In this document: piece after piece, positions 1 through 64,000 of the stretch
How positions within the stretch are numbered: position 1 is the stretch's first letter
Layout: every line of letters starts with the position of its first letter
DNA from: Labia minor
Taxonomy: Eukaryota; Arthropoda; Insecta; Dermaptera; Spongiphoridae
NCBI GenBank assembly: GCA_963082975.1
Contig: OY720349.1
Location: 50,697,962-50,761,961 of the forward strand
Direction of reading: 5' to 3'
Length of the DNA stretch: 64,000 bases
Made by a program: the position numbers and the translations under genes
Notes under the pieces: model-generated
Told to the model about the DNA's origin: nothing
The model's input: the letters and a program-made list of their open reading frames with translations, nothing else
The model's database searches: none

Positions 1-164
1 TTTATAGATTAATTGAAACAATTAACCATTTATCAAATCATTATTATATGCTATGCCATGACTATTATATCGTTTTTATCATTTCAAAAATACATGAAGA
101 ATGTAAATTGGTTATGTTATTACATAATGCTCTCTCTCTCTTTCTTTCTTTCTCTCTTTCTCTC

Positions 165-207
<43 letters not shown>

Positions 208-436
208 TTTTCAGTGCCCAATTTCGCCCCATTTTTTATAAAGAACCAAATGGCCAAACGTTTCAAATCTCATCTCATCTCCCAAACGTGAAAATAAACT
301 TGTTTTTATTATATTATTATATTACTAATGTAGAAAAAATATATCCTACTACTTCCCAACTATTCACATAAAATTTTAAAAATTTCAATTGAATTATTTT
401 TCACCGATTTGATAAAAACTTAGACCAAGGTCCAAA
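1..436. repeat. AT-rich flank with (CT)n and (TA)n microsatellites
   Basis: A pyrimidine tract of CTCT/CTTT type (about 130-167) runs directly into a (TA)n tract (about 168-206). The rest is AT-rich. Open frames crossing the tracts translate to Leu/Ser and Ile/Tyr runs and are artefacts of the repeats. No gene is recognised. Confidence 0.8.
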
Positions 437-444
437 CTATATGT

Positions 445-619
445 CAACGGTGGCCAAACCGTGGCTCTTTTTGAGTTTATTGTGGCTCAATTAAAAAATT
501 TAAAGTTATCACAATTTAGAATTTAAACCTCCCATAAATAAATTTTTTTCCGATTTGACTCATAAACATTTTCGATTTTTCAATAGGGCTCTAAGTATCA
601 CGAAGTGTGGCCACCCCTT
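445..619. mobile_element. hAT-like MITE (H0), 175 bp, with 8-bp target duplication
   Basis: The ends are CAACGGTGGCCA on the left and the reverse complement of AAGGGGTGGCCA on the right, 9 of 12 matching. The element is flanked by direct 8-bp copies of CTATATGT at 437-444 and 620-627. Eight-base target duplications and CAGNGGTGGCC-like ends are hallmarks of the hAT superfamily. No transposase is present. Its right-hand part (ATTTTTCAATA, GGCTCTAAGTATCAC) is also found inside the hAT-like element at 61680-62070, so the two share ancestry. The call is supported by the exact duplication; assignment to a particular hAT family is not possible by eye. Confidence 0.7.
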
Positions 620-627
620 CTATATGT

Positions 628-863
628 AACTTCCAAATTCTCAACATCCCCACTTTTCAACAAACGCAAATAAGTTTTTTAATAATAATTATTCATTTTA
701 TTAGATCTACGAGTATTAAAATAATTAAATTTAATAATTTTACAATTATCTGGTTTAACTGATGTTTAAAGTGTGAGTGAGAATTATACTAATAAAAATG
801 TACTTTCGTGTTATATTTAGATTTAGTTTTCTTACTTCTCTGCAATTACCCTTCATTGATGTA
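628..863. other. AT-rich spacer, nothing recognised
   Basis: Anonymous AT-rich sequence between two hAT-like elements. No frame, hairpin or known repeat end was seen. Confidence 0.6.
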
Positions 864-1480
864 TTAAGCCTAGTTTACTTAGTTCTTGTCATTAGTTCAG
901 GGGTGGGCAAATACTTTTAAGCACGGGCCTTTTGAACGCCCGCCGGCCCGTTGAAAATGTTGGCTCTTATTTTGATTTTTCGTTCAATAGGTCTCTAAAA
1001 ATAAATTTTTTTTTATTAGTGTTTTCAAAATATGGTCTTCCGGCCAGGAAGACATTTTGAAAATTTCATTTTGGTCTGCGCTTAACCGTTTGACAGCTAT
1101 CTATCAAAATGCTAATACATTCCAAAACCGATATAGAAAATTTTGGTATAAAATAAATAAAAAATATATATCTACTTAAAACTTTATAACTTCTCCAATT
1201 TTACATCGATTTACATATAACTTTTAACATTTTGTAGATAAAGAATTAATGGAAACAACTGTTGAAGGCAATTAAATGATATACAAGTAGTATGTTATAA
1301 AAAAAAATGGAAAGCCAAATAAAAATTAAAATAAAAAGTTTAACATTTATGTTTTGCTGCGCAAATTCCATGTAACGTAATATCGAAGCGCGACGGCGCT
1401 GCGTAGCAGTCAAACGGTTAAAAGTATTTGCCCACCCCTGAACTAATGACAAGAACTAAGCCCGTATAAACTAGGCTTAA
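864..1480. mobile_element. hAT-like fold-back element (H1) inside an extended inverted repeat
   Basis: Perfect 23-bp terminal inverted repeats beginning CAGGGGTGGGCAAATAC bound 898-1440; CAGGGGTGGGCAAA is a classic hAT terminus. The flanks are not a direct target duplication. Instead the inverted symmetry continues outward for about 35 bp (864-897 against 1441-1480), interrupted only by a 6-bp insertion in the right arm. A further inverted match (TTAACCGTTTGAC at 1083-1095 against 1409-1421) lies inside. The interior has G+C-richer patches and a 17-bp-stem hairpin at 1022-1063. No transposase is recognised; the minus-strand frame at 1246-1452 matches nothing I know. The inverted flanks suggest that the right end is an inverted duplicate of the left end plus host flank. 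Confidence 0.65.
1022..1063. repeat. Long hairpin inside H1
   Basis: TTTTCAAAAT (1022-1031) pairs with ATTTTGAAAA (1054-1063), and GTCTTCC (1035-1041) pairs with GGAAGAC (1047-1053) around a GGCCA loop. Three unpaired bases (1032-1034) form a bulge. It is seen directly in the sequence; its function is unknown. Confidence 0.8.
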
Positions 1481-1552
1481 GGAAAAAACTCTACTTTTAG
1501 CTGAGAGGTTCAAATCCCTCTGACTTACACTATTCCATAAATATTCACTTTT

Positions 1553-2160
1553 ATTATCTCGCCAGAGATAGTATTGCGATCACGAAAAATGTGTAAAAAA
1601 GAGATGTTTTTATACGTTTTGAAGGTCCCTGAGTCATTTTTACTAAGTTTGAGAAAAATGTCTGTGTGTGTGTGTGTGTATGTAGACAAGATTACTCAAA
1701 ACCGATTTGAGATAGAATAATGAAATTTGATACACAGGCATTCAAAATTCGTAGTTTTCTATCAACTTTTGAGAAATGTAGATCATTCGGAAGAGAACCA
1801 TTGCCTACCATTTTTTTTTCATTTTTTTCCTCTAAAGTTACTATAAAAATAAAGATATATGTTTGATAGTTTTTCACATGATTAAAAATTGTATAAAACT
1901 ACTATATATAGAATTTCAGCTTGATTCAATCGCTGAAAGTATCGGAATTAATTTTTTAAATTTTTTAACACGTCGACTGCCAATCACGCGCCAGCACGTG
2001 ACGTGGTGTCATCAACAAAGAGCTAAACCCGTGCTGGTTTAATTAATATTATTTTTTAATTTATAATTTAATTAATTAAATTTAATTTAAATTTAATAAT
2101 ATAAAATAATATTAATCCAATTCAAATTCACAAGATAGTCGAGTGGAGACACTCCAGATT
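1553..2160 (+). mobile_element. Helentron-like non-autonomous element, family B, copy B1
   Basis: Nearly full-length copy of a 600-bp family. The head (ATTATCTC, family form ACTATCTC) folds on GAGATAGT through a GCCA loop and is followed by AGTATTG. A (TG)n block lies near 1664. The AAATTTG block follows, although the family's AACCGGAAG has decayed here. The tail carries AGATAGTCGAGTGG with the hairpin GAGTG-GAGA-CACTC and ends CCAGA before T. The 5' head inverted near the 3' end plus a terminal hairpin is the architecture known for Helentrons and their HINE derivatives. No protein is encoded. In this copy the tail inverted repeat is mutated (ACAAGATAGT instead of GCGAGATAGT), so it is probably an old insertion. 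Confidence 0.7.
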
Positions 2161-3520
2161 TTTAACTTTAAAATTCATAAGTTATAGATTATTATTATTC
2201 CAAAGATCTTCACAACAATTAAATTATTCTATATGGTCTTATTTTAAGTTTTATAATTTTAAATATCACTTAGGTACATTTTATCATTTAAATTTAAACA
2301 GGCATACATTATTTAGAAGCCTTATGATTTTTTTTTTAATATAGAAATATTAATGATATTATTAATGAAAATATTGATTTGGTTTAATAATTTCATAATT
2401 TATTTATTTAATTGTATTTTCATTTCGATTATTTGCGAATTTTAACCGATGCATTGCGTTTTATAACAAAAGAGATAACCCTTTCCAGCAGGTTAGACAT
2501 ACAAAAAAAGCTAATTCCTTTTTTTTTTAATTTTATTTCTATCTCTTTTCTCCCCCTCGTCTCATCTTTTTTTCCTCTTACTTCTCTTGTAATGTTAGTA
2601 GAGTTGAGTTTCAAATGTTTTTTAATTACATAACAAATATTTACAGTCATAATCATTCCATTAACGCTTAGCTGGTGGAAAATTGAGTGAATAGAACCAG
2701 AGAGAGTGAGGGAGATAGAGAACGAAAGAAGAGGATAGAGGAAAAAAAAAGAGTGAAGAGAGTTAAATGAAAGAATGTTTAACTATTATAATATGTATAA
2801 TTTGCCAGATTAACACAAATTATATACTTATAAGTAAAGAAAATAAATGAAAAAATGTAAGTATTAATTAAAATGAAATATTCATTGAATTTAATATTTG
2901 TAATATTTAAGTAAATAAGAGAATTGATTCTTATTTTTAATTTTCAAATTTAATATATAAATAATATTTTATAAAATAAAACGAAAAGTCTAAATTTTTA
3001 ATTTATATATAAAAATAAGGAATTCAATAACGTCTACTATGGAAATTATATCTAAATTATATAAATAGGAATTATAATTAACTTTATAATTCTTAATTTA
3101 GATACATATATATATTGTATATACAATTAATACATTCATTATTTACTTTAAAGTGTAAAGTTTACATCATCAATATCATCACAAATCTCAATTATATTTA
3201 TTATTATCATTATTATATTTATTGACGTCATTAGCATAGTTAATTAATTAAAAGTTAATGTTTAGCAAAAACAAATAAACCTTTTATATTCGAGATGGGT
3301 TGAATGTAATGAAGTGAATAGAGCCATTTAGGATATTATATTATTATCAATACAAACGTTGCTATCATTTTTATTTGTTATTGATAAAAATTAGTTAACT
3401 AGTAGTTAGGTGAAGTAAATTCATGAATTTTAATGGAATTATCAAGATGATTATTTATGATTTTTATAAACATTATTTATCTTTATATTTGTTTAGATAT
3501 TATCTTGTTTGTATATATAT
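2161..3520. other. AT-rich desert, no gene seen
   Basis: AT-rich sequence with a purine-rich GA tract (about 2698-2765) and a mirror-like pyrimidine tract near 2515-2590. The overlapping frames at 2412-2656 exist on both strands and only reflect these tracts. No known repeat ends were seen. Confidence 0.6.
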
Positions 3521-4099
3521 AGCCATGGGTTCTCAAAAACCGTTCTAACGATTTTTTTGAAATTCACACTAGATATAGTATTTATAAAGAAAAATTGAGT
3601 TTTATTGATCATATCTCAGGAAAAATACATCTTCATTATTTTTTCTTAATTTAAATTTATATATGGATGAAGTCACAAATGACATCCATATTGAAATTTG
3701 ACTCCCGCCTTTTTTTAAAGGATATTGTATTAATATTTTTTTTATATTTAAAATATTTTAAAATTTTTTATTTAATTTCGAAATAAAATTAAAAATATAT
3801 ATTTTAATAATATTTTATAATTATAAATTACGATATATATTTATCATTCTTCCAATAAAAAAAAATATTCATGCACTTAGAAACATAATAATACATATTT
3901 ATGTATTATTGAGGACCCCAAGTTCCATTCATTCAACATTTAATAATTGTAATAAATAATTAAAGAATTGTATATCAATATTTTTTAAAGGGTCGAGTGG
4001 GAGCTTGGTGTCCCAATTATTAATATTATCAGCCAAACCCAATAATAATTAATTTTTTTTTTAACTTAATTACCGAGCCGAAGCTCGGGGTCCCGGTAC
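3521..4099 (+). mobile_element. Repeat family F, copy F1 (relative of families A-C)
   Basis: Matches the minus-strand copy at 39139-39767 almost throughout. The left part (AACCGTTCTAACGA, then GAAATTCACACTAG) corresponds to the AACGGCTCAACCGA / GAAATTTGGTATA block of family A. The stretch with TTTTTCTTAATTTAAA and a GATG(A)AGTCAC site corresponds to family A's middle. The 3' end contains two related hairpins: one decayed (CGAGTGGGAGCTTGG, about 3994-4008) and one intact, CCGAGC-CGAA-GCTCGG, about 4075-4090. Each is followed by G(T/G)(G/T)TCCC. No head with a matching inverted tail was found, so this copy may be 5'-truncated or the family may be organised differently. Confidence 0.6.
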
Positions 4100-5370
4100 T
4101 ATATATATATATATAAGACTTTTTTTTTGCTATTTTAATTATTCTTATTGTATAATTTCTTAAATCTTTTTAAAAAAAAAAGAATTATAAATATAAAACA
4201 TTTTAACGAATTAAAAATAATTTTCACAAGAATACATCTTCCCATGCACCTCAATTATAATTTAATAAATGAATTTTAAATATATATTTTTTTTTATTTT
4301 TCATTATTATTATTCAAATGTAATGAGAATTTTAAAATGGAAAAAACAATTTTTTTATTCAATCAAAAAATATTATAATTTTAATACTCTCTTTTATTTT
4401 TAAATTGAAAATGATTTTCAAACATATAAATACTTAATAATCAATCAAATATATTTTACTTTTCCATGTAATTTGAATTGGAAACTCCCAGTATAATAAT
4501 AAACTTGAAATATTTTCCTTCACACAAACTTTCATTATTATTATTATTTTTTTAAAATAAGTAGTAATCTATTTATTTATTTTTCTATATGAAATTTAAA
4601 CAATTGTTCATTTTTCTTATTTTTTTAATTATTTATAAATCATTAATCTTTCTATTTGTTTCAGGTAATGTGCGACTTGGAATTTTTTTTTTAGTCTCGA
4701 TCATTAATGTAAGTACAATTTCTATAGAATTTATTGGTAAACTTTTCATATTTATTCTACTATACTTACCTAAATTTATTTATGATACTATAATTGGGAA
4801 AATCTTACATTTTTTAAATAAAAATTTCCTCAATTTGTAATTTCATGAAATTTCGTTCTCTTTGAAACTTTTTTTTTAAAGCATACCAACAAGCTTTCAT
4901 ACATCTAATGATCTAAAAACAACATTCAAATTGCATTTCATGAAATAAATTCATATAAAATCAATTAGTAGGGTAAACATTTCAAACACTATTTTAAAAA
5001 TAAATAATATTTTTTGATTCACCCTTTTATTTATTAAAATTTTAACATTTTATATTTAGAGTGGTTTAAAAATTCCATTTTTACGATCTCTCTATTTCTG
5101 AGCTTTGTAAATATTTATTCTTATTATACTAGCAAAAACATGTATGTAAATTGTTTTTTGATTACGGTCTATATCATTTTTATAAATTTTATTGCAAAGA
5201 ATTCTAAGTTGAAAAATCGATTTGAATAAGTCAGGAATGACGATTTTTTCCCCTAAGCTATTTTACAAACAAATCTATAAATGCATATTAAATCAAATAA
5301 AATATATATATATATAATAATAATATAAAGAATATTTTTATACTTTTTTCCGCAATATAAATGAAACTAG
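4100..5370. other. AT-rich desert, no gene seen
   Basis: Very AT-rich, with long T and A runs. The 83-codon frame at 4589-4840 is rich in Ile/Leu/Phe as expected from AT codons, has no homology I recognise and lacks any coding context. Confidence 0.6.
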
Positions 5371-5376
5371 CTGCTC

Positions 5377-5395
5377 AGAGCGCCTTCGGCGCTCT
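5377..5395. repeat. Perfect GC-rich hairpin
   Basis: AGAGCGCC and GGCGCTCT form a perfect 8-bp stem around a TTC loop. It is preceded by AAACTAGCTGCTC and followed by a C-rich run (CACCCCCTGTACCCCC). It stands out sharply in AT-rich DNA and resembles the terminal hairpins of the other small elements in this window, but no matching head was found nearby. Confidence 0.75.
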
Positions 5396-5886
5396 TCACA
5401 CCCCCTGTACCCCCGAGTGGTACATAGTATTTGGTTGAAAGTAGTAAAAGGTTTTCATCCATTTTGTTTCAATCAGTATATTACATAAAACATTCATTTC
5501 TTTTTGTGTTCTTATTTAAAATATATTTTAATTTAATCAGTAGAATAATTATATATTGGCGGACCAGTGTGAGAGCCCAAAAGTTCCAAATTGAAACTCA
5601 AAAGATTGAAAAATAATATTTGTGATCAAAACTTAAATGAATGTTTTATGTAATAAAAAGGCCTAAAAATGATCAAAATAAGTCAAGTAAAAATTATTAA
5701 TTTAATGTAACTAATATAAAACAAAGATTTTTTTTCATTTCATTCCAAAGATCCATCATTATATAAACTGAAAGATTTTTCTTTATCCTCTTATTTATTT
5801 ATAAATGTTTATTTATAATCTCTCTCATCATCAAAACAAACTATTTTCACAGACCCCTTAATCCACACAAAAATATAATATTTTTC

Positions 5887-5918
<32 letters not shown>

Positions 5919-6058
5919 TCACTTTTCTCAAAAAGTATTTATTGTTTTCCAATGAATTTCACGCTATTAATAGATCAACCCGAGGGCTATCAAATGGCAT
6001 TGGAATGGCCCAAATCACATAAGTCGTTTAGGAGGAGTATGTGATAGAACTGTCTTTT
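5396..6058. other. AT-rich spacer with a (TA)n tract
   Basis: Contains (TA)n at about 5891-5919 and otherwise anonymous AT-rich sequence. No gene or known repeat was seen. Confidence 0.6.
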
Positions 6059-6173
6059 AAATATATAGATTCTCAAATATTTTTTAAATATATAGATTCT
6101 CAAATATTTTTTAAATATATAGATTCTCAAATATTTTTTAAATATATAGATTCTCAAATATTTTTTAAATATT
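6059..6173. repeat. 27-bp minisatellite, four copies
   Basis: Units start at 6059, 6086, 6113 and 6140, followed by a partial unit. They are essentially identical (AAATATATAG, ATTCTCAAAT, ATTTTTT). As 27 is a multiple of three, the plus-strand frame 6041-6244 repeats a nonapeptide; this is a by-product and not evidence of a gene. Identity of the units implies recent expansion or homogenisation. Confidence 0.9.
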
Positions 6174-6259
6174 TATATAAGATAAATATTGTTAAAGTAA
6201 ACCAGATATGCAAGTTTCTTTTTCTTTTTCATTCATGGCAGTGAGAAGGGTTAACAAAA

Positions 6260-6570
6260 ATATCTTAATAGTTGATATTTTCGATCGTTTGTCTCTATCT
6301 CCAAATCTTTTCACGTGTAGAGTAGCAATTAGACATTATCTAAACGAAATTCACGCGGAGTATTTTGCATAAATCTCTGAAGCGATTGCACATTTCGTAC
6401 ATCACCCCACTACTACTATTACTACCACTAACAACAACCAACTCTGCGGCCAATCTAATTGGTAAATGCATCTAATGCAAATGGCAAATGCAAATGGAGT
6501 GATCAAGTGAAGATGCTTTTGTGATTGCTCTGTGTGAAACGACCTACCCCCGCACGACCGATTTATTTCA
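6260..6570. promoter_or_regulatory. G+C-richer island with two octamer (POU) motifs
   Basis: Single-copy, more mixed base composition than its surroundings. Two perfect ATGCAAAT octamers lie 13 bp apart (6475-6482 and 6488-6495), in the same orientation, next to TCTAATTGG-type and CCAAT-type sequence. ATGCAAAT is the classic POU-domain (Oct) site. Candidate enhancer; conservation in other species has not been tested. Confidence 0.4.
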
Positions 6571-7961
6571 CATGAATAGAACCATTAGATTAATGATTTA
6601 TCGTGCAACAACAACACACCATATTGTTTCGAATTCAATTGTACACCTTATTTTCTAATTGAATTTATTATTATAAATATTATTATTATTATTATTATTT
6701 ATCATGATTGAATACGCCCAATTTCAAACATTCTCATTCATTATTTCATTAACTATCCAACCCATGATTTCATTTAACCTTAAAAAGTTTTTTTATATTT
6801 TATATCTAAAATTTTCAAAAATTTCACTTATGTTTTTTTTTCTTTTGGATAACTTATTAATTGGTATATTAATTTTCATATTTTGGATAATAATAAAATT
6901 TAATTTTATTTAAATATTTGATTTTTTATTATCTTCGGAATTATGTAACACTTAAATTTTCTAATTATACAATCTATTTGACAATTTTTAAATCTTAAAT
7001 CGAAATGATATAGTCAACGATTGATTCCTTGCTCTTAATCTCGACAAATACAATTAAACTAATATTTTTATTTAAATTAATTAAAATATATGGAAATTGT
7101 TTAATTTTTCTATTCCCCCTCCCATATCTAGAACAATTTTATTAGATTTATGTCCTCTTTTTGATTATATAAAATTTAGGAAATGTTAAATAGAAAAAAT
7201 AAAATTAAAAGGTTGGCAATTTAGAATAATTTTATTCACTACTCTATCCTTTGTTAAAGAATTTGTGGTAAAGTGTTTTTCTTAAAATTAATTGGTAGAA
7301 AATCGTGAAATAATCTACCTTTAATAGTATAAATATATATTATGCCACATTGGGAGTTTTTCCACTTTCTTATTTATTCGTTTAAATATTTATTTTCTAG
7401 ATGAATTTCCATTAGATTTTAATCTCTTATAATTATATATAAATATCTATTAATTATAATCCAAATATGATTATACGAACTGAAATCTATCTCCAATTAA
7501 TCTATGTTTTTAATAGAATAATTATAATTTTAATGTAGACGGAAGAAAACTCGAGAAATGTTCTTATTTCAGCCTTTCTCACACTCTAGAGCAATTCAAT
7601 CATTTATTTTATAGCGCGATTAAATTAAAAAAAAAAAGATGATAAGATCCTATCGGGTATCAATTTAATTAAGTTGTAAAAAAATAAATAAATGTAGCTT
7701 AATTTGATTAAATATTCCGTTAAAGTATCTATGTCTAACTCGTAAGGTGTGTGAGTGAATAAGACTGGATTTTTTTTTTATTAGATACGTGAGTGTTATC
7801 AAATTGAATCAAATTGGTGGATATGATTCGTGTTTTTCCTTTCTAAATGTATTTACATTTATTATAACAAAGATTCAATAACATTTTGTTTTGTTTTTTT
7901 TTTCATATAAGATTAGAATAAAAGACCTGTGTAAAATCATTATTGTGATTTTCTATTTTTT
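6571..7961. other. AT-rich desert, no gene seen
   Basis: AT-rich with (ATT)n near 6675-6700. The 69-codon frame at 6704-6913 is hydrophobic by composition only. Nothing recognised. Confidence 0.6.
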
Positions 7962-8471
7962 ACCGACCGACGATAGGAAGAGAAGGTATTGTTTTCACAC
8001 CAAATTTCACATGTGGAGATTTTTACATATCTCCACGAATCATTCATTTTGTTAACAGAAAAAAGTATTTTTAGAATGATGCCTCTCCGTCTGTCCGTTT
8101 GTCCATTGTGTGTCCATATAAACGAGTATAGCTTAAACGCCCCAACGTATTTTGATAAAATTTGTTATATTTATTTAATGCATCAGTAACATGAATTCAT
8201 CAACTTTTGGTGTATATCCGGAAACCGGAAGTGGTAGTTTACAAATTATTAATTTTATATTCATTGTCCCAAAATATTTCACTTAAAATATAGTAGTAAT
8301 TATTTATTGAGTAATTAAACTAAAAATAAAAACCAAGATAATATAATTTAGTCATTTTAATTCAAATTTTAAAAATATTTTTTTTTGATACTTTATATAT
8401 ATAATGTTGTTTGGAAATTAATTTATTTCAAATCGTCGGTCGGTTCTGTCCCTGGCCACAGCTCTCATATT
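7962..8471 (+). mobile_element. Helentron-like element, family A, copy A1 (diverged)
   Basis: Starts with the family head ACCGACCGACGATAG after T and continues with TTTTCACACCAAATTTCACA, the pyrimidine-rich CTGTCCGTTTGTCC block, a decayed AACGCCCCAACG / TTGATAAAATTTG block and AAACCGGAAGTGG. The tail ATCGTCGGTCGG with CCTGGCCACAG is recognisable but mutated. The second internal module found in other copies is missing or unrecognisable here, so this is the most diverged copy in the window. The plus-strand frame at 7989-8189 is a translation of the repeat, not a gene. Confidence 0.75.
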
Positions 8472-8929
8472 TTTATTGTATCGATTGCATTTCAAAATGA
8501 GCTTCTTTTAAAATTTGTAACACTTATGAATTGCTGGGATAATTATTATTCATTACTGATTCTGTTCGAGCCATTAAACCGAATCTAATTAATTGAATTT
8601 AATTCAATTGAAATCATAAACGAAAAATCATTTGTTTTAAAGTTGATTAAATAGTATATATATATATATATATATAATTCTTACAAATGATTTATTTTAC
8701 TGAAAACATTCACATTATTTATTCCACAATTATTATAAAATAAAATATGAATGGATTTATGTTCCAATGCAATTGAATAGATAGCAACTCTTTCTCTGAC
8801 AGCTCTCTCTCTTTCTAGTTGTTGGATTGGATTTGCAGGTTCAGGTCTCCTTATACCCTTAAGTGGTTAATAATCAACCAGAATACAGATAAATTAATTA
8901 AATAAATAAATAACTATCAGTTGATTTAC
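8472..8929. other. AT-rich spacer with a (TA)n tract
   Basis: (TA)n at about 8655-8676, a CT-rich patch near 8800-8815, otherwise anonymous. Confidence 0.6.
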
Positions 8930-9200
8930 TATTTCCGATAAGGATAATTAGTAGCTATGTTGAAAAGCCGAGTGGAAGAGGGTGGACGTTTCATTGTCCA
9001 GTTCCAGTTTCTCTTGACTTGCATTGCTTTACATGCAGCGATGCATTGAGGAGGCAACGGGACACCACCTGACATTGCCTTCCTTACCCCTCCTTTCTAT
9101 GAATGCTTTCCCATCAGGCCTATTGGGCTTGTCCCTCTCCTCCACACCTATTGTTCCATCCACGTGGAAAATTTATTTATTTGTTTATATTCCTCGTGTA
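8930..9200. promoter_or_regulatory. G+C-richer single-copy island
   Basis: Mixed-composition stretch with an ACCACCTGACA E-box, a CCACGTGG E-box, CATTGTCC and CTATTGTTCC (Sox-like ATTGT cores) and the near-palindrome ATGCAGCGATGCAT. The plus-strand 75-codon frame across it runs into a (CT)n tract and is not convincing. Candidate regulatory island by composition and motif density only. Confidence 0.3.
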
Positions 9201-9992
9201 GCATTTAGTTTATTCCTCTCTCTCTCTCTCTCTCTTTCATCAATCCATTGAAACACTCTTGAATGTTAAATAAACCACTCTTTAGTGGAAGGTGAAGACA
9301 GCTGCTTTTGTTTCTCTTTCAACGCCATAGAATAATTTATTAAATTAGATAATGAGATATAATGATAATAATAATATTTATTATGATATGATAATGAATG
9401 AAGGATAATATACTATGGTTTTAAATGTTCATCTAGAGCAGTGGGTGGGTTTTAATATAATAAAAAACAAAAACAAAGGTGGTGGAAATAAATTTCAAAA
9501 GCATACAACTTAACTAAAATTGATGATAGAATTTGCATTCAAATTTCCTGATGTTTCCTATACTCTAATAGCGTATGCAATTAAATATTGTGCTAAGATA
9601 TTATCTCAACAGATTAATTAAAATTAATTTATAGATCATTTCACGAGAGAGGAAAAATTCTATATAAATATTAATCAAAACAAGGAAAATCCATTATAGT
9701 AATATATCTAGGATCGATATTCTTTTTCATATCTTTTTTTTTTTTTTTAAATATTTCTCTAAATGAGAAACTATTTATTATAATCACTTATTTTTAAATA
9801 TTCAATATGTTTTATAAAGATTGAAGGAAAATAAATAAACAATTGTATTAAGACATACACAAATCATCTTTTACTCTTTATTTTTATATTAATGGAATTA
9901 GTTATCAATTAAGTAGAACCGAAAACTTTTTATCTAATAGTATTTAATAATTTATTTGTTTTCCAATTTTTTCAATAATTTTTTTTCTTTTT
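9201..9992. other. AT-rich spacer with (CT)n
   Basis: (CT)n at about 9217-9236, then AT-rich sequence with A/T homopolymers. Nothing recognised. Confidence 0.6.
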
Positions 9993-10415
9993 ACCGACCG
10001 ACGATAGTAAGGGAGGTATTGTTTTCACACCAAATTTCACATGTGGAGATTTTTACATATCTCCACGAATCATGCATTTTCTTAACAGAAAAAAGTATTT
10101 TTAGCATGATGTCTGTCCGTCCGTCTGTCCGTCCGTATAGATGTGTACAGCCTGAACGGCTCAACCGATTTTGATGAAATTTGGTATATTTACTTAATGC
10201 ATCATCCAGCCATTCATGACGTCACAGCCTGGTCTTGCATATATATTATAAATAAAATAAAATTAAAAATGTTTATATTTATTATTTATGTATCCATATC
10301 TGTTTTTTATTACATTAATAGATAGATTAAAATTATTTGAAATTGTTTCTGTAGCTGGAAATTAATTTACTTCAAACCGTCGGTCGGTTCGGACCTGGCC
10401 ACAGGTCAACTTATT
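9993..10415 (+). mobile_element. Helentron-like element, family A, copy A2 (internally deleted)
   Basis: Intact head (ACCGACCGACGATAG), first body module, TGTCCGTCCG block and TTTTGATGAAATTTGGTATA, then a jump from AATGCATCA straight to TCCAGCCATTCATGACGTCA. About 200 bp, including the second internal module, is missing compared with full copies such as 42449-43069, and a 3-bp microhomology (TCA) sits at the junction. The tail CCGTCGGTCGGTTCGGACC, the hairpin GACCTG-GCCA-CAGGTC and AACTTATT are intact. Open frames at 9956-10325 are shadows. Confidence 0.85.
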
Positions 10416-10678
10416 TCTTATTAATTATATCTTCAATTCTGTTTAATAATATGACCTAAGTGCAATTCTCGTCGTTCCCACACGAGATAGAGATGCTTTA
10501 AATATTAGACCACCAGTTGGCAAGAAAAAAGAATGTTTTATTAATCCGCTAAAAGAGAATGCGAGAAAGCGACGGAAGTCGGCTTTTTGATTTATTCAAG
10601 GTTGTTTTATTATCTTCTCTTATTAAGAACAAATTTCACGCTGTTCATGGTTATGTTTATTCTTTCTATATACATATA

Positions 10679-10717
<39 letters not shown>

Positions 10718-12990
10718 TATATCATTTACATAAATAACCTTCAAAAGAGGTGCGTTAAATATATTCCATCTTGATTAGCCACAGATGATAAAAACAAGCA
10801 AAAGAGAAAGAGTCTCCAGGCAAAAAAAGAAAAACCGTTTTAAATACGGAATATGGAATTAAATTACCATTACGAATTACAAAAGAAATTAAATGAAATG
10901 AAATAAAACAAAACAAAAAAAACGCAACAAATTTATATTATGAGTTTTTAGAATAGCTTGACCCTTTAACAAACACCTCAAGTTGCATTCTTGATATAAT
11001 GATATTTTCAATCTATCGATAATTTTGACTTATCATCAAAATCATTAAAGTTTATATAAAATTTAATATATAATAATATAAAAATATTTGATTTTCCAAT
11101 AATTTATAATAATATAATTTAAGTTAATAAATTAAGTTAATAATTTAAGTTTATATATTTATCAATTTTATTATATATTTACCAAAAAAAAAAAGAAAAA
11201 AGAAAAAAGGAATAAATAGATCTGGAGGAGATTAGGTACAAAATTAATTTGTTATTTCCTTGCATGTTTTAAAAATAAATATTTCCACTACTTTTACTGA
11301 AGTCATTTATTTAATCTTATTTAAACATTAATTTTCATTTTTCTTCAAAAAATATTAGTAACAGTATTGATGATATATTATTGTAGTGATACATCTTTCA
11401 AACCCTCCCAAATTAAATGTAAGATTTGTTGTCAAGTTTAAATTGAAAATCTTTAAAAAAAAATTCACTCAATATCCATATATTTTAATTTACAATATAT
11501 ATTTATATATTATTTTTTTTAATTTTTGAACGTTTAATTTATTATTATAAAAAATATAAAATAGGGACATTTGGAGGAATTCTTTAAACAGCGTTCTAAA
11601 AAACATTAAAATTTAAAGAATAAATTATAACCCTATTAGTAAAAAATAACATTAACATTTATTATTTTTTTCGGATCCGAATATAATGCTTTTTAATTTT
11701 GAAACAATTTCTTTAGCTCAAGATATAAATATATATCGATATTGAAAAATGCCTAGGAAAGCAAATGGATTTTAATTTAGCTGATCGTGACTCATGGCAG
11801 ATCCATTTGTTCGTTCCCTCTTAGCTTCCTTTGCTCTCGACATACTCTGTCATGACATGCACTTCATAATTGAATTTTTCTTCTGTTAGACATCCTCAGG
11901 GTATTAAAGCAAAAGAAGTAGATAACAAAAAATTTAAAATGAGTGATCCCTGAAAAATGTCTTTTCCAGACTAGTACAATTATAATTATTGAAAAAAAAA
12001 ATAATGGTAATATAATTTATCTCTTATTATAAAAATTTTCCAAAAATCTCAAAGATATGACTCAATATAACGTTTTTATTTATATAATATATTTTTAATA
12101 AAATCATTATATTTAATTTTCCAAGTGTGGGTCGTTGCCCTTGTCAACTTAAACTAGGGCACTAATAATAGACTTTTTGAATTGGCATTACTATTTTTAG
12201 TGACAATTTATTGGTCGTCAATATATTTTGCTATTTAGCTAAAAATAGCATTATTCCAGAATAACACTTGCAAATCATGTGAAACATTCGATGTGAACAC
12301 AATTTCGTTTTTTGAACCTTTAACCTTCCTCAACAATCCTGTGTTCGCACACTAATGGATTATTTTCTTTGGATATAAGTAAAGACACAAATCTATGCCG
12401 ACTTCAAACGTCGGGTTACTTACTTGCAGACACCATTTATTTATTGCTTATATATACTTATCGAGTTGATTATTTAATCCAATTATTGTACACCTTAACC
12501 GAAATCATATTCAATCATTTTTGATACGAAATTCTCTTTTTAATTAAGTCAAATATCATTGTAATTAGCATATTTTTTTTAAATTATATAACTACCTTTA
12601 AAAGCACTCTATTAACAGTCGCCAGCTACAAGAAGTGATTAAATTGTCACAATTCAATTTTAATTGATTTATTTGATTTATTCAAATCTAAAAAGAAAAT
12701 ATAAATTTAATTTTGAAAATTATTTTTATATTCGGATATAACGTCAATTAGACAAACAGTATTTTTCTAATGTCTGCTTATAATAATAATATCTAATTTT
12801 TAAATTTATTACTTTGCGTGGGAGTGTTCCTGAGTCATGCAATCCAATCAATCACCATATTAAGTCTTATAATCGAATGAATTAAAATCATATTTATCAT
12901 TTAAATAATGATTATTAAAATATGAAAGATAAAAAAAAACAAATTTGAAATAAAGAAAAGAGTTGGGCGTTTTAGGAAGAAGAGAAAAAA
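10416..12990. other. AT-rich desert with (TA)n
   Basis: (TA)n at about 10680-10715, many A/T runs, and a more mixed patch near 11760-11870. No coding frame or known repeat was recognised in this 2.6-kb stretch. Confidence 0.6.
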
Positions 12991-13330
12991 AAAATCAATC
13001 AATCGGGGATTGAATTAGTGTCCTTGTGAATGTGCATGCAGTGAGTAGTAATTTCGGTTGCCCCTGTCTCGATCCTCCTCTATTCAAGAGATTAATTGCC
13101 AATTGTACTTTAAAACTTAATATGATAGGTGAATGATGAATCGAAAGGGGATTTAATATATGCATTGAAATCTAATCTTCAGTGGGTTGGCTTATGAATC
13201 ACGACACACATAACGATCGTCATGCGCTAAATCAAGGGGAATAGAGGGATCCTCCAATGACGAGGGGGTGAAGAGGGTTTGGATAGCAAAGAAAAATGAG
13301 AGAGATGAATGCGCGGGCGGCAGCTCTTTT
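12991..13330. promoter_or_regulatory. G+C-richer single-copy island
   Basis: Mixed-composition DNA with TGTGCATGCAGTGAG, TTGCCCCTGTCTCG, GATTAATTGCC (homeodomain-type TAATTG), ATAACGATCGTCATGCGC and a G-rich run. No frame is conserved across it. Candidate non-coding regulatory sequence by composition only. Confidence 0.3.
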
Positions 13331-14035
13331 CTTCTTTAAAATTAATTAAATAGCAATGACTGAACAAAAACCAAAAACATTTAAATTAATTAAGCATTCA
13401 AATTTTATTAATGGATGGAGGAATGATGAAATGAAATAAAAACTTTTAATATTTTTATGAGTATTTATAGTGATTATTTTCAATGTATTTAAAGCAATGA
13501 GATTAGGATAATGAAATTTATTAAATGATTAATAAATTGATATAATTGTTCATTTTAAATTCAAGTTTATTAATAAATTTTCTATGATATACTTACATAC
13601 TTTCAAAAACATATTATTGCTCAAAAAAATATTTATAATTTGTAAATTTTAGATATTTAGAGAATGAATTAATGTTTCTTTATTTCCAGAAATATTTATT
13701 AGAAGTATATAAAAATATGTACTGCATTTAAAGTACAATGTTTTTTTTTATAAAAGTGATTTTTTATAAATACGAATATGAATTTATAACTTTAAATTAT
13801 TTGTAATTATTCTTTTTTACCATTTTTTTATGATTGAATAGTAAAGGGATGAATATAAAATATAATTCAGTAACTGTAAAGAAAGTTATATATATGGACA
13901 CACCTTTAACTTGTTTTTTATCTATTAATCCAAAACGCAAGTTAAAATCTTTTGATAAAATATTAAGTTACAACTAGATTAACAACTTAAGCATTAATAT
14001 ATATTCAAATTTGTGTAGGTCTATTTCTTCTCGAT
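13331..14035. other. AT-rich desert, nothing recognised
   Basis: Homopolymer-rich AT DNA without frames or repeat ends. Confidence 0.6.
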
Positions 14036-14460
14036 CTGTGTCTAATGAATTGCTTCTACCTCCCTGTACATCTCCTTCTCCTCCTTCAGGGTGGTTGGTT
14101 GTTTACTGTCCCGGAATGATTTGCATGTCGGTTGTCGTGACCCCATCCATTCGACTGTCGGCTAGTAGCCGTTAAACGAAAAGTCACCCGCCCTGGTGCG
14201 GTGATGATTTGTTTGCCTTTTTTCTTCTTCGGTTCTTTCGGTTCAAGGGAGCGGTTTCTCTCTCTCACTCTTTTCGTCCCACACATTCTCTTTATCTTTA
14301 TGATTTATTCTAATTTGAAATGGTGATGTCGTTGCATCCGCCCAAGATTTTTTTTTCAACAGCTCCTTCTCCTTCACAACAACAAGAGCACGAACAACTC
14401 CCTCACGTCTCAATCGAGCCCCAATGACAAATCGATTCAATATCCCCCTCCCCTTCTTTC
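14036..14460. promoter_or_regulatory. Prominent G+C-richer island
   Basis: One of the largest single-copy, mixed-composition islands. It contains GTCGGTTGTCGTGACCCC, CGACTGTCGGCTAGTAGCCG and GTCACCCGCCCTGG. Two overlapping minus-strand frames of 65-66 codons (14086-14286 and 14243-14440) in different phases have lysine/arginine-rich predicted products that match no family I know. Competing frames argue against either being an exon. Candidate conserved non-coding element; a small exon cannot be excluded. Confidence 0.35.
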
Positions 14461-14790
14461 TCTATCCCTTCATGCTATTTATTATTTCAATTAGAGATAA
14501 CGAGGAAATTATTCAAAGGTGGGTAGTCCATTTAACAGAGCCACATTTTGCATTTCAACTCAATTCCCCTTTCACTCCCTTCACCCCGGTCACTCATTTA
14601 CTTTATCAAAACCATTTTATATACATAAAATAGACATTTAAAAAATGTAAGTCTTCAAATTAATAAAATATGTTTTTTTTTTATTAAATTTCATAATAAA
14701 TATGTATTCAATCATTTTTTATTTATATTATTATTTTTTTTATTACATAAGCATAAATAAATAAATAAATAAAATTTCTAGGTTGTTTTT
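14461..14790. other. Pyrimidine-rich then AT-rich spacer
   Basis: CT-rich at first, then T-runs and (AAAT)n near 14755-14772. Nothing recognised. Confidence 0.55.
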
Positions 14791-14791
14791 T

Positions 14792-14821
14792 ACCGACCGA
14801 TGAGTAAGAGAGGTATTGTTT
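14792..14821 (+). repeat. Solo head of family A (A3)
   Basis: ACCGACCGATGAGTAAGAG followed by AGGTATTGTT, then unrelated DNA. Only the first 30 bases of family A are present, that is the 5' hairpin plus GTATTG. A second solo head with the same breakpoint lies at 63464-63493 on the other strand. Confidence 0.7.
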
Positions 14822-14854
14822 CTTTTTGTTACTAAACTTCTTCTTCGTTGTCGA

Positions 14855-14965
14855 TAACTTCCTAGCGGAAGTGTCGTGGCCCTAATAACTCTACAGGAGT
14901 CATAGGGTGTTCATGGGAAAATTTGACCGAAGTGGTTTCCCCTTGCCTTCTTCGGTGTTACTAAA
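14855..14965. repeat. G+C-richer repeat-like patch
   Basis: Contains GTCATAGGGTGTTCATGGG, GACCGAAGTGGTTTCCCCTT and GCCTTCTTCGG. The phrase 'gaagtggt ... ccttgccttc' recurs in interspersed repeats of many animals as I recall, so a diverged SINE or element end is possible. It has no partner in the window. Short related words (ACTAAACTTCTTCTTCG, TTACTAAACTAATCG) flank both sides. Confidence 0.3.
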
Positions 14966-15859
14966 CTAATCGCCCTAAAATATGTATATATATAAATATA
15001 TTTAGTAAAGTCGACAAAAATTTTATTGAGAAAAAAGTGTTTTATATTTATATATAATTTAAATTCTTTAACTGTAAGAGTAATAAGAATTGAATTTAAT
15101 GATCTATTTTTTCTGAATATGGTAAATTGATCTATGAATATATCGTTTGTCATTATTATTGTGAATATGTGTCTCTAATGGTTGGTGTGGTTGCTAAAGG
15201 GCACACTTGTAACCTAATCTCAAGGGAGTTAACTCCCTGAAACAAAAGATTCTTGTTTTCTCTCAACGCTCAACTCGCATTTATCTTCACTTGAAATCTT
15301 TCCCTGCCCTTCCCCCCTCTTCTCTCCACCCTTCGCTCACTCGCTTTTTATCCTTTGACTGCAAAGAAAAAGAATCGTTTCTTAAAAACTTTTTACATCA
15401 TTTTTATTTGAATTTCACTTCATTTCAAATAGGATACTTTTATCGTTAAATTTAAGAGTTTAACCGCTGATTTATCATGTTGACAACATCCAGAAGACGT
15501 GGAGTCAATTTGGAATTCTTATTTATTTACTTGTTTCAATATATTACGCTGGTAAAGCCAAAATGAGATATTGAAAATATCAATAGAACTACACCACAAT
15601 GAGTAGCAAGGACACTACAAAAAATTCTTCAATCGGGTGAACAAAAAAGTGCTAATTAGATGCCACGCACAAAAGTGAAATTTAAAGAGACTCAAAATTA
15701 ACTGTTTGAGCCTATAGGTCTTTTCAATTCGACGGTTGAAAAAAAAGAACAACTCCGGAGCGTGGACAGAGAAGTGGAAAACAAGAAGCATCAGACCAAT
15801 TAAAAAGAATAATTTAAAATGATCTCAACAGGAGGGAATTTCAATTTGTTATTTATATA
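14966..15859. other. AT-rich to mixed spacer with a 16-bp palindrome
   Basis: Holds a perfect palindrome AGGGAGTTAACTCCCT (15223-15238) in a mixed-composition patch at about 15165-15370. The rest is anonymous. The 80-codon minus frame at 14911-15153 has no recognisable homology. Confidence 0.5.
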
Positions 15860-16228
15860 AAGGGGTTGGACAAAAATATGGAAACACCTTGTGAAATGCA
15901 TGTTTGAAAAGAAAGAATGATTTTAATGCAATATGTAGGTGCCGCTGGCGTTTTTGACTACTGACGCCACCTATACAACTTCGTAAATGTGCTAAACAGT
16001 TCAGTTGTTGTCGGAGTACTGTTATGTGAGGTTGTCATTGCATTATGTCAGAGTTAACAGACTTCGAACGTGGGCAAATTGTGAATGCTGAAATGAATGT
16101 TGTGTTACCGAACCCTGTGAGTACCAAAACAATTAGAAGGGAGCTTAATAAACAGGGAATTGCTGGCCGTGCTTAAGCAAAGAAACATGTTTTTTTAAAG
16201 GTGTTTCCATATTTTTGTCCAACCCCTG
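15860..16228. mobile_element. Tc1/mariner-type MITE with TA target duplication
   Basis: Terminal inverted repeats of about 31 bp (AGGGGTTGGACAAAAATATG on the left, its reverse complement on the right) are nearly perfect and lie between TA dinucleotides at 15858-15859 and 16229-16230. TA duplication and these ends indicate the Tc1/mariner superfamily. The element is only 369 bp, where an autonomous Tc1 is about 1.3-1.7 kb, so it is an internal-deletion derivative. It keeps transposase-derived coding sequence at 16045-16176. The almost identical ends suggest fairly recent mobilisation in trans. Confidence 0.93.
16045..16176 (+). pseudogene. Fused Tc1 transposase relic, 43 codons
   Basis: The frame from ATG to TAA encodes a peptide starting MSELTDFERGQIV and ending PVSTKTIRRELNKQGIAGRA. 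In Tc1-type transposases the first segment is the very N-terminus, before the first DNA-binding helix-turn-helix. The second lies roughly a hundred residues downstream, in the second helix-turn-helix region of the bipartite DNA-binding domain. The two are joined in frame by an internal deletion, and the frame stops immediately after GRA. The catalytic DDE domain is entirely absent, so it cannot transpose. Whether the mini-frame is made as a peptide is unknown. Confidence 0.85.
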
Positions 16229-16229
16229 T

Positions 16230-16560
16230 AAATATCACTTATATATATAAACTTTATTTTATTTTTATATTCTATAGTTAAATAAAATATTATATTTCTA
16301 ATAAAAACAAATTTAATTTTATTAGAAAGTTAAAAAAGAAGAAAGAATAGTTAGAGCATCAGGCTTTAACATACGCTTACAAATTCTTAAAAGTGAACTC
16401 AATATTACAAATGATCCAAATCATGATCATTATTTAAATAAATTTATTATTCATGATTATAATCCTTATTGATGCTTATAATTTGATTTTCAATGTCAAT
16501 TTTCTCCATTAATTGATGGCCTAATGTCAATGGGTGATTTTTTTTTTTCTTTTTATTTTT
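16230..16560. other. AT-rich spacer, nothing recognised
   Basis: Anonymous AT-rich DNA ending in a T-rich run. Confidence 0.6.
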
Positions 16561-16690
16561 TTTACCCATCCCTTATGAAGAGGGGACAGGGATGGGATGT
16601 TACCTTCTAGGGTAACTTCCTCTCAGGTTTTGCAGCAACGAGTCTTCAGTTAACACGGCCCAAACTTGGTGAGGTACTTTTTATTCTCCT
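16561..16690. repeat. Structured patch with two adjacent hairpins
   Basis: CCCATCCC (16565-16572) pairs with GGGATGGG (16589-16596), and immediately after it GTTACC (16599-16604) pairs with GGTAAC (16611-16616). The following sequence (TTTTGCAGCAACGAG, AACACGGCCC) is of mixed composition. It is preceded by a T-rich run. Possibly an element end or structured RNA gene fragment; no second copy is in this window. Confidence 0.4.
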
Positions 16691-19600
16691 CCATTATTTC
16701 TTTCTTTCTTTTCACTCTCTTTCTTAGGCCATTTAAAATTTCTATCGCTAATTAAAACACCGACACCTTTACAATAATGTGGTGAACAACAATATCTTCT
16801 GTTTAGGAAATTCGGAATCTATCGCTGCTTCTCTCATTATCCAGAGTTACATTTATCAAATTTATACCAATTCCTATCGCGTCCTTGAACTACATGCTAG
16901 TCGTTTCTCTATTGGTACCTTATAAACAAACTTTATGAATATATATGTATATATAAATTTATGATGTTTTTTATATTTAAGATAGGTGTATTTAACAAAG
17001 TTACATAAATATAATAGTTAAACTTCCATTTCAAAGTAAAAGTCCCTATTCATCATTCTATTTTGATTTATGCTAAAAATACATTAAAAAACATATTTAT
17101 TTATTTTTTATTACTTCTTAATTATTATTTCTTCCTTTTCATTTAAAAAGACAAATGTTTATTTTTTTTATTATCGACGAAAATTGATCTTTAATATGGT
17201 AAATTTAAAATTTGATGGGATTTACACACAAACAGTTATAATTATCTAATTAGTGAGAAATGGTGGGTTTGTATCGATTGGGCGCTATAAAATTTAGTTT
17301 GCCCTGGTGGGTATATATTACGAACAATGAAGTAAAATGACGTCAACGTAAACCTCCGAAAAATCACGTTGACCATGAAAACGATTTGTTTTCTAACTGT
17401 TTGACTCCCTCTCTTTTTCTACTTTACATATTAATTAGTTGCTTCTCTGATCCTTGACTGATAATCATTAAAACATCATAATCATCTCTATTTATTGATA
17501 AATAATAATATTAATGATTTTAATGCGTATATATATATACGGTAAATATGTTATTTGGAATTCTATGATTAGTTAATGGATAAATAAATATCTACGGGTA
17601 TTTTATTAAAAATACACACCATCATTTTCCAATACCCGCTTATATAAATTTTTAATATTAGCTAAAATAATCATATTTTAATTATATAATAAAAAAATAG
17701 AAATATTACATAATATTTAATAGAAAGAGTTTAATAAATCACAAACATTTCTGACTATTATATATATATATATTCTATTTTTTTTTTACTCGCATTCTAA
17801 TCCTATGCGCGTACAAAGGCATTTCGTATATATATATATATAAATGAATACAAGTAAAATAAGCCAACATATTTTTTTCTTATTATAATTATATAAATAA
17901 GGATTGAAATAAATTTATTATTTAATTTTGTTTTGGTAAATAAATAAATAGTATTTTTTTTTAATTTAATTAATAACTGAAAAGTTGATTTAAATGAAAA
18001 AGTTTAAAACATTTAATTTGTAAATATGGTTTTCATGTTGCATAATAGAAATTCATTATTTTTTTTTTTTGATAAATTAAGACAATTTAACTTTTCACAC
18101 CATAATCATAGCTCATAATAATTTGGAATAAATCAAATGGCATATTGCCATTTGGATGCGATTCATGTATGCCTGTGTAAATTTACTTTTGCTCTCTCTC
18201 TCTCTCTCTCCCCACTTTTTTCCCCTCCCCACCGCGCCTCTTTTCTGTCGGCATCTTTCTTATCCTACCGCCACTGAAAGGGTCTATTTCAAGAAATCTT
18301 ACCGTTTGTCTTTTAATCGGCACGAGAAAAGAACAATCTTTCCGCACATCAACAACAATAACAACAACAACCTCAATGGATAAAAATCATTAATTGGTGA
18401 ACTTTTTTTTTTTTAAGAAGCCACAATTAATATTCATTTTGTGATGTCTATTTGAAACATCTATCAGGACCGGCATTAATATTATTATTATTATTAGTAA
18501 GCATTTCTTATAAAAAAAGCTTGTTTCATTTTCTCCATACAAATCATATAATGTCAAATAATTAAAAAATAATTATACTAGGAAAGATTTATTTTCTATT
18601 AATTATAATAATTAAAATATCTTTGAAAATGTTTAAATCTAAATAATTAATAATATATATAAATCTAAATAATCAGCTAAAATATTTATATTTAATTTAT
18701 TTAATTATTTTATTAAGATTATTTTTAGTATATTACTGACTTGTGCCCAACCACTCCATTTTTTAATCCAAAATTGATAGAAAAATTGAAATTCGTATTA
18801 ATCATTATTTAATTGGTGTGATCACCAACAAATTTGGGTCTACATATATAAAAAAAATATGTAAAATTAAAACTTTAATTTATTTTAGTTTAGTCAGTAA
18901 TAGTCATAAAGCGGTAAGAAGATTTTATATTATTTTTCTTAAATAACAGCATTTTATTCTAAATAACATTCTTATAAAAATATTTCCTGATTTAATATAT
19001 TCGGAATTATAATATAATTTATGCGGAAGAGAATTTTAAAAGTAAATTAAATAAATATCCATACTTTGTTTTTAATTTATTCCATGTAAAGATTAATAAA
19101 AAAAAAATATATACGAACAAATAATATTAACATTCAACTTTTTTTTATAACTATTTAAGCTAATATATTTTTTAATAATTAATTTTCTTAAGAAATATGT
19201 TAAACATGTATTACATGTTAGCATGTGCACTAATTAATATTTTTATTCATTTAAATTTATAATAATATTATTATTCTCTATAATTTCTTTCTTTTCAGAT
19301 TAATTTAATAATTATAATATATTAATGTTCAATGATTTTTATCTCTCCATTTAATGAGGAAAAATATTTCAACGATCTATAGATCACCATCATGCTTGTT
19401 CTATCCGATCATTCTCAGACACCCATTGTATTAAAAAATGCTTCAACATCAAAATTAATCCACTTCTAATATCGTTAATTATTTTACATTATAATTCTAA
19501 AGGTTGTGTTATAAAACAAATAATCTTATTGTTTTTTTTTTATCTTCAACCTTGCGGACGATATTGACATCACTCATTGGTAAAATTTTATTCAAATTTC

Positions 19601-20743
19601 TTTTTTTAAAGAAATTGATTAGATAAAGATTAATTAAAATTTATTTTGTGTTTTTTTTTTAACTTTTCAACTCTAAAATAATTAACTTTCTCTTAAAGTA
19701 TTATAAATTTATCTTTCTTAGATTTCCTTCTTACTTCATTTTTTTTTTTTTTTTTTTTTTGATAAATTATTAAAAAAAAAAAATACCCGAATCAGTTCTT
19801 AATGAAGGTGATCTTTTTTATTTGCTGTCTAATGGAATTTTTTTTTTTTTTTTATCTCTTAAGACATTTTTTTTCTTTCCAATACAAAAAATTTCAAGTA
19901 TGGTTTAATATAACACAAGTCTAATCGTTGATTATCTCTTAAAAATGATGACAGTCTGTTTCGTTTGCTGAATGAATTCATTTCATTTTAGATATAAATA
20001 TTTATTACTAATTCTAACAAAATAAATAAATGATTAAATGAATTAACATTAATTTACTATTTAATATAATTTATCAAACTTGATAATTGGCATTTCTAGA
20101 AAAATAATTTAAAAAAATTTAAATATCATTTCTATCAGTTTTTTTGTGAGAGGGCAGTTGTTGTTTTTCATGTTGCTGAATCTAATTAGTAGAAATGAAA
20201 ATGATATGGCGTTGCTCGAGCAAAGAAACAGACATGAGCAAAAAAAATCAATCCATCAAGCGATGTTCTGATTGATATAGAAAAATGATAACAAATTTTC
20301 AACTAAAATTTAGAAATCTGATTTGAATATATATATATATATATATAATAATCCATATTAATTATATTGTGATAACTATCTTTTAGCATTGCTTCTAAAC
20401 TTAAAAGTTCTTAGCCGCTGGAACTACATCTCCTGTCTCTATCCTGATCTATCATCCAATTCTATCTTTCAAAGCCTTTATATTGTCAGCCCTTGGTCAA
20501 CTATTCGTTTTTTTTTTCAATTGGTTTCTCTAAAAACAAATTTCCCACTAATTCAAACAACTAATTTAACATAATAAATTTAATTATGATCATAATTGTA
20601 ATCATAATTTTCAAAATTAATTCTATAATTTTCTAAATCTCTGAAAATTTAAAGTTGGTTTCATTTTGACTTGTATTTATTAAATAGGAAGATATGTTTT
20701 AAAATCAATGTTACTCTATTATATATAAATATATAAATATGTT
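16691..20743. other. 4-kb AT-rich desert
   Basis: Contains a mixed patch at about 17250-17420 with a consensus CRE (TGACGTCA, 17338-17345), (TA)n tracts near 17526-17540, 17760-17772 and 20327-20346, (CT)n at 18192-18211, a mixed pyrimidine-rich patch at 18190-18380, and a 20-plus T run near 19740-19760. The frames at 18156-18383 and 20389-20574 have no recognisable homology. No gene or dispersed repeat was identified. Confidence 0.55.
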
Positions 20744-20989
20744 AAAATTATAAAATGGAGAAAGCTGCGATGGGCAGGGCACGTGACTAGAATGGGAGAA
20801 GAAAGAATGGCGAAAAATATATTGGTAGGGAGACCAAGTGGGAAACGTCCGCTTGGAAGACCAAGGACGCGGTGGGTGGATAATATGGGAAGGGACGTGA
20901 GAGAGGATAGGGACTGCAGGGTTGTGGCTCAAAATAGGAATACTTGGAGGGGTGTAATTGCTGCGGCCAAGAACTTTCGAGTTCCGTAG
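20744..20989 (+). pseudogene. 5'-truncated LINE: C-terminal tail of a non-LTR reverse transcriptase ORF
   Basis: Open reading sequence without its own natural start encodes KLRWAGHVTRM, then KRPLGRPRTRWVDNM, RVVAQNRNTWRGVI and a stop. 'RWAGHV.RM ... GRPR.RW.D ... A.(D/N)R..WR' is the familiar extreme C-terminal tail of non-LTR retrotransposon reverse transcriptase proteins (RTE/CR1/Jockey-like groups). Only about 80 residues remain: endonuclease and RT domains are missing, as expected from target-primed reverse transcription that stopped early. Downstream is AATAGATATGGATAGATATT, a short tandem-like tail that may be the 3' end. The codons are intact to the stop, and G+C is much higher than in the flanks. 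Confidence 0.85.
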
Positions 20990-23024
20990 AAATAGATATG
21001 GATAGATATTAAATTTAATGATTCAGATTAATCAGATCCATCGAATTTCCATTTATGATTTTCATTTCAATTCAATTCAAAATTAAATGAAAAATTTTAA
21101 TTACAATTAAAATTGTATAATAAAAAAATTTAAAAAAATAAAATAATTAACATAACATTGAATAAAATTATATTTTCATTGATTTTTTAAATTTTTTTAA
21201 TTATTTAATCAAGGTTAATTAAATATTAATAATTTATAAGATTTGAAATAATAGAATAAATAATAGGTTACCATTTACCAAAAATTTCCAATATTTGGAT
21301 CACATTTTAGATGTCTAGGGGAAAAGAGGGAATAAATATTGATTATCGTTAAATTTTCTATTAAATTTAGACCAAATGAAATGTCTTTTGAAACAGTGAT
21401 GACCCTTAGTTTGTAAATGACTGAAATTTTAATTAATGTAAGATATTAAAAATATAGATTAGATAGAAATAATCTGTGTCAAGATTCAACATTTCAATTC
21501 ATTTCTGTCAAAATAATTATTCTATTACATTATATTTAAAACATAACATAGAGATAGATAGATTTTAACGTATTTTTGCTTTTAACAAGTATGTATTTTA
21601 AATTTCAATATCAAAATTTATTCCAATATGTTAAAAACATACTCATATATATTGTCAATGAAAAAGTGATTTTTAGTCGTTAATTATTTGGTGGTGGGTG
21701 TTTTTCTTAATTGTTTAATGCCAGGTGTTATATATCAGCACCTAATCAATTCTGAATTAACATGAAATTTAAATTAACAAAATTAAAAAATAAATAATTA
21801 ATTATTCTAATCTCTATCTTTGTTTTCAACTTTGGCTTGATCTTTTTAAATTAATTTAGCGATTAAGTAAATGATCCAATTAAAGAAAGTAATATTTATT
21901 AGTGAGGTTTTATGATAGATTTTTTTATTAAATTGAATTTGTATCTCGTTCTCCCTGTGAGATCTGATCATGATTTATTAAGCACATTTGAAATAAAAAT
22001 AATTATCCAATTTTAAAATATATCCAATTAATGCTCGTTAAAAAATTAAAGAAATTTTGTTTTTATATATATAGCCTATCAAATTATATAATATTTTATT
22101 AAAAAAAACCTCACAAATTAAGCAAATAATTAACATTTATTTTATTGAGATACATAAAAATAAATTGTTATCGATTAGATTCCCTATATTATAGTAAATA
22201 AATAAACAAAAGAATATATACAAATAAGTAAGTTAAATAATTATAAACCCCTATTTAATTTTTAAAAATATCAATTTAATTTTCTTATTGTCAAATTTTT
22301 CAAAGAAATTGTCGACATAAGTTAAATGATAATAAACCTTAATTTGTTTTAATAGAATTTTTGGAAATAAATAATATTTAACAACATAAATAAAAATTTA
22401 TAGAATTACTCTGTTCATCTCTATTCTAAAAACGTATTAAATTTAAAAAAAATATACTAATATATTAATTTTTTTCATTTAAAGGGCGATAAAAATATTA
22501 ATAATTATTTCAGGGTAATCTATAGGTAGAAGAATATAAACAAAGAGGAAATTAGAAAAAAAAAATAATGAATACAGTTTATAAATATTAAGATGAGAAT
22601 ATTTAAAAACATAGATATATATACCTTTATAATATTGAGAAAATAAAACAAAAAGAAACGAATATCAATGAAACGTTCATGAATTATACAATAAAATGTT
22701 AAACAAGCATTTAAAAGGTAGGTTCCTTTAAAGGCATCGTTTAAACTCACATCGATAGATTAATCATTAAAATGTCAATTTAATTCATGGAAGAAAAAAG
22801 CAAAGACCGAAACGAATAAATTATTAATTCTTAGATTATAAATTACACCAGTATGTTTATAAATATGTGTATAAATTTTCTTATAAACATAATGAAAGAG
22901 TTAATATCATTAAGGAAGTAAATGTATTTTAAAATAACATCGAGGATTAAGAAATGTTATTCTATAGGTTATTATATATAAAATACTTTTGAATCAAATC
23001 AAATATTGTATTTCACCCTTTTTT
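20990..23024. other. AT-rich desert, no gene seen
   Basis: Homogeneous AT-rich DNA. The minus-strand frame at 22520-22750 is Phe/Ile/Leu-rich by composition only. Confidence 0.6.
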
Positions 23025-23408
23025 ACTTTCCCGCATACTTCGTATAAGGGAAGTATTGGAATTGTCAAAAATTTCGACTTCGAGATTTCGATAGATCTTG
23101 ACGTTTTAGACCTCCCTGAGTCAGAAAATACCATTTTTCGAATTATCTCTGTGTGTGTGTATGTATGGATGTATGGATGTATGTAATGTTTGTCAGTGAG
23201 CGAATTTACTCAGAAACTAATCAAACTAGGACTTCGAAATTTGGTACACCGATATTATTTACAATTTGTAGATTTCTATCAAAATTTCGTCAAAATCGGT
23301 TAACCGGAAGTGGTACTTTACCTACACTGGTTGCGTCTACCTTTCAAGTAAAGTACCAGTTTGCTTCGAGATATTTGCTTCCTATTTTGTATATAGATTT
23401 AAAAATAT

Positions 23409-23660
23409 GAAAAAAATTCAGATACCAAATTTCATCATGATCTGACTACCGGAAGTGACATTTTACCTATACAAGTAGCGTTAGGTATAAATTATAAATA
23501 TATATAATAGTGTTAAACCAGTGGCGTACCTAAGGAAAAAAATTCAGATACCAAATTTCATCATGATCTGACTACCGGAAGTGACATTTTACCTATACAA
23601 GTAGCGTTAGGTATAAATTATAAATATATATAATAGTGTTAAACCAATGGCGGTGGGTGC
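23409..23660. repeat. 126-bp tandem duplication across the C1/hAT junction
   Basis: The block beginning at 23409 recurs at 23535 with exactly 126-bp period. It covers family C sequence (ATTCAGATACCAAATTTCAT, CTGACTACCGGAAGTGAC) and the left hAT target site GTGTTAAAC, plus the first bases of the hAT end. The first copy carries CAGTGGCGTACC, the second CAATGGCGGTGGG, so the duplication happened after the hAT had inserted and one breakpoint lies within the hAT terminus. Confidence 0.85.
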
Positions 23661-24111
23661 GGTCCGCACCGGGCGGCACTTATCTTGGGGCGGCATTTTT
23701 TATATTTAGTTATAGTTGTAAGTTTACCATTTGATTTATATAAATTATGATCAACTATATGATTTCGAATATTTTGTTCTGCAAAATTATCTTCGTTCTA
23801 CAATGAGTCAATTAAGACTACAAAATGTCAATAGAACAATAAATTACAAATAATATAAATTTTGAGAGCATTATACACGATTTTTCTAGTATGAAAGCTA
23901 GAAGAGTAAATATTATATAAATATGTTTACGAGTTCATACAAATATGTGTAAAAAAATTTACTCTCTGTGTATTAATTAATATTGATTAAATAACTTAAT
24001 AATTTATTTATGTGTATTAATTTATAAAAACCACTATTTGATTGACTTACAATAGAAAGGGCGGCAAACTGGAGATCGCCCCGGGCGTCAAAAGTTCTAG
24101 GTACGCCACTG
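23519..24111. mobile_element. hAT-like element (H2) nested in family C
   Basis: Ends CAGTGGCGTACC and GGTACGCCACTG form a perfect 12-bp inverted repeat. The 8-bp target duplication TGTTAAAC is present at 23511-23518 and 24112-24119. Inside each end are GC-rich blocks (GTGCGGTCCGCACCGGGCGG on the left, GCCCCGGGCGTC on the right) around an AT-rich core with no frame. Non-autonomous hAT. The left end is complicated by the 126-bp tandem duplication. Confidence 0.88.
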
Positions 24112-24300
24112 TGTTAAACCATTTTACTTTATAATTTAAATTAATTAGTTTGTTTATTTTTATTGTTGTTAATTATTTATGTTTTATAGTTCTCAAGATA
24201 ATGGTTAAAAATAACTTGTGATTTAATTTATTCTTTTAGGTAGTGTATTTCTATATTATTATTTTATATGCGGGAAAGTCTAGGGGAGTACACTCCCAAT

Positions 24301-26020
24301 TTTTTTTGGTTTGGATTTGTATAATACATATAGAAAAATTAAATATAGTTAAACCAATTGAATTTTTTATACAATATCTTTTAGTTGATTTCAATTATTT
24401 TTATTTTCGATTTTGATTCATTCACCCACACTCACCCCTATTCGCCATTATTCATTCCCTATTTATTCCTTCCTCAGGAATTGAATTGTATTTGTCCCAT
24501 TTAATAACATTTCAACGTGAGGAGGCGCGGTGGTTGTTAATCATCGTGTCAGCAATAAATGTCAATTTTAAAAAGAAATTCTTGACATATTTATCGAAGC
24601 CCATAAATTGTAAAATCAATAATATACAACCAACTCTTGTCGGCTGCTGGATTTGTTGTAGCAGTGAATATTTCCTCAATTGGTGAACAAACAATATCAA
24701 TCTCCATTCTTATCAGTTACCTACTTATTGATAACATTTAGAGAAAAAAAAATACATATCAACAATCAATTTACGAATATATATACAATATATTTCCATT
24801 TTACCCTGTTAATTCAATTTTAGTCAAATAAAATATTATTTATTCTTAAATATATATACTATTCTTCTATAATATATCATATATTATATTTTTATATTTT
24901 TAAGAAAAATAAAATAATCAACAAACTTTTTCATGCTTAAAAAATATTCATTAACTAATTATTTAATATATCAAAGTTTTTTTTTATGATTAATTAATAA
25001 ATTATTTCCCAAGTAAGTCAAGTCTGTTATTGATTTTAAGATTTCTTATATATCTTAATAATATTATTATCAGATAAAGAATGAAAGCGATTCAATCCAT
25101 ATACACCAAGTATCTGGTTTGTGAAATTATAGCTGCTGCTATTGTATTAAGGAAAATACATAGATAGTTATTATTCTATCTTAAAGGTATTTATTTTCCA
25201 CCGGTGAAAAGATAATTAATTAATTAATTAATTAATTCTCACACACTCGGGTGTTTAAAAACAATAAAGTGAATAATTTAATTCAATTTCGCTTGGTTGA
25301 TGGCAAATGATGGAAGGTGATTAGCAGACATCCAACGAACCATCCAAAACTATCGTGACTAAAAACAACGAGGCTAACCAACAAAATACATAAATTTACC
25401 AGGCAGAGGGAGTTGAGGAAAAACAATTCAATAACTTAATAACTTCGCGATTGTTTGTTCGATTTTCGTCAACATTTTGTGTCTCAATCAATTATACCTA
25501 AAATTACATTTTTCATAAAGATCTTAAAAAAAATAAATAAATAAATATTTTTGGCTGGTAAAAACAAACAAGTAAATCAATCTCTAAAATAATTAATTGC
25601 CTTAAGAACTTATTTAAGTTATTTAGGTTAGATTAAAAAAAATGAATAATGTTTATATTTAAAATTTCAAATATAATACATTTAATAAAAATTATTTTTC
25701 AATAGCTATTTTTAATAGTTATTCTCATATTTATATTTTTTAATGATAACTTTTTATTTCTATTTAAGAGTATCAAAGTTTTGACAAAGCAATTTATAAG
25801 CATAAATTATGAATTATAAAAAAATATTTTATAAATAATCTTTTTTTGTGTTAAATGAAGTCAAATTTATTTTTAAATTCTTGAAAAATTCAAATATGAG
25901 TTAAGTTTTCCTTGTTATATTCTAATTTATTTACATGACTTAACTCAAAAATCAAAATTGAAGCAATTCTGCTTTTAACAATTATGTTTATGTCTCCAAA
26001 TATTATAATATATTAATAAA
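24301..26020. other. AT-rich desert, no gene seen
   Basis: Contains (TTAA)n at 25213-25237 and a mixed patch near 24480-24700 where opposed frames of about 65 codons overlap (24486-24686 plus, 24512-24700 minus); neither is recognised. Confidence 0.55.
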
Positions 26021-26028
26021 ATTATATT

Positions 26029-26320
26029 CAGTGGCGTACCGTGAGGTTCTTGCGCCTGGGGGCAACTAAGAAATCAGCGCCCCCTTTCGTATATATATAT
26101 AATTTAATTTTTTTTAAAGAATATTAATGACGAATAACGAAACAGGTTTAACAGATTTTAATAAGCGTATAAATAATATTTATTGACTTACACAAAATAC
26201 AGTTTAACTTTAAATATGAATACTTCTTTTGTTCCAAATTGGCTTCCCTAATTTTGCGCCCCCTAAATTTGGCGCCCGGGGACATATGTCCCCCCCTGCT
26301 CCCCCATAGTTACGCCACTG
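26029..26320. mobile_element. hAT-like MITE (H3), 292 bp, with perfect 8-bp target duplication
   Basis: Ends CAGTGGCGTACC and GTTACGCCACTG (11 of 12 inverted match). The target duplication ATTATATT is exact at 26021-26028 and 26321-26328. Terminal GC-rich blocks (GCGCCTGGGGGCAACT; GGCGCCCGGGGACATATG) flank an AT-rich core, as in H2, whose ends are closely similar. No transposase; the plus-strand frame at 26239-26445 is a shadow crossing the right end. Confidence 0.92.
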
Positions 26321-26559
26321 ATTATATTATAGTAATATATAGGCTTCATTTATACCACAATAATTTGAACTTAAACATTATAATAAAAATAATAAAAAAC
26401 GTAATTGAAAATAAAAAAATAACTAAATTAAAAAATATATTATAAGTAAATGTGAATGCCTAAATCCAAATGGAATAAAATAAATTTAAGTAAAAAGAAA
26501 TCTTTTTAAAAAACACACTTTACTTAAAATTGCACTAAAAAGTAAAAAATAAAATCACT

Positions 26560-26740
26560 GTAAAGTGTGTACGCCCAATAGTGGAAGCAAATGTTTTACG
26601 GTGTTATTATAATATATAAGCGCGTATGCAAAATTTCAAGTTGATTGAATGACGGAAAGTTGTTGAAATATCGATTATAAAATGCCGCGGACAAACAACA
26701 CACGGACAGACAACCTGACAGTGTGAGTTAAGTAAAGTGT
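26560..26740. repeat. Diverged relative of the family A/B body
   Basis: CGCGTATGCAAAATTTCAAG followed by TTGATTGAATGACGGAAAGT corresponds to family B's AGAATTTCAGC / TTGATTGAATCGCTGAAAGT. It is followed by ACACGGACAGACAACC, a GACA-rich word like the CCGT/GACG-rich block of family A read on the other strand. No head or tail hairpin was found, so it is a fragment or a more distant member of the same clan. Confidence 0.45.
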
Positions 26741-27085
26741 ATTAATAAAAAAAAATAGATATTGTTTTAACATCATAGATAAAATCACTCCTGACAATTT
26801 ATTTTATATCAACTATTTTATTTTAAGATTTATATTAATATATTCTAATTTTTGTTATTTAATTTTTTTTTACGAAGGAATGTTGTTGACGTGCAGGTTT
26901 TTGTCTATATTATTGAAATTCTTTCTTATCAAATGATTGATTCTATCTGTATGTGAAAATCTTCGAGCCAACTCGAATCTGTTTTTCTTTCTTTGAAATC
27001 GGTTGGCCATTTAATGACTGAATTGCAAATTTGTTGTCTAGATTCAATTTCCATTTTCTCTCTGTGTGGCACACGTATGTTAAGT
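26741..27085. other. AT-rich spacer grading into mixed DNA
   Basis: Anonymous. The minus-strand frame at 26929-27132 has no recognised homology. Confidence 0.5.
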
Positions 27086-27545
27086 AAACGGTACCTGCCA
27101 AGTGATCCGCTATACATGTGAATGAAAATCAATCGGATTGATCATCGATCGGATCGGATTCAATCTTCGTAGGCTCCGCTAGCTAGGCAGAGAGAGAGAG
27201 AGAATTGGAAGGGGGAAGTAAACCTCACTCATCCATATGGATTGTTCAACCCGTTGGGCAAAATAACAACAACATCATTAACTATTGGCCATAAGTAGTC
27301 TGCATCTGCTGTGAAAATCGAATTCCATCCACTTGGTGAATGAATTAATGAACAACAAGTTGCTGCGCTCGCTGTTGATTGGAGCTAATGATCAATTTAT
27401 AAGCATTCAGATCGGATTCGCTTGGCGGTGATTTTATGGCTAATCGAACTGACTGGCTGGATGCCCTAAGAATCAAGCGCAAGATGAATAAACAGTTAAT
27501 TGACTCGCTGATTGTGGAATCATATTGCTTTAACATTCAAACTTG
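27086..27545. promoter_or_regulatory. G+C-richer single-copy island
   Basis: Mixed-composition DNA with ATCAATCGGATTGATCATCG and CGGATCGGATTC palindromic words, (AG)n at 27189-27202 and CTCGCTGTTGATTGGAGC. The minus-strand 63-codon frame at 27345-27536 is not recognised. Candidate conserved non-coding element by composition only. Confidence 0.33.
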
Positions 27546-28906
27546 AATAATTTATACCAATTGAAATGGATACCCCGTTATTAATCCAACATACTCTTAT
27601 AAACACATATACATAAACTCAAAACAACACAATCACAGTTTATATACATATTTAAATTATATTATTATTTTTCATTTAATTATATTTAAATTTTTTTTTT
27701 TCAGAAAAATACAAATTGATTTTATTTTTACTAAAACTTTAATTAAAAACAAGATAACAATTCAGTTATTCAAAAATTAGGTTAAAAAAAAAAAATTGAA
27801 ATTAAATAAAAATAAATATATAGAAATTTTAATATTCAAATATGTAAAATATTAATTAATCAATTTATAATATTTTATTATTTTAATGTTTATATATACT
27901 CAAATTTCAATATTAAATATTGAATAAATATTAAATTTTCAAACACATTAAATCAAAACAAAAATATCAATTATAAATTAAAGTTAAAAATTGATCTTTA
28001 ACTGATGATACACCCGTTATTAAATATTATCTCAAATATAAATTGATTTTCAGCGATATAATTTCATAAATATGTACTTTTATAATCAATGTAATATTTT
28101 TTTATTTTAATTTATTCGTATTTGTGAGAAATTAATATATTTTTTAAATATTTTTTTTCTCTATTTAAGTACTTTCTAATTATCTATCATAAATAAATTA
28201 AAAAATAAATTTTATCAGTACTTTTATTTTTGTAACTCGTATTTTCATTAATGAGAGACGTTCAACTTATATGTTGAATTTATGTAAATTGAATAACAAA
28301 TTCCATTAGGCAAAATAAAAATTCATAATAATTTTATTATTTTTATCAAATTATTAAAGAAAAAAAACAGATAAATAAATATTAATATATTTTTAATCGA
28401 TTCAAAAATCCGGATTTTTATGTTTTTTTTCTATTGCTAACTCTTATGATGACATAGAATAAAATAATCATAAATACATGTATTAGTAAAAAAAAAAAAT
28501 TGATTATACCCATATATAAATGATGGTCGATATAAGAGCACACACTCTTAACTATTATTTTAATAATAAATTAATTTCATTTTAGTTTAATTATTTCTCA
28601 TCATTTTAATTTAAGAAAATTGTTTTTTATTAAATTTTATTAAATTTCTAAATAAATTTATTTTTTTCAATAAATATTATGAAAAATGTCTCCCTGGCAG
28701 TCCGCAACCAGCTCTTCTTCCAAACTCCTATTTTTCTAATGGTTTTCAAATGTAATTATTTAATTTTCGTTTTTCCCCATTAAACGATTTATTATAGCAA
28801 AAATTAAACGAAAATAAGAAATGTTAAAAAATTCCTGAGCGTTTTTATCTTCTGATGTTAATCAAAGATAAAAATCTTTCATCCAATTTCCTTAATTTCC
28901 TTCTCT

Positions 28907-28949
<43 letters not shown>

Positions 28950-29454
28950 TCAATCTCCCATTTTCTCCTTCGTTCTCCTATTTTTCAGTTAAATTTAAAA
29001 GAACCTGAACTTGATTTTTATTTGAAAATTGAATACTATATAATGAACGAACGATTTCCAGATTAGGATTCCTCTCCTTGGTCTTTTTTTTGCCGACTGA
29101 TCTCTCTGGTTCGATAAAAAAAACCATGAATAATTAATTGACCGTTTGCGGTTTCATTTAAATTAAGGAAAGTAATATACTTACATAGAGCTCAATATAA
29201 ATCGCAACTTAGTTGTTTTTTATTAGATTCAATTAAGTTTGAAATTAACACACTTAAATAATAATATTAAAAATAAATTCATAAATATTAAAATTGCAAA
29301 GATAAGGTGGATCATTAATTTTATTTATTGTAAAATATGTATAATTTTAAATTGGAACTATATATATTTTTTTAAAATCATCTAACTTTTTGAGATATTC
29401 AAAAATAATTAAATTGATCTCTAATTTCAAAGATAATGATTTTATAATCAGTCA
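27546..29454. other. AT-rich desert with a long (CT)n tract
   Basis: Contains (CT)n at about 28910-28944. Otherwise homopolymer-rich AT DNA without recognised features. Confidence 0.6.
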
Positions 29455-29665
29455 GCATTCAAGAACACGTTAACGGATGTACTTAGCAGTGCTCGGGATC
29501 TCCAACGTCACAATGAGAACGTCACTTGAGAATTAAATCCAATTCCCGCGGAAGGGTAGAGGGGCAGGAGGTCAGACGATGGTGTCATCTCTTAAATGGC
29601 GTTGCCTCCATTAAACAAGATGGGACAAATAATCACTGGCACTTGCTTTTACTTAAATAAATTCC
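29455..29665. promoter_or_regulatory. G+C-richer single-copy island
   Basis: Contains AACGTCACAATGAGAACGTC, a CACTTGA word (29523-29529; NK2-class homeodomain-like), CCCGCGGAAGGG, GGAGGTCAGACG (nuclear-receptor half-site AGGTCA) and CCTCCATTAAAC. No frame. Candidate regulatory island. Confidence 0.33.
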
Positions 29666-30185
29666 AGAGAAAATTACTGATTCATCTTTTCACTCTTTCC
29701 CACTTCGTTCTCTTTTAATCATCTTCACTCGGTTTTTTCCTTACCAAGATTGTTTAATAACTCAACTATTTTTTAAACGGAAAAATTAAAAAAAAAAAAA
29801 AAAAAAATTCAGATTCGTTAAGCGTCGTAGTTATAACACACGACACGATTAATTAGGAAATTTATATATTTGAAATTTTTATTTCTTTTGTAACTTATTC
29901 AAAATCCAGCAATAGATTTATCTAGATTTTATTATTATATTATTAAAATTGACACATTTCCTTCGAAAGGATTGACACAAGCAAAAAAATATGAATCCCA
30001 TTTAAAAATAAAAAAAATAATAAGTTTTCGCTGACTTGATAAAATAACTTACATGTAGAAATATATTATATACTGGATATTATAAAACAGTTGGTACTTT
30101 AATTTTTCATGTGAATTGTAAAAATAATAAAATAATCTCAATTTGTTGTTTTAACAACTTTTCATTCTTTTCTAACTTCATTATA
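29666..30185. other. AT-rich spacer
   Basis: Includes a long A run near 29791-29807. Nothing recognised. Confidence 0.6.
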
Positions 30186-30780
30186 TTTTCACACCAAATT
30201 TCACATGTGGAGATTTTTACATACCTCCACGAATCATGCATTTTCTTAACAGAAAAAAGTATTTTTAGCATGATGTCTGTCCGTCCGTCCGTATAGATGT
30301 GTACAGCCTGAACGGCTGAACGGATTTTGATGAAATTTGGTATATTTACTTAATGCATCAGTGGGATGAATTGATCAACTTTTGGTGCAAATCCGGAAAC
30401 CTGAAGTGGTAGTATTAGCGATCGACGATAGGAGGGGAAGGGTTATTTTCATACCAAATTTCACATGAGGAGATTTTTTATATATCATCACGAATTATTC
30501 ACTTTGCATTGGTTTTATACTCGAGAAAAATCATCTTTATTAGTTTTTTCTTAATTTAAAATTATATGACGTCATCCAGCCATTCATGACGTCACAGCCT
30601 GGTCTTACATATATTTTTATTATAAATAAAATAAAATTAAAAATATTTATGTTATATCCATATCTGTTTTTTATTACATTAATAGATATATTAAAATTAT
30701 TTGAAATTGTTTCTGTAGCTGGAAATTAATTTATTTCAAACCGTCGGTCGGTTCGGACCTGGCCACAGGTCAACTTATTT
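30186..30780 (+). mobile_element. Helentron-like element, family A, copy A4 (head missing)
   Basis: Begins inside the first body module (TTTTCACACCAAATTTCACA), so the 5' hairpin and ACCGACCG head are absent. The rest is complete: TGTCCGTCCGTCCG block, AACGGCTGAACGGA / TTTTGATGAAATTTGG, AAACCTGAAGTGGTAG, the internal second head-like module starting TAGCGATCGACGATAGG near 30416, paired TGACGTCA sites (30567-30574 and 30587-30594), tail CCGTCGGTCGGTTCGGACC and hairpin GACCTGGCCACAGGTC. The frame at 30111-30296 is a shadow. Confidence 0.88.
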
Positions 30781-31082
30781 TTTTTTTAATATCATAAATT
30801 TAATATTACTTATTGCTACAATCAAATTTTTGATAATAATGTATAAAATATTCTTTATTTGATTTTTATCATGACTACCAAAGAGCCAATATGAATTTTT
30901 TTATGAATAAATCATCGAATTGCATTTCAAATATTTATCCCATATTTATATTATGATTAACATTCTGATATAAAATTTTATTAACATTTGTTAAATGAAA
31001 GTGAAAAATTATCTCAAGAAAGGACAAACAAACTAATAATTAATATTTAATCTCTATTTATTTAAAAAATAAAATTGATGTA
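30781..31082. other. AT-rich spacer between two family A copies
   Basis: About 300 bp of anonymous AT-rich DNA. Confidence 0.6.
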
Positions 31083-31707
31083 AAATAAGTTGACCTGTGG
31101 CCAGGTCCGAACCGGCCGACGGTTTGAAGTAAATTAATTAGCAGCTACAGAAACAATTTCAAATAATTTTAATATATCTATTAATGTAATAAAAAACAGA
31201 TATGGATACATAAATAATAAATATAAACATTTTTAATTTTATTTTATTTATAATATATATTCAAGACCAGGCTGTGACGTCATGAATGGCTGGATGACGT
31301 CATATAATTTTAAATCAAGAAAAAACTAATAAATATGATTTTTCTCGAGGATAAAACCAATACAAAGTGCATGATTCGTGGTGATATATAAAAAAATCTC
31401 CTTTGGTGTGAAAATAACCCTTTCCTTCCTATCGTCGATCGCTAATACTACCACTTCCGGTTTCCGGAATTGCACCAAAAGTTGATCAATTCATCCCACT
31501 GATGCATTAAGTAAATATACCAAATTTCATCAAAATCCGTTCAGCCGTTCAGGCTGTACACATCTATACGGACGGACGGACGGACAGACATCATGCTAAA
31601 AATACTTTTTTCTGTTAAGAAAATGCATGATTCGTTGAGATATGTAAAAATCTCCACATGTGAAATTTGGTGTGAAAACAATACCTCCCTTACTATCGTC
31701 GGTCGGT
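31083..31707 (-). mobile_element. Helentron-like element, family A, copy A5; left arm of palindrome
   Basis: Full-length minus-strand copy: tail hairpin GACCTGTGGCCAGGTC region at 31091-31106, both TGACGTCA sites, AAACCGGAAGTGG block, TCCGTCCGTCCGT block and head CTATCGTCGGTCGGT ending at 31707. The tail inverted repeat has one change (GGCCGAC in place of GACCGAC). It faces copy A6 head to head across a 27-bp spacer. Confidence 0.9.
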
Positions 31708-31734
31708 AAAAAATACTACCGTAACAATATTTTT

Positions 31735-32396
31735 ACCGACCGACGATAGTAAGGGAGGTATTGTTTTCACACCAAATTTCACATGTGGAGATTTTTACAT
31801 ATCTCAACGAATCATGCATTTTCTTAACAGAAAAAAGTATTTTTAGCATGATGTCTGTCCGTCCGTCTGTCCGTCTGTCCGTCCGTCTGTCCGTCCGTCT
31901 GTCCGTCCGTATAGATGTGTACAGCCTGAACGGCTCAACCGATTTTGATGAAATTTGGTATATTTACTTAATGCATCAGTGGGATGAATTGATCAACTTT
32001 TGGTGCAAATCCGGAAACCGGAAGTGGTAGTATTAGCGATCGACGATAGTAAGGGAAGGGTTATTTTCACACCAAATTTCACATGAGGAGATTTTTTTAT
32101 ATATAACCACGAATCGTGCACTTTGTATTGGTTTTATCCTCGGGAAAATCATATTTATTAGTTTTTTCTTGATTTAAAATTATATGACGTCATCCAGCCA
32201 TTCATGACATCACAGCCTGGTATATATTATAAATAAAATAAAATTAAAAATATTTATATTTATTATTTATGTATCCATATCTGTTTTTTATTACATTAAT
32301 AGATATATTAAAATTATTTGAAATTGTTTCTCTAGCTGGAAATTAATTTACTTCAAACCGTCGGTCGGTTCGGACCTGGCCACAGGTCAACTTATT
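31735..32396 (+). mobile_element. Helentron-like element, family A, copy A6; right arm of palindrome
   Basis: Full-length plus-strand copy, at 662 bp the longest in the window because its CCGT/CTGT tract is expanded (about 31854-31911). Head ACCGACCGACGATAGTAAGG, second module starting AGCGATCGACGATAG near 32034, first TGACGTCA intact and the second mutated to TGACATCA, tail and hairpin intact. The 89-codon frame at 31761-32030 is a translation of the tract, not a gene. Confidence 0.92.
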
Positions 32397-32712
32397 TAAT
32401 ATAACAATAACTTTTAAATAGAATTACTTTATTAAATGGTATGATAAATTAAAATATATAAAATAAACCTTTTTAAATTGGAAATATTTTATAGTTTACT
32501 ACAAAATTTTATTTAATAGATATCAAGATTATTAATATTTATTAAATGTTTGTTTTTCAATAATAACTTTCGTTAAATATCTTGATTAATGGCTTATTTG
32601 ATTTATTATATTAAAATTTTTAAGTATTTAATTATACACTTAAAACTCAAGTGCTGTCAATTATTTTTTACTTACTAATTTTAAATATTATTATATTCCT
32701 TTTTTAAATATC

Positions 32713-32751
<39 letters not shown>

Positions 32752-34319
32752 CATATAGATAAGTTATATCCCGTTGTATTAATAGTTATCACAGTTTGCA
32801 ATCAAGATTATTTATATTTTTTTTATTTCCTAATTATATACTAAGTACACATATTTATTAAATAATTTCGTCTTCTCATCTGTAATTATCATAATTGGAT
32901 TTTCAAGTTTTAAATAATTATTTCAATCATAACTTACAGAACATCACCACATTAATTTAATTAAGTCGAGGATAAAAAAAAAGTGATTTAAGCATTTTAT
33001 AAACATTTTGGATATACTTATATTTAGAAAATATCATCTCGAAATCTTCCTCCTCTAAAATTGTAATTTAGTACATTATTGTATACTATGGGGAATTATA
33101 TTTAGATAGATCTATTCTTATTTTCTTTTATTTATTGTTTTAAATAGATAATAAATTAATTCATTATTTTCAAATTTTTATAAATATATATAATCTATAG
33201 TAGAGTATTATATACTTTACCTTAAACTCGAAACTTTAATGTGAATAATCTTTAATTTAATGCTCATAAGAGATATAATAAAAAAAAATTGAATTTTCCT
33301 ATTTTCTGCTTGTTTCAATGACCATTTATCATCCAAGCATTTATTATGATGTATTTGACTCATGTCGAAACTATAATTTCAATTGCAAGGGAAACGATTT
33401 TCTTTTTAATTATTTCTCCCATATTTAGACCCATGCATGGATCTCTTTCCAATTTCAAAATCCTTAATTCATATTTATTGATAAATGTGTATACTTGGAG
33501 ATTAAAATTAAAAAGCCATGACTAAATGGCGTGGCTTTCATATTCTTTTAAGCACAGCAGGATATCTAATTATGTTTACATTACCAAGTTTGTTTGTCTA
33601 GCAGAACGAAAGAGCAGCACTCTTCACTTCCCTACTTCGCTAAATATAAATTAGCCAGCAATTAATATTAATAATAAGAATAACAAAAGAAGAAGGGAAA
33701 AAAAATCAACGCATTACATTACTTGAGGTTGGATTCAAGGATCATTTGAGAAGTCAAACAAGTTATCATCAAATTTAATCTTAATCTTCCAACTCTTTCT
33801 CATCATTTTCTGATAAATATCTCAAAATATGCTGCTATTTTTTGCCTCTGTAGCTTCCCAACCTTAATCTATATTATATAATTATCTCTTTCCCTCTCTC
33901 CCCCTTCTTCACTGAAAGAGGATCCTAAATAAATAGTCAATTAACTTCTAAATTGCTTGACGATGAAAAATAGGATATCATAAAATTTCACTCATAAATA
34001 TTCAATCAATATCTGTGATGTGAATATTTTGTAAATATTTGTTATAATATCGTGAACGGATAAAATTGTTGAATACCATTCTACAATAATTCGAATGCTG
34101 TTTTTAGTAAACGGGAAAAATTCATATCGAATTTTTATTAAAAATAACCGGAAATGACAATTTAAACTTGGAATATTGATGTGTACTATGTCCCAATAAA
34201 TAAAAAAAAAAAAAATAAAAAATAATCACAATTGACTCTTTAAATTTGATTGATTGACTTTTCAATTTACCGCGAGATGCTTTTTTTTATTTTTTTATTT
34301 TGAATGGATCTTTTTAAAA
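32397..34319. other. AT-rich desert with (TA)n
   Basis: (TA)n at about 32719-32748, with mildly mixed patches near 33520-33640 and 33720-33910. No gene or known repeat was seen. Confidence 0.55.
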
Positions 34320-34640
34320 ATATCACTTTTAAGGAATCCCGCTATTTCAGGAAAGACGTGGTGGTGCGAGTGGTCAATTTGCTCATGTCTTTTCTCTTTT
34401 GGATTATTGCCTCCCTATTGTCTGCAACTTCTTGATAATTCCTTATTAGTCCGTTTGGCAAAATTCGCCGTCGGTCCGTAACGAGCCGCCGTTTCCTGTC
34501 CGAGTTTTTGTCCCCGCATCCGTCCTTCTAAAAGGGAACAAGAAAAAGAGAGAGAACAAGGGAGTCAACCCTTCTCTCTTCTCCAACCTGCATTTATCTC
34601 TATCTTGTCCTCTCCATGGTTCCAATTTAACGTAATGTTA
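34320..34640. promoter_or_regulatory. G+C-richer single-copy island
   Basis: Contains GAAAGACGTGGTGGTGCGAG, TTTTGGATTATTGCC (GGATTA, Otx/Bicoid-type core), CCTATTGTCTG (Sox-like) and CGCCGTCGGTCCGTAACGAG, then a purine-rich GA tract. The plus-strand 75-codon frame at 34254-34481 starts in a T-run and is not recognised. Confidence 0.33.
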
Positions 34641-35115
34641 TTTTGTTCATGAAATTTATTTACTCTTGAGTTAAGAAAAATAGTATAGAAACCAACCGAA
34701 TTGAAATTTTTCAGACATATTTTATGTTAGATGACATATTTTAAATAATTTCATTAACTATTTATAGCGAAACTTTAAACATTTATTAATTCTTTATAAC
34801 GCATAAATAGATAATCTAACTACTAAAAAATGAGTAATTTAACCCAACATCTTAAAATATTTCATGGTTTTTCTTTCTGAAGGGGCATGTTTATATCAGG
34901 ACGGTTATTTAAGATCGTATAATAATCTCTCCAACACTTTACCCTTATAATGGATGTCCAATAGGAAATGTTATCCGGCTATATATCCAAGTGAGATTTA
35001 GGAAGTTGATAATCACCAGGTTTGTCTCATTGTCTTGCTTTCCCTTCATACCGTTTTCGACAAGTCAAGTTCTGAACATCTAAATAACAACAACACAATT
35101 CTTTCTATTAATGAA
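34641..35115. other. AT-rich to mixed spacer
   Basis: Nothing recognised; a mixed patch at about 34880-35080 may belong to the next island. Confidence 0.5.
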
Positions 35116-35600
35116 TGCTTGATTGATTTATTTTAGTAGCAATTCCAATCAAAGCCATTCTTTTTAAGGCAAACTAATGTTTTTGCACCCTTTGTCGGCT
35201 TCTTAGAGAGGGTTGCACTCGGGATCAACCACTTGCATTCGTGGAATCACAATCCACACCTAATAAGGTCCAAACGATGAGGGAGAAGATCGTTTCCACA
35301 CTTGTTCATTAGCAGCACTACCGTTAATTAATCGTTAGTTCCTTAACACTCGATTGTCCATTTAGCCTCTTGCAATTGTCTAAAAAAAAAAAGAAACGGC
35401 CCCGTTCTTTATGTGAGCGGCAGCCTCTTTTAACCATCACCCTGACTTTTTTATCGTTGTTGTTCGGTTGTTGCTTTTTTTTCTGCTTGCTGATCAATTA
35501 TACTAAAAGACTATCACTTTGATTAAACGAATGAGATTGATTTATTCTCGTCTGGCGCCAATGGCTCCGCCACAGAACAATTGCAAAAGAACAAAGAGAG
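35116..35600. promoter_or_regulatory. G+C-richer single-copy island
   Basis: Contains CCAATCAAAGCC (TCF/LEF-type), CACCCTTTGTCGGC, GGGATCAACCACTTGC (Runx-like AACCAC), CACAATCCACACC, and a purine-rich end. The plus-strand 61-codon frame at 35519-35704 runs through a GA/A-rich tract and is not credible as a gene. Confidence 0.35.
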
Positions 35601-35993
35601 GGAGAGAGGATGGAGCTCGTTCTAAACAGAGACGGAATCATTTTCCAAAAAAAAAAAGAAAGATATTTTCTCTGGAAGCATTCAATTCATCTCTTTTTTG
35701 GTAAACATTTCCAATTTATTTCTAGCGAAATTATTTTGTATATCTGCTATCTATATAAAGATTTAATCACATTAAAATAAAAATAACAATGTTATACATA
35801 AAAAAATATAAAATAAATAACTTTAATATATTAAATTTATTCGAATTTGTTTACTGACTATATAAACCACCAACCAATATGCAAATTAATATTATACCAC
35901 TCTCTTATTAATAAATTATAAGTATATCAATTTTAAACTGAGATTTCATATTTGTGACAATATTTTGTTATTAACACTTAAATTACTATTATT

Positions 35994-36024
<31 letters not shown>

Positions 36025-36025
36025 T
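35601..36025. other. AT-rich spacer ending in (TTTA)n
   Basis: The (ATTT)n tract at about 35999-36025 abuts the SINE candidate and may derive from its target duplication. Confidence 0.6.
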
Positions 36026-36267
36026 TCGCCGTGTTGGCCTACGTCTAGGCTCCGCATTTGTTCCTTACTTTTGACTTTCTAAAAAAAAAAAAAAAATAAA
36101 TAAATAAACGAATAAATAGAGAACACCATCCTGAAGTAATACGAAAGTGGTACCGGGGTGGATGTTGTTTTTTCAACCACGAGGTAGGTTTTTAGTGGGT
36201 GCAAGTCCCACATACCTGAGATGTGTCAGACATTTTCCTACCCTCACCGCAAAAAAAAAAAAAAAAA
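36026..36267 (+). mobile_element. SINE candidate with poly(A) tail
   Basis: A G+C-richer unit starting CGCCGTGTTGGCCTACG ends in a 17-base A run (36251-36267). Target-like copies of an ATTATTATTTATTTATT word lie on both sides (from about 35988, expanded on the left; 36267 onward on the right). The stem-loop GTGGG-TGCAAGT-CCCAC, with GGTGCAAGTCC about 8 of 11 like a pol III B box (GGTTCGANTCC), and an upstream TGGTACCGGGGTGG A-box-like word suggest tRNA ancestry. An internal A-rich block (36080-36117) could separate two monomers. No second copy is in the window, so the call rests on structure alone. Confidence 0.45.
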
Positions 36268-36645
36268 TTATTATTTATTTATTAAATTTAAAGCACAATA
36301 ATTAGTAGAAATTAAAAATACAATTAAGGGCAATGGATCAATTTTATTGATTATTTAATCCCATTTCTTTTTAATATTCTCGTGTTGGAATTTATGTTAC
36401 GATCGATAGTTAAGAAAACATGAATGTGTATAAATTTATTAAATTTTCATTTTTTTCAATCTAAACTACATATTTAATGATAACGATGTTTATATAATAT
36501 ATTATAATTAACATATATTCATCGTTATATATATATATATTTTTTTTTCCCAACCAGAAGAAAAAAAAATTAAGAGCATTGACGAAGGGAGTAAAAAAGG
36601 GCGATCATAAATTATTACCTACTAAAAACAAATAAGCTTTTCCAA
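36268..36645. other. AT-rich spacer
   Basis: Includes a short (TA)n near 36527-36540. Nothing recognised. Confidence 0.6.
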
Positions 36646-36860
36646 TTATCACCGACCAATGGCGTTATTTAAATAATATGACGATTAATCACAAGCCAAT
36701 AGACAGACAGACAGACAGACGGGTGAGGAGAGCAAACGATCGACAGTCAAATCGTCAGCTCATGTAGGATCGTCACGACGAAGAGGTTGCCGCCTGTGAA
36801 GATCATTCTAGCTGAATTGAAACGCGGGCATGCTTCCCACATACACAAAAACATACACAA
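36646..36860. promoter_or_regulatory. G+C-richer island with (GACA)n
   Basis: Mixed DNA containing ACCGACCAATGGCG, CGATTAATCACAAGCCAAT, a (GACA)n microsatellite (36702-36721), CGATCGACAGTCAAATCGTC and GGATCGTCACGACGAAG. No frame. Candidate regulatory island. Confidence 0.3.
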
Positions 36861-37520
36861 AATGAAACAGGCAGTGTGTTAATTATTTCCCAAAAATCAA
36901 TTCTCTAGACTGTTTACCTATCAATCAAATTCTCACTTCATTTAAGAAGCAACTTCTCGCGTTGTTTTGTTATTATTAATATTATTATTATTTTTAAATA
37001 TTTTTCTCGGACGCGCAAACTAACACTCGAAGCTGTTGCTCGAAACGGTTCAGCAATCAATCATAAATACAATTACTAGAATGGTATGAAGGAAGAAAAA
37101 CGACTATTGCTATCCTTTACAATAACGATGATTGCCAAAAGCACAAAAGATCTTTAAAAAAAAAAAGAAATTAAAAGATAATACTGTTTTGTTATTTTCT
37201 ATATATGTTGTTTTGATATCCAGATCAAAATGTTATTTTACTTGTTTTTGGAAAGATTAAAATCATGTTTTAAAATAAATTAATAGATGATGAAAATTTT
37301 GATTATTAGGTAATTAATTAAATACTAATTGTATTAATGTATAATATTTTATATTTAATAGTTCAAAGGATGTAGTTAATGATATTTATTTATTATTATG
37401 CTATTTTTATTTATTTATAATATATATTTATTTTTTTACATAAACTAATTTTTTTTCTGTTTTTCTAAATTTTAAAATTTTTAAACACTTCTAAGCCCAT
37501 GTGTATGTCAAATCTTTTTT
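36861..37520. other. AT-rich to mixed spacer
   Basis: A mixed patch near 36990-37130, then AT-rich DNA. Nothing recognised. Confidence 0.55.
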
Positions 37521-38118
37521 ACTATCTCGAAAGAGATAGTATTGCGATCACGAAAATTTTCGATGTTGAGATTTTGATGTTTTTATAGGTTTTGAAGGTT
37601 CCTGAATCATTTTCACTAAGGTTGAGAAAAATGTCTGTGTGTGTGTATGTATGTAACCAAGATTACGCAAAAACGGTTTGAGCTAGAATGATGAAATTTG
37701 GTGCATGGTCATTATTCAAAATTCATAGTTTTCTATCAACTTTTGAGAAATGTAGCTCAACCGGAAGAGGGTCATTACCTACAATGTTTTGATTTTTTTT
37801 CTTCTAAAGTGACAGTAAAAATAAAGATATATGTTTGATAATTTTTCACATGATTAATAATTGTATAAAACTACTATATATAGAATCTCAGCTTGATTGA
37901 ATCGCCGAAAGTACAAGAATTAATTTTTTAACACTGCAAATCTCACGCGCCAACATGTGACGTGGTGCCATCAACAAAGAGCCAAACATGCGCTGGTTCA
38001 ATAAATATTATTTATTAATTTTAATTTATAATTTAATTAATTTAATTTAATTTAAATTAATATATGTTATTTAATCCAATTCAAATTTGCGAGATAGTCG
38101 AGTGGAGACACTCCAGAT
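37521..38118 (+). mobile_element. Helentron-like element, family B, copy B2
   Basis: Full-length. The head ACTATCTC pairs with GAGATAGT (loop GAAA here instead of GCCA) and is followed by ATTGCGATCACG. The body has GAGATTTTGATG, TTCCTGAATCA, a (TG)n-(TATG)n block near 37635, ATGATGAAATTTGGTGCA and CAACCGGAAGAGGG. The tail has GCGAGATAGTCGAGTGGAG and hairpin GAGTG-GAGA-CACTC, ending CCAGA before T. The inverted tail GCGAGATAGT matches the family head form ACTATCTCGC exactly. Confidence 0.88.
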
Positions 38119-39138
38119 TTTTTTTTATGTTTGATTTCGATTTTTTTATATTGGGTTAATAAAACAAAATGAGAATAATAATAAGATTTGATGAAGCAGA
38201 GAAAATAAATAAATAAATTTAATTTCATTAAAACGAGTCGTTAAGAGGTTAATGTTTCTAAAACTGAGACAGATCAGGTTGAGAGATATTCAAGTTTGTG
38301 TTCTGGGTATGAGGATAGGGAGAATTTATAAGAATCGGCATATTATTCAAATTTAGTCAAAAGTTTAATTGATTGGAAATGGGTTGTTTATTTATAGGCC
38401 ATTTATTTCTTGCTTCCTCCACCTTGCGTCTCTTGCACCCTTTCCAATCTTTCAATCATTCAGAATCCAAAATTCCTTGATTAGGAAATTGAATTAGTAA
38501 TTAAATTTTCTTTTCTTAATCACATCTATCAAGCGAAATTGAAACCATACGATTAAGGGGGATAAGAAAAATCAACATGTGGGTATATTAAACGATTATT
38601 TTATGCAAATACAATTGTGAGTATGTTTCTATCACTAAAAGAAAAAATAACCTGTCTATTCATGTAAGACAATGTTAATCTTCCAAGTATATACGATTTT
38701 AATTTTTCTGGTTGTTTTTACGTTATTCTGCATTGAATTCGTTATTATTTATTTTTTTAAATATTTGAAAAATTAGAATAATAAAAATATTACTAATCTA
38801 TATTTATCTATAATAATTTTCAACTATAATTTTTTTATAGTGTGAGATTAAAGAAATAATTTTTTATATAGTACATAGAATAATGAATGTGAATATAATA
38901 TATATTTGTCATAAATATAATAAATAAGGACTTTTAAATATTTAATGATGATTCTTAAAACAATAAATCCAGTTTATAAATGAATTTAAAAAAATTAATA
39001 TTTGTTTTTGTTTTTCTTCCAGGTAATTTAATCTCCAAATATTAATTAATTTGATGAACATAAACAAGTTGATGAAATTTTGTGAGTACCATAAATTTAT
39101 ATATTTAATGCTTGAATTTTACATAACATATAATATAA
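38119..39138. other. AT-rich spacer, nothing recognised
   Basis: No gene or repeat ends were seen; slightly more mixed near 38390-38480. The frame at 39051-39254 runs into family F and is a shadow. Confidence 0.55.
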
Positions 39139-39767
39139 ATACCGGGACCCCGAGCCTCGGCTCGGTACTTAAGTTAAAAAAAATGATTCATTATTATTGG
39201 GTTTGGCTGGTAATATTAATACCTGGGACACCGAGCTCTCGCTCGACACTTTAAAAAATATTAATATACAATTCTTTAATTATTTATTACAATTATTAAA
39301 TGTTGCATCATTGCATCAATCTGATTAAAATGAATGGAACTTGGGGTTATTAGGTATGTTATAAGTGCATGAGAATTTTTTTTTTTATTGGAAGAATGAT
39401 AAATATAAATCGTAATTTATAATTATAAAATATTATTAAAATATATATTTTTAATTTTATTTCGAAATTAAATAAAAAATTTTAAAATTTTTTAAATATA
39501 AAAATAATATTAATACAATATCCTTTAAAAAAAGGCGGGAGTCAAATTTCAATATGAATGTCATTTGTGACGCCATCCATATATATATTTAAATTAAGAA
39601 AAAACTAATGAAGATGTATTTTTCCTGAGATGTGATCAATAAAACTCAATTTTTCTTTATAAATACTATATCTAGTGTGAATTTGAAAAAAATCGTTAGA
39701 GCGGTTTTTGAGAACCCATGGCTAAACAAATAAACAAACAATTTTCGCTAGCATAAGAAGATAAGAT
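39139..39767 (-). mobile_element. Repeat family F, copy F2
   Basis: Minus-strand counterpart of F1. Read on its own strand, it runs from CTTCTTATGCTAGCGAAAAT through a (TGTT)n-like tract, GCCATGGGTTCTCAAAAACC and CGCTCTAACGA to the two 3' hairpins: CGAGC-GAGA-GCTCG (about 39229-39242) and CCGAGCC-GAGGCTCGG (about 39150-39165). Each is followed by G(T/G)GTCCC(A/G)GGTA. The hairpins lie about 77 bp apart as an imperfect tandem duplication of the 3' end. Confidence 0.65.
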
Positions 39768-40843
39768 ATACCTATAGAAATAGTTTCCCTTTATTTATTA
39801 TTTTTTTTAATTTGTTGGTTATAAACATAATTCAATGCCTAAACTACTCTGTCAAATTTGAAAATGAGGATAGATTTTAGACAAGTTAAAGAAATAATTA
39901 ATTATCATTAAATAAATATTAATATTTAAAATAATCGAGAAAACTTGCTAAACTTAAATCATGATGGCCACTAAATAAAATTTAAATTATTATTATTATT
40001 TTTTTTTTTTTTTTTTTGTAATCTAAAAATAATTTCTGTCTAACAATCAACGTTGCTATAGATTGAATATCGAATTGAAATTTGAAACTTTTGCTTATAC
40101 GAAAAAAAGATTAAAATTAAATAATAATAATAAATTTCTGCTGATAGAGAGAATTCAATTCCAAATGCGTAGCTATCGTCTTCGGTTGAATCCTGTATCT
40201 AATATAATATAAATTATGGAATAAGGGGAAAAATAAAAATCATTTATATAAAGATATTTAATTAATCAAGGCGATATTTTATACTTTACAACGTTTATTA
40301 TTATTATTATTATTTTTTTAATATTTTTCTATTGACATCATTTAATCATTTACTACTCAACACAAAACAAATAATTGATTTTTAATAAGGAACATTATAT
40401 GAGAGCCGAAAATTTTCTGACTTGTTTTATTTAATTTATTGATTCATAAGCCCAAATAAAGAGTCACATAAGTTATGTAAACTAAAATTGATCTAAGAAA
40501 ATATAAAACTTAACAAAAATAATTTTTAATTAAATAATAGGTGAATTTTTAAATTTATTGATTGTCATGTTAATTTTGGTTATTACCATTATCAGAAGTT
40601 CAACTCTGGTTTAACAGCCGAAATAGTATTAAGCAAATATATTAATAGACTTCAAATTTTCAAATAAAAATTATAGTTATACCTTTTTATATTATTTAAA
40701 TTTAATTTTAGTATAACTTATTAAAATGTTTCAATCTACCATTAATTTATTGATTTAATAAAAAGTCACTATTAATATGTTATTTATAAATCTTATTTTG
40801 TGTTTTTAGTAATATATAGTAATTATTATAGAAAAATTATTTT
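39768..40843. other. AT-rich desert, nothing recognised
   Basis: T-run at about 40000-40018 and (ATT)n near 40290-40312. No gene was seen. Confidence 0.6.
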
Positions 40844-40916
40844 AATTATTAAGAGAATTTTTATTAAAAGACCACATTATTTGTATAAAATTATTTATTA
40901 AATTAAAATAATTGTA

Positions 40917-41006
40917 CAACGTTTCAACTGCTTATTCTGCAGTCGTTTTCAAGTAACCGTACGCTTGCTCCGATTCAAGCGGACTGATGCATGTTGGGAC
41001 ACGTCA
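40917..41006 (-). ncRNA. Decayed hammerhead ribozyme of the Penelope-like element
   Basis: On the minus strand: a stem III half GACGT (41001-41005), a stem I hairpin CGCTTG...CAAGCG (40962-40981), a core strand CTTGAAAACG where the consensus is CUGANGA, stem II ACTGC-AGAATAA-GCAGT (40927-40943), GAAAC (40921-40925), and ACGTT (40918-40922) that can pair with GACGT. Penelope-like elements are known to carry hammerhead motifs in their pseudo-LTRs. Two changes in the CUGANGA strand and G at the cleavage position predict loss of activity. Confidence 0.5.
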
Positions 41007-41233
41007 CCCCTTATATAGGCAGTGATATTGGCGCCAATTTTTGGCACCAATTTTTGCCGCCAATTCTTAATCTCAACATGAAGTCAGCAGCAATTGTCAA
41101 AGCAAGCGTTTACAATCAAGAAGTATGATAGTGCATTATGTCTCTATAAAAAAGATAGTAAATTATTTCTATAATCAAGATATATACATAAATACACATT
41201 AGATTAATTATATTTCATTCAATATGACAAATT

Positions 41234-41461
41234 TTACTCATCCAACACTATGTTCCACATCTTATTAAGTCTATATCCATCCTCTTTATTAATATTATTG
41301 GGATGATTATTAATTTCTATAGATTCTTTTATTTTTATTTTCCACCAATTATTTTCAATATGAAGTGTTTCTACATTATCTAAATTTATTTTATGTCCTG
41401 TTGTTAAGGCATGTTCTGCAATTGCTGATTGATTTGGATGTTTCAATAAAAATTCTCTTAA
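41234..41461 (-). pseudogene. Penelope-like element ORF, C-terminal (GIY-YIG endonuclease region) fragment
   Basis: Translation contains HPNQSAIAEHALTTGHKI, then WWKIKIKESIEI, HPNNINKEDGYRLNKMW and a stop. 'SAIAEHA...GH.I.......(W/Y).RKI.E.IEI...NN.N.EDGY.L...W' is the very recognisable C-terminal end of Penelope-like retroelement proteins, just after the GIY-YIG endonuclease core. About 75 residues remain, in one open frame, preceded by a stop codon; no start codon of its own is expected. Catalytic RT motifs and the GIY-YIG residues themselves are not present. Confidence 0.8.
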
Positions 41462-41466
41462 TAATT

Positions 41467-42448
41467 ATTGTGTGTGTGTGGATATGATATATCAACTTAT
41501 AATTCTTAATACATATACATATGCTTGTATTTTTTTAATTGTAGCAATTTCAAATTATGATTTGTTTATTAATAAAATATAATTTTTTTTTATATTTGTA
41601 TTTGTGTTCCTAAATACACATATAAAATAAAACAAAAGGCACATTTTCATTAATGTTAATATACTTTGTCATAATTATTATTTTCAACTTAAATAACAGA
41701 GAGAATGAATTTTTGTTCTTTTTATTTCATTAACTTAAAATGTTTATGAGATTTATATTTACACACATATATACAATTTTATTTATATTTCAGTAATTAT
41801 TTAAACAAACAAGCAAACAAAAAAAAATAAAATATGTCAGTGAGTTAAAAGATTTTTAATAGAAAATAAAATTAAATATTTTCTTTGAGGGTTGAAAAAT
41901 TAATATAAAACTCTCTCTCTCTCTCTCCTTTCTCTTTCTGTTGGTTTGTTTAAAAATTAATATGAAACTTCAACATATTTTTAGTACCATTTCAACTCTT
42001 ATATTTTCGAAACCTTATCATTATTACTTATTAATTTTTAAAAAAATTTTTTTTTTTTTAAATTTTCGCTTATTTTAATGTCCCGAATTAATTTTTTTTA
42101 TATTTGAATGTATTAAGTTCAATCTCAAATCACTGATCATATGATGATATTATTCTTTAGAATTTCACTTTAAATAATATAATAATTGAATAATACTTTA
42201 ATTATTATTTTTTCAATGTATCAATGTATCAATATCACTTCTAATTTCAATTTAAAAAAGTATCCTATAAAAAAGATTCAAATGAAAATTTGTTTTCTAT
42301 ACCGAAATAATATAAAAATAAGGGAGAATTTACTACATTAATTTAAATAGATAATTTAAATCGAACTTTTTATTAAAGTAATATATCTGTTATTTTTTTA
42401 AAAATAAAATGTTACGGATAAAGTATTTATATATTTTATTTATTTTTT
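41467..42448. other. AT-rich desert with short (TG)n and (CT)n
   Basis: Short (TG)n at 41468-41480 and (CT)n near 41909-41926. Nothing else recognised. Confidence 0.6.
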
Positions 42449-43069
42449 ACCGACCGACGATAGTAAGGGAGGTATTGTTTTCACACCAAATTTCACATGT
42501 GGAGATTTTTACATATCTCCACGAATCATGCATTTTCTAAACAGAAAAAAGTATTTTTAGCATGATGTCTGTCCGTCCGTCCGTATAGATGTGTACAGCC
42601 TTAACGGCTCAACCGATTTTGATGAAATTTGGTATATTTACTTAGGGCATCAGTGGGATGAATTGATCAACTTTTGGTGCAAATCCGGAAACCGGAAGTG
42701 GTAGTATTAGCGATCGACGATAGGAAGGGAAGGGTTATTTTCACACCAAATTTCACATGAGGAGATTTTTTTATATATCACCACGAATCATACACTTTGT
42801 ATTGGTTCTATCCTCGGGAAAACCATATTTATTAATTTTTTCTTGATTTAAAATTATATTGACGTCATCCAGCCATTCATGACGTCACAGCCTGGTCTTA
42901 CATATATATTATAAATAAAATAAAATTAAAAATATTTATGTTATATGCCTATCTGTTTTTTATTACATTAATAGATATATTAAAATTATTTGAAATTGTT
43001 TCTGTAGCAGGAAATTAATTTACTTCAAACCGTCGGTCGGTTCGGACCTGGCCACAGGTCAACTTATTT
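42449..43069 (+). mobile_element. Helentron-like element, family A, copy A7 (best reference copy)
   Basis: Full-length, with the complete family layout. Head ACCGACCGACGATAG (42449) whose bases with the preceding T fold as TACCGACC against GGGAGGTA; GTATTG; CACACCAAATTTCACATG; TGTCCGTCCGTCCG tract; TTTTGATGAAATTTGGTATA; AAACCGGAAGTGGTAG; a second head-like module AGCGATCGACGATAGG from 42709, followed again by CACACCAAATTTCACATG; two TGACGTCA sites (42860-42867, 42880-42887); tail CCGTCGGTCGGT; hairpin GACCTG-GCCA-CAGGTC; AACTTATT before T. No coding capacity. Confidence 0.93.
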
Positions 43070-43825
43070 TATTATTCATTTTATTTTTTTGTCTATTTTT
43101 CTTATTATATTAACAAAGTTATTTTGTCGCATTAAGGTTAAAATGTAATAGATGTATATACTTAGATATAATATTTCGACTAAAGGGAGGAACCATCTCC
43201 CTCCAAGTTTTTATATTTTTATCAGTTGAGAATTGGGAGTTGAAAAAGATATCATCCTGATATGACCTTGTAACTAACACGTCACGTGATATAATTATTT
43301 TTTTATCATCACACCCTTTGATAACTATTCCTATTACTCCCTGAAATAATAGTGAATTACCCTATCTTATTTTTTTTTATTTAAATGTCTTATATTTAAT
43401 CTGTTTAAATTTTTTTTTATTAATTAAAGTGTATTAGTGCGAACATTATTTGTTTTCCTTTTCCCTTAATTTTTTTTCACCCTTTTGTATTATAATATAA
43501 AATGACAATTTACCCAAAGTCTGGCGCCCATAATTTACTTATAATATAATTCACAGTCATCGTGGGTTATTACAAGTGCCCCTTAGTTGGATCCTCTTAC
43601 AAAAATATTTTGAGAAATTGTTTATATTGGCTCATATAAGTTTTGCATATATACTCGTTTTCAAAAAGTAAATATTTATAAATTAGTAAAAAGATTTTTT
43701 TAAAAATGTTAATTGTTAATAATTATAAGTGGATCTGAATCTGTATTATAGTTCCCGTTTAAGTTTAACTACAATCTAGTTCAATAATTTAGCATATATC
43801 AAATAGGTAGATATTCATAGGATGA
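43070..43825. other. AT-rich spacer
   Basis: Contains AACACGTCACGTGAT (near-palindromic E-box cluster, about 43278-43292). Otherwise anonymous. Confidence 0.55.
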
Positions 43826-44345
43826 GAGTTTAAGTCCCCCTCTCTGTTCATTAATATCCATCTGATCTGGATTCTCTTGTGCCGGTTCTAATTCCTTATT
43901 GTGCGTCCGATATTCATTCATGATTAATAATCGTTTACGAGGACAATAATAAACGATCGATACGCTCCTCGGTTTTCGTAGTCAGCCTCTTCCTCACTTG
44001 ATGGATCGCAGACAGCCGGGAGGAGGTGAAGAAGGTGATAGGGCACGGGATGGGTTCAGAGGTTATTATGGGAACGTGCCAGGGAATAATTAACGTTTAA
44101 AACTTGAGCTTTTGATAAATCGCTAACGACATTAAATGATCGTGCATGCCATCCATCCAGGCGAGCAGACATTAGAGCAAAGAAAGGAAACATCTTGATA
44201 AGTGGATCGGGTTGCTCAGCCAGCCCCTCGGGGCCCCTTTTGATTGATTGGACATTTAGACTAAAATCCCTTCGACTCTCATTAAAACGTCTTTGAGATT
44301 TGCCGATCAACGACACGAATTCCATTATTCCCAAAGTATTATTCT
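43826..44345. promoter_or_regulatory. Large G+C-richer single-copy island
   Basis: About 500 bp of mixed composition: ATAAACGATCGATACGC, CAGACAGCCGGGAGG, CATTAAATGATCGTGCATGC, CCATCCATCCAGGCGAGC and CCAGCCCCTCGGGGCCCC. A 92-codon minus-strand frame (44056-44334) covers much of it but has no homology I recognise, and there is no splice or gene context. Best read as a candidate conserved non-coding element; a small exon remains possible. Confidence 0.38.
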
Positions 44346-44665
44346 TCTTCCTCTAAAAAACAAATAAGAAAAAAGTAGTTTATTCTTATTTCAATATCAA
44401 GATTTAATATTTTTTCAATGTATCAATAAAATCACAAAATTAATAATAATGAAAATTTACTTAAGTGGACTTTTATCACATTGGCCATTATAACTAAATA
44501 TATATTAAATAAAATTTACATTTATAATATATTATTGATTGATTTTGTTTATCTATTAAGATTCAATAATAAAAGTATATATAAAATAAAATTGATTCCC
44601 TCACCGATTAATCTCTATAAAAGTTATAAGTCAAATAACAAGAAAATTAAAATTATTTCATTTTT
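44346..44665. other. AT-rich spacer
   Basis: Nothing recognised; the frame at 44481-44684 is Ile/Lys/Asn-rich by composition. Confidence 0.6.
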
Positions 44666-45040
44666 ACGATTTCGCCAGAGATAGTATTGGGATCACGAAA
44701 ATTTTCGAGATTTTGATGTTTTTATACGTTTTGAAGGACCCTTAATCTTTTTCACTAAGGTTGAGAAAAATGTATGTGTGTATGTAGACAAGATTACGCA
44801 AAAACGGTTTGAGCTAAAATAATGAAATATGGTCAAAATTTATAGTTTTCTATCAAATTTTGAAAAATATAGCTCATTTGAAGGTTCCTGAGTCATTTCC
44901 ACTAAGGTTGAGAAAAATAAACGGTTTGAGGTAGAATAATGAAATTTGGTATACGAGCATTATTCAAATTCGTAGTTTTCTATCAACTTATGAGAAATGT
45001 AACTCATTCGGAACAACAGGGTCATTACCTACCACGTTTT
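44666..45040 (+). mobile_element. Family B fragments, copy B3 (rearranged 5' part, first of a tandem cluster)
   Basis: Starts with a decayed head (ACGATTTCGCCAGAGATAG) and body through the TATGTATG block, GAAATATGGTC and TAGCTCATT. At about 44879 the sequence restarts at GAAGGTTCCTGAGTCATT and runs a second time through GAAATTTGGTATACG to GGGTCATTACC, where the next full copy begins. So B3 consists of two overlapping 5' pieces with a short internal duplication; the 3' half and tail are missing. Confidence 0.75.
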
Positions 45041-45047
45041 CATTTTT

Positions 45048-45158
45048 ACTATCTCGCCAGAGATAGTATTGCCATCACGAAAATTTTCGATGTTGAGATT
45101 TTGATGTTTTTATACGTTTTGAAGGTTCCTGAATCATTTTCACTAAGGTTGAGAAAAA

Positions 45159-45206
<48 letters not shown>

Positions 45207-45660
45207 GGCAAGATTACGCAAAAACGGTTTGAGCTAGAATGATGCAATTTGGTACATGAGCATTATTCAAAATTCATAGTTTTCTATCAACTTTTGAGAA
45301 ATGTAGCTCAACCGGAAGAGGGTCATTACCTACAACGTTTTGATTTTTTTTCCTCTAAAGTGACCGTAAAAATAAAGATATATGTTTGATAATTTTTCAC
45401 ATGATTAATAATTGTATAAAACTGCTATATATAGAATTTCAGCTTGTTTGAATCGCTGAAAGTACCAGAATTAATTTTTTTAACACTGCAAATCTCACGC
45501 GCCGACACGTGCCATGGTGCCATCAATAAAAATCCAAACATGCGCTGGTTTAATATTTATTATTTATAATTTATAATTAATTAAATTTAATTTAAATATA
45601 ATATATTATGTTATTTAATCCAATTCAAATTGCGAGATAGTCGAGTGGAGACACTCCAGC
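45048..45660 (+). mobile_element. Helentron-like element, family B, copy B4 (full-length, centre of cluster)
   Basis: Perfect head ACTATCTCGCCAGAGATAGT with AGTATTG. Its (TG)n tract is expanded to about 35 bases (45163-45197). AAATTTGGTACA is recognisable (ATGCAATTTGGTACA here) and CAACCGGAAGAGGG is intact. The tail GCGAGATAGTCGAGTGGAG with hairpin GAGTG-GAGA-CACTC ends at 45660. The frame at 44939-45232 is a shadow over the (TG)n tract. Confidence 0.9.
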
Positions 45661-45663
45661 TTA

Positions 45664-45983
45664 TTTCTTTCTCTAAACAGACCGTAAAAATAAAGATATG
45701 TTTGATATTTTTTCATATGATTAAAAATTGTATAAACTGCTATATATAGAATTTCTTGATTGATGCGCTGAAAGTACCGTAATTAATTTTTAACTCTGCA
45801 AATCACTCGCCAGCACGTGACGTTGTGCCATCAACAAAGAGCCAATGACGCGCTGGTTTAATAAATATGATTTATTAATTTCAATTTATAATTTATAATT
45901 AATTAAATTTAATTTAAATATAAAATATGTTTTATTTAATCTAATTCAAATTTGCGAGATAGCCGAGTGGAGACACTCCAGAT
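45664..45983 (+). mobile_element. Family B, copy B5 (3' half, end of tandem cluster)
   Basis: Directly after the B4 tail, sequence resumes in the family B middle (TCTAAACAGACCGTAAAAAT) and runs to a complete tail: GCGAGATAGCCGAGTGGAGA and CACTCCAGA. The tail inverted repeat has one change (AGATAGC). B3-B4-B5 therefore form a head-to-tail array over 1.3 kb with only the middle copy complete. Confidence 0.85.
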
Positions 45984-46600
45984 TTATTTCGCATTCTTTC
46001 ATTTCATTATCATTTTTTATTCAAAGATGTGACTTTTCTCTGAAAAAACAGGATTTCTACTTAGCTTTCAATAATTAAAATAAGCTACTCAGCATCTCTT
46101 ATTTCAAACAATAATTTATTCTATAATTATACAAAAGAAATATTTTCATCTTATTAATTATAATTTTAATAATTTACAAATACCAACACAAAATAACATA
46201 ATTTCTTTCCGAAAATATCCATACATTAATAATAAAACGATATTAAAAATATCTCCATTAATTTATGTTAATATATTATGATTATTTATAATCTATGAAC
46301 TCTCTTTCTCTCCCATCCACTTTTCGAGTTAACCGAGTTAAAATGCATTTAACATTATTATTATTAGTAGTAGAATTATTATGATTAATTAATGTTAAAC
46401 GTAATCAATGATTCATTAAACCAACTCAAACATTGAATCTAATATTTTATATCAAAACACCATTCATTAATTCATTCAAAATGCATTTTAATTGATATTG
46501 GAAATGATTTTATTAATGTAAATATGTTGTTGCTTGGCTCATAGTTTATTTTATTATTATTGCATTGCTTCATATGAAATGGACATTTTACTTGACATGA
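45984..46600. other. AT-rich spacer
   Basis: Nothing recognised. Confidence 0.6.
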
Positions 46601-46739
46601 AAACCATCTGCTAAATAAATTCAATAGGTTTTATTTTTCTTTTGAAAGCATAATAATTAATTAAATAAGATTTTTTTTTCAATTTGTATTTCCAACTGTA
46701 ATACTTAATTATTATTAAATTAATTTATATACAGTTGAT
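46601..46739. repeat. Direct repeat, first copy (pair with 47761-47892)
   Basis: About 135 bp from AACCATCTGCTAAATAAATT to ATATACAGTTGA recurs 1.16 kb downstream in the same orientation, with roughly 90% identity by eye. Neither copy has inverted ends or hairpins; this looks like a local segmental duplication rather than a transposon. Confidence 0.85.
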
Positions 46740-47760
46740 TCATTTATTAATTAAAATAAAATTATTTATTTCTCTTAGAGTTAACATATATTTTGATATT
46801 ATAAATAGTAATTTGATTTATATAATTAGGAATTAGGAATTAGAATTTAATTCATTTTATTTTTATTTTTTTTTATTTTTGTTATTAATTGTTTATAATA
46901 TAATATACTAAAAAATATATATTCGTTGTTTAACTTCATTATTTAATTCACTATACCTACATTCTACCTTCAGCAACGGTTATCAAATTTTATCTTTTTA
47001 TCTGGATTAAAAAGTGTTTATGTTAATTGAATTTCTGTTTTCATATCAAATAGAAATCATTATTGTAGATAAATACCCAAATTATTATCATTTTTCTCAT
47101 CCTTGTTATTATTTAGATCTCTCTATAATCTCTCTAAATTAAATAATTTCTAAGAAGCAAGAAAATCATCCAGATCGAATTTGGATTTTCGGTGTTTTGT
47201 CTTACAGGTCTATGAAAAGGATTCAGATATGAATATTATCAATTTTTTTAAAATTTATATAAATATATTATATATATATAAGTTGGTAATTAGTTGAGGT
47301 TAAATGACTTGACCAATAGATTCCTTAAAAAAACAATTTAATAAAAACATATATTCAAATTAAAAATATATACAAATTATATAACCCAGTTACCTTAAAA
47401 AACAATTGGTTTTTAAAGTCAACACTTCATTTATTTTTACTATCAAAACCAGATATTATATTTATTTACCAACTATTCTATCTTTAAAATTAATTATTTG
47501 GCAAACAAGTATCTTTTAACAACCAAACACTACCAACCTCACAGACACAAGTTCCCCGTAAACTCCACAAAATATGAAATATTTTACATATATATATATA
47601 TATTGTAATATATGTTATAAAATATAAAGAATTACCTATTGATTGTATATTTGATAATTTATTAATACACAAATAATTTCATTTATAATTTTTTTATTAT
47701 ATATATTAATAAAGCTATTAATAAAAACTTAATTAACACTAAGATATTTGAGTTTGAAAA
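46740..47760. other. AT-rich DNA between the direct repeats
   Basis: Anonymous AT-rich sequence; a short (TA)n near 47588-47604. No gene was seen. Confidence 0.6.
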
Positions 47761-47892
47761 ACCATCTACTGAATAAAATCAATAGGTTTTATTTTTCTTC
47801 TTAAAGCATAATTATTAATTAAATAAGATATTTTTTTCAATTTGTATTTTCAACTGTAATAATTATTATTAAATTAATTTATATACAGTTGA
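47761..47892. repeat. Direct repeat, second copy (pair with 46601-46739)
   Basis: Matches the first copy from AACCATCTACTGAATAAAAT to ATATACAGTTGA with small indels. The similarity stops on both sides. Confidence 0.85.
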
Positions 47893-48185
47893 ATTTTCTT
47901 ATTTTTTCAATAAAAGAAAATTAAAATTTACTATACTTAATTTCACATGATTCAATTTAATTTATAAATTAAATATAATATAGGAATAAAAAAAAAATTA
48001 AAAAAAAACTGTTTATTAAACATATTTGAATAAAATTAATATTACCTAATTAATTTTTAACACAACTATTAAAGCGATTGGATTTCTTCTTGACATCTAA
48101 TCAATATTTTCCTCTTTGCATAATAACCCCTGGACTTCTAATTATAGAGAATGGAATAATAGAGAAGTGTAAAAATGCGTGTGCA
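47893..48185. other. AT-rich spacer
   Basis: Nothing recognised. Confidence 0.6.
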
Positions 48186-48775
48186 GAAAAGTGACTTTTG
48201 TCCGTCAGCAATTCATTTTCAAGCAGAGACACACACAATGCATGCGCCGTTTACTTTTTAAATGATCTTTCTCGTTTGAAAATAGCTTTAATCTAAATTG
48301 TGAAATTATATAATCAAGATGGTTGGTGTAGTTAATAGGTCCTTTCAGAAGGCTTCGCAGATTTTTCGAACTCTGACTGTGTGCCCATTGGAAGTTGTCA
48401 GCCAATATGGGTCACCATTTATTAAGCCACTAAGTAGAACGGCGCCCATTAGGGGTATCCTAATTGGGGTCCCATCTGGCGCCTTGTGCATGTCGCCAAT
48501 TGGCCTGAATGTCGCTAATGAACCTGACAACTTGGCCCAAGGATCGATTATGACCCCTCATATTTACCTCCTGAGGGTCGATTAAATTTCGTCTATTATT
48601 ATTCGCCGATAAACTTTGCGTTAATTTATTGTCAGTTAAGGATATTAAATTATAGACCGTTTGAAGGGGAGAAAACGGGAGCCATTTGAACAGGCCATCA
48701 GGGAACTCGGGTACCTCTCTTGCGATTAAGAACCGGCCCTTCCAATCATTCCATCTGCGTTTATTCATTCACTAG
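48186..48775. promoter_or_regulatory. Largest G+C-richer single-copy island
   Basis: About 590 bp of balanced composition in an AT desert, including GCGCCCATTAGGGG, CCTAATTGGGG, GTCGCCAATTGGCCTGAATG, CGCTAATGAACCTGACAAC and AAACTTTGCGTTAATTTATT. Open frames of 61-102 codons overlap here on both strands (48319-48585 plus; 48205-48405, 48345-48530 and 48460-48768 minus). None is recognisable, and frames open on both strands at once point to a shortage of AT stop codons rather than coding. Strongest candidate for a conserved non-coding element in the window. Confidence 0.42.
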
Positions 48776-49216
48776 ATAATAAAATTGTCTTTCTATAGGA
48801 AATAAATTTAGAACATAAAGACATCTAAAAGAAAATCAATCCTAATTTTTTGATAAAGAAAAGGAAAAATTAATATTTATTTATAAATAATAAAGAAAAA
48901 TGCTAAAACTATAGTAAAAATTATTTTTTTCAATATAAAAACAAATCTTGAATAATTTATTATATCTATTTATAACATGATGGAGGGGTATATTCTTGAA
49001 ATATTTTTTAAAAAAAAACCTATGCAAAATTAAAATTTTTATCTAATAATAATATATTTTCTAGGAATAGAATAAACTCATCATTATAATTATATTCACT
49101 GTTATAAAAGAGTTATAATAATCTCTCAATCCATGTTTCTAAATAAATAATTACTTTGCAAATCAATCGTGTGAGATCTCAAACTATGTAATGATGAAAA
49201 TTAACTCATTAAAAAA
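48776..49216. other. AT-rich spacer
   Basis: Nothing recognised. Confidence 0.6.
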
Positions 49217-49504
49217 AATCTGGAGTGTCTCCACTCAACTATCTCGCAAATTTTGATTGGATTAATAAACAGATGTATTTAAATTAAATTTAGTTAATTA
49301 AATTATAAATTAAAATTAATAAATAATATTTAGTAAACCAGCGCGTTTTTGGCTCTTTGTTGAAGGCACCACGTCTCGTACAGGAGCGTGATTGCCTGTC
49401 AACGTGTTAAAAAATTAATTCCGGTACTTTCAGCGATTCAATCAAGCTGAAATTCTATATATAGCAGTTTTATACAATTTTTAATCATGTGGGAAACTAT
49501 CAAA
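49217..49504 (-). mobile_element. Family B, copy B6 (3' half, minus strand)
   Basis: On the minus strand it runs from CATGATTAAAAATTG through GCTTGATTGAATCGCTGAAA, GTGCC.TCAACAAAGAGCC-like sequence and a run of TTTAATTTAAAT to the tail TTGCGAGATAGTTGAGTGGA and CACTCCAGA before T. The 5' half, including head and microsatellite, is absent. The tail inverted repeat GCGAGATAGT is intact. Confidence 0.85.
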
Positions 49505-49602
49505 GATCCTCCACATACTTTAAGTGCGCCTGCGTCCGTATCCTGGACATGTTCAGAAATAGCTACGAGAACAAACGTATTATATATTATAAATATATTC
49601 AT

Positions 49603-49633
<31 letters not shown>

Positions 49634-50064
49634 TTATGTTATTATATTCAAATCTAAACAAACCATTTTGTTCTCATTAGTATTATTATGCTAAGTTGTT
49701 TAATGTTAATCGATCCAATCAAGAATAATCAAAGCATTGATTAAATGATCAAGTATTTAGTATATGGGTGAATTATTCAAGTTATTACAAGGACATTATT
49801 GACATTTAATAGATTTACTAATTAATATTGCAATATTGCACAAACTGATTTCTCTCTCTATCCCTCTCTCTCTCTCCAATCCTTTGCATTCTACCTCCCT
49901 CTTCTCTCATTTAAAGTTCATCATATATATATAACAATTTAAGTAGTGTTAAATGATATACCTAAATAATTAGTCTAAATGGAATTTCAGAATTATTATT
50001 AAATAGATAAATATGGACCATTATTGATATGTGTTCGGTTCTTAAAAAAACAAGTACTATTTTT
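49505..50064. other. AT-rich spacer with (TA)n
   Basis: (TA)n at about 49602-49631 and a (CT)n-rich patch near 49853-49877. The frame at 49489-49680 is a shadow. Confidence 0.6.
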
Positions 50065-50680
50065 ACCGACTGACGATAGTAAGGGAGGTATTGTTTTCAC
50101 ACCAAATTTCACATGTGAAGATTTTTACATATCTCCACGAATCATGCATTTTCTTAACAGAAAAAAGTATTTTTAGCATGATGTCTGTCCGTCCGTCCGT
50201 CTAGATGTGTACAGCTTGAACGGCTCAACGGATTTTTATGAAATTTGGTATAATTATTTAATGCATCAGTATGATTTGGTGCAAATCCGGAAACCGGAAG
50301 TGGTAGTATTAGCGATCGACGATAGGAAGGGAAGGGTTATTTTCACACCAAATTTCACATGAGGAGATTTTTTACATATCACCACGAATCATGCACTTTG
50401 TATTGGTTTTATCCTCGAGAAAAATCATCTTTATTAGTTTTTTCTTAATTTAAAATTATATGACGTCATCCAGCCATTCATGACGTCACAGCCTGGTCTT
50501 ACATATATATTATAAATAAAATAAAATTAAAAATGTTTATATTTATTATTTATGTATCCATATCTGTTTTTTATTACATTAATAGATATATTAAAGTTAT
50601 TTGAAATTGTTTCTGTAGCTGGAAATTAATTTACTTCAAACCGTCGGTCGGTTCGGACCTGGCCACAGGTCAACTTATTT
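50065..50680 (+). mobile_element. Helentron-like element, family A, copy A8
   Basis: Full-length with a slightly changed head (ACCGACTGACGATAG) but a perfect tail CCGTCGGTCGGTTCGGACC and hairpin GACCTGGCCACAGGTC. It has the second internal module (AGCGATCGACGATAGG, from about 50311), both TGACGTCA sites (50461-50468, 50481-50488), and a small deletion where other copies have GGGATGAATTGATCAAC. Confidence 0.92.
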
Positions 50681-50929
50681 ATAATTCGATTCAATTGAAA
50701 GGACTTAGGACTTTAGAGACTACAAGAGAAACTATTAATTTTTAATCCATTTTCGAACTAAATTTTAAATCATTTTTCACATTTTTCCAAGTAAATTATA
50801 TTTTCGTTTGATTTGGATATTAGTTGAGTTAGTTTTCCCTTTTCTAAATATTAAATCCAGGTGAAGAAGATAATAAAAGAAGATTGGGGCAGAGGGAAAA
50901 AGTTTAAAAGAGAGTGAGAGAGATGAGCC
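50681..50929. other. AT-rich spacer
   Basis: Nothing recognised. Confidence 0.6.
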
Positions 50930-51095
50930 AACAATATCAATAAGACTTCCTATTTACACCCGAGTTATCTGATGAGTCGCCGGTCGTGCGGTAAACCGAG
51001 GAGTTGTTTACAGAGAGACCCCCGCCCCGGAGATTCTAATTTAGATAGCACCCCTCTCCCCTTACTATTCCTTCTCATCCATCGACCAGACAAAT
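50930..51095. promoter_or_regulatory. G+C-richer island with a forkhead-type site
   Basis: Contains GAGTTATCTGATGAGTCG (GATA-type TTATCT), CGGTCGTGCGGTAAACCG, GGAGTTGTTTACAG with a consensus forkhead core TGTTTAC (51005-51011), and a C-rich run. No frame. Candidate regulatory island. Confidence 0.33.
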
Positions 51096-54000
51096 GACTA
51101 AAATCTCTCTTCACACTTTTCAAATATAACCTAATTAATTTTTATCTACAACATCTCAGGAATGATTATTTCAATATTCCTCATGTTTTTTTTTACCCTA
51201 GTCAATGATAACTTCATTCAACACCAATAATAATATTATTTTTTAAAAATTATTATGGAATATGTTTATTAAAATCTTTTTAATGTAATAATTTATTCAT
51301 ATTTTTTTTTGTTAATTTTATCTTTCTATCTATTACCTATCTAAAACTGTCTCTTGTTATTTTGATTTTATTTATTTATTTTTATTTATTATTTTTTTTA
51401 AAAAAAAATTATGATTACTTTAATCAAACAATTTATGAAGGTTTATAATTTTTTAAAAAATATCATAATTATATTATTCTACTAAATTCAATGAAGTAAA
51501 AATAATAAACAAATCATATTAAGTAAATGTCAATGTCAATAAGAGTCATTAAACGATCAGATTTATTCTTATATTTTATTCTCTTCAAAATATCATAAAG
51601 GAAATAGAAGATAAGCAATTGAATATTTTCAAAATAAGGAAAAAGAGCTCATTAATATTAGACGGTATTTATTAAGAAGGGAAGGAATATAAATTAATAA
51701 AAATAGATTATTTTATATAGGACGAAACAAGGTGGGGTGGAGGGGGGACATTATAACCAAGGAAAATTAAAGCGGAAATTGTCAATGTTATTAATTTTGA
51801 AGATTTTTTTTTCTGAAAAAGGAAATGGATATTGACAAAAAGAATTCAATTCATTTTTTAAGGACAATCCAATTAATAAAAGAATAAAAATAGCTTCAGG
51901 AAAATGAAAAAAGTATAAACTTAGAGTTGATTCGATTTTGATATGAAATTCATTCACTGGAAGAACGGATTTGTTTCTTAACATTTTCACTATTTATTAT
52001 TTTTTTCTGTTAGAATTTTATGAGATTTCATATTCAATTGCAATTAAGAAATATTATAGTATAATTAAATGCTATATAAATAAAGTAGTTATTCAGCCTA
52101 AGAAGAATTTTGAAAATATTCCAATTGTAATTTCAACGATCAAATTGTATATATTTGGAAGTAAATCAAACCTATATAGTGTTATTATTATAACAGGAAT
52201 AATTCACATAATTCAGATTCTTCTGGGACAATTTTCCACCCTTGTACTTAGACACATTACCGGCAAACCTTTAAAAACATTAATTTCTATTGAATATAAA
52301 CTCTCCAATGTGATTAGTCACCATCGACACATTTAATTATATTATAATGTTTTTCTCAATTTCACTTTGCGTCTGTCTGTTTGCTCTTTTGACAAATTGA
52401 AATCGATTTTTCATCGACTTTTTATTAAGAAAATATTTTGAAAATTTTTATAGATATTTCAGTAGATTAATTTTAATATAATTATCGATTAATTACTTTT
52501 TGTAACTAAATCCTTTTGTATTCCTCCGATAAATTTTTTTCAACTGATTCTGAAGCATAAATATTGATATCAGGTTAGATTTTCATTTTGAATGTAATTA
52601 AGAATACTTTATAACATTAACATTAATGATGAATTAATCAGTTGTAGCGCCAATGAAGAGGGTTTTTCCCCCTCATAGAGAAAAGATACTTTTATTTATA
52701 TATGTCCCCGAGAGAAGAACAAAACAAAACAATAACCTTTTTTTATGAAGATCCTATATACATTTATAAAATCTTATATTAATAAATATTATATATTTAT
52801 AAATATAATATAATAATTACTAATCAATAATAACATTTAGTTAACATAAATATATAAAATCAATTTTAGAAGATTAATACATTTTTTTGTTTTATTCAAT
52901 TTGCAAATTTTCGTATAACTTCATCTTTTCTACTTCTCTTGTTATATTAAATAAATTTATCAAATTAAAATTGCACTAAAGAAAAGAAAATAATATAAAT
53001 ATAAAGTTTTTTATAAAATAATGCACCCAACGTTTTTCGTTGAATATGAAGCAATTTATCCATAAACTTTATCAGGCTTATAGAAAAATTATTTTATTCT
53101 TTTTAGTCTATAGGAAAAACGTTATTTTATAAAAATTTTTTATATTTATAATATTTTTGTAATGTTACTTTAAATTAGTTAAAAGTAGTATCTAATCTTT
53201 ATAAATTAATCTTTATAAAATGTCTTTTAAAGTGTAATGATGTACTTCTGAGAAATTGAAATCATCTAATAATTAGATTGAATTGAGAGGAGTGTATTTC
53301 TAAACAATTTTAAATATAAACATATAATTTGCCTTTTGTTAAAATAAAACTCCATTAAAAATTGTTTTATTTTAAAAATTTAAAAAAAAAGTCCTTAATT
53401 AATTTAATATTTTATTTCAAATGTTTTTCATTATTTTGAAAGAATTTTTTATAATTCTAGACTACATTTTTCTGTTGCATCACCAAAGTAACGTTAGGCG
53501 CTTATATTTCTTTATAATACTTATATTTTCTGTAATTTATTATTTCTGTTAAAAACAGCGAAATTAAAATAGTCAGTGAACAGCGTAGTGTTTGTGTGTG
53601 TGTGTGTATTCATTGAATTTAAAATTAATAAATTTATTAAAGGAGCGTCTTTGTGTGAGGTCTCGATTGCCTTTAGGCGACTATTTAACCTTTTGACTGG
53701 ATCCCAATTGGATGTTTCCCTCTTTCTCTTCATTATCCTCCTTCTCTCCTCTCTCAATTAAAACAAAACAAAAAACTGGACCTAGCTATAAATCCTTACT
53801 AAAGATCTCGCTTTCTCTCGGTTTATCTCTTTCAATTCGTTTGTATTTATTTATTTATTTACATATTAATTCTGTATCATGTGGGAGCCATGGATGAGTC
53901 ACTCTAAATCTTTTCTATTGTTCTTCAGGGGACCACCGCCCCATTTGCCCTGGGCATATATATGTATGTATATATGTATTGTCAAAAACAGGACATTCAA

Positions 54001-55046
54001 CTTCAAAATTATCAAATTTCCACCCCCAGGCATAAGCTAAACAAAAGCAAAAAGATATGGAGACATGAATGAATCAGAAGATTGATGAATCATTTAAATC
54101 CTTAAAAGAATCAAAATAATTATCATTTTTATTACGAAAAATATGAAATATTAAATAAGTATTAAGAAATTTATTAAGTTGATTTAATTTCCTTCCATCA
54201 ATAGGCCTAAAACAAATTTAAATATAAAGAAGACAGTTAAATTCAATATATTTTTATACCGATATAAAATATATATTTTTGTACCGATAGAAAAATAATT
54301 ATTAATTTTTAGATTACAAATCAATACAGATCAAATTAGAAGAAAGGAGTTGAACTTTTATTTTTTTAACTCAAGATTTGTTTTTATTGTTAGTATAAAA
54401 AATTCACCTTCAATTTTACTTTAAAAGATATTTAAGTCAATTTTTAACAAAAAAATATAATAAATATATTTCTACTATTGCATATCAATAACCAACAATA
54501 ATTATTGTTATTTTTTACCTCATTTATTTATTTAAATCTATAATAAAGGAAATTTTATTTTTAATCTCTTATTGAAATCCAATATTTCAAACAAAAAACC
54601 ATTAAAAGAAATTGATATTTATAACATAATTTTATTAAAAAAAAATGTAATAAATAAATGAATGTAGGATATATTGTTATTTGCAAGAAATAAATTCAAG
54701 TGGTGCTAAATTAAATCCTCGCCTCTTGAAATACATACATCTAAAATGAAACAACCTGATTTTTATTTGAGAAAAAAATATGATCCTTGAAATGCTACAT
54801 GAATCCATTTATTTATTAAAAAAGGAAAAATACAGTGATTTAAATTTAATAAATATTTGTCAATATTGAGTTAGAGATTGATCATTTTAATTTAAAAGAC
54901 TTTTAAATTAATTTGGAATTTTGTTCTATAAATTTTTTTTAATTGATTATAAATAAAGATTATCATAAATAAAAGATATATATTAAATTTGTATATAAAT
55001 AGAAATATATTCATTAAGGTAGAGAAGAGAAGTTAAGAATCTCAAG
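51096..55046. other. 4-kb AT-rich desert
   Basis: Contains the longest frame in the window (51971-52336, 121 codons, plus), with an Ile/Tyr-rich start and a more mixed end (QILLGQFSTLVLRHITGKPL); it matches nothing I know and has no support as a gene. Also short (TG)n at 53591-53608, mixed patches at 53640-53720 and 53880-53960, and long A/T runs. No dispersed repeat was recognised. Confidence 0.5.
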
Positions 55047-55888
55047 CAGAGGCTCCCAACGTATAGGTTGCGCCCACAGGGGGTAATTTACCTGTTCAAA
55101 AGGGTAATAGTAAAAATGGATGAGCGGTCAGGAGCCCATCATTTAGGCTACTAAGTGAACAAAGAAAAAAATTAATATTAAAAATAAGTTGACCTGTGGC
55201 CAGGTCCGAACCGACCGACTGTTTGAAATAAATTAATTTCCAGCTACAGAAACAATTTCAAATAATTTTAATATATCTATTAATGTAATAAAAAACAGAT
55301 ATGGATACATAAATAATAAATATAAACATTTTTAATTTTATTTTATTTATAATATATATGCAAGACCAGGCTGTGACGTCATGAATGGCTGGATGACGTC
55401 ATATAATTTTAAATCAAGAAAAAACTAATAAATATGATTTTTCTCGAGGATAAAACCAATACAAAGTGCATGATTCGTGGTGATATATAAAAAAATCTCC
55501 TTTGGTGTGAAAATAACCCTTTCCTTCCTATCGTCAATCGCTAATACTACCACTTCCGGTTTCCGGAATTGCACCAAAAGTTGATCAATTCATCCCACTG
55601 ATGCATTAAGTAAATATACCAAATTTCATCAAAATCGGTTGAGCCGTTCAGGCTGTACACATCTATACGGACTGACGGACAGACATCATGCTAAAAATAC
55701 TTTTTTCTGTTTAGAAAATGCATGATTCGTGGAGATATGTAAAAATCTCCACATGTGAAATTTGGTGTGAAAACAATACCTCCCTTACTATCGTCGGTCG
55801 GTAATTATGCATAAGCAACTTAGAGGGACATTTTAAGATTTTTAAAAAGTCTGATGGAACATTTTATAAAATAGATTGAGAAACACTG
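55047..55888. mobile_element. hAT-like element (H4) split by a family A copy
   Basis: Left end CAGAGGCTCCCAACGTATAG, right end GATTGAGAAACACTG (reverse complement CAGTGTTTCTCAATC). These match the common hAT terminus CAG(T/A)G(T/G)(T/C)TC(C/T)CAAC. The flanks ATCTCAAG and ATTCAAAG agree at 5 of 8 positions, compatible with a decayed 8-bp duplication. With the family A insertion (55182-55802) removed, about 220 bp remain, including TTGCGCCCACAGGGGG. Non-autonomous. Confidence 0.65.
55182..55802 (-). mobile_element. Helentron-like element, family A, copy A9, nested in hAT H4
   Basis: Full-length minus-strand copy: hairpin, tail (CCGACTGTTTG here, mutated relative to CCGACGGTTTG), both TGACGTCA sites, AAACCGGAAGTGG block, short GTCCGTCAGTCCGT tract, head CTATCGTCGGTCGGT ending at 55802. 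On its own strand it lies between T (…GCATAATT) and T (…ACTTATT/TTTAA), as expected for insertion at TT. Confidence 0.92.
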
Positions 55889-58800
55889 ATTCAAAGGATA
55901 AGAATGAGATTGCTGAAATAATAAACTTTCAATCATAATATATATTTCAAATAAATCAAAATTTGCTTAAATAATCTGATATAAAAATATAATTTATTAG
56001 ATATTTATTTTTCTACAATTAGTTTTAGTATATAACTTATACAATTCGTTAACTTTATTATAAATATCTAATCAATATATGAACTTTATTTTGTTTTTAT
56101 TCAAAAATTTATTCATTTTTCGTTAAAAGTAGTCTTATTCAATAATTATAGTTAATTTTGTAGATTTATTTATTTATTTTTCAGATTCGTATTACCTTTA
56201 TATATTAACTGTGATTTTTTATTATAATTCTATATTCAAATGGAATATTGGAACTGTATAACAATATATATAACAATAATTTAATTGGTTCCCAGTTCCA
56301 TTGTGCAATATAATGTATTACGAGGTGTTAAATAACTTAAAGGTTGATTGCGCCTTGAATTGATCAATATTATATAATAAAATATTCAATAGGAAAAAAT
56401 AAATGAAAATAAATTATAAAATAGAATTAAGAATATCACAAATAACACATAATCAGATATCATTAATTATAAATTTAATATTGAACATATTATATATTCG
56501 TTCATTTCATTGGTTTTGCCAAATTCATTAATACAACCTCATTGGATACATTTAATTAATCATATTCAATTTAGATTATAATTCTGATTAAAAATTAAAT
56601 TAATTATTGCCCAAATTTCGACTAATATAATGAATTATTTTCTATCAGTATATAAAATTAGAATTTTTATTTATTGTTATTGTTTTTAATTATAAATTAT
56701 TTAATTATTTGAAAATATTCTGAATATCAAATTCTTTTGTTAGTTCCAGTTTTTTATTTTTTTTATTACTATGGTTTTTATTTACAATTAAATATATATG
56801 GATATAGATATACCCACATATATATATATATATAATTTAAATGATTTCCTCCCTTCAAGAATTTCTCCTTAATGACCTTATTTAAAATTCTAACAAAACA
56901 AGAAGTATATCCTTGCTACGTCCGATAACCATATTATCATAAATAATCTGTCTTCGACGATCTTGACAATAATTACAATGAATGAAACATCAATTTTAAT
57001 TAAAAAAAATAAAAATTTCTCGAATGTTTCTTTTCATATAAATTGACTCATTATGAAGAATTATTATATAATTTACATTTTTATTTTATAAATTTATTAA
57101 ACAAATAATTGATGATTGCAAATAAAAGTTTAGAATACTTATTTTTATTTTATTTTTTTAAATATTAGAATTAAATGTGATATTTTTTTATTTATTAGGA
57201 TTAAGGAGAACTACTATTCATGTTAATGCCATTTCGGGCAATTTTTTATATTATTATTATTATTTTATTTTATATAATCAATTTTTCACTTAGTAAAATA
57301 TGAAACCTCGTCTGAAAAGACGATTTCAGCTACAATTGGACTAAATTTAGCTTTAATAATAATTATGTAATAATAAAAAGTCAAAAAAATTATTATCATT
57401 TTTTTTTTTATAAAATTTTGTAAATATATAATAAAAAAATAATAAAAATTTTTACAAATTTTAAATATTTATTATTTGATTACATATTTATTTACAATAT
57501 ATTCTGGATAAGTTTTCTATATATACCTGTATATATTTATATATTATTATTCTTCATCCATCCAACTATAAACAAATTTTACAGAAAACATTAAAATACT
57601 ATACAAGTTATTTGAGTTTCAAATTTATTTGGTATATAAATACAAATATACTTTAAATAATTCAGTATAAAGTCATTTTAATATATGCATTTGCACATTT
57701 ATTTAAATATTTTTATTTCTTTAATCTCCTTTTAAAAATTAACATTTAATTATATTTGATTATTTTATTACTTAATGAATATCTATATTAAGACATTTAA
57801 ATAAATTAATATTTTTAATGATTAATTATTCTCAATCAATTGATTATTTTAATTATTAGTAAATAAATACATAAAAATGTTAAAATAATTACCGCAATTA
57901 TATAATTAACAACCAATATTTTTTCTTTATAATTATTTATTTTTCACTCAGTAGATGTAAAACATAGCCTTGATTATTTATTTATTTTTGTAGAAATACC
58001 TTCAGATTTAAATTTTCTGGGTGGCCTATATTGTATGAAAAATTGATAAAAAAATAACATCATGAAATTGATTATAATAAATTAATAATTAATTAATATG
58101 GTTACACTTATTTTGAAATTATTTTTAATAATATTTAAATATTTAAAAAAAATTAATTTAATTTAATCATTCAAAAATTTATTGTAACAAACATTTCTGA
58201 ATTTTTTTATTATAATTTTTTGGGGTCGATGTTTTTAATTTAAATTTACAATTTTTTTTTATTCAGCAATGAAAGAAGATCGTTGATTGAATTAAAATTC
58301 TAAACGCTTTGATTAGATTTTAAATATCGTTAAATTTATTTGATATATTTTCTGTTTGTTAGTTAAAACGGATGTTTATTGTATCTCTCTCTCGATATTT
58401 TCTTCACTTTATAGTTTTTCAACGTAATTTTAATTCGTTTATAAAATCTATATGACTGTGTGTCTGTAACCAAATATTTTCGATTTTTTAAATTTTGATT
58501 TTGGATTCGAGTAGAGCTTAAAAAAGTGTAATTGTAAAGTGGTCTTGGTTTTCGAAAATTCGGTTGGGAACATGGTCAAATCTGCGGTCAAAGTTGAAAA
58601 TTTCCCCTATATTATAACTATTGTAATTAGTATTATTATAATGTAAAATTATAAAGAAAAAATGTTTAGACATTATTGTAGACATTTTCATTCTGTAAAT
58701 TAAATAATTTTATTTCATTTAAATAAATATCTATTTTTAAATATTTTTCGCTCCCTACATTATTTATCTAATTCTCACAATATATTAAGATCATATAAAT

Positions 58801-60086
58801 TGGAATTATTTATGCAATTTTGTGATAAATATGAATAAAAGTTCGTTGATAGTAATGCTTCCTAGCATTCCCAGATGTTTTATATTAAAATTTCAAAATA
58901 CACGAGTATTTTATATTTATTTTATTCAATTAAGATTTTTTGTTTATGCAAAAATAAATTGGATAATTTTAACTACAAAAAATATACAGTTGATAGATTA
59001 CTCAAGAAAACTTTAAATGTTACATAAAAAAAAAAAAATTATAAAAAGAAATCTTAAAATGCATTGCTAACATTTTTTGTTTTTATTTTTTACCTGTCAA
59101 TATTGCATATAAGACAGTATAGTATTGTCAACTGAGAAAAGAAATGTTGAGTCCATTAAAATTCCATTAATTCCACTTTCTCGTCCCTCCTTTTTCTCAC
59201 ATAGATAATGTAATATATTTGATTTTGCTTTTTTTATGCCCTCCGACATATATATAAATTACATGACATTTACATATCAACATATTAACATTTTAATTTT
59301 AACATTTTTTTTTTAAAAAAATAAAAAAAAAAAAGTAGAGGACGTAAGTGAAATGTTTCAAATAAATATTTATTATACTACTGATATAAATAAAAGTATT
59401 AGTTAATCAATATTATACTATTCATTATTAAGTAATTCTTCAGTTTTTAAAATGCAATTAAATCTTTTCAAAGGTGTCAGTGACCTCCGAGTCCTTTTAT
59501 AAACAAACGAAAATAAAAATGACCAACATTTTAGAAAGAAAGTATGTACTATTTTTTTATTTACGAATCACATTTATTATTATCTTTTAATTGTGCATTA
59601 AATCTTCAACTTGAATCTTCCGAATATCTAACCTTGTTGGTGTCGAAAATAGGGTAGAGGTATTTAAATAGGATATTTAAAAAAGCAAAGTTATTTATCT
59701 GTTTATATGAATAGAGAGGATTTAATTGACCAATAAAAATACTTACATATGTTATTATTTTATTTTTTATTTTTAGACAAAAGAAAACATTAAATTAATT
59801 AATTTAACTAATAAATAAATATAAATTTATATATCTTGTACTATAAGCGAAGGCATAAATAAATAAATATTTTTTTTTATTTCCTATTAATTTTAATTTT
59901 TAAATAAAATTGAAAATCATTTTTATCTAGAAGTATAAAATATAATTTATAAAAAAAACAACAATTATTAAGGCCAATGAGAATTTCATAAAATTAAATT
60001 AAAATTAAAATATCAAGAGTAAAATAATAATCATTTTATAGTTCAAACTCTCCAAATTCTAACTATTTAATATATTTTAAAATAAA
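55889..60086. other. 4.2-kb AT-rich desert
   Basis: Almost featureless AT DNA with long homopolymers. A slightly different patch at about 58440-58610 (ATGACTGTGTGTCTGTAACC, TTGGATTCGAGTAGAGC, TTTCGAAAATTCGG) resembles the words used in the family A-C bodies but no ends were found. The 64-codon frame at 58822-59016 is not recognised. Confidence 0.55.
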
Positions 60087-60532
60087 TCGGGAGTGTCCTC
60101 CCCTAGACTTTCCCGCATAAAAATAGGTAATTAGGTTATTATTATTATGATTTAACAACAATAAAAATAAACAAACTAATTAATTTAAATTATAAAGTAA
60201 AATGGTTTAACACTATTATATATATTTATAATTTACACCTAACGCTACTTGTATAGGTAAAATGTCACTTCCGGTTGTCAGATCATGTTGAAATTTGGTA
60301 TCTGAATTTTTTTCATATTTTTAAATCTATATACAAAATAGGAAGCAAATATTTCGAAGCAAACTGGTACTTTACTTGAAAGGTAAACGCAACCAGTGTA
60401 GGTAAAGTACCACTTCCGGTTAACCGATTTTGACGAAATTTTGATAGAAATTAACAAACTGTGAATAATATCGGTGTACCAAATTTCGAAGTCCTAGCTT
60501 GATTAGTTTTTGAGTAAATTTGCTCACAGACA

Positions 60533-60563
<31 letters not shown>

Positions 60564-60702
60564 CATACATACACACAGACATAATTCGAAAAATGGTATT
60601 TTCCTACTCAGGGAGGTCTAAAACGTCAAGATCTATCGAAATCTCGAAGTCGAAATTTTTGACGATTCGAATACTTCCCTTATACGAAGTATGCGGGAAA
60701 GT
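60087..60702 (-). mobile_element. Helentron-like element, family C, copy C2 (full-length)
   Basis: Minus-strand copy with head ACTTTCCCGCATACTTCG ending at 60702 and tail TATGCGGGAAAGTCTAGGGG at the left, giving a near-perfect 12-bp inverted match. Hairpin GGGAG-GACA-CTCCC, ending CGA before T. A (TATG)n microsatellite (60535-60574) occupies the position of the TG/CCGT tracts in B and A. AACCGGAAGTGGTACTTTAC and CGAAATTTGGTACACC are intact. It shows what C1 looked like before the hAT insertion and tandem duplication. Confidence 0.92.
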
Positions 60703-61111
60703 AAAAAATTATAAAGTTAGAAAATATTAATTTGTAATATGAATTATCATTTAAAACTAAAGCGTATTGATAGTATCTAAAACAAGGAATGTATTTTTTT
60801 TTTATTAAATAAATATATAATCGAATGGAATTCATTTAAACATTTAATTTTAATCAGGAATTTTAATCTAAAAAACAAAAAAAAAAAAAAAAAAAAAAAA
60901 AAAACAAAACAAAACAATAATAAATAAACGAATAGGACACATAGATTAAATTTTTCATTTCATTCCAAATTTGGCAAAATCCAGTTTATGATATTTATAA
61001 TGATTTTAAACCCTAAATATGAATTTTATAACATATAAAAATACACTTAATTAAATACATAATTTTATTTATAAATATATTAAGATTCGATTTTGAAAAA
61101 GACCTCTAAGC
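60703..61111. other. AT-rich spacer with 28-base A run
   Basis: The A run at 60877-60904 is followed by ACAAAACAAAAC. It could be a retroposon tail, but no body is recognisable upstream. Confidence 0.55.
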
Positions 61112-61466
61112 CAGTGTTTCTCAACCTTTTAGTATTCACTGCCCAATTTTCAATCATAATTTTCATCAACCTCCTCCCCCCCCCTCTCCCCACCGTACAC
61201 AATAAAATGAAATTAGTTTACCTTTTTTTTTAGAACCATATTAAAAAAAAGTTGGAAATGTTGTTTGAGAGCCTCTTTACATTCACTGAATTTTTTTAAA
61301 TAATGAGCACACTTGGCCATATTGAAAATTCGAAAATGTTTCAGAGCATCGCAAAATCATCTGACTTTTTTTTAGAACCATATTAATAAAAAAATGGAAA
61401 ATTTTCAAAAGTTTGCGGGCACTTGAAATGCCTTTCCGGGCACATGATATGCTCGCGTTGGGAAAC
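61112..61466. mobile_element. hAT-like element (H5), decayed right end
   Basis: Left end CAGTGTTTCTCAACCTTTT is a classic hAT terminus. The right end, read inward, is TAGTTTCCCAACGCGAGC, a degraded partner. An exact target duplication is not visible (CTCTAAGC on the left, about CTAAAGCC on the right). The interior has CAAAATCATCTGAC and AGAACCATATTA, which recur inverted in the neighbouring hAT at 61680-62070. Non-autonomous. Confidence 0.6.
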
Positions 61467-61679
61467 TAAAGCCTTAAAATATTACATTGAATTTCAACTT
61501 TTATATTATATTTAAAAAAACAAACTATACCCTCTATTTTCCCCTTTTATTAATAAATAAAAACTATTATATTAATATTATAAATTCCATTACCACTATG
61601 AAGCGCTTTTGCTATTATGAATATTCGGTATTTTTTTTTTATCTTTAGTGTAAATGAAATCATATTATTTGGTTTATAG
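61467..61679. other. AT-rich spacer
   Basis: About 210 bp separating two related hAT elements. Nothing else recognised. Confidence 0.6.
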
Positions 61680-62070
61680 CAGTGATTCTCAACCTGGGCG
61701 ATATCGGCCCCTGGGGGGCGATCGACATCTTAAAGGGGGCGATTATTTGACTATACGATTTTGGGGGGCGATAAGTTATTTTTGGGGGGCGAAATCATTT
61801 TCAAATGTAAAAAAAAGGTAAGATGATTTTGCGAACAGACTTTTTAAACATTTCCTTTTTTTTTTCAATTTTTGTTCAATATGGTTCTTAAAAAAAAGGG
61901 TCAGATGATTTTGCAATCAGGTTCTGAAACTCGATTTTTCAATATGGCTCTAAGTATCACCTAGTGTACCTATCTTATATTAGGGATTATCATGCAATTT
62001 TTATCTGTAAAAATTTAAGAAGCGGGTCTTACAAAGGGGGCGTTTGGTCCAAAAAGGTTGAGAAACACTG
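61680..62070. mobile_element. hAT-like MITE (H6), 391 bp, with perfect 8-bp target duplication
   Basis: Left end CAGTGATTCTCAACCTGGG; right end AAAAGGTTGAGAAACACTG (reverse complement CAGTGTTTCTCAACC). The target duplication GTTTATAG is exact at 61672-61679 and 62071-62078. Left subterminal GGGGGGCG repeats (GGCCCCTGGGGGGCGATCG and later copies) are typical of some hAT MITEs. The interior shares TCAGATGATTTTGC and AATATGGTTCTTAAAA with H5 in inverted orientation, and CTCTAAGTATCAC with H0. Confidence 0.95.
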
Positions 62071-62699
62071 GTTTATAGCCTCTTTATTAAATAACTTGTA
62101 TCTCTAAATTAAAGAACCAATTATATCCCAGGGGTATTTTATCTCTATACTTTTTCAAAGATTATTATTATTATAACATACCTAAACAAAAAATAACCAA
62201 AAAATTGAAAAACTTAAAATAGAAAACAATTCAACAATATTTATATAATCATATTTTTACTTTATTTAGAAACTTAATTTCAATTTAATATTAAAAATGA
62301 AATTAATCCTATAAATTACAATATGCTATATTTAATTCATATTAAGTAGTTTGGTATCAGATTCTAAATTAAAACTAAATAATTATATCATTAAATAAAC
62401 AAGTCTATATTTTTAAATTTTATTTGTTAAACGACACCTGACAAATTTGCTTTTTAATTCGCATCACATTGGCAAACGTGAACATTAACGACACGATTGC
62501 ACAAACCTTGTATATCGGTTAGAAAATATTTTTATTACTTGAATTTTTTTTTTATTATTGTTGTTGTAAATGTGTAATTTATTCAAGTCTTTATTAAAAG
62601 GATAACATAAATTTATTTTCATTTAAATAGATTTCGAAGAAAATATTTAAAAGAAATATTTATTAAGGGCAAAGGGGTTGCGAGAAGACCAACATTAAT

Positions 62700-62730
<31 letters not shown>

Positions 62731-63463
62731 GTGGTTAAAATATATTTAAATCAAAAAAGACATTTATTAATTATTACTATTATTATGAAACTTAAGGCAT
62801 TTAAGTAAAGCGAGAGACAAGATTTACGCCTTTAATCAGCTACATGGCTACAATTTATTTTCAATTGACTTTGATACTGCCCAAGACGTTAATTAATTAT
62901 TATTTGTATTAGAAAGCTTTATTTTATCTAGTGAAGATAAGGGTTTACAAGTTGTGTGCCTGATCTCTTTTTAAAACACATTAATCATTTCCGATTTGAC
63001 ATAATTGGGTTGGGGTTAGAATGTAACAGACGGTACCACGTTGCATGGGATGCGAAATCTAATCTAATCCAAATAGAGAAAATACTCTAAAACAATAGAC
63101 TTAAATGGGAGGCCATATTTTAAATCATAAAAGGTGAAGATTTTTGAAAATTTTTTCAAAAAATTTCATAATTATGATTATATTAGAATTCTAAATTATT
63201 TATGTATATAAGCGGTGATTTGTTGATTATACAAACAAACAAACATAATTTTAATAGTTTAGATACTGTTTCAATATAAATTATTAACCTAGAATGGATA
63301 TCTTTGAATTTTCTCAATCCAAAAAATTTTGAGAAACTAAATTACTTGAGATTGTCCATTAATCTTTATATTAGGAATTAAATTAATCAAGAATAGTTTT
63401 AAAATAAAAATATTGTAGTTTTCAAATTTTAAATGTAAAAAAAATCAATGAAAATGATTTTTA
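62071..63463. other. AT-rich DNA with (TA)n
   Basis: (TA)n at about 62701-62722, a mixed patch near 62430-62520 and another near 62990-63110. No gene or known repeat was seen. Confidence 0.55.
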
Positions 63464-63493
63464 ACAATACCTCCTTTACTATCGTCGGTCGGT
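63464..63493 (-). repeat. Solo head of family A (A10)
   Basis: On the minus strand ACCGACCGACGATAGTAAAG followed by GAGGTATTGTT, then unrelated DNA. Like the solo head at 14792-14821 it stops right after the GTATTGTT that closes the 5' hairpin module. Confidence 0.75.
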
Positions 63494-64000
63494 AAAAATG
63501 TAAGGTAACGCAACAAACTTATGAACATATGAACATCTTTAAAAGAAACAAATTTTAAAAATTAGATTAAACCTTCAATTAAACTACCTTCAATGATCCA
63601 TTCCAAATTAATCTTTTAAAAATATATTAAAAATTCAAAAATATTTTTAATTTGAATTCTTGTTTTTTTTTTTTTTTATTTCAAATAATCAATTAATAAT
63701 TTTAAAGTTTAATTTTAAGTTCAGAGAGAAACCTTTTATTTGAGACAATAGTTAAAATTTGTTTCAGTAGTTAACATTATTTTAAATGTAGAAATTATTG
63801 GTATCAGAATAGAAATCACTTTATCATTTATTTTATTTCTTTTAAATAGGAAATTAAAAAAAAAAAAAAAAAAATTCTAGGGCAATAACGCTCAATTTTA
63901 TCACACTGTGTGCCTGAGTCACCCCCTCTCATCCCCCATTCTCAATCCAAATCTCCCTTCTACCTATCTGGTCTCTCTCACTTGGAAAATGAAATCTGTT
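63494..64000. other. AT-rich DNA, becoming mixed at the window edge
   Basis: T run near 63662-63677 and A run near 63856-63873. The final ~120 bp (CACACTGTGTGCCTGAGTCA, CCCCCTCTCATCCCCC) is pyrimidine-rich and of mixed composition and may be the start of another island outside the window. Confidence 0.5.

Follow-up and report, generated by a model that had tools for sequence, protein, structure and literature searches.

The window analysed here is a 64,000-nucleotide stretch of the genome of the earwig Labia minor. It contains three related families of short, gene-less rolling-circle elements, A, B and C. A preliminary description of this DNA held that the families share one homologous body, while their heads differ completely and each head must have changed together with its inverted copy near the 3' end. 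The locus thus raises the question of what is shared, what has changed and what keeps the two ends of an element matched. We believe that A, B and C are, very probably, non-autonomous Helentron derivatives (HINE, or DINE-1-like), moved by a coding Helentron that keeps the same ends.

Families, layout and copy number

Heads with at most one mismatch occur in the window 18 (A), 7 (B) and 4 (C) times, against shuffle means of 0.03, 0.80 and 0.16; the presence of three heads, as first described, is far above chance. The 604-Mb source genome holds 22,269 exact A head strings (including A heads inside C composites), 13,490 of B and 3,089 of C. Exact tails number 13,380 for A and 2,707 for C, and reversed-pattern controls for all five genome counts gave 0 matches. 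Some 39,000 sites with an exact head should be annotated correctly, as Helentron derivatives.

The layout is common to the families: a T-run, the 5' subterminal repeat, its own partial inverse, a microsatellite (GTCY repeats in A, TG/TATG in B and C), the inverted 3' copy, a hairpin and a T-run (Table 1). The subterminal inverted repeats have 11 identical letters in A, 12-13 in C and 10 in B; A and C reach the 11-bp family rule of PMC4067079, and B is one letter below it. The inverse that follows each head, overlooked in the preliminary description, is a perfect 8 bp in B, imperfect in C and weak in A. The inverted copy of a family's own head near the 3' end, followed by a family-specific hairpin, is present in all three families as originally reported; the stems are of 5-6 bp, and the 3' loops read GCCA in A, GAGA in B and GACA in C (TACA in element C1 of the window). 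The B 5' loops read GNNA in 96 of the 100 listed B copies. A GNNA loop rule was not adopted, since only about four loops are independent and two of eight unrelated window hairpins (both strands) fit it too.

Table 1. Copies of the three families and their terminal structures (positions in the window)
Feature	Position	Strand
A1, A element with head and tail, diverged	7962..8469	+
A2, A element without internal second 5' unit	9993..10413	+
A 5' fragment: head (1 mismatch) and inverse arm	14792..14820	+
A3, A element, 5'-truncated, A tail present	30186..30777	+
A4, full A element	31086..31707	-
A5, full A element; head-to-head with A4, 27 bp between	31735..32394	+
A6, full A element, reference copy	42449..43066	+
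A7, full A element, one head mutation	50065..50677	+
A8, full A element; one tail mutation; only two Ts before head	55185..55802	-
A 5' fragment	63465..63493	-
B1, full B element	1553..2161	+
B2, full B element	37521..38120	+
B3, outer B element, interrupted by B4	44666..45985	+
B4, inner B element in T-run of B3; 3' boundary uncertain by ~4 bases	45048..45667	+
B5, 3' part of B element	49216..49507	-
Element C1, C element with nested hAT-like insert and 126-bp tandem duplication	23025..24301	+
Element C2, uninterrupted C element, reference copy	60085..60702	-
B 5' hairpin ACTATCTC-GCCA-GAGATAGT, head and its inverse	45048..45067	+
A 3' end: inverted head, hairpin GACCTG-GCCA-CAGGTC, AACTTA, T-run	43031..43066	+
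B 3' end: inverted head, hairpin GAGTG-GAGA-CACTC, CAGCTTA, T-run	45632..45663	+
C 3' end: inverted head, hairpin GGGAG-GACA-CTCCC, GATTT	60085..60118	-

Subterminal repeats, a 5' inverse, a 3' hairpin, T-rich insertion and the lack of coding identify these elements as HINEs, i.e., non-autonomous, DINE-1-like Helentrons. A canonical Helitron (5'-TC, 3'-CTRR, insertion between A and T) was rejected: the 5' end is a T-run followed by AC, insertion is into T-runs, and among the 3' ends CTTA, CTAA and ATTT only CTAA was noted as fitting CTRR. Stop-to-stop frames of at least 110 aa number two in the whole window and none inside the elements; ten window ORFs had no Pfam match, and the window gave neither a tRNA (ARAGORN) nor an Rfam match at gathering scores. 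In viral contigs the five family patterns had 0 matches, and the core word TTTGATGAAATTTGGTA occurs in 44 stretches, and no family profile (A, B or C) matched any of these at E values of 10 or less. Genome contigs outside the source genome, searched with the A tail only, gave no match.

Heads, tails and their pairing

A complete difference between the heads is not borne out: those of B and C (ACTATCTCGC and ACTTTCCCGC) agree at 8 of 10 letters, two being different, and only A is set apart. The B-C 5' ends and the B-C 3' ends each align above all 2,000 shuffles, which rules out unrelated B and C heads. For the other 5' ends, shuffles as good were 1 of 2,000 (A-C) and 34 of 2,000 (A-B), and the A 5' inverse AAGGGAGGTATTG matches AAGGGAAGTATTG of C at 12 of 13 letters. 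No clear relationship links the A tail and its hairpin to B or C: shuffles as good numbered 37 (A-B) and 432 (A-C) of 2,000 with the sample consensuses, and 258 and 483 of 2,000 in another test. The outermost ends are partly common to the families, with AC after the 5' T-run and, often, CTTA before TTT at the 3' end. CTTA precedes the T-run in 11 of 12 distinct A tails, 7 of 32 B tails and 10 of 22 C tails, a feature absent from the preliminary description; the other endings are CTAA in B and ATTT in B and C.

The C regions had originally been chosen by the C head; therefore, pairing was measured from tail positions, the scope being the 89 exact C tails below 22 Mb of chromosome C1. A same-strand exact C head lies 200-2,600 bp upstream of 63 of them (three on the wrong side), these pairs resting on positions, not on a reading of each element. 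An A head on the same strand lies within 150-2,600 bp of 42 of 59 A tails (one on the wrong side). Among the 26 C tails lacking an exact C head, one (in L054) has a C head with a changed inverse, 20 were fetched and read, and five were not fetched. Eleven of the 20 (L081, L083, L084, L087, L091, L092, L093, L095, L096, L098, L100) have a C head with up to three letters changed or with a changed inverse; L089 keeps the C 5' end from position 12 onwards; L086, L088, L097 and L099 are 5'-truncated; L085 and L094 extend beyond the stretch fetched; in L090 an A 5' piece is fused to a truncated composite; and L082 has an A head and a C tail. In L090 and L099 an A head stands upstream of the truncated composite, and both are possible further A-headed C-tail cases. 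The 77 C tails with a resolved 5' end comprise 76 with C and one with A (two more possible). On one chromosome, the positions of A and C heads are strongly tied to those of their own tails, and matched ends are preferred, not absolutely required. A shared body with co-changed head and tail is supported between families, not between copies; the earlier wording that the ends "must" have changed together is too strong because L082 exists.

Many C copies carry an internal A head. Exact A heads lie 448-478 bp inside six of ten C copies checked, and in the commonest exact-head C form an intact A head, identically oriented, sits between the C head and the C tail. L063, in which the composite was read from end to end, has 441 bp from the C 5' end, then about 515 bp from the A 5' end and finally a different 3' part with the C tail. 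Considering this composite and the rarity of A-head/C-tail elements (one clear, at most three, versus 76), Helentron transposition may require or strongly prefer matched subterminal repeats read by one Rep, the nick sites and hairpin design being common to the families; we offer this tentatively, as a proposal somewhat short of even probability. If it is true, mismatched escapees such as L082 would be raw material for new end combinations.

The ends might instead have been swapped by recombination, with a new head-plus-tail set placed onto an existing body, e.g., by nesting or read-through, and not have drifted in step. We consider this rather unlikely, even though nesting and composites are common, L082 joins an A head to a C tail, and A retains part of the body and the 5' inverse next to a tail and hairpin not clearly related to those of B and C. 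Swapping of recognition sequences, as suggested in the preliminary description, could at most apply to A. B and C have the look of ordinary drift in which substitutions were matched, and their heads and tails, homologous and few substitutions apart, can be accounted for without a swap. The composite and L082 represent passenger or mismatched configurations, none of the loci examined shows one family's body flanked by both ends of another, and C tails begin with the C 5' end in all but one of the resolved cases.

An equally improbable explanation is that head and inverted tail base-pair on a single strand, and that selection for this pairing, not protein recognition, keeps the match. The consensuses of A and C, like the main form of B, do indeed have a fully complementary head and tail. 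However, the ongoing selection for pairing envisaged in the preliminary description is contradicted in resident copies, where head and tail mutations are never matched: 0 matched changes among five head and five tail mutations (13 window copies), 0 compensated among 18 head and 13 tail changes (44 sample rows, three of them spurious, namely one A row from an internal second A unit and two B rows with a nested-C tail), and 0 among seven deviations in the 5' hairpin arms (29 B copies). One B subfamily has a changed final head letter that 8 of 8 tails fail to match. This evidence concerns resident copies; selection in the source elements is possible.

The common body, insertion sites and a coding partner

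Body consensuses were derived from 47 A, 29 B and 25 C heads (window and genome sample). In block 2 (45 bp before GAAATTTGGTA to 8 bp past CGGAAG) all three pairs align, with 0 of 2,000 shuffles as good in each; with the microsatellite masked the result is 0 of 1,000 per pair, and the order of parts is the same. In block 1 (TATTG to the microsatellite) the figures are 0 of 2,000 for B-C, 1 of 2,000 for A-C and a weak 45 of 2,000 for A-B, and when whole A and B bodies are aligned locally without anchors the score is not significant (68 and 98 of 500 under two scorings). The homologous body thus stands for block 2 in all pairs and for block 1 in B-C and A-C, but is weak for A-B in block 1; the expectation that bodies align and heads do not is borne out by block 2, but B and C heads align too. 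The two A-B results leave some room for reading the likeness of A to the B and C bodies as low-complexity words or convergent short motifs; it is nevertheless highly improbable overall and refuted for block 2, which beyond its microsatellite core exceeds every shuffle in three pairs in the same order.

At least four Ts precede 12 of 13 window heads (background 2.4%). Four nested insertions, including B4 within B3, which provides an empty site inside the window, all lie in T-runs of 6-8 and show no target duplication beyond ambiguous Ts. They agree with the proposed TT insertion and, unless a T or TT is duplicated, with its lack of duplication.

A coding element with B ends, Helentron-B, lies at chromosome C1:47,862,609-47,874,777 (-) and spans 12,169 bp. 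Its 5' part has the B head and B positions 1-531 at ~93%, an A 5' piece is present in its 5' leader, and the B tail lies 1.25 kb past a frame of 2,181 codons, Rep-PIF1 with an endonuclease-like C-terminus (Pfam PF14214, E 1.3e-23; PIF1, E 1.9e-31; PF14529 endonuclease, E 8.3e-5, under its curated cut-off). The Rep motif VEFQMRGSPHEH has the S given as diagnostic of Helentrons (PMC4067079). In a second copy the last 300 aa are matched by three pieces (93-97%), of which one contains a stop; the two copies share 249 bp at 99.2%, ending just past the B tail and its CTAATTTT. The tail is thus found in two copies and the head in one only. The reading of the Helentron copy at chromosome C1:44.69 Mb as one with C ends was rejected: this copy has its own B tail and is inserted into a composite-C-type element, to which the C tail at the predicted place belongs.

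The genome has 104 Rep matches. About 3 kb upstream of four further ones (L074, L075, L077, L078) no A, B or C head was found in coding orientation, a weak search because the Helentron-B head is ~6 kb upstream of the Rep domain. At another Helentron-like locus, C9:34.49-34.51 Mb, which has a frame of 1,785 codons, the element ends were not found. An autonomous Helentron for each head/tail pair, as anticipated, was therefore obtained for B, but not for A and C. The anatomy, the four nested insertions in T-runs and, for B, a Helentron with both head and tail uphold the Helentron/HINE reading made at the outset. Cut-and-paste MITEs with subterminal inverted repeats, also short, gene-less and numerous, are the least credible alternative, since the 3' repeat is clearly internal, a 3' hairpin is present, no duplicated target sequence is seen apart from ambiguous Ts, and B ends occur on a Rep-helicase partner.

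Layout, copy number, T-run insertion, the absence of ORFs and the B ends around a Rep-PIF1 frame are direct observations. We presume that each family is a shortened element keeping the ends of a coding Helentron, whose Rep/helicase/endonuclease would move the derivatives by rolling-circle replication into T-runs. Within each family, Rep presumably recognises the subterminal repeat at both ends; a source lineage could then change the repeat only at both ends, derivatives would inherit the matched pair, and old copies would decay without constraint. The 3' hairpin would be a stop signal whose stem may drift while pairing persists, and the shared outer ends (T before AC, CTTA before T) would be nicking and joining sites. 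B and C would be sister lineages a few matched substitutions apart; A would have replaced head, tail and hairpin, keeping part of the body and the old 5' inverse. Against this explanation stand the A and C partners not found, the single-copy head and sub-threshold endonuclease of Helentron-B, the mismatched L082 (possibly L090 and L099), the unmatched head change in the B subfamily, the weak A-B block 1, and the lack in B and C of the GTCY microsatellite of DINE-1.

Related systems

How a Helentron enzyme defines both ends is apparently unsettled in the literature; the altered-end tests that we located concern a canonical Helitron only, Helraiser, in which a changed stem of the 3' hairpin (StemX) was tolerated and a changed loop (LoopX) was not (PMC4778049). 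Here one genome offers three abundant families whose bodies and outer ends are partly common and whose subterminal repeats differ, together with a composite that holds a foreign head, so that end compatibility can be measured by counting.

A, B and C belong to a known kind of element, and changing repeats and hairpin stems are already known from DINE-1, in which both were found in 2008 to differ with pairing kept (12 species, three D. willistoni types; PMC2374699). Like DINE-1/INE-1 of Drosophila, our families have subterminal inverted repeats of similar size, a 5' partial inverse, a 3' hairpin, a microsatellite in a conserved 5' block, no ORF and a TT preference; unlike it, they have other sequences, TG/TATG instead of GTCY in B and C, and three families in one genome (PMC2374699).

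Metaseiulus occidentalis likewise has several HINE/Helentron families in one genome, distinguished by subterminal repeat, with deletion derivatives of Rep/helicase/endonuclease elements and T-rich, unmodified target sites; however, its repeats are palindromic without a separate 5' inverse, and the 3' repeat is 38-60 bp from the end (PMC4067079) against ~22-28 bp here. The portion of PMC3630058 available to us describes two DINE-1-like families of Calliphora vicina in one 600-kb region: Helitron2_Cv, as here, has 11-bp subterminal repeats, a 5' partial inverse, a microsatellite and a 3' hairpin, whereas Helitron3_Cv is given without a 3' repeat, and that portion contains no three-family comparison. 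Fusarium oxysporum FoHeli1 and FoHeli2 (PMC5148889) resemble our families in having 5' hairpins that differ in stem sequence and recur, each in inverted form, near the 3' end, and in the ATTTT 3' end, but are fungal Helitron2-type elements of ~5-6 kb with GAA triloops.

Layout and kinship of the families

The A, B and C heads recur in the window far above chance, against a background of about 25% GC and abundant short repeats; an ORF scan of the window found no long frame. In the assembly, the window runs on the + strand of contig C6 from 50,697,962 to 50,761,961. Thirteen window copies have both ends (seven A, four B, two C), and the additional ones are truncated. The families share one order: a T-run, the head, its own partial inverse ending TATTG or TATTC, a microsatellite-bearing body, the inverted head copy, a hairpin and a short 3' end passing into Ts. 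The leading run has 4-6 Ts in 12 of the 13 two-ended copies; the remaining one, A8, has two. The two C copies are of unequal length because the first holds a hAT-like insert (ends CAGTGGCGTACCT / GGTACGCCACTG, bordered by TGTTAAAC repeats) and a 126-bp tandem duplication, which includes part of the flank of the insert.

A elements carry an internal duplicate of their own 5' end, about 84% similar, in which the head has decayed to AGCGATCGACG; it is absent from A1 and A2. One A pair lies head-to-head, 27 bp apart, within T-runs and on opposite strands. All 13 exact ACCGGAAG sites in the window (e.g. 23303, 42691, 60411) are inside elements; ACCGGAAGTG presumably resembles an ETS-factor site.

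Coordinates of the features discussed
Feature	Location	Strand	Remarks
C copy C1	window 23,025-24,301		contains hAT-like insert and 126-bp duplication
hAT-like insert	window 23519-24111		in copy C1
Internal duplicate of A 5' end	window 42707-42801		also at the equivalent place in other A copies
Head-to-head A pair	window 31707-31735
Repeat pair	window 3505-4112 / 39741-39128		unrelated to the families; 88-90% identity
Repeat pair	window 46600-46764 / 47758-47923		unrelated to the families; 88-90% identity
Helentron-B (coding element)	contig C1:47,862,609-47,874,777	minus	12,169 bp
Ulp1-like match	L079:2895-3560	minus	Helentron-B C-terminus
Second Helentron-B copy	contig C1:44.69 Mb
A head with C tail (L082)	contig C1 ~1,592,950-1,593,680
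Element with palindromic head	L067 ~1129	minus	blind inverted-end scan

The preliminary description contrasted a shared body with wholly different heads. The latter does not hold for B and C, whose heads are identical in 8 of 10 letters and whose 5' ends and 3' ends each score above all 2,000 shuffles; their bodies likewise align above shuffles. Over their whole length, B and C seem to be sister families; A is the outlier. The A tail and hairpin have no clear alignment with B or C, its body 3' of the microsatellite aligns with both (0 of 2,000 shuffles against either), and its 5' inverse AAGGGAGGTATTG nearly equals that of C, AAGGGAAGTATTG; A therefore looks like a lineage in which head and tail changed and the 5' inverse lagged behind. 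The outermost ends are partly common: elements start with AC after a T-run, and the 3' end reads CTTAT in 11/12 distinct A tails, 7/32 B tails and 10/22 C tails (CTAAT in 9/32 B tails; others are ATTTT-like, different or unparsed). The differences are mainly subterminal, and the proposed contrast is half right.

Insertion in T-runs is supported. Four nested insertions give readable empty sites (B in B in the window, A in A in L053, C in B in L054 and L087, the last three stretches being from elsewhere in the genome). All four lie in T-runs of 6-8, and the target is restored without duplication save one or two possible Ts, the exact boundaries being ambiguous because of the runs.

Co-variation and the autonomous partner

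The view that head and tail change together is supported between families but not within resident copies. The 13 two-ended window copies have five head and five tail deviations, and the window with the genome sample (44 rows, three of them spurious) has 18 and 13; none is matched in either set. The ten C rows have no deviations, their regions being mostly picked by exact head. In 29 B copies, seven deviations in the 5' hairpin arms include no compensated one. Window B copies depart from consensus at 4/40 head, 3/50 tail and 183/2,378 body letters; therefore, resident heads and tails decay about like the body. A B subfamily with the 5' loop GTAA for GCCA and a changed last head letter retains the old tail in 8/8 two-ended copies. 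Co-variation is a property of family founders, not of resident copies, as expected if selection acts at transposition and copies decay afterwards. A blind scan for inverted ends found a further element with a palindromic head GAAGTGAAAACTTC, a matching 3' repeat and a hairpin.

Whether an autonomous Helentron carries each head/tail pair had been proposed as a check. The genome (604 Mb, 71 contigs) has 104 PF14214 matches, and one of these loci, Helentron-B, provides such an element for B. The B head and 5' hairpin open Helentron-B, which matches B at ~93% over positions 1-531 and continues into an A 5' piece. Its open frame of 2,181 codons carries PF14214, PIF1 and the Rep motif VEFQMRGSPHEH. 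At the C-terminus there is a sub-threshold PF14529 endonuclease match and a resemblance to Ulp1 (PF02902, a C48 protease) that falls slightly short of the cut-off (E 9e-4); none of the papers listed by our literature search covers Helentron and Ulp1 together. The B tail lies 1.25 kb beyond the frame. Over its final 44 bp the element shows 98% identity to window copy B4 and as much as 100% to B copies from the sample, and in the preceding stretch similarity to B is limited to a short match of 53 bp; therefore, this tail is not simply a B HINE end. In the second copy, which had inserted into a composite-C-like element, fragments of the C-terminus match at 93-97% protein identity, one of them interrupted by a stop. 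The two copies have 249 bp in common (99.2% identity), and this stretch finishes immediately beyond the B tail with its CTAATTTT. B derivatives therefore match a Helentron by both ends (head in one copy, tail in two). Separately, seven Rep matches of equal score (E 2.6e-55), six with open frames of 1,651-1,652 aa, represent a possibly recent rolling-circle element.

A natural test of end compatibility

Exact heads number 22,269 (A), 13,490 (B) and 3,089 (C) in the genome, and exact tails 13,380 (A) and 2,707 (C); these are lower bounds per family, the A head count includes A heads within C composites, and reversed-pattern controls gave no matches. In the first part of contig C1, the own exact head lies upstream on the same strand for 63/89 C tails and 42/59 A tails, and on the wrong side for three and one, respectively. 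C pairs form two main length classes, 375-770 bp (18/63, most ~580) and 1,032-1,267 bp (41/63). The long class, where read (L063 and further copies), is a composite: the C 5' end (441 bp) leads into an A 5' piece of ~515 bp with its head intact and without the A tail, and a different sequence then runs to the C tail. Six of the ten C copies that were checked have an exact A head in their interior, 448-478 bp in. Tail-less A 5' pieces of 513-531 bp ending near the same T-rich place were seen in L063, L076 and L090, the settings being composite C, the Helentron-B leader and the side of a truncated composite.

In composites, the A head is flanked by the C head and the C tail and shares their orientation. 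If heads and tails could be combined freely, elements with an A head and a C tail would be expected to be common. A C 5' end was found for 76/89 exact C tails (an exact head by position for 63, a head with altered letters for 12, one of them in L054, and a decayed head for one), and an A head with a non-C flank for 1/89. Another 7/89 have a truncated or ambiguous 5' end, and 5/89 are outside the fetched set. In two of the seven (L090, L099), a truncated composite is preceded by an A head, and these may likewise count as A-headed. Matched ends are a strong preference and no absolute requirement. This fits one Rep recognising both head and tail; an A Rep inactive while composites spread would also fit the rarity of A-headed elements. 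The interest is a countable test of end compatibility; our literature search found no such test in Helentrons, which is no proof of absence.

Mechanism and known systems

The reading we prefer is that the Rep of each family nicks at the T-run, recognises both the 5' and the 3' copy of the subterminal repeat, and stops at the 3' hairpin; such recognition of the repeats in Helentrons is our inference. The hairpin step is supported by Helraiser, a canonical Helitron: stem exchange kept ~90% activity, and a loop change (closing pair included) or a swap of the whole hairpin for an Arabidopsis one was as harmful as deletion (PMC4778049). One would then expect A, B and C to have stems that differ yet are of similar size.

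T-run insertion without duplication is as reported for Helentrons (PMC4067079). The architecture is that of 12 Drosophila genomes, where subterminal repeats vary between species and among three D. willistoni types, and compensatory mutations were suggested to maintain the hairpin (PMC2374699). Seven families with differing subterminal repeats are reported in one mite genome (PMC4067079), two families of this kind in one fly region (PMC3630058), two fungal families with the 5' hairpin and 3' repeat matched within and different between families (PMC5148889), and a lepidopteran element with similar parts (PMC4344730). The co-variation itself is therefore already in print. The head-tail finding is real, well supported and of a known kind; the additions here are the three families, their sister/outlier relation and the composite test.
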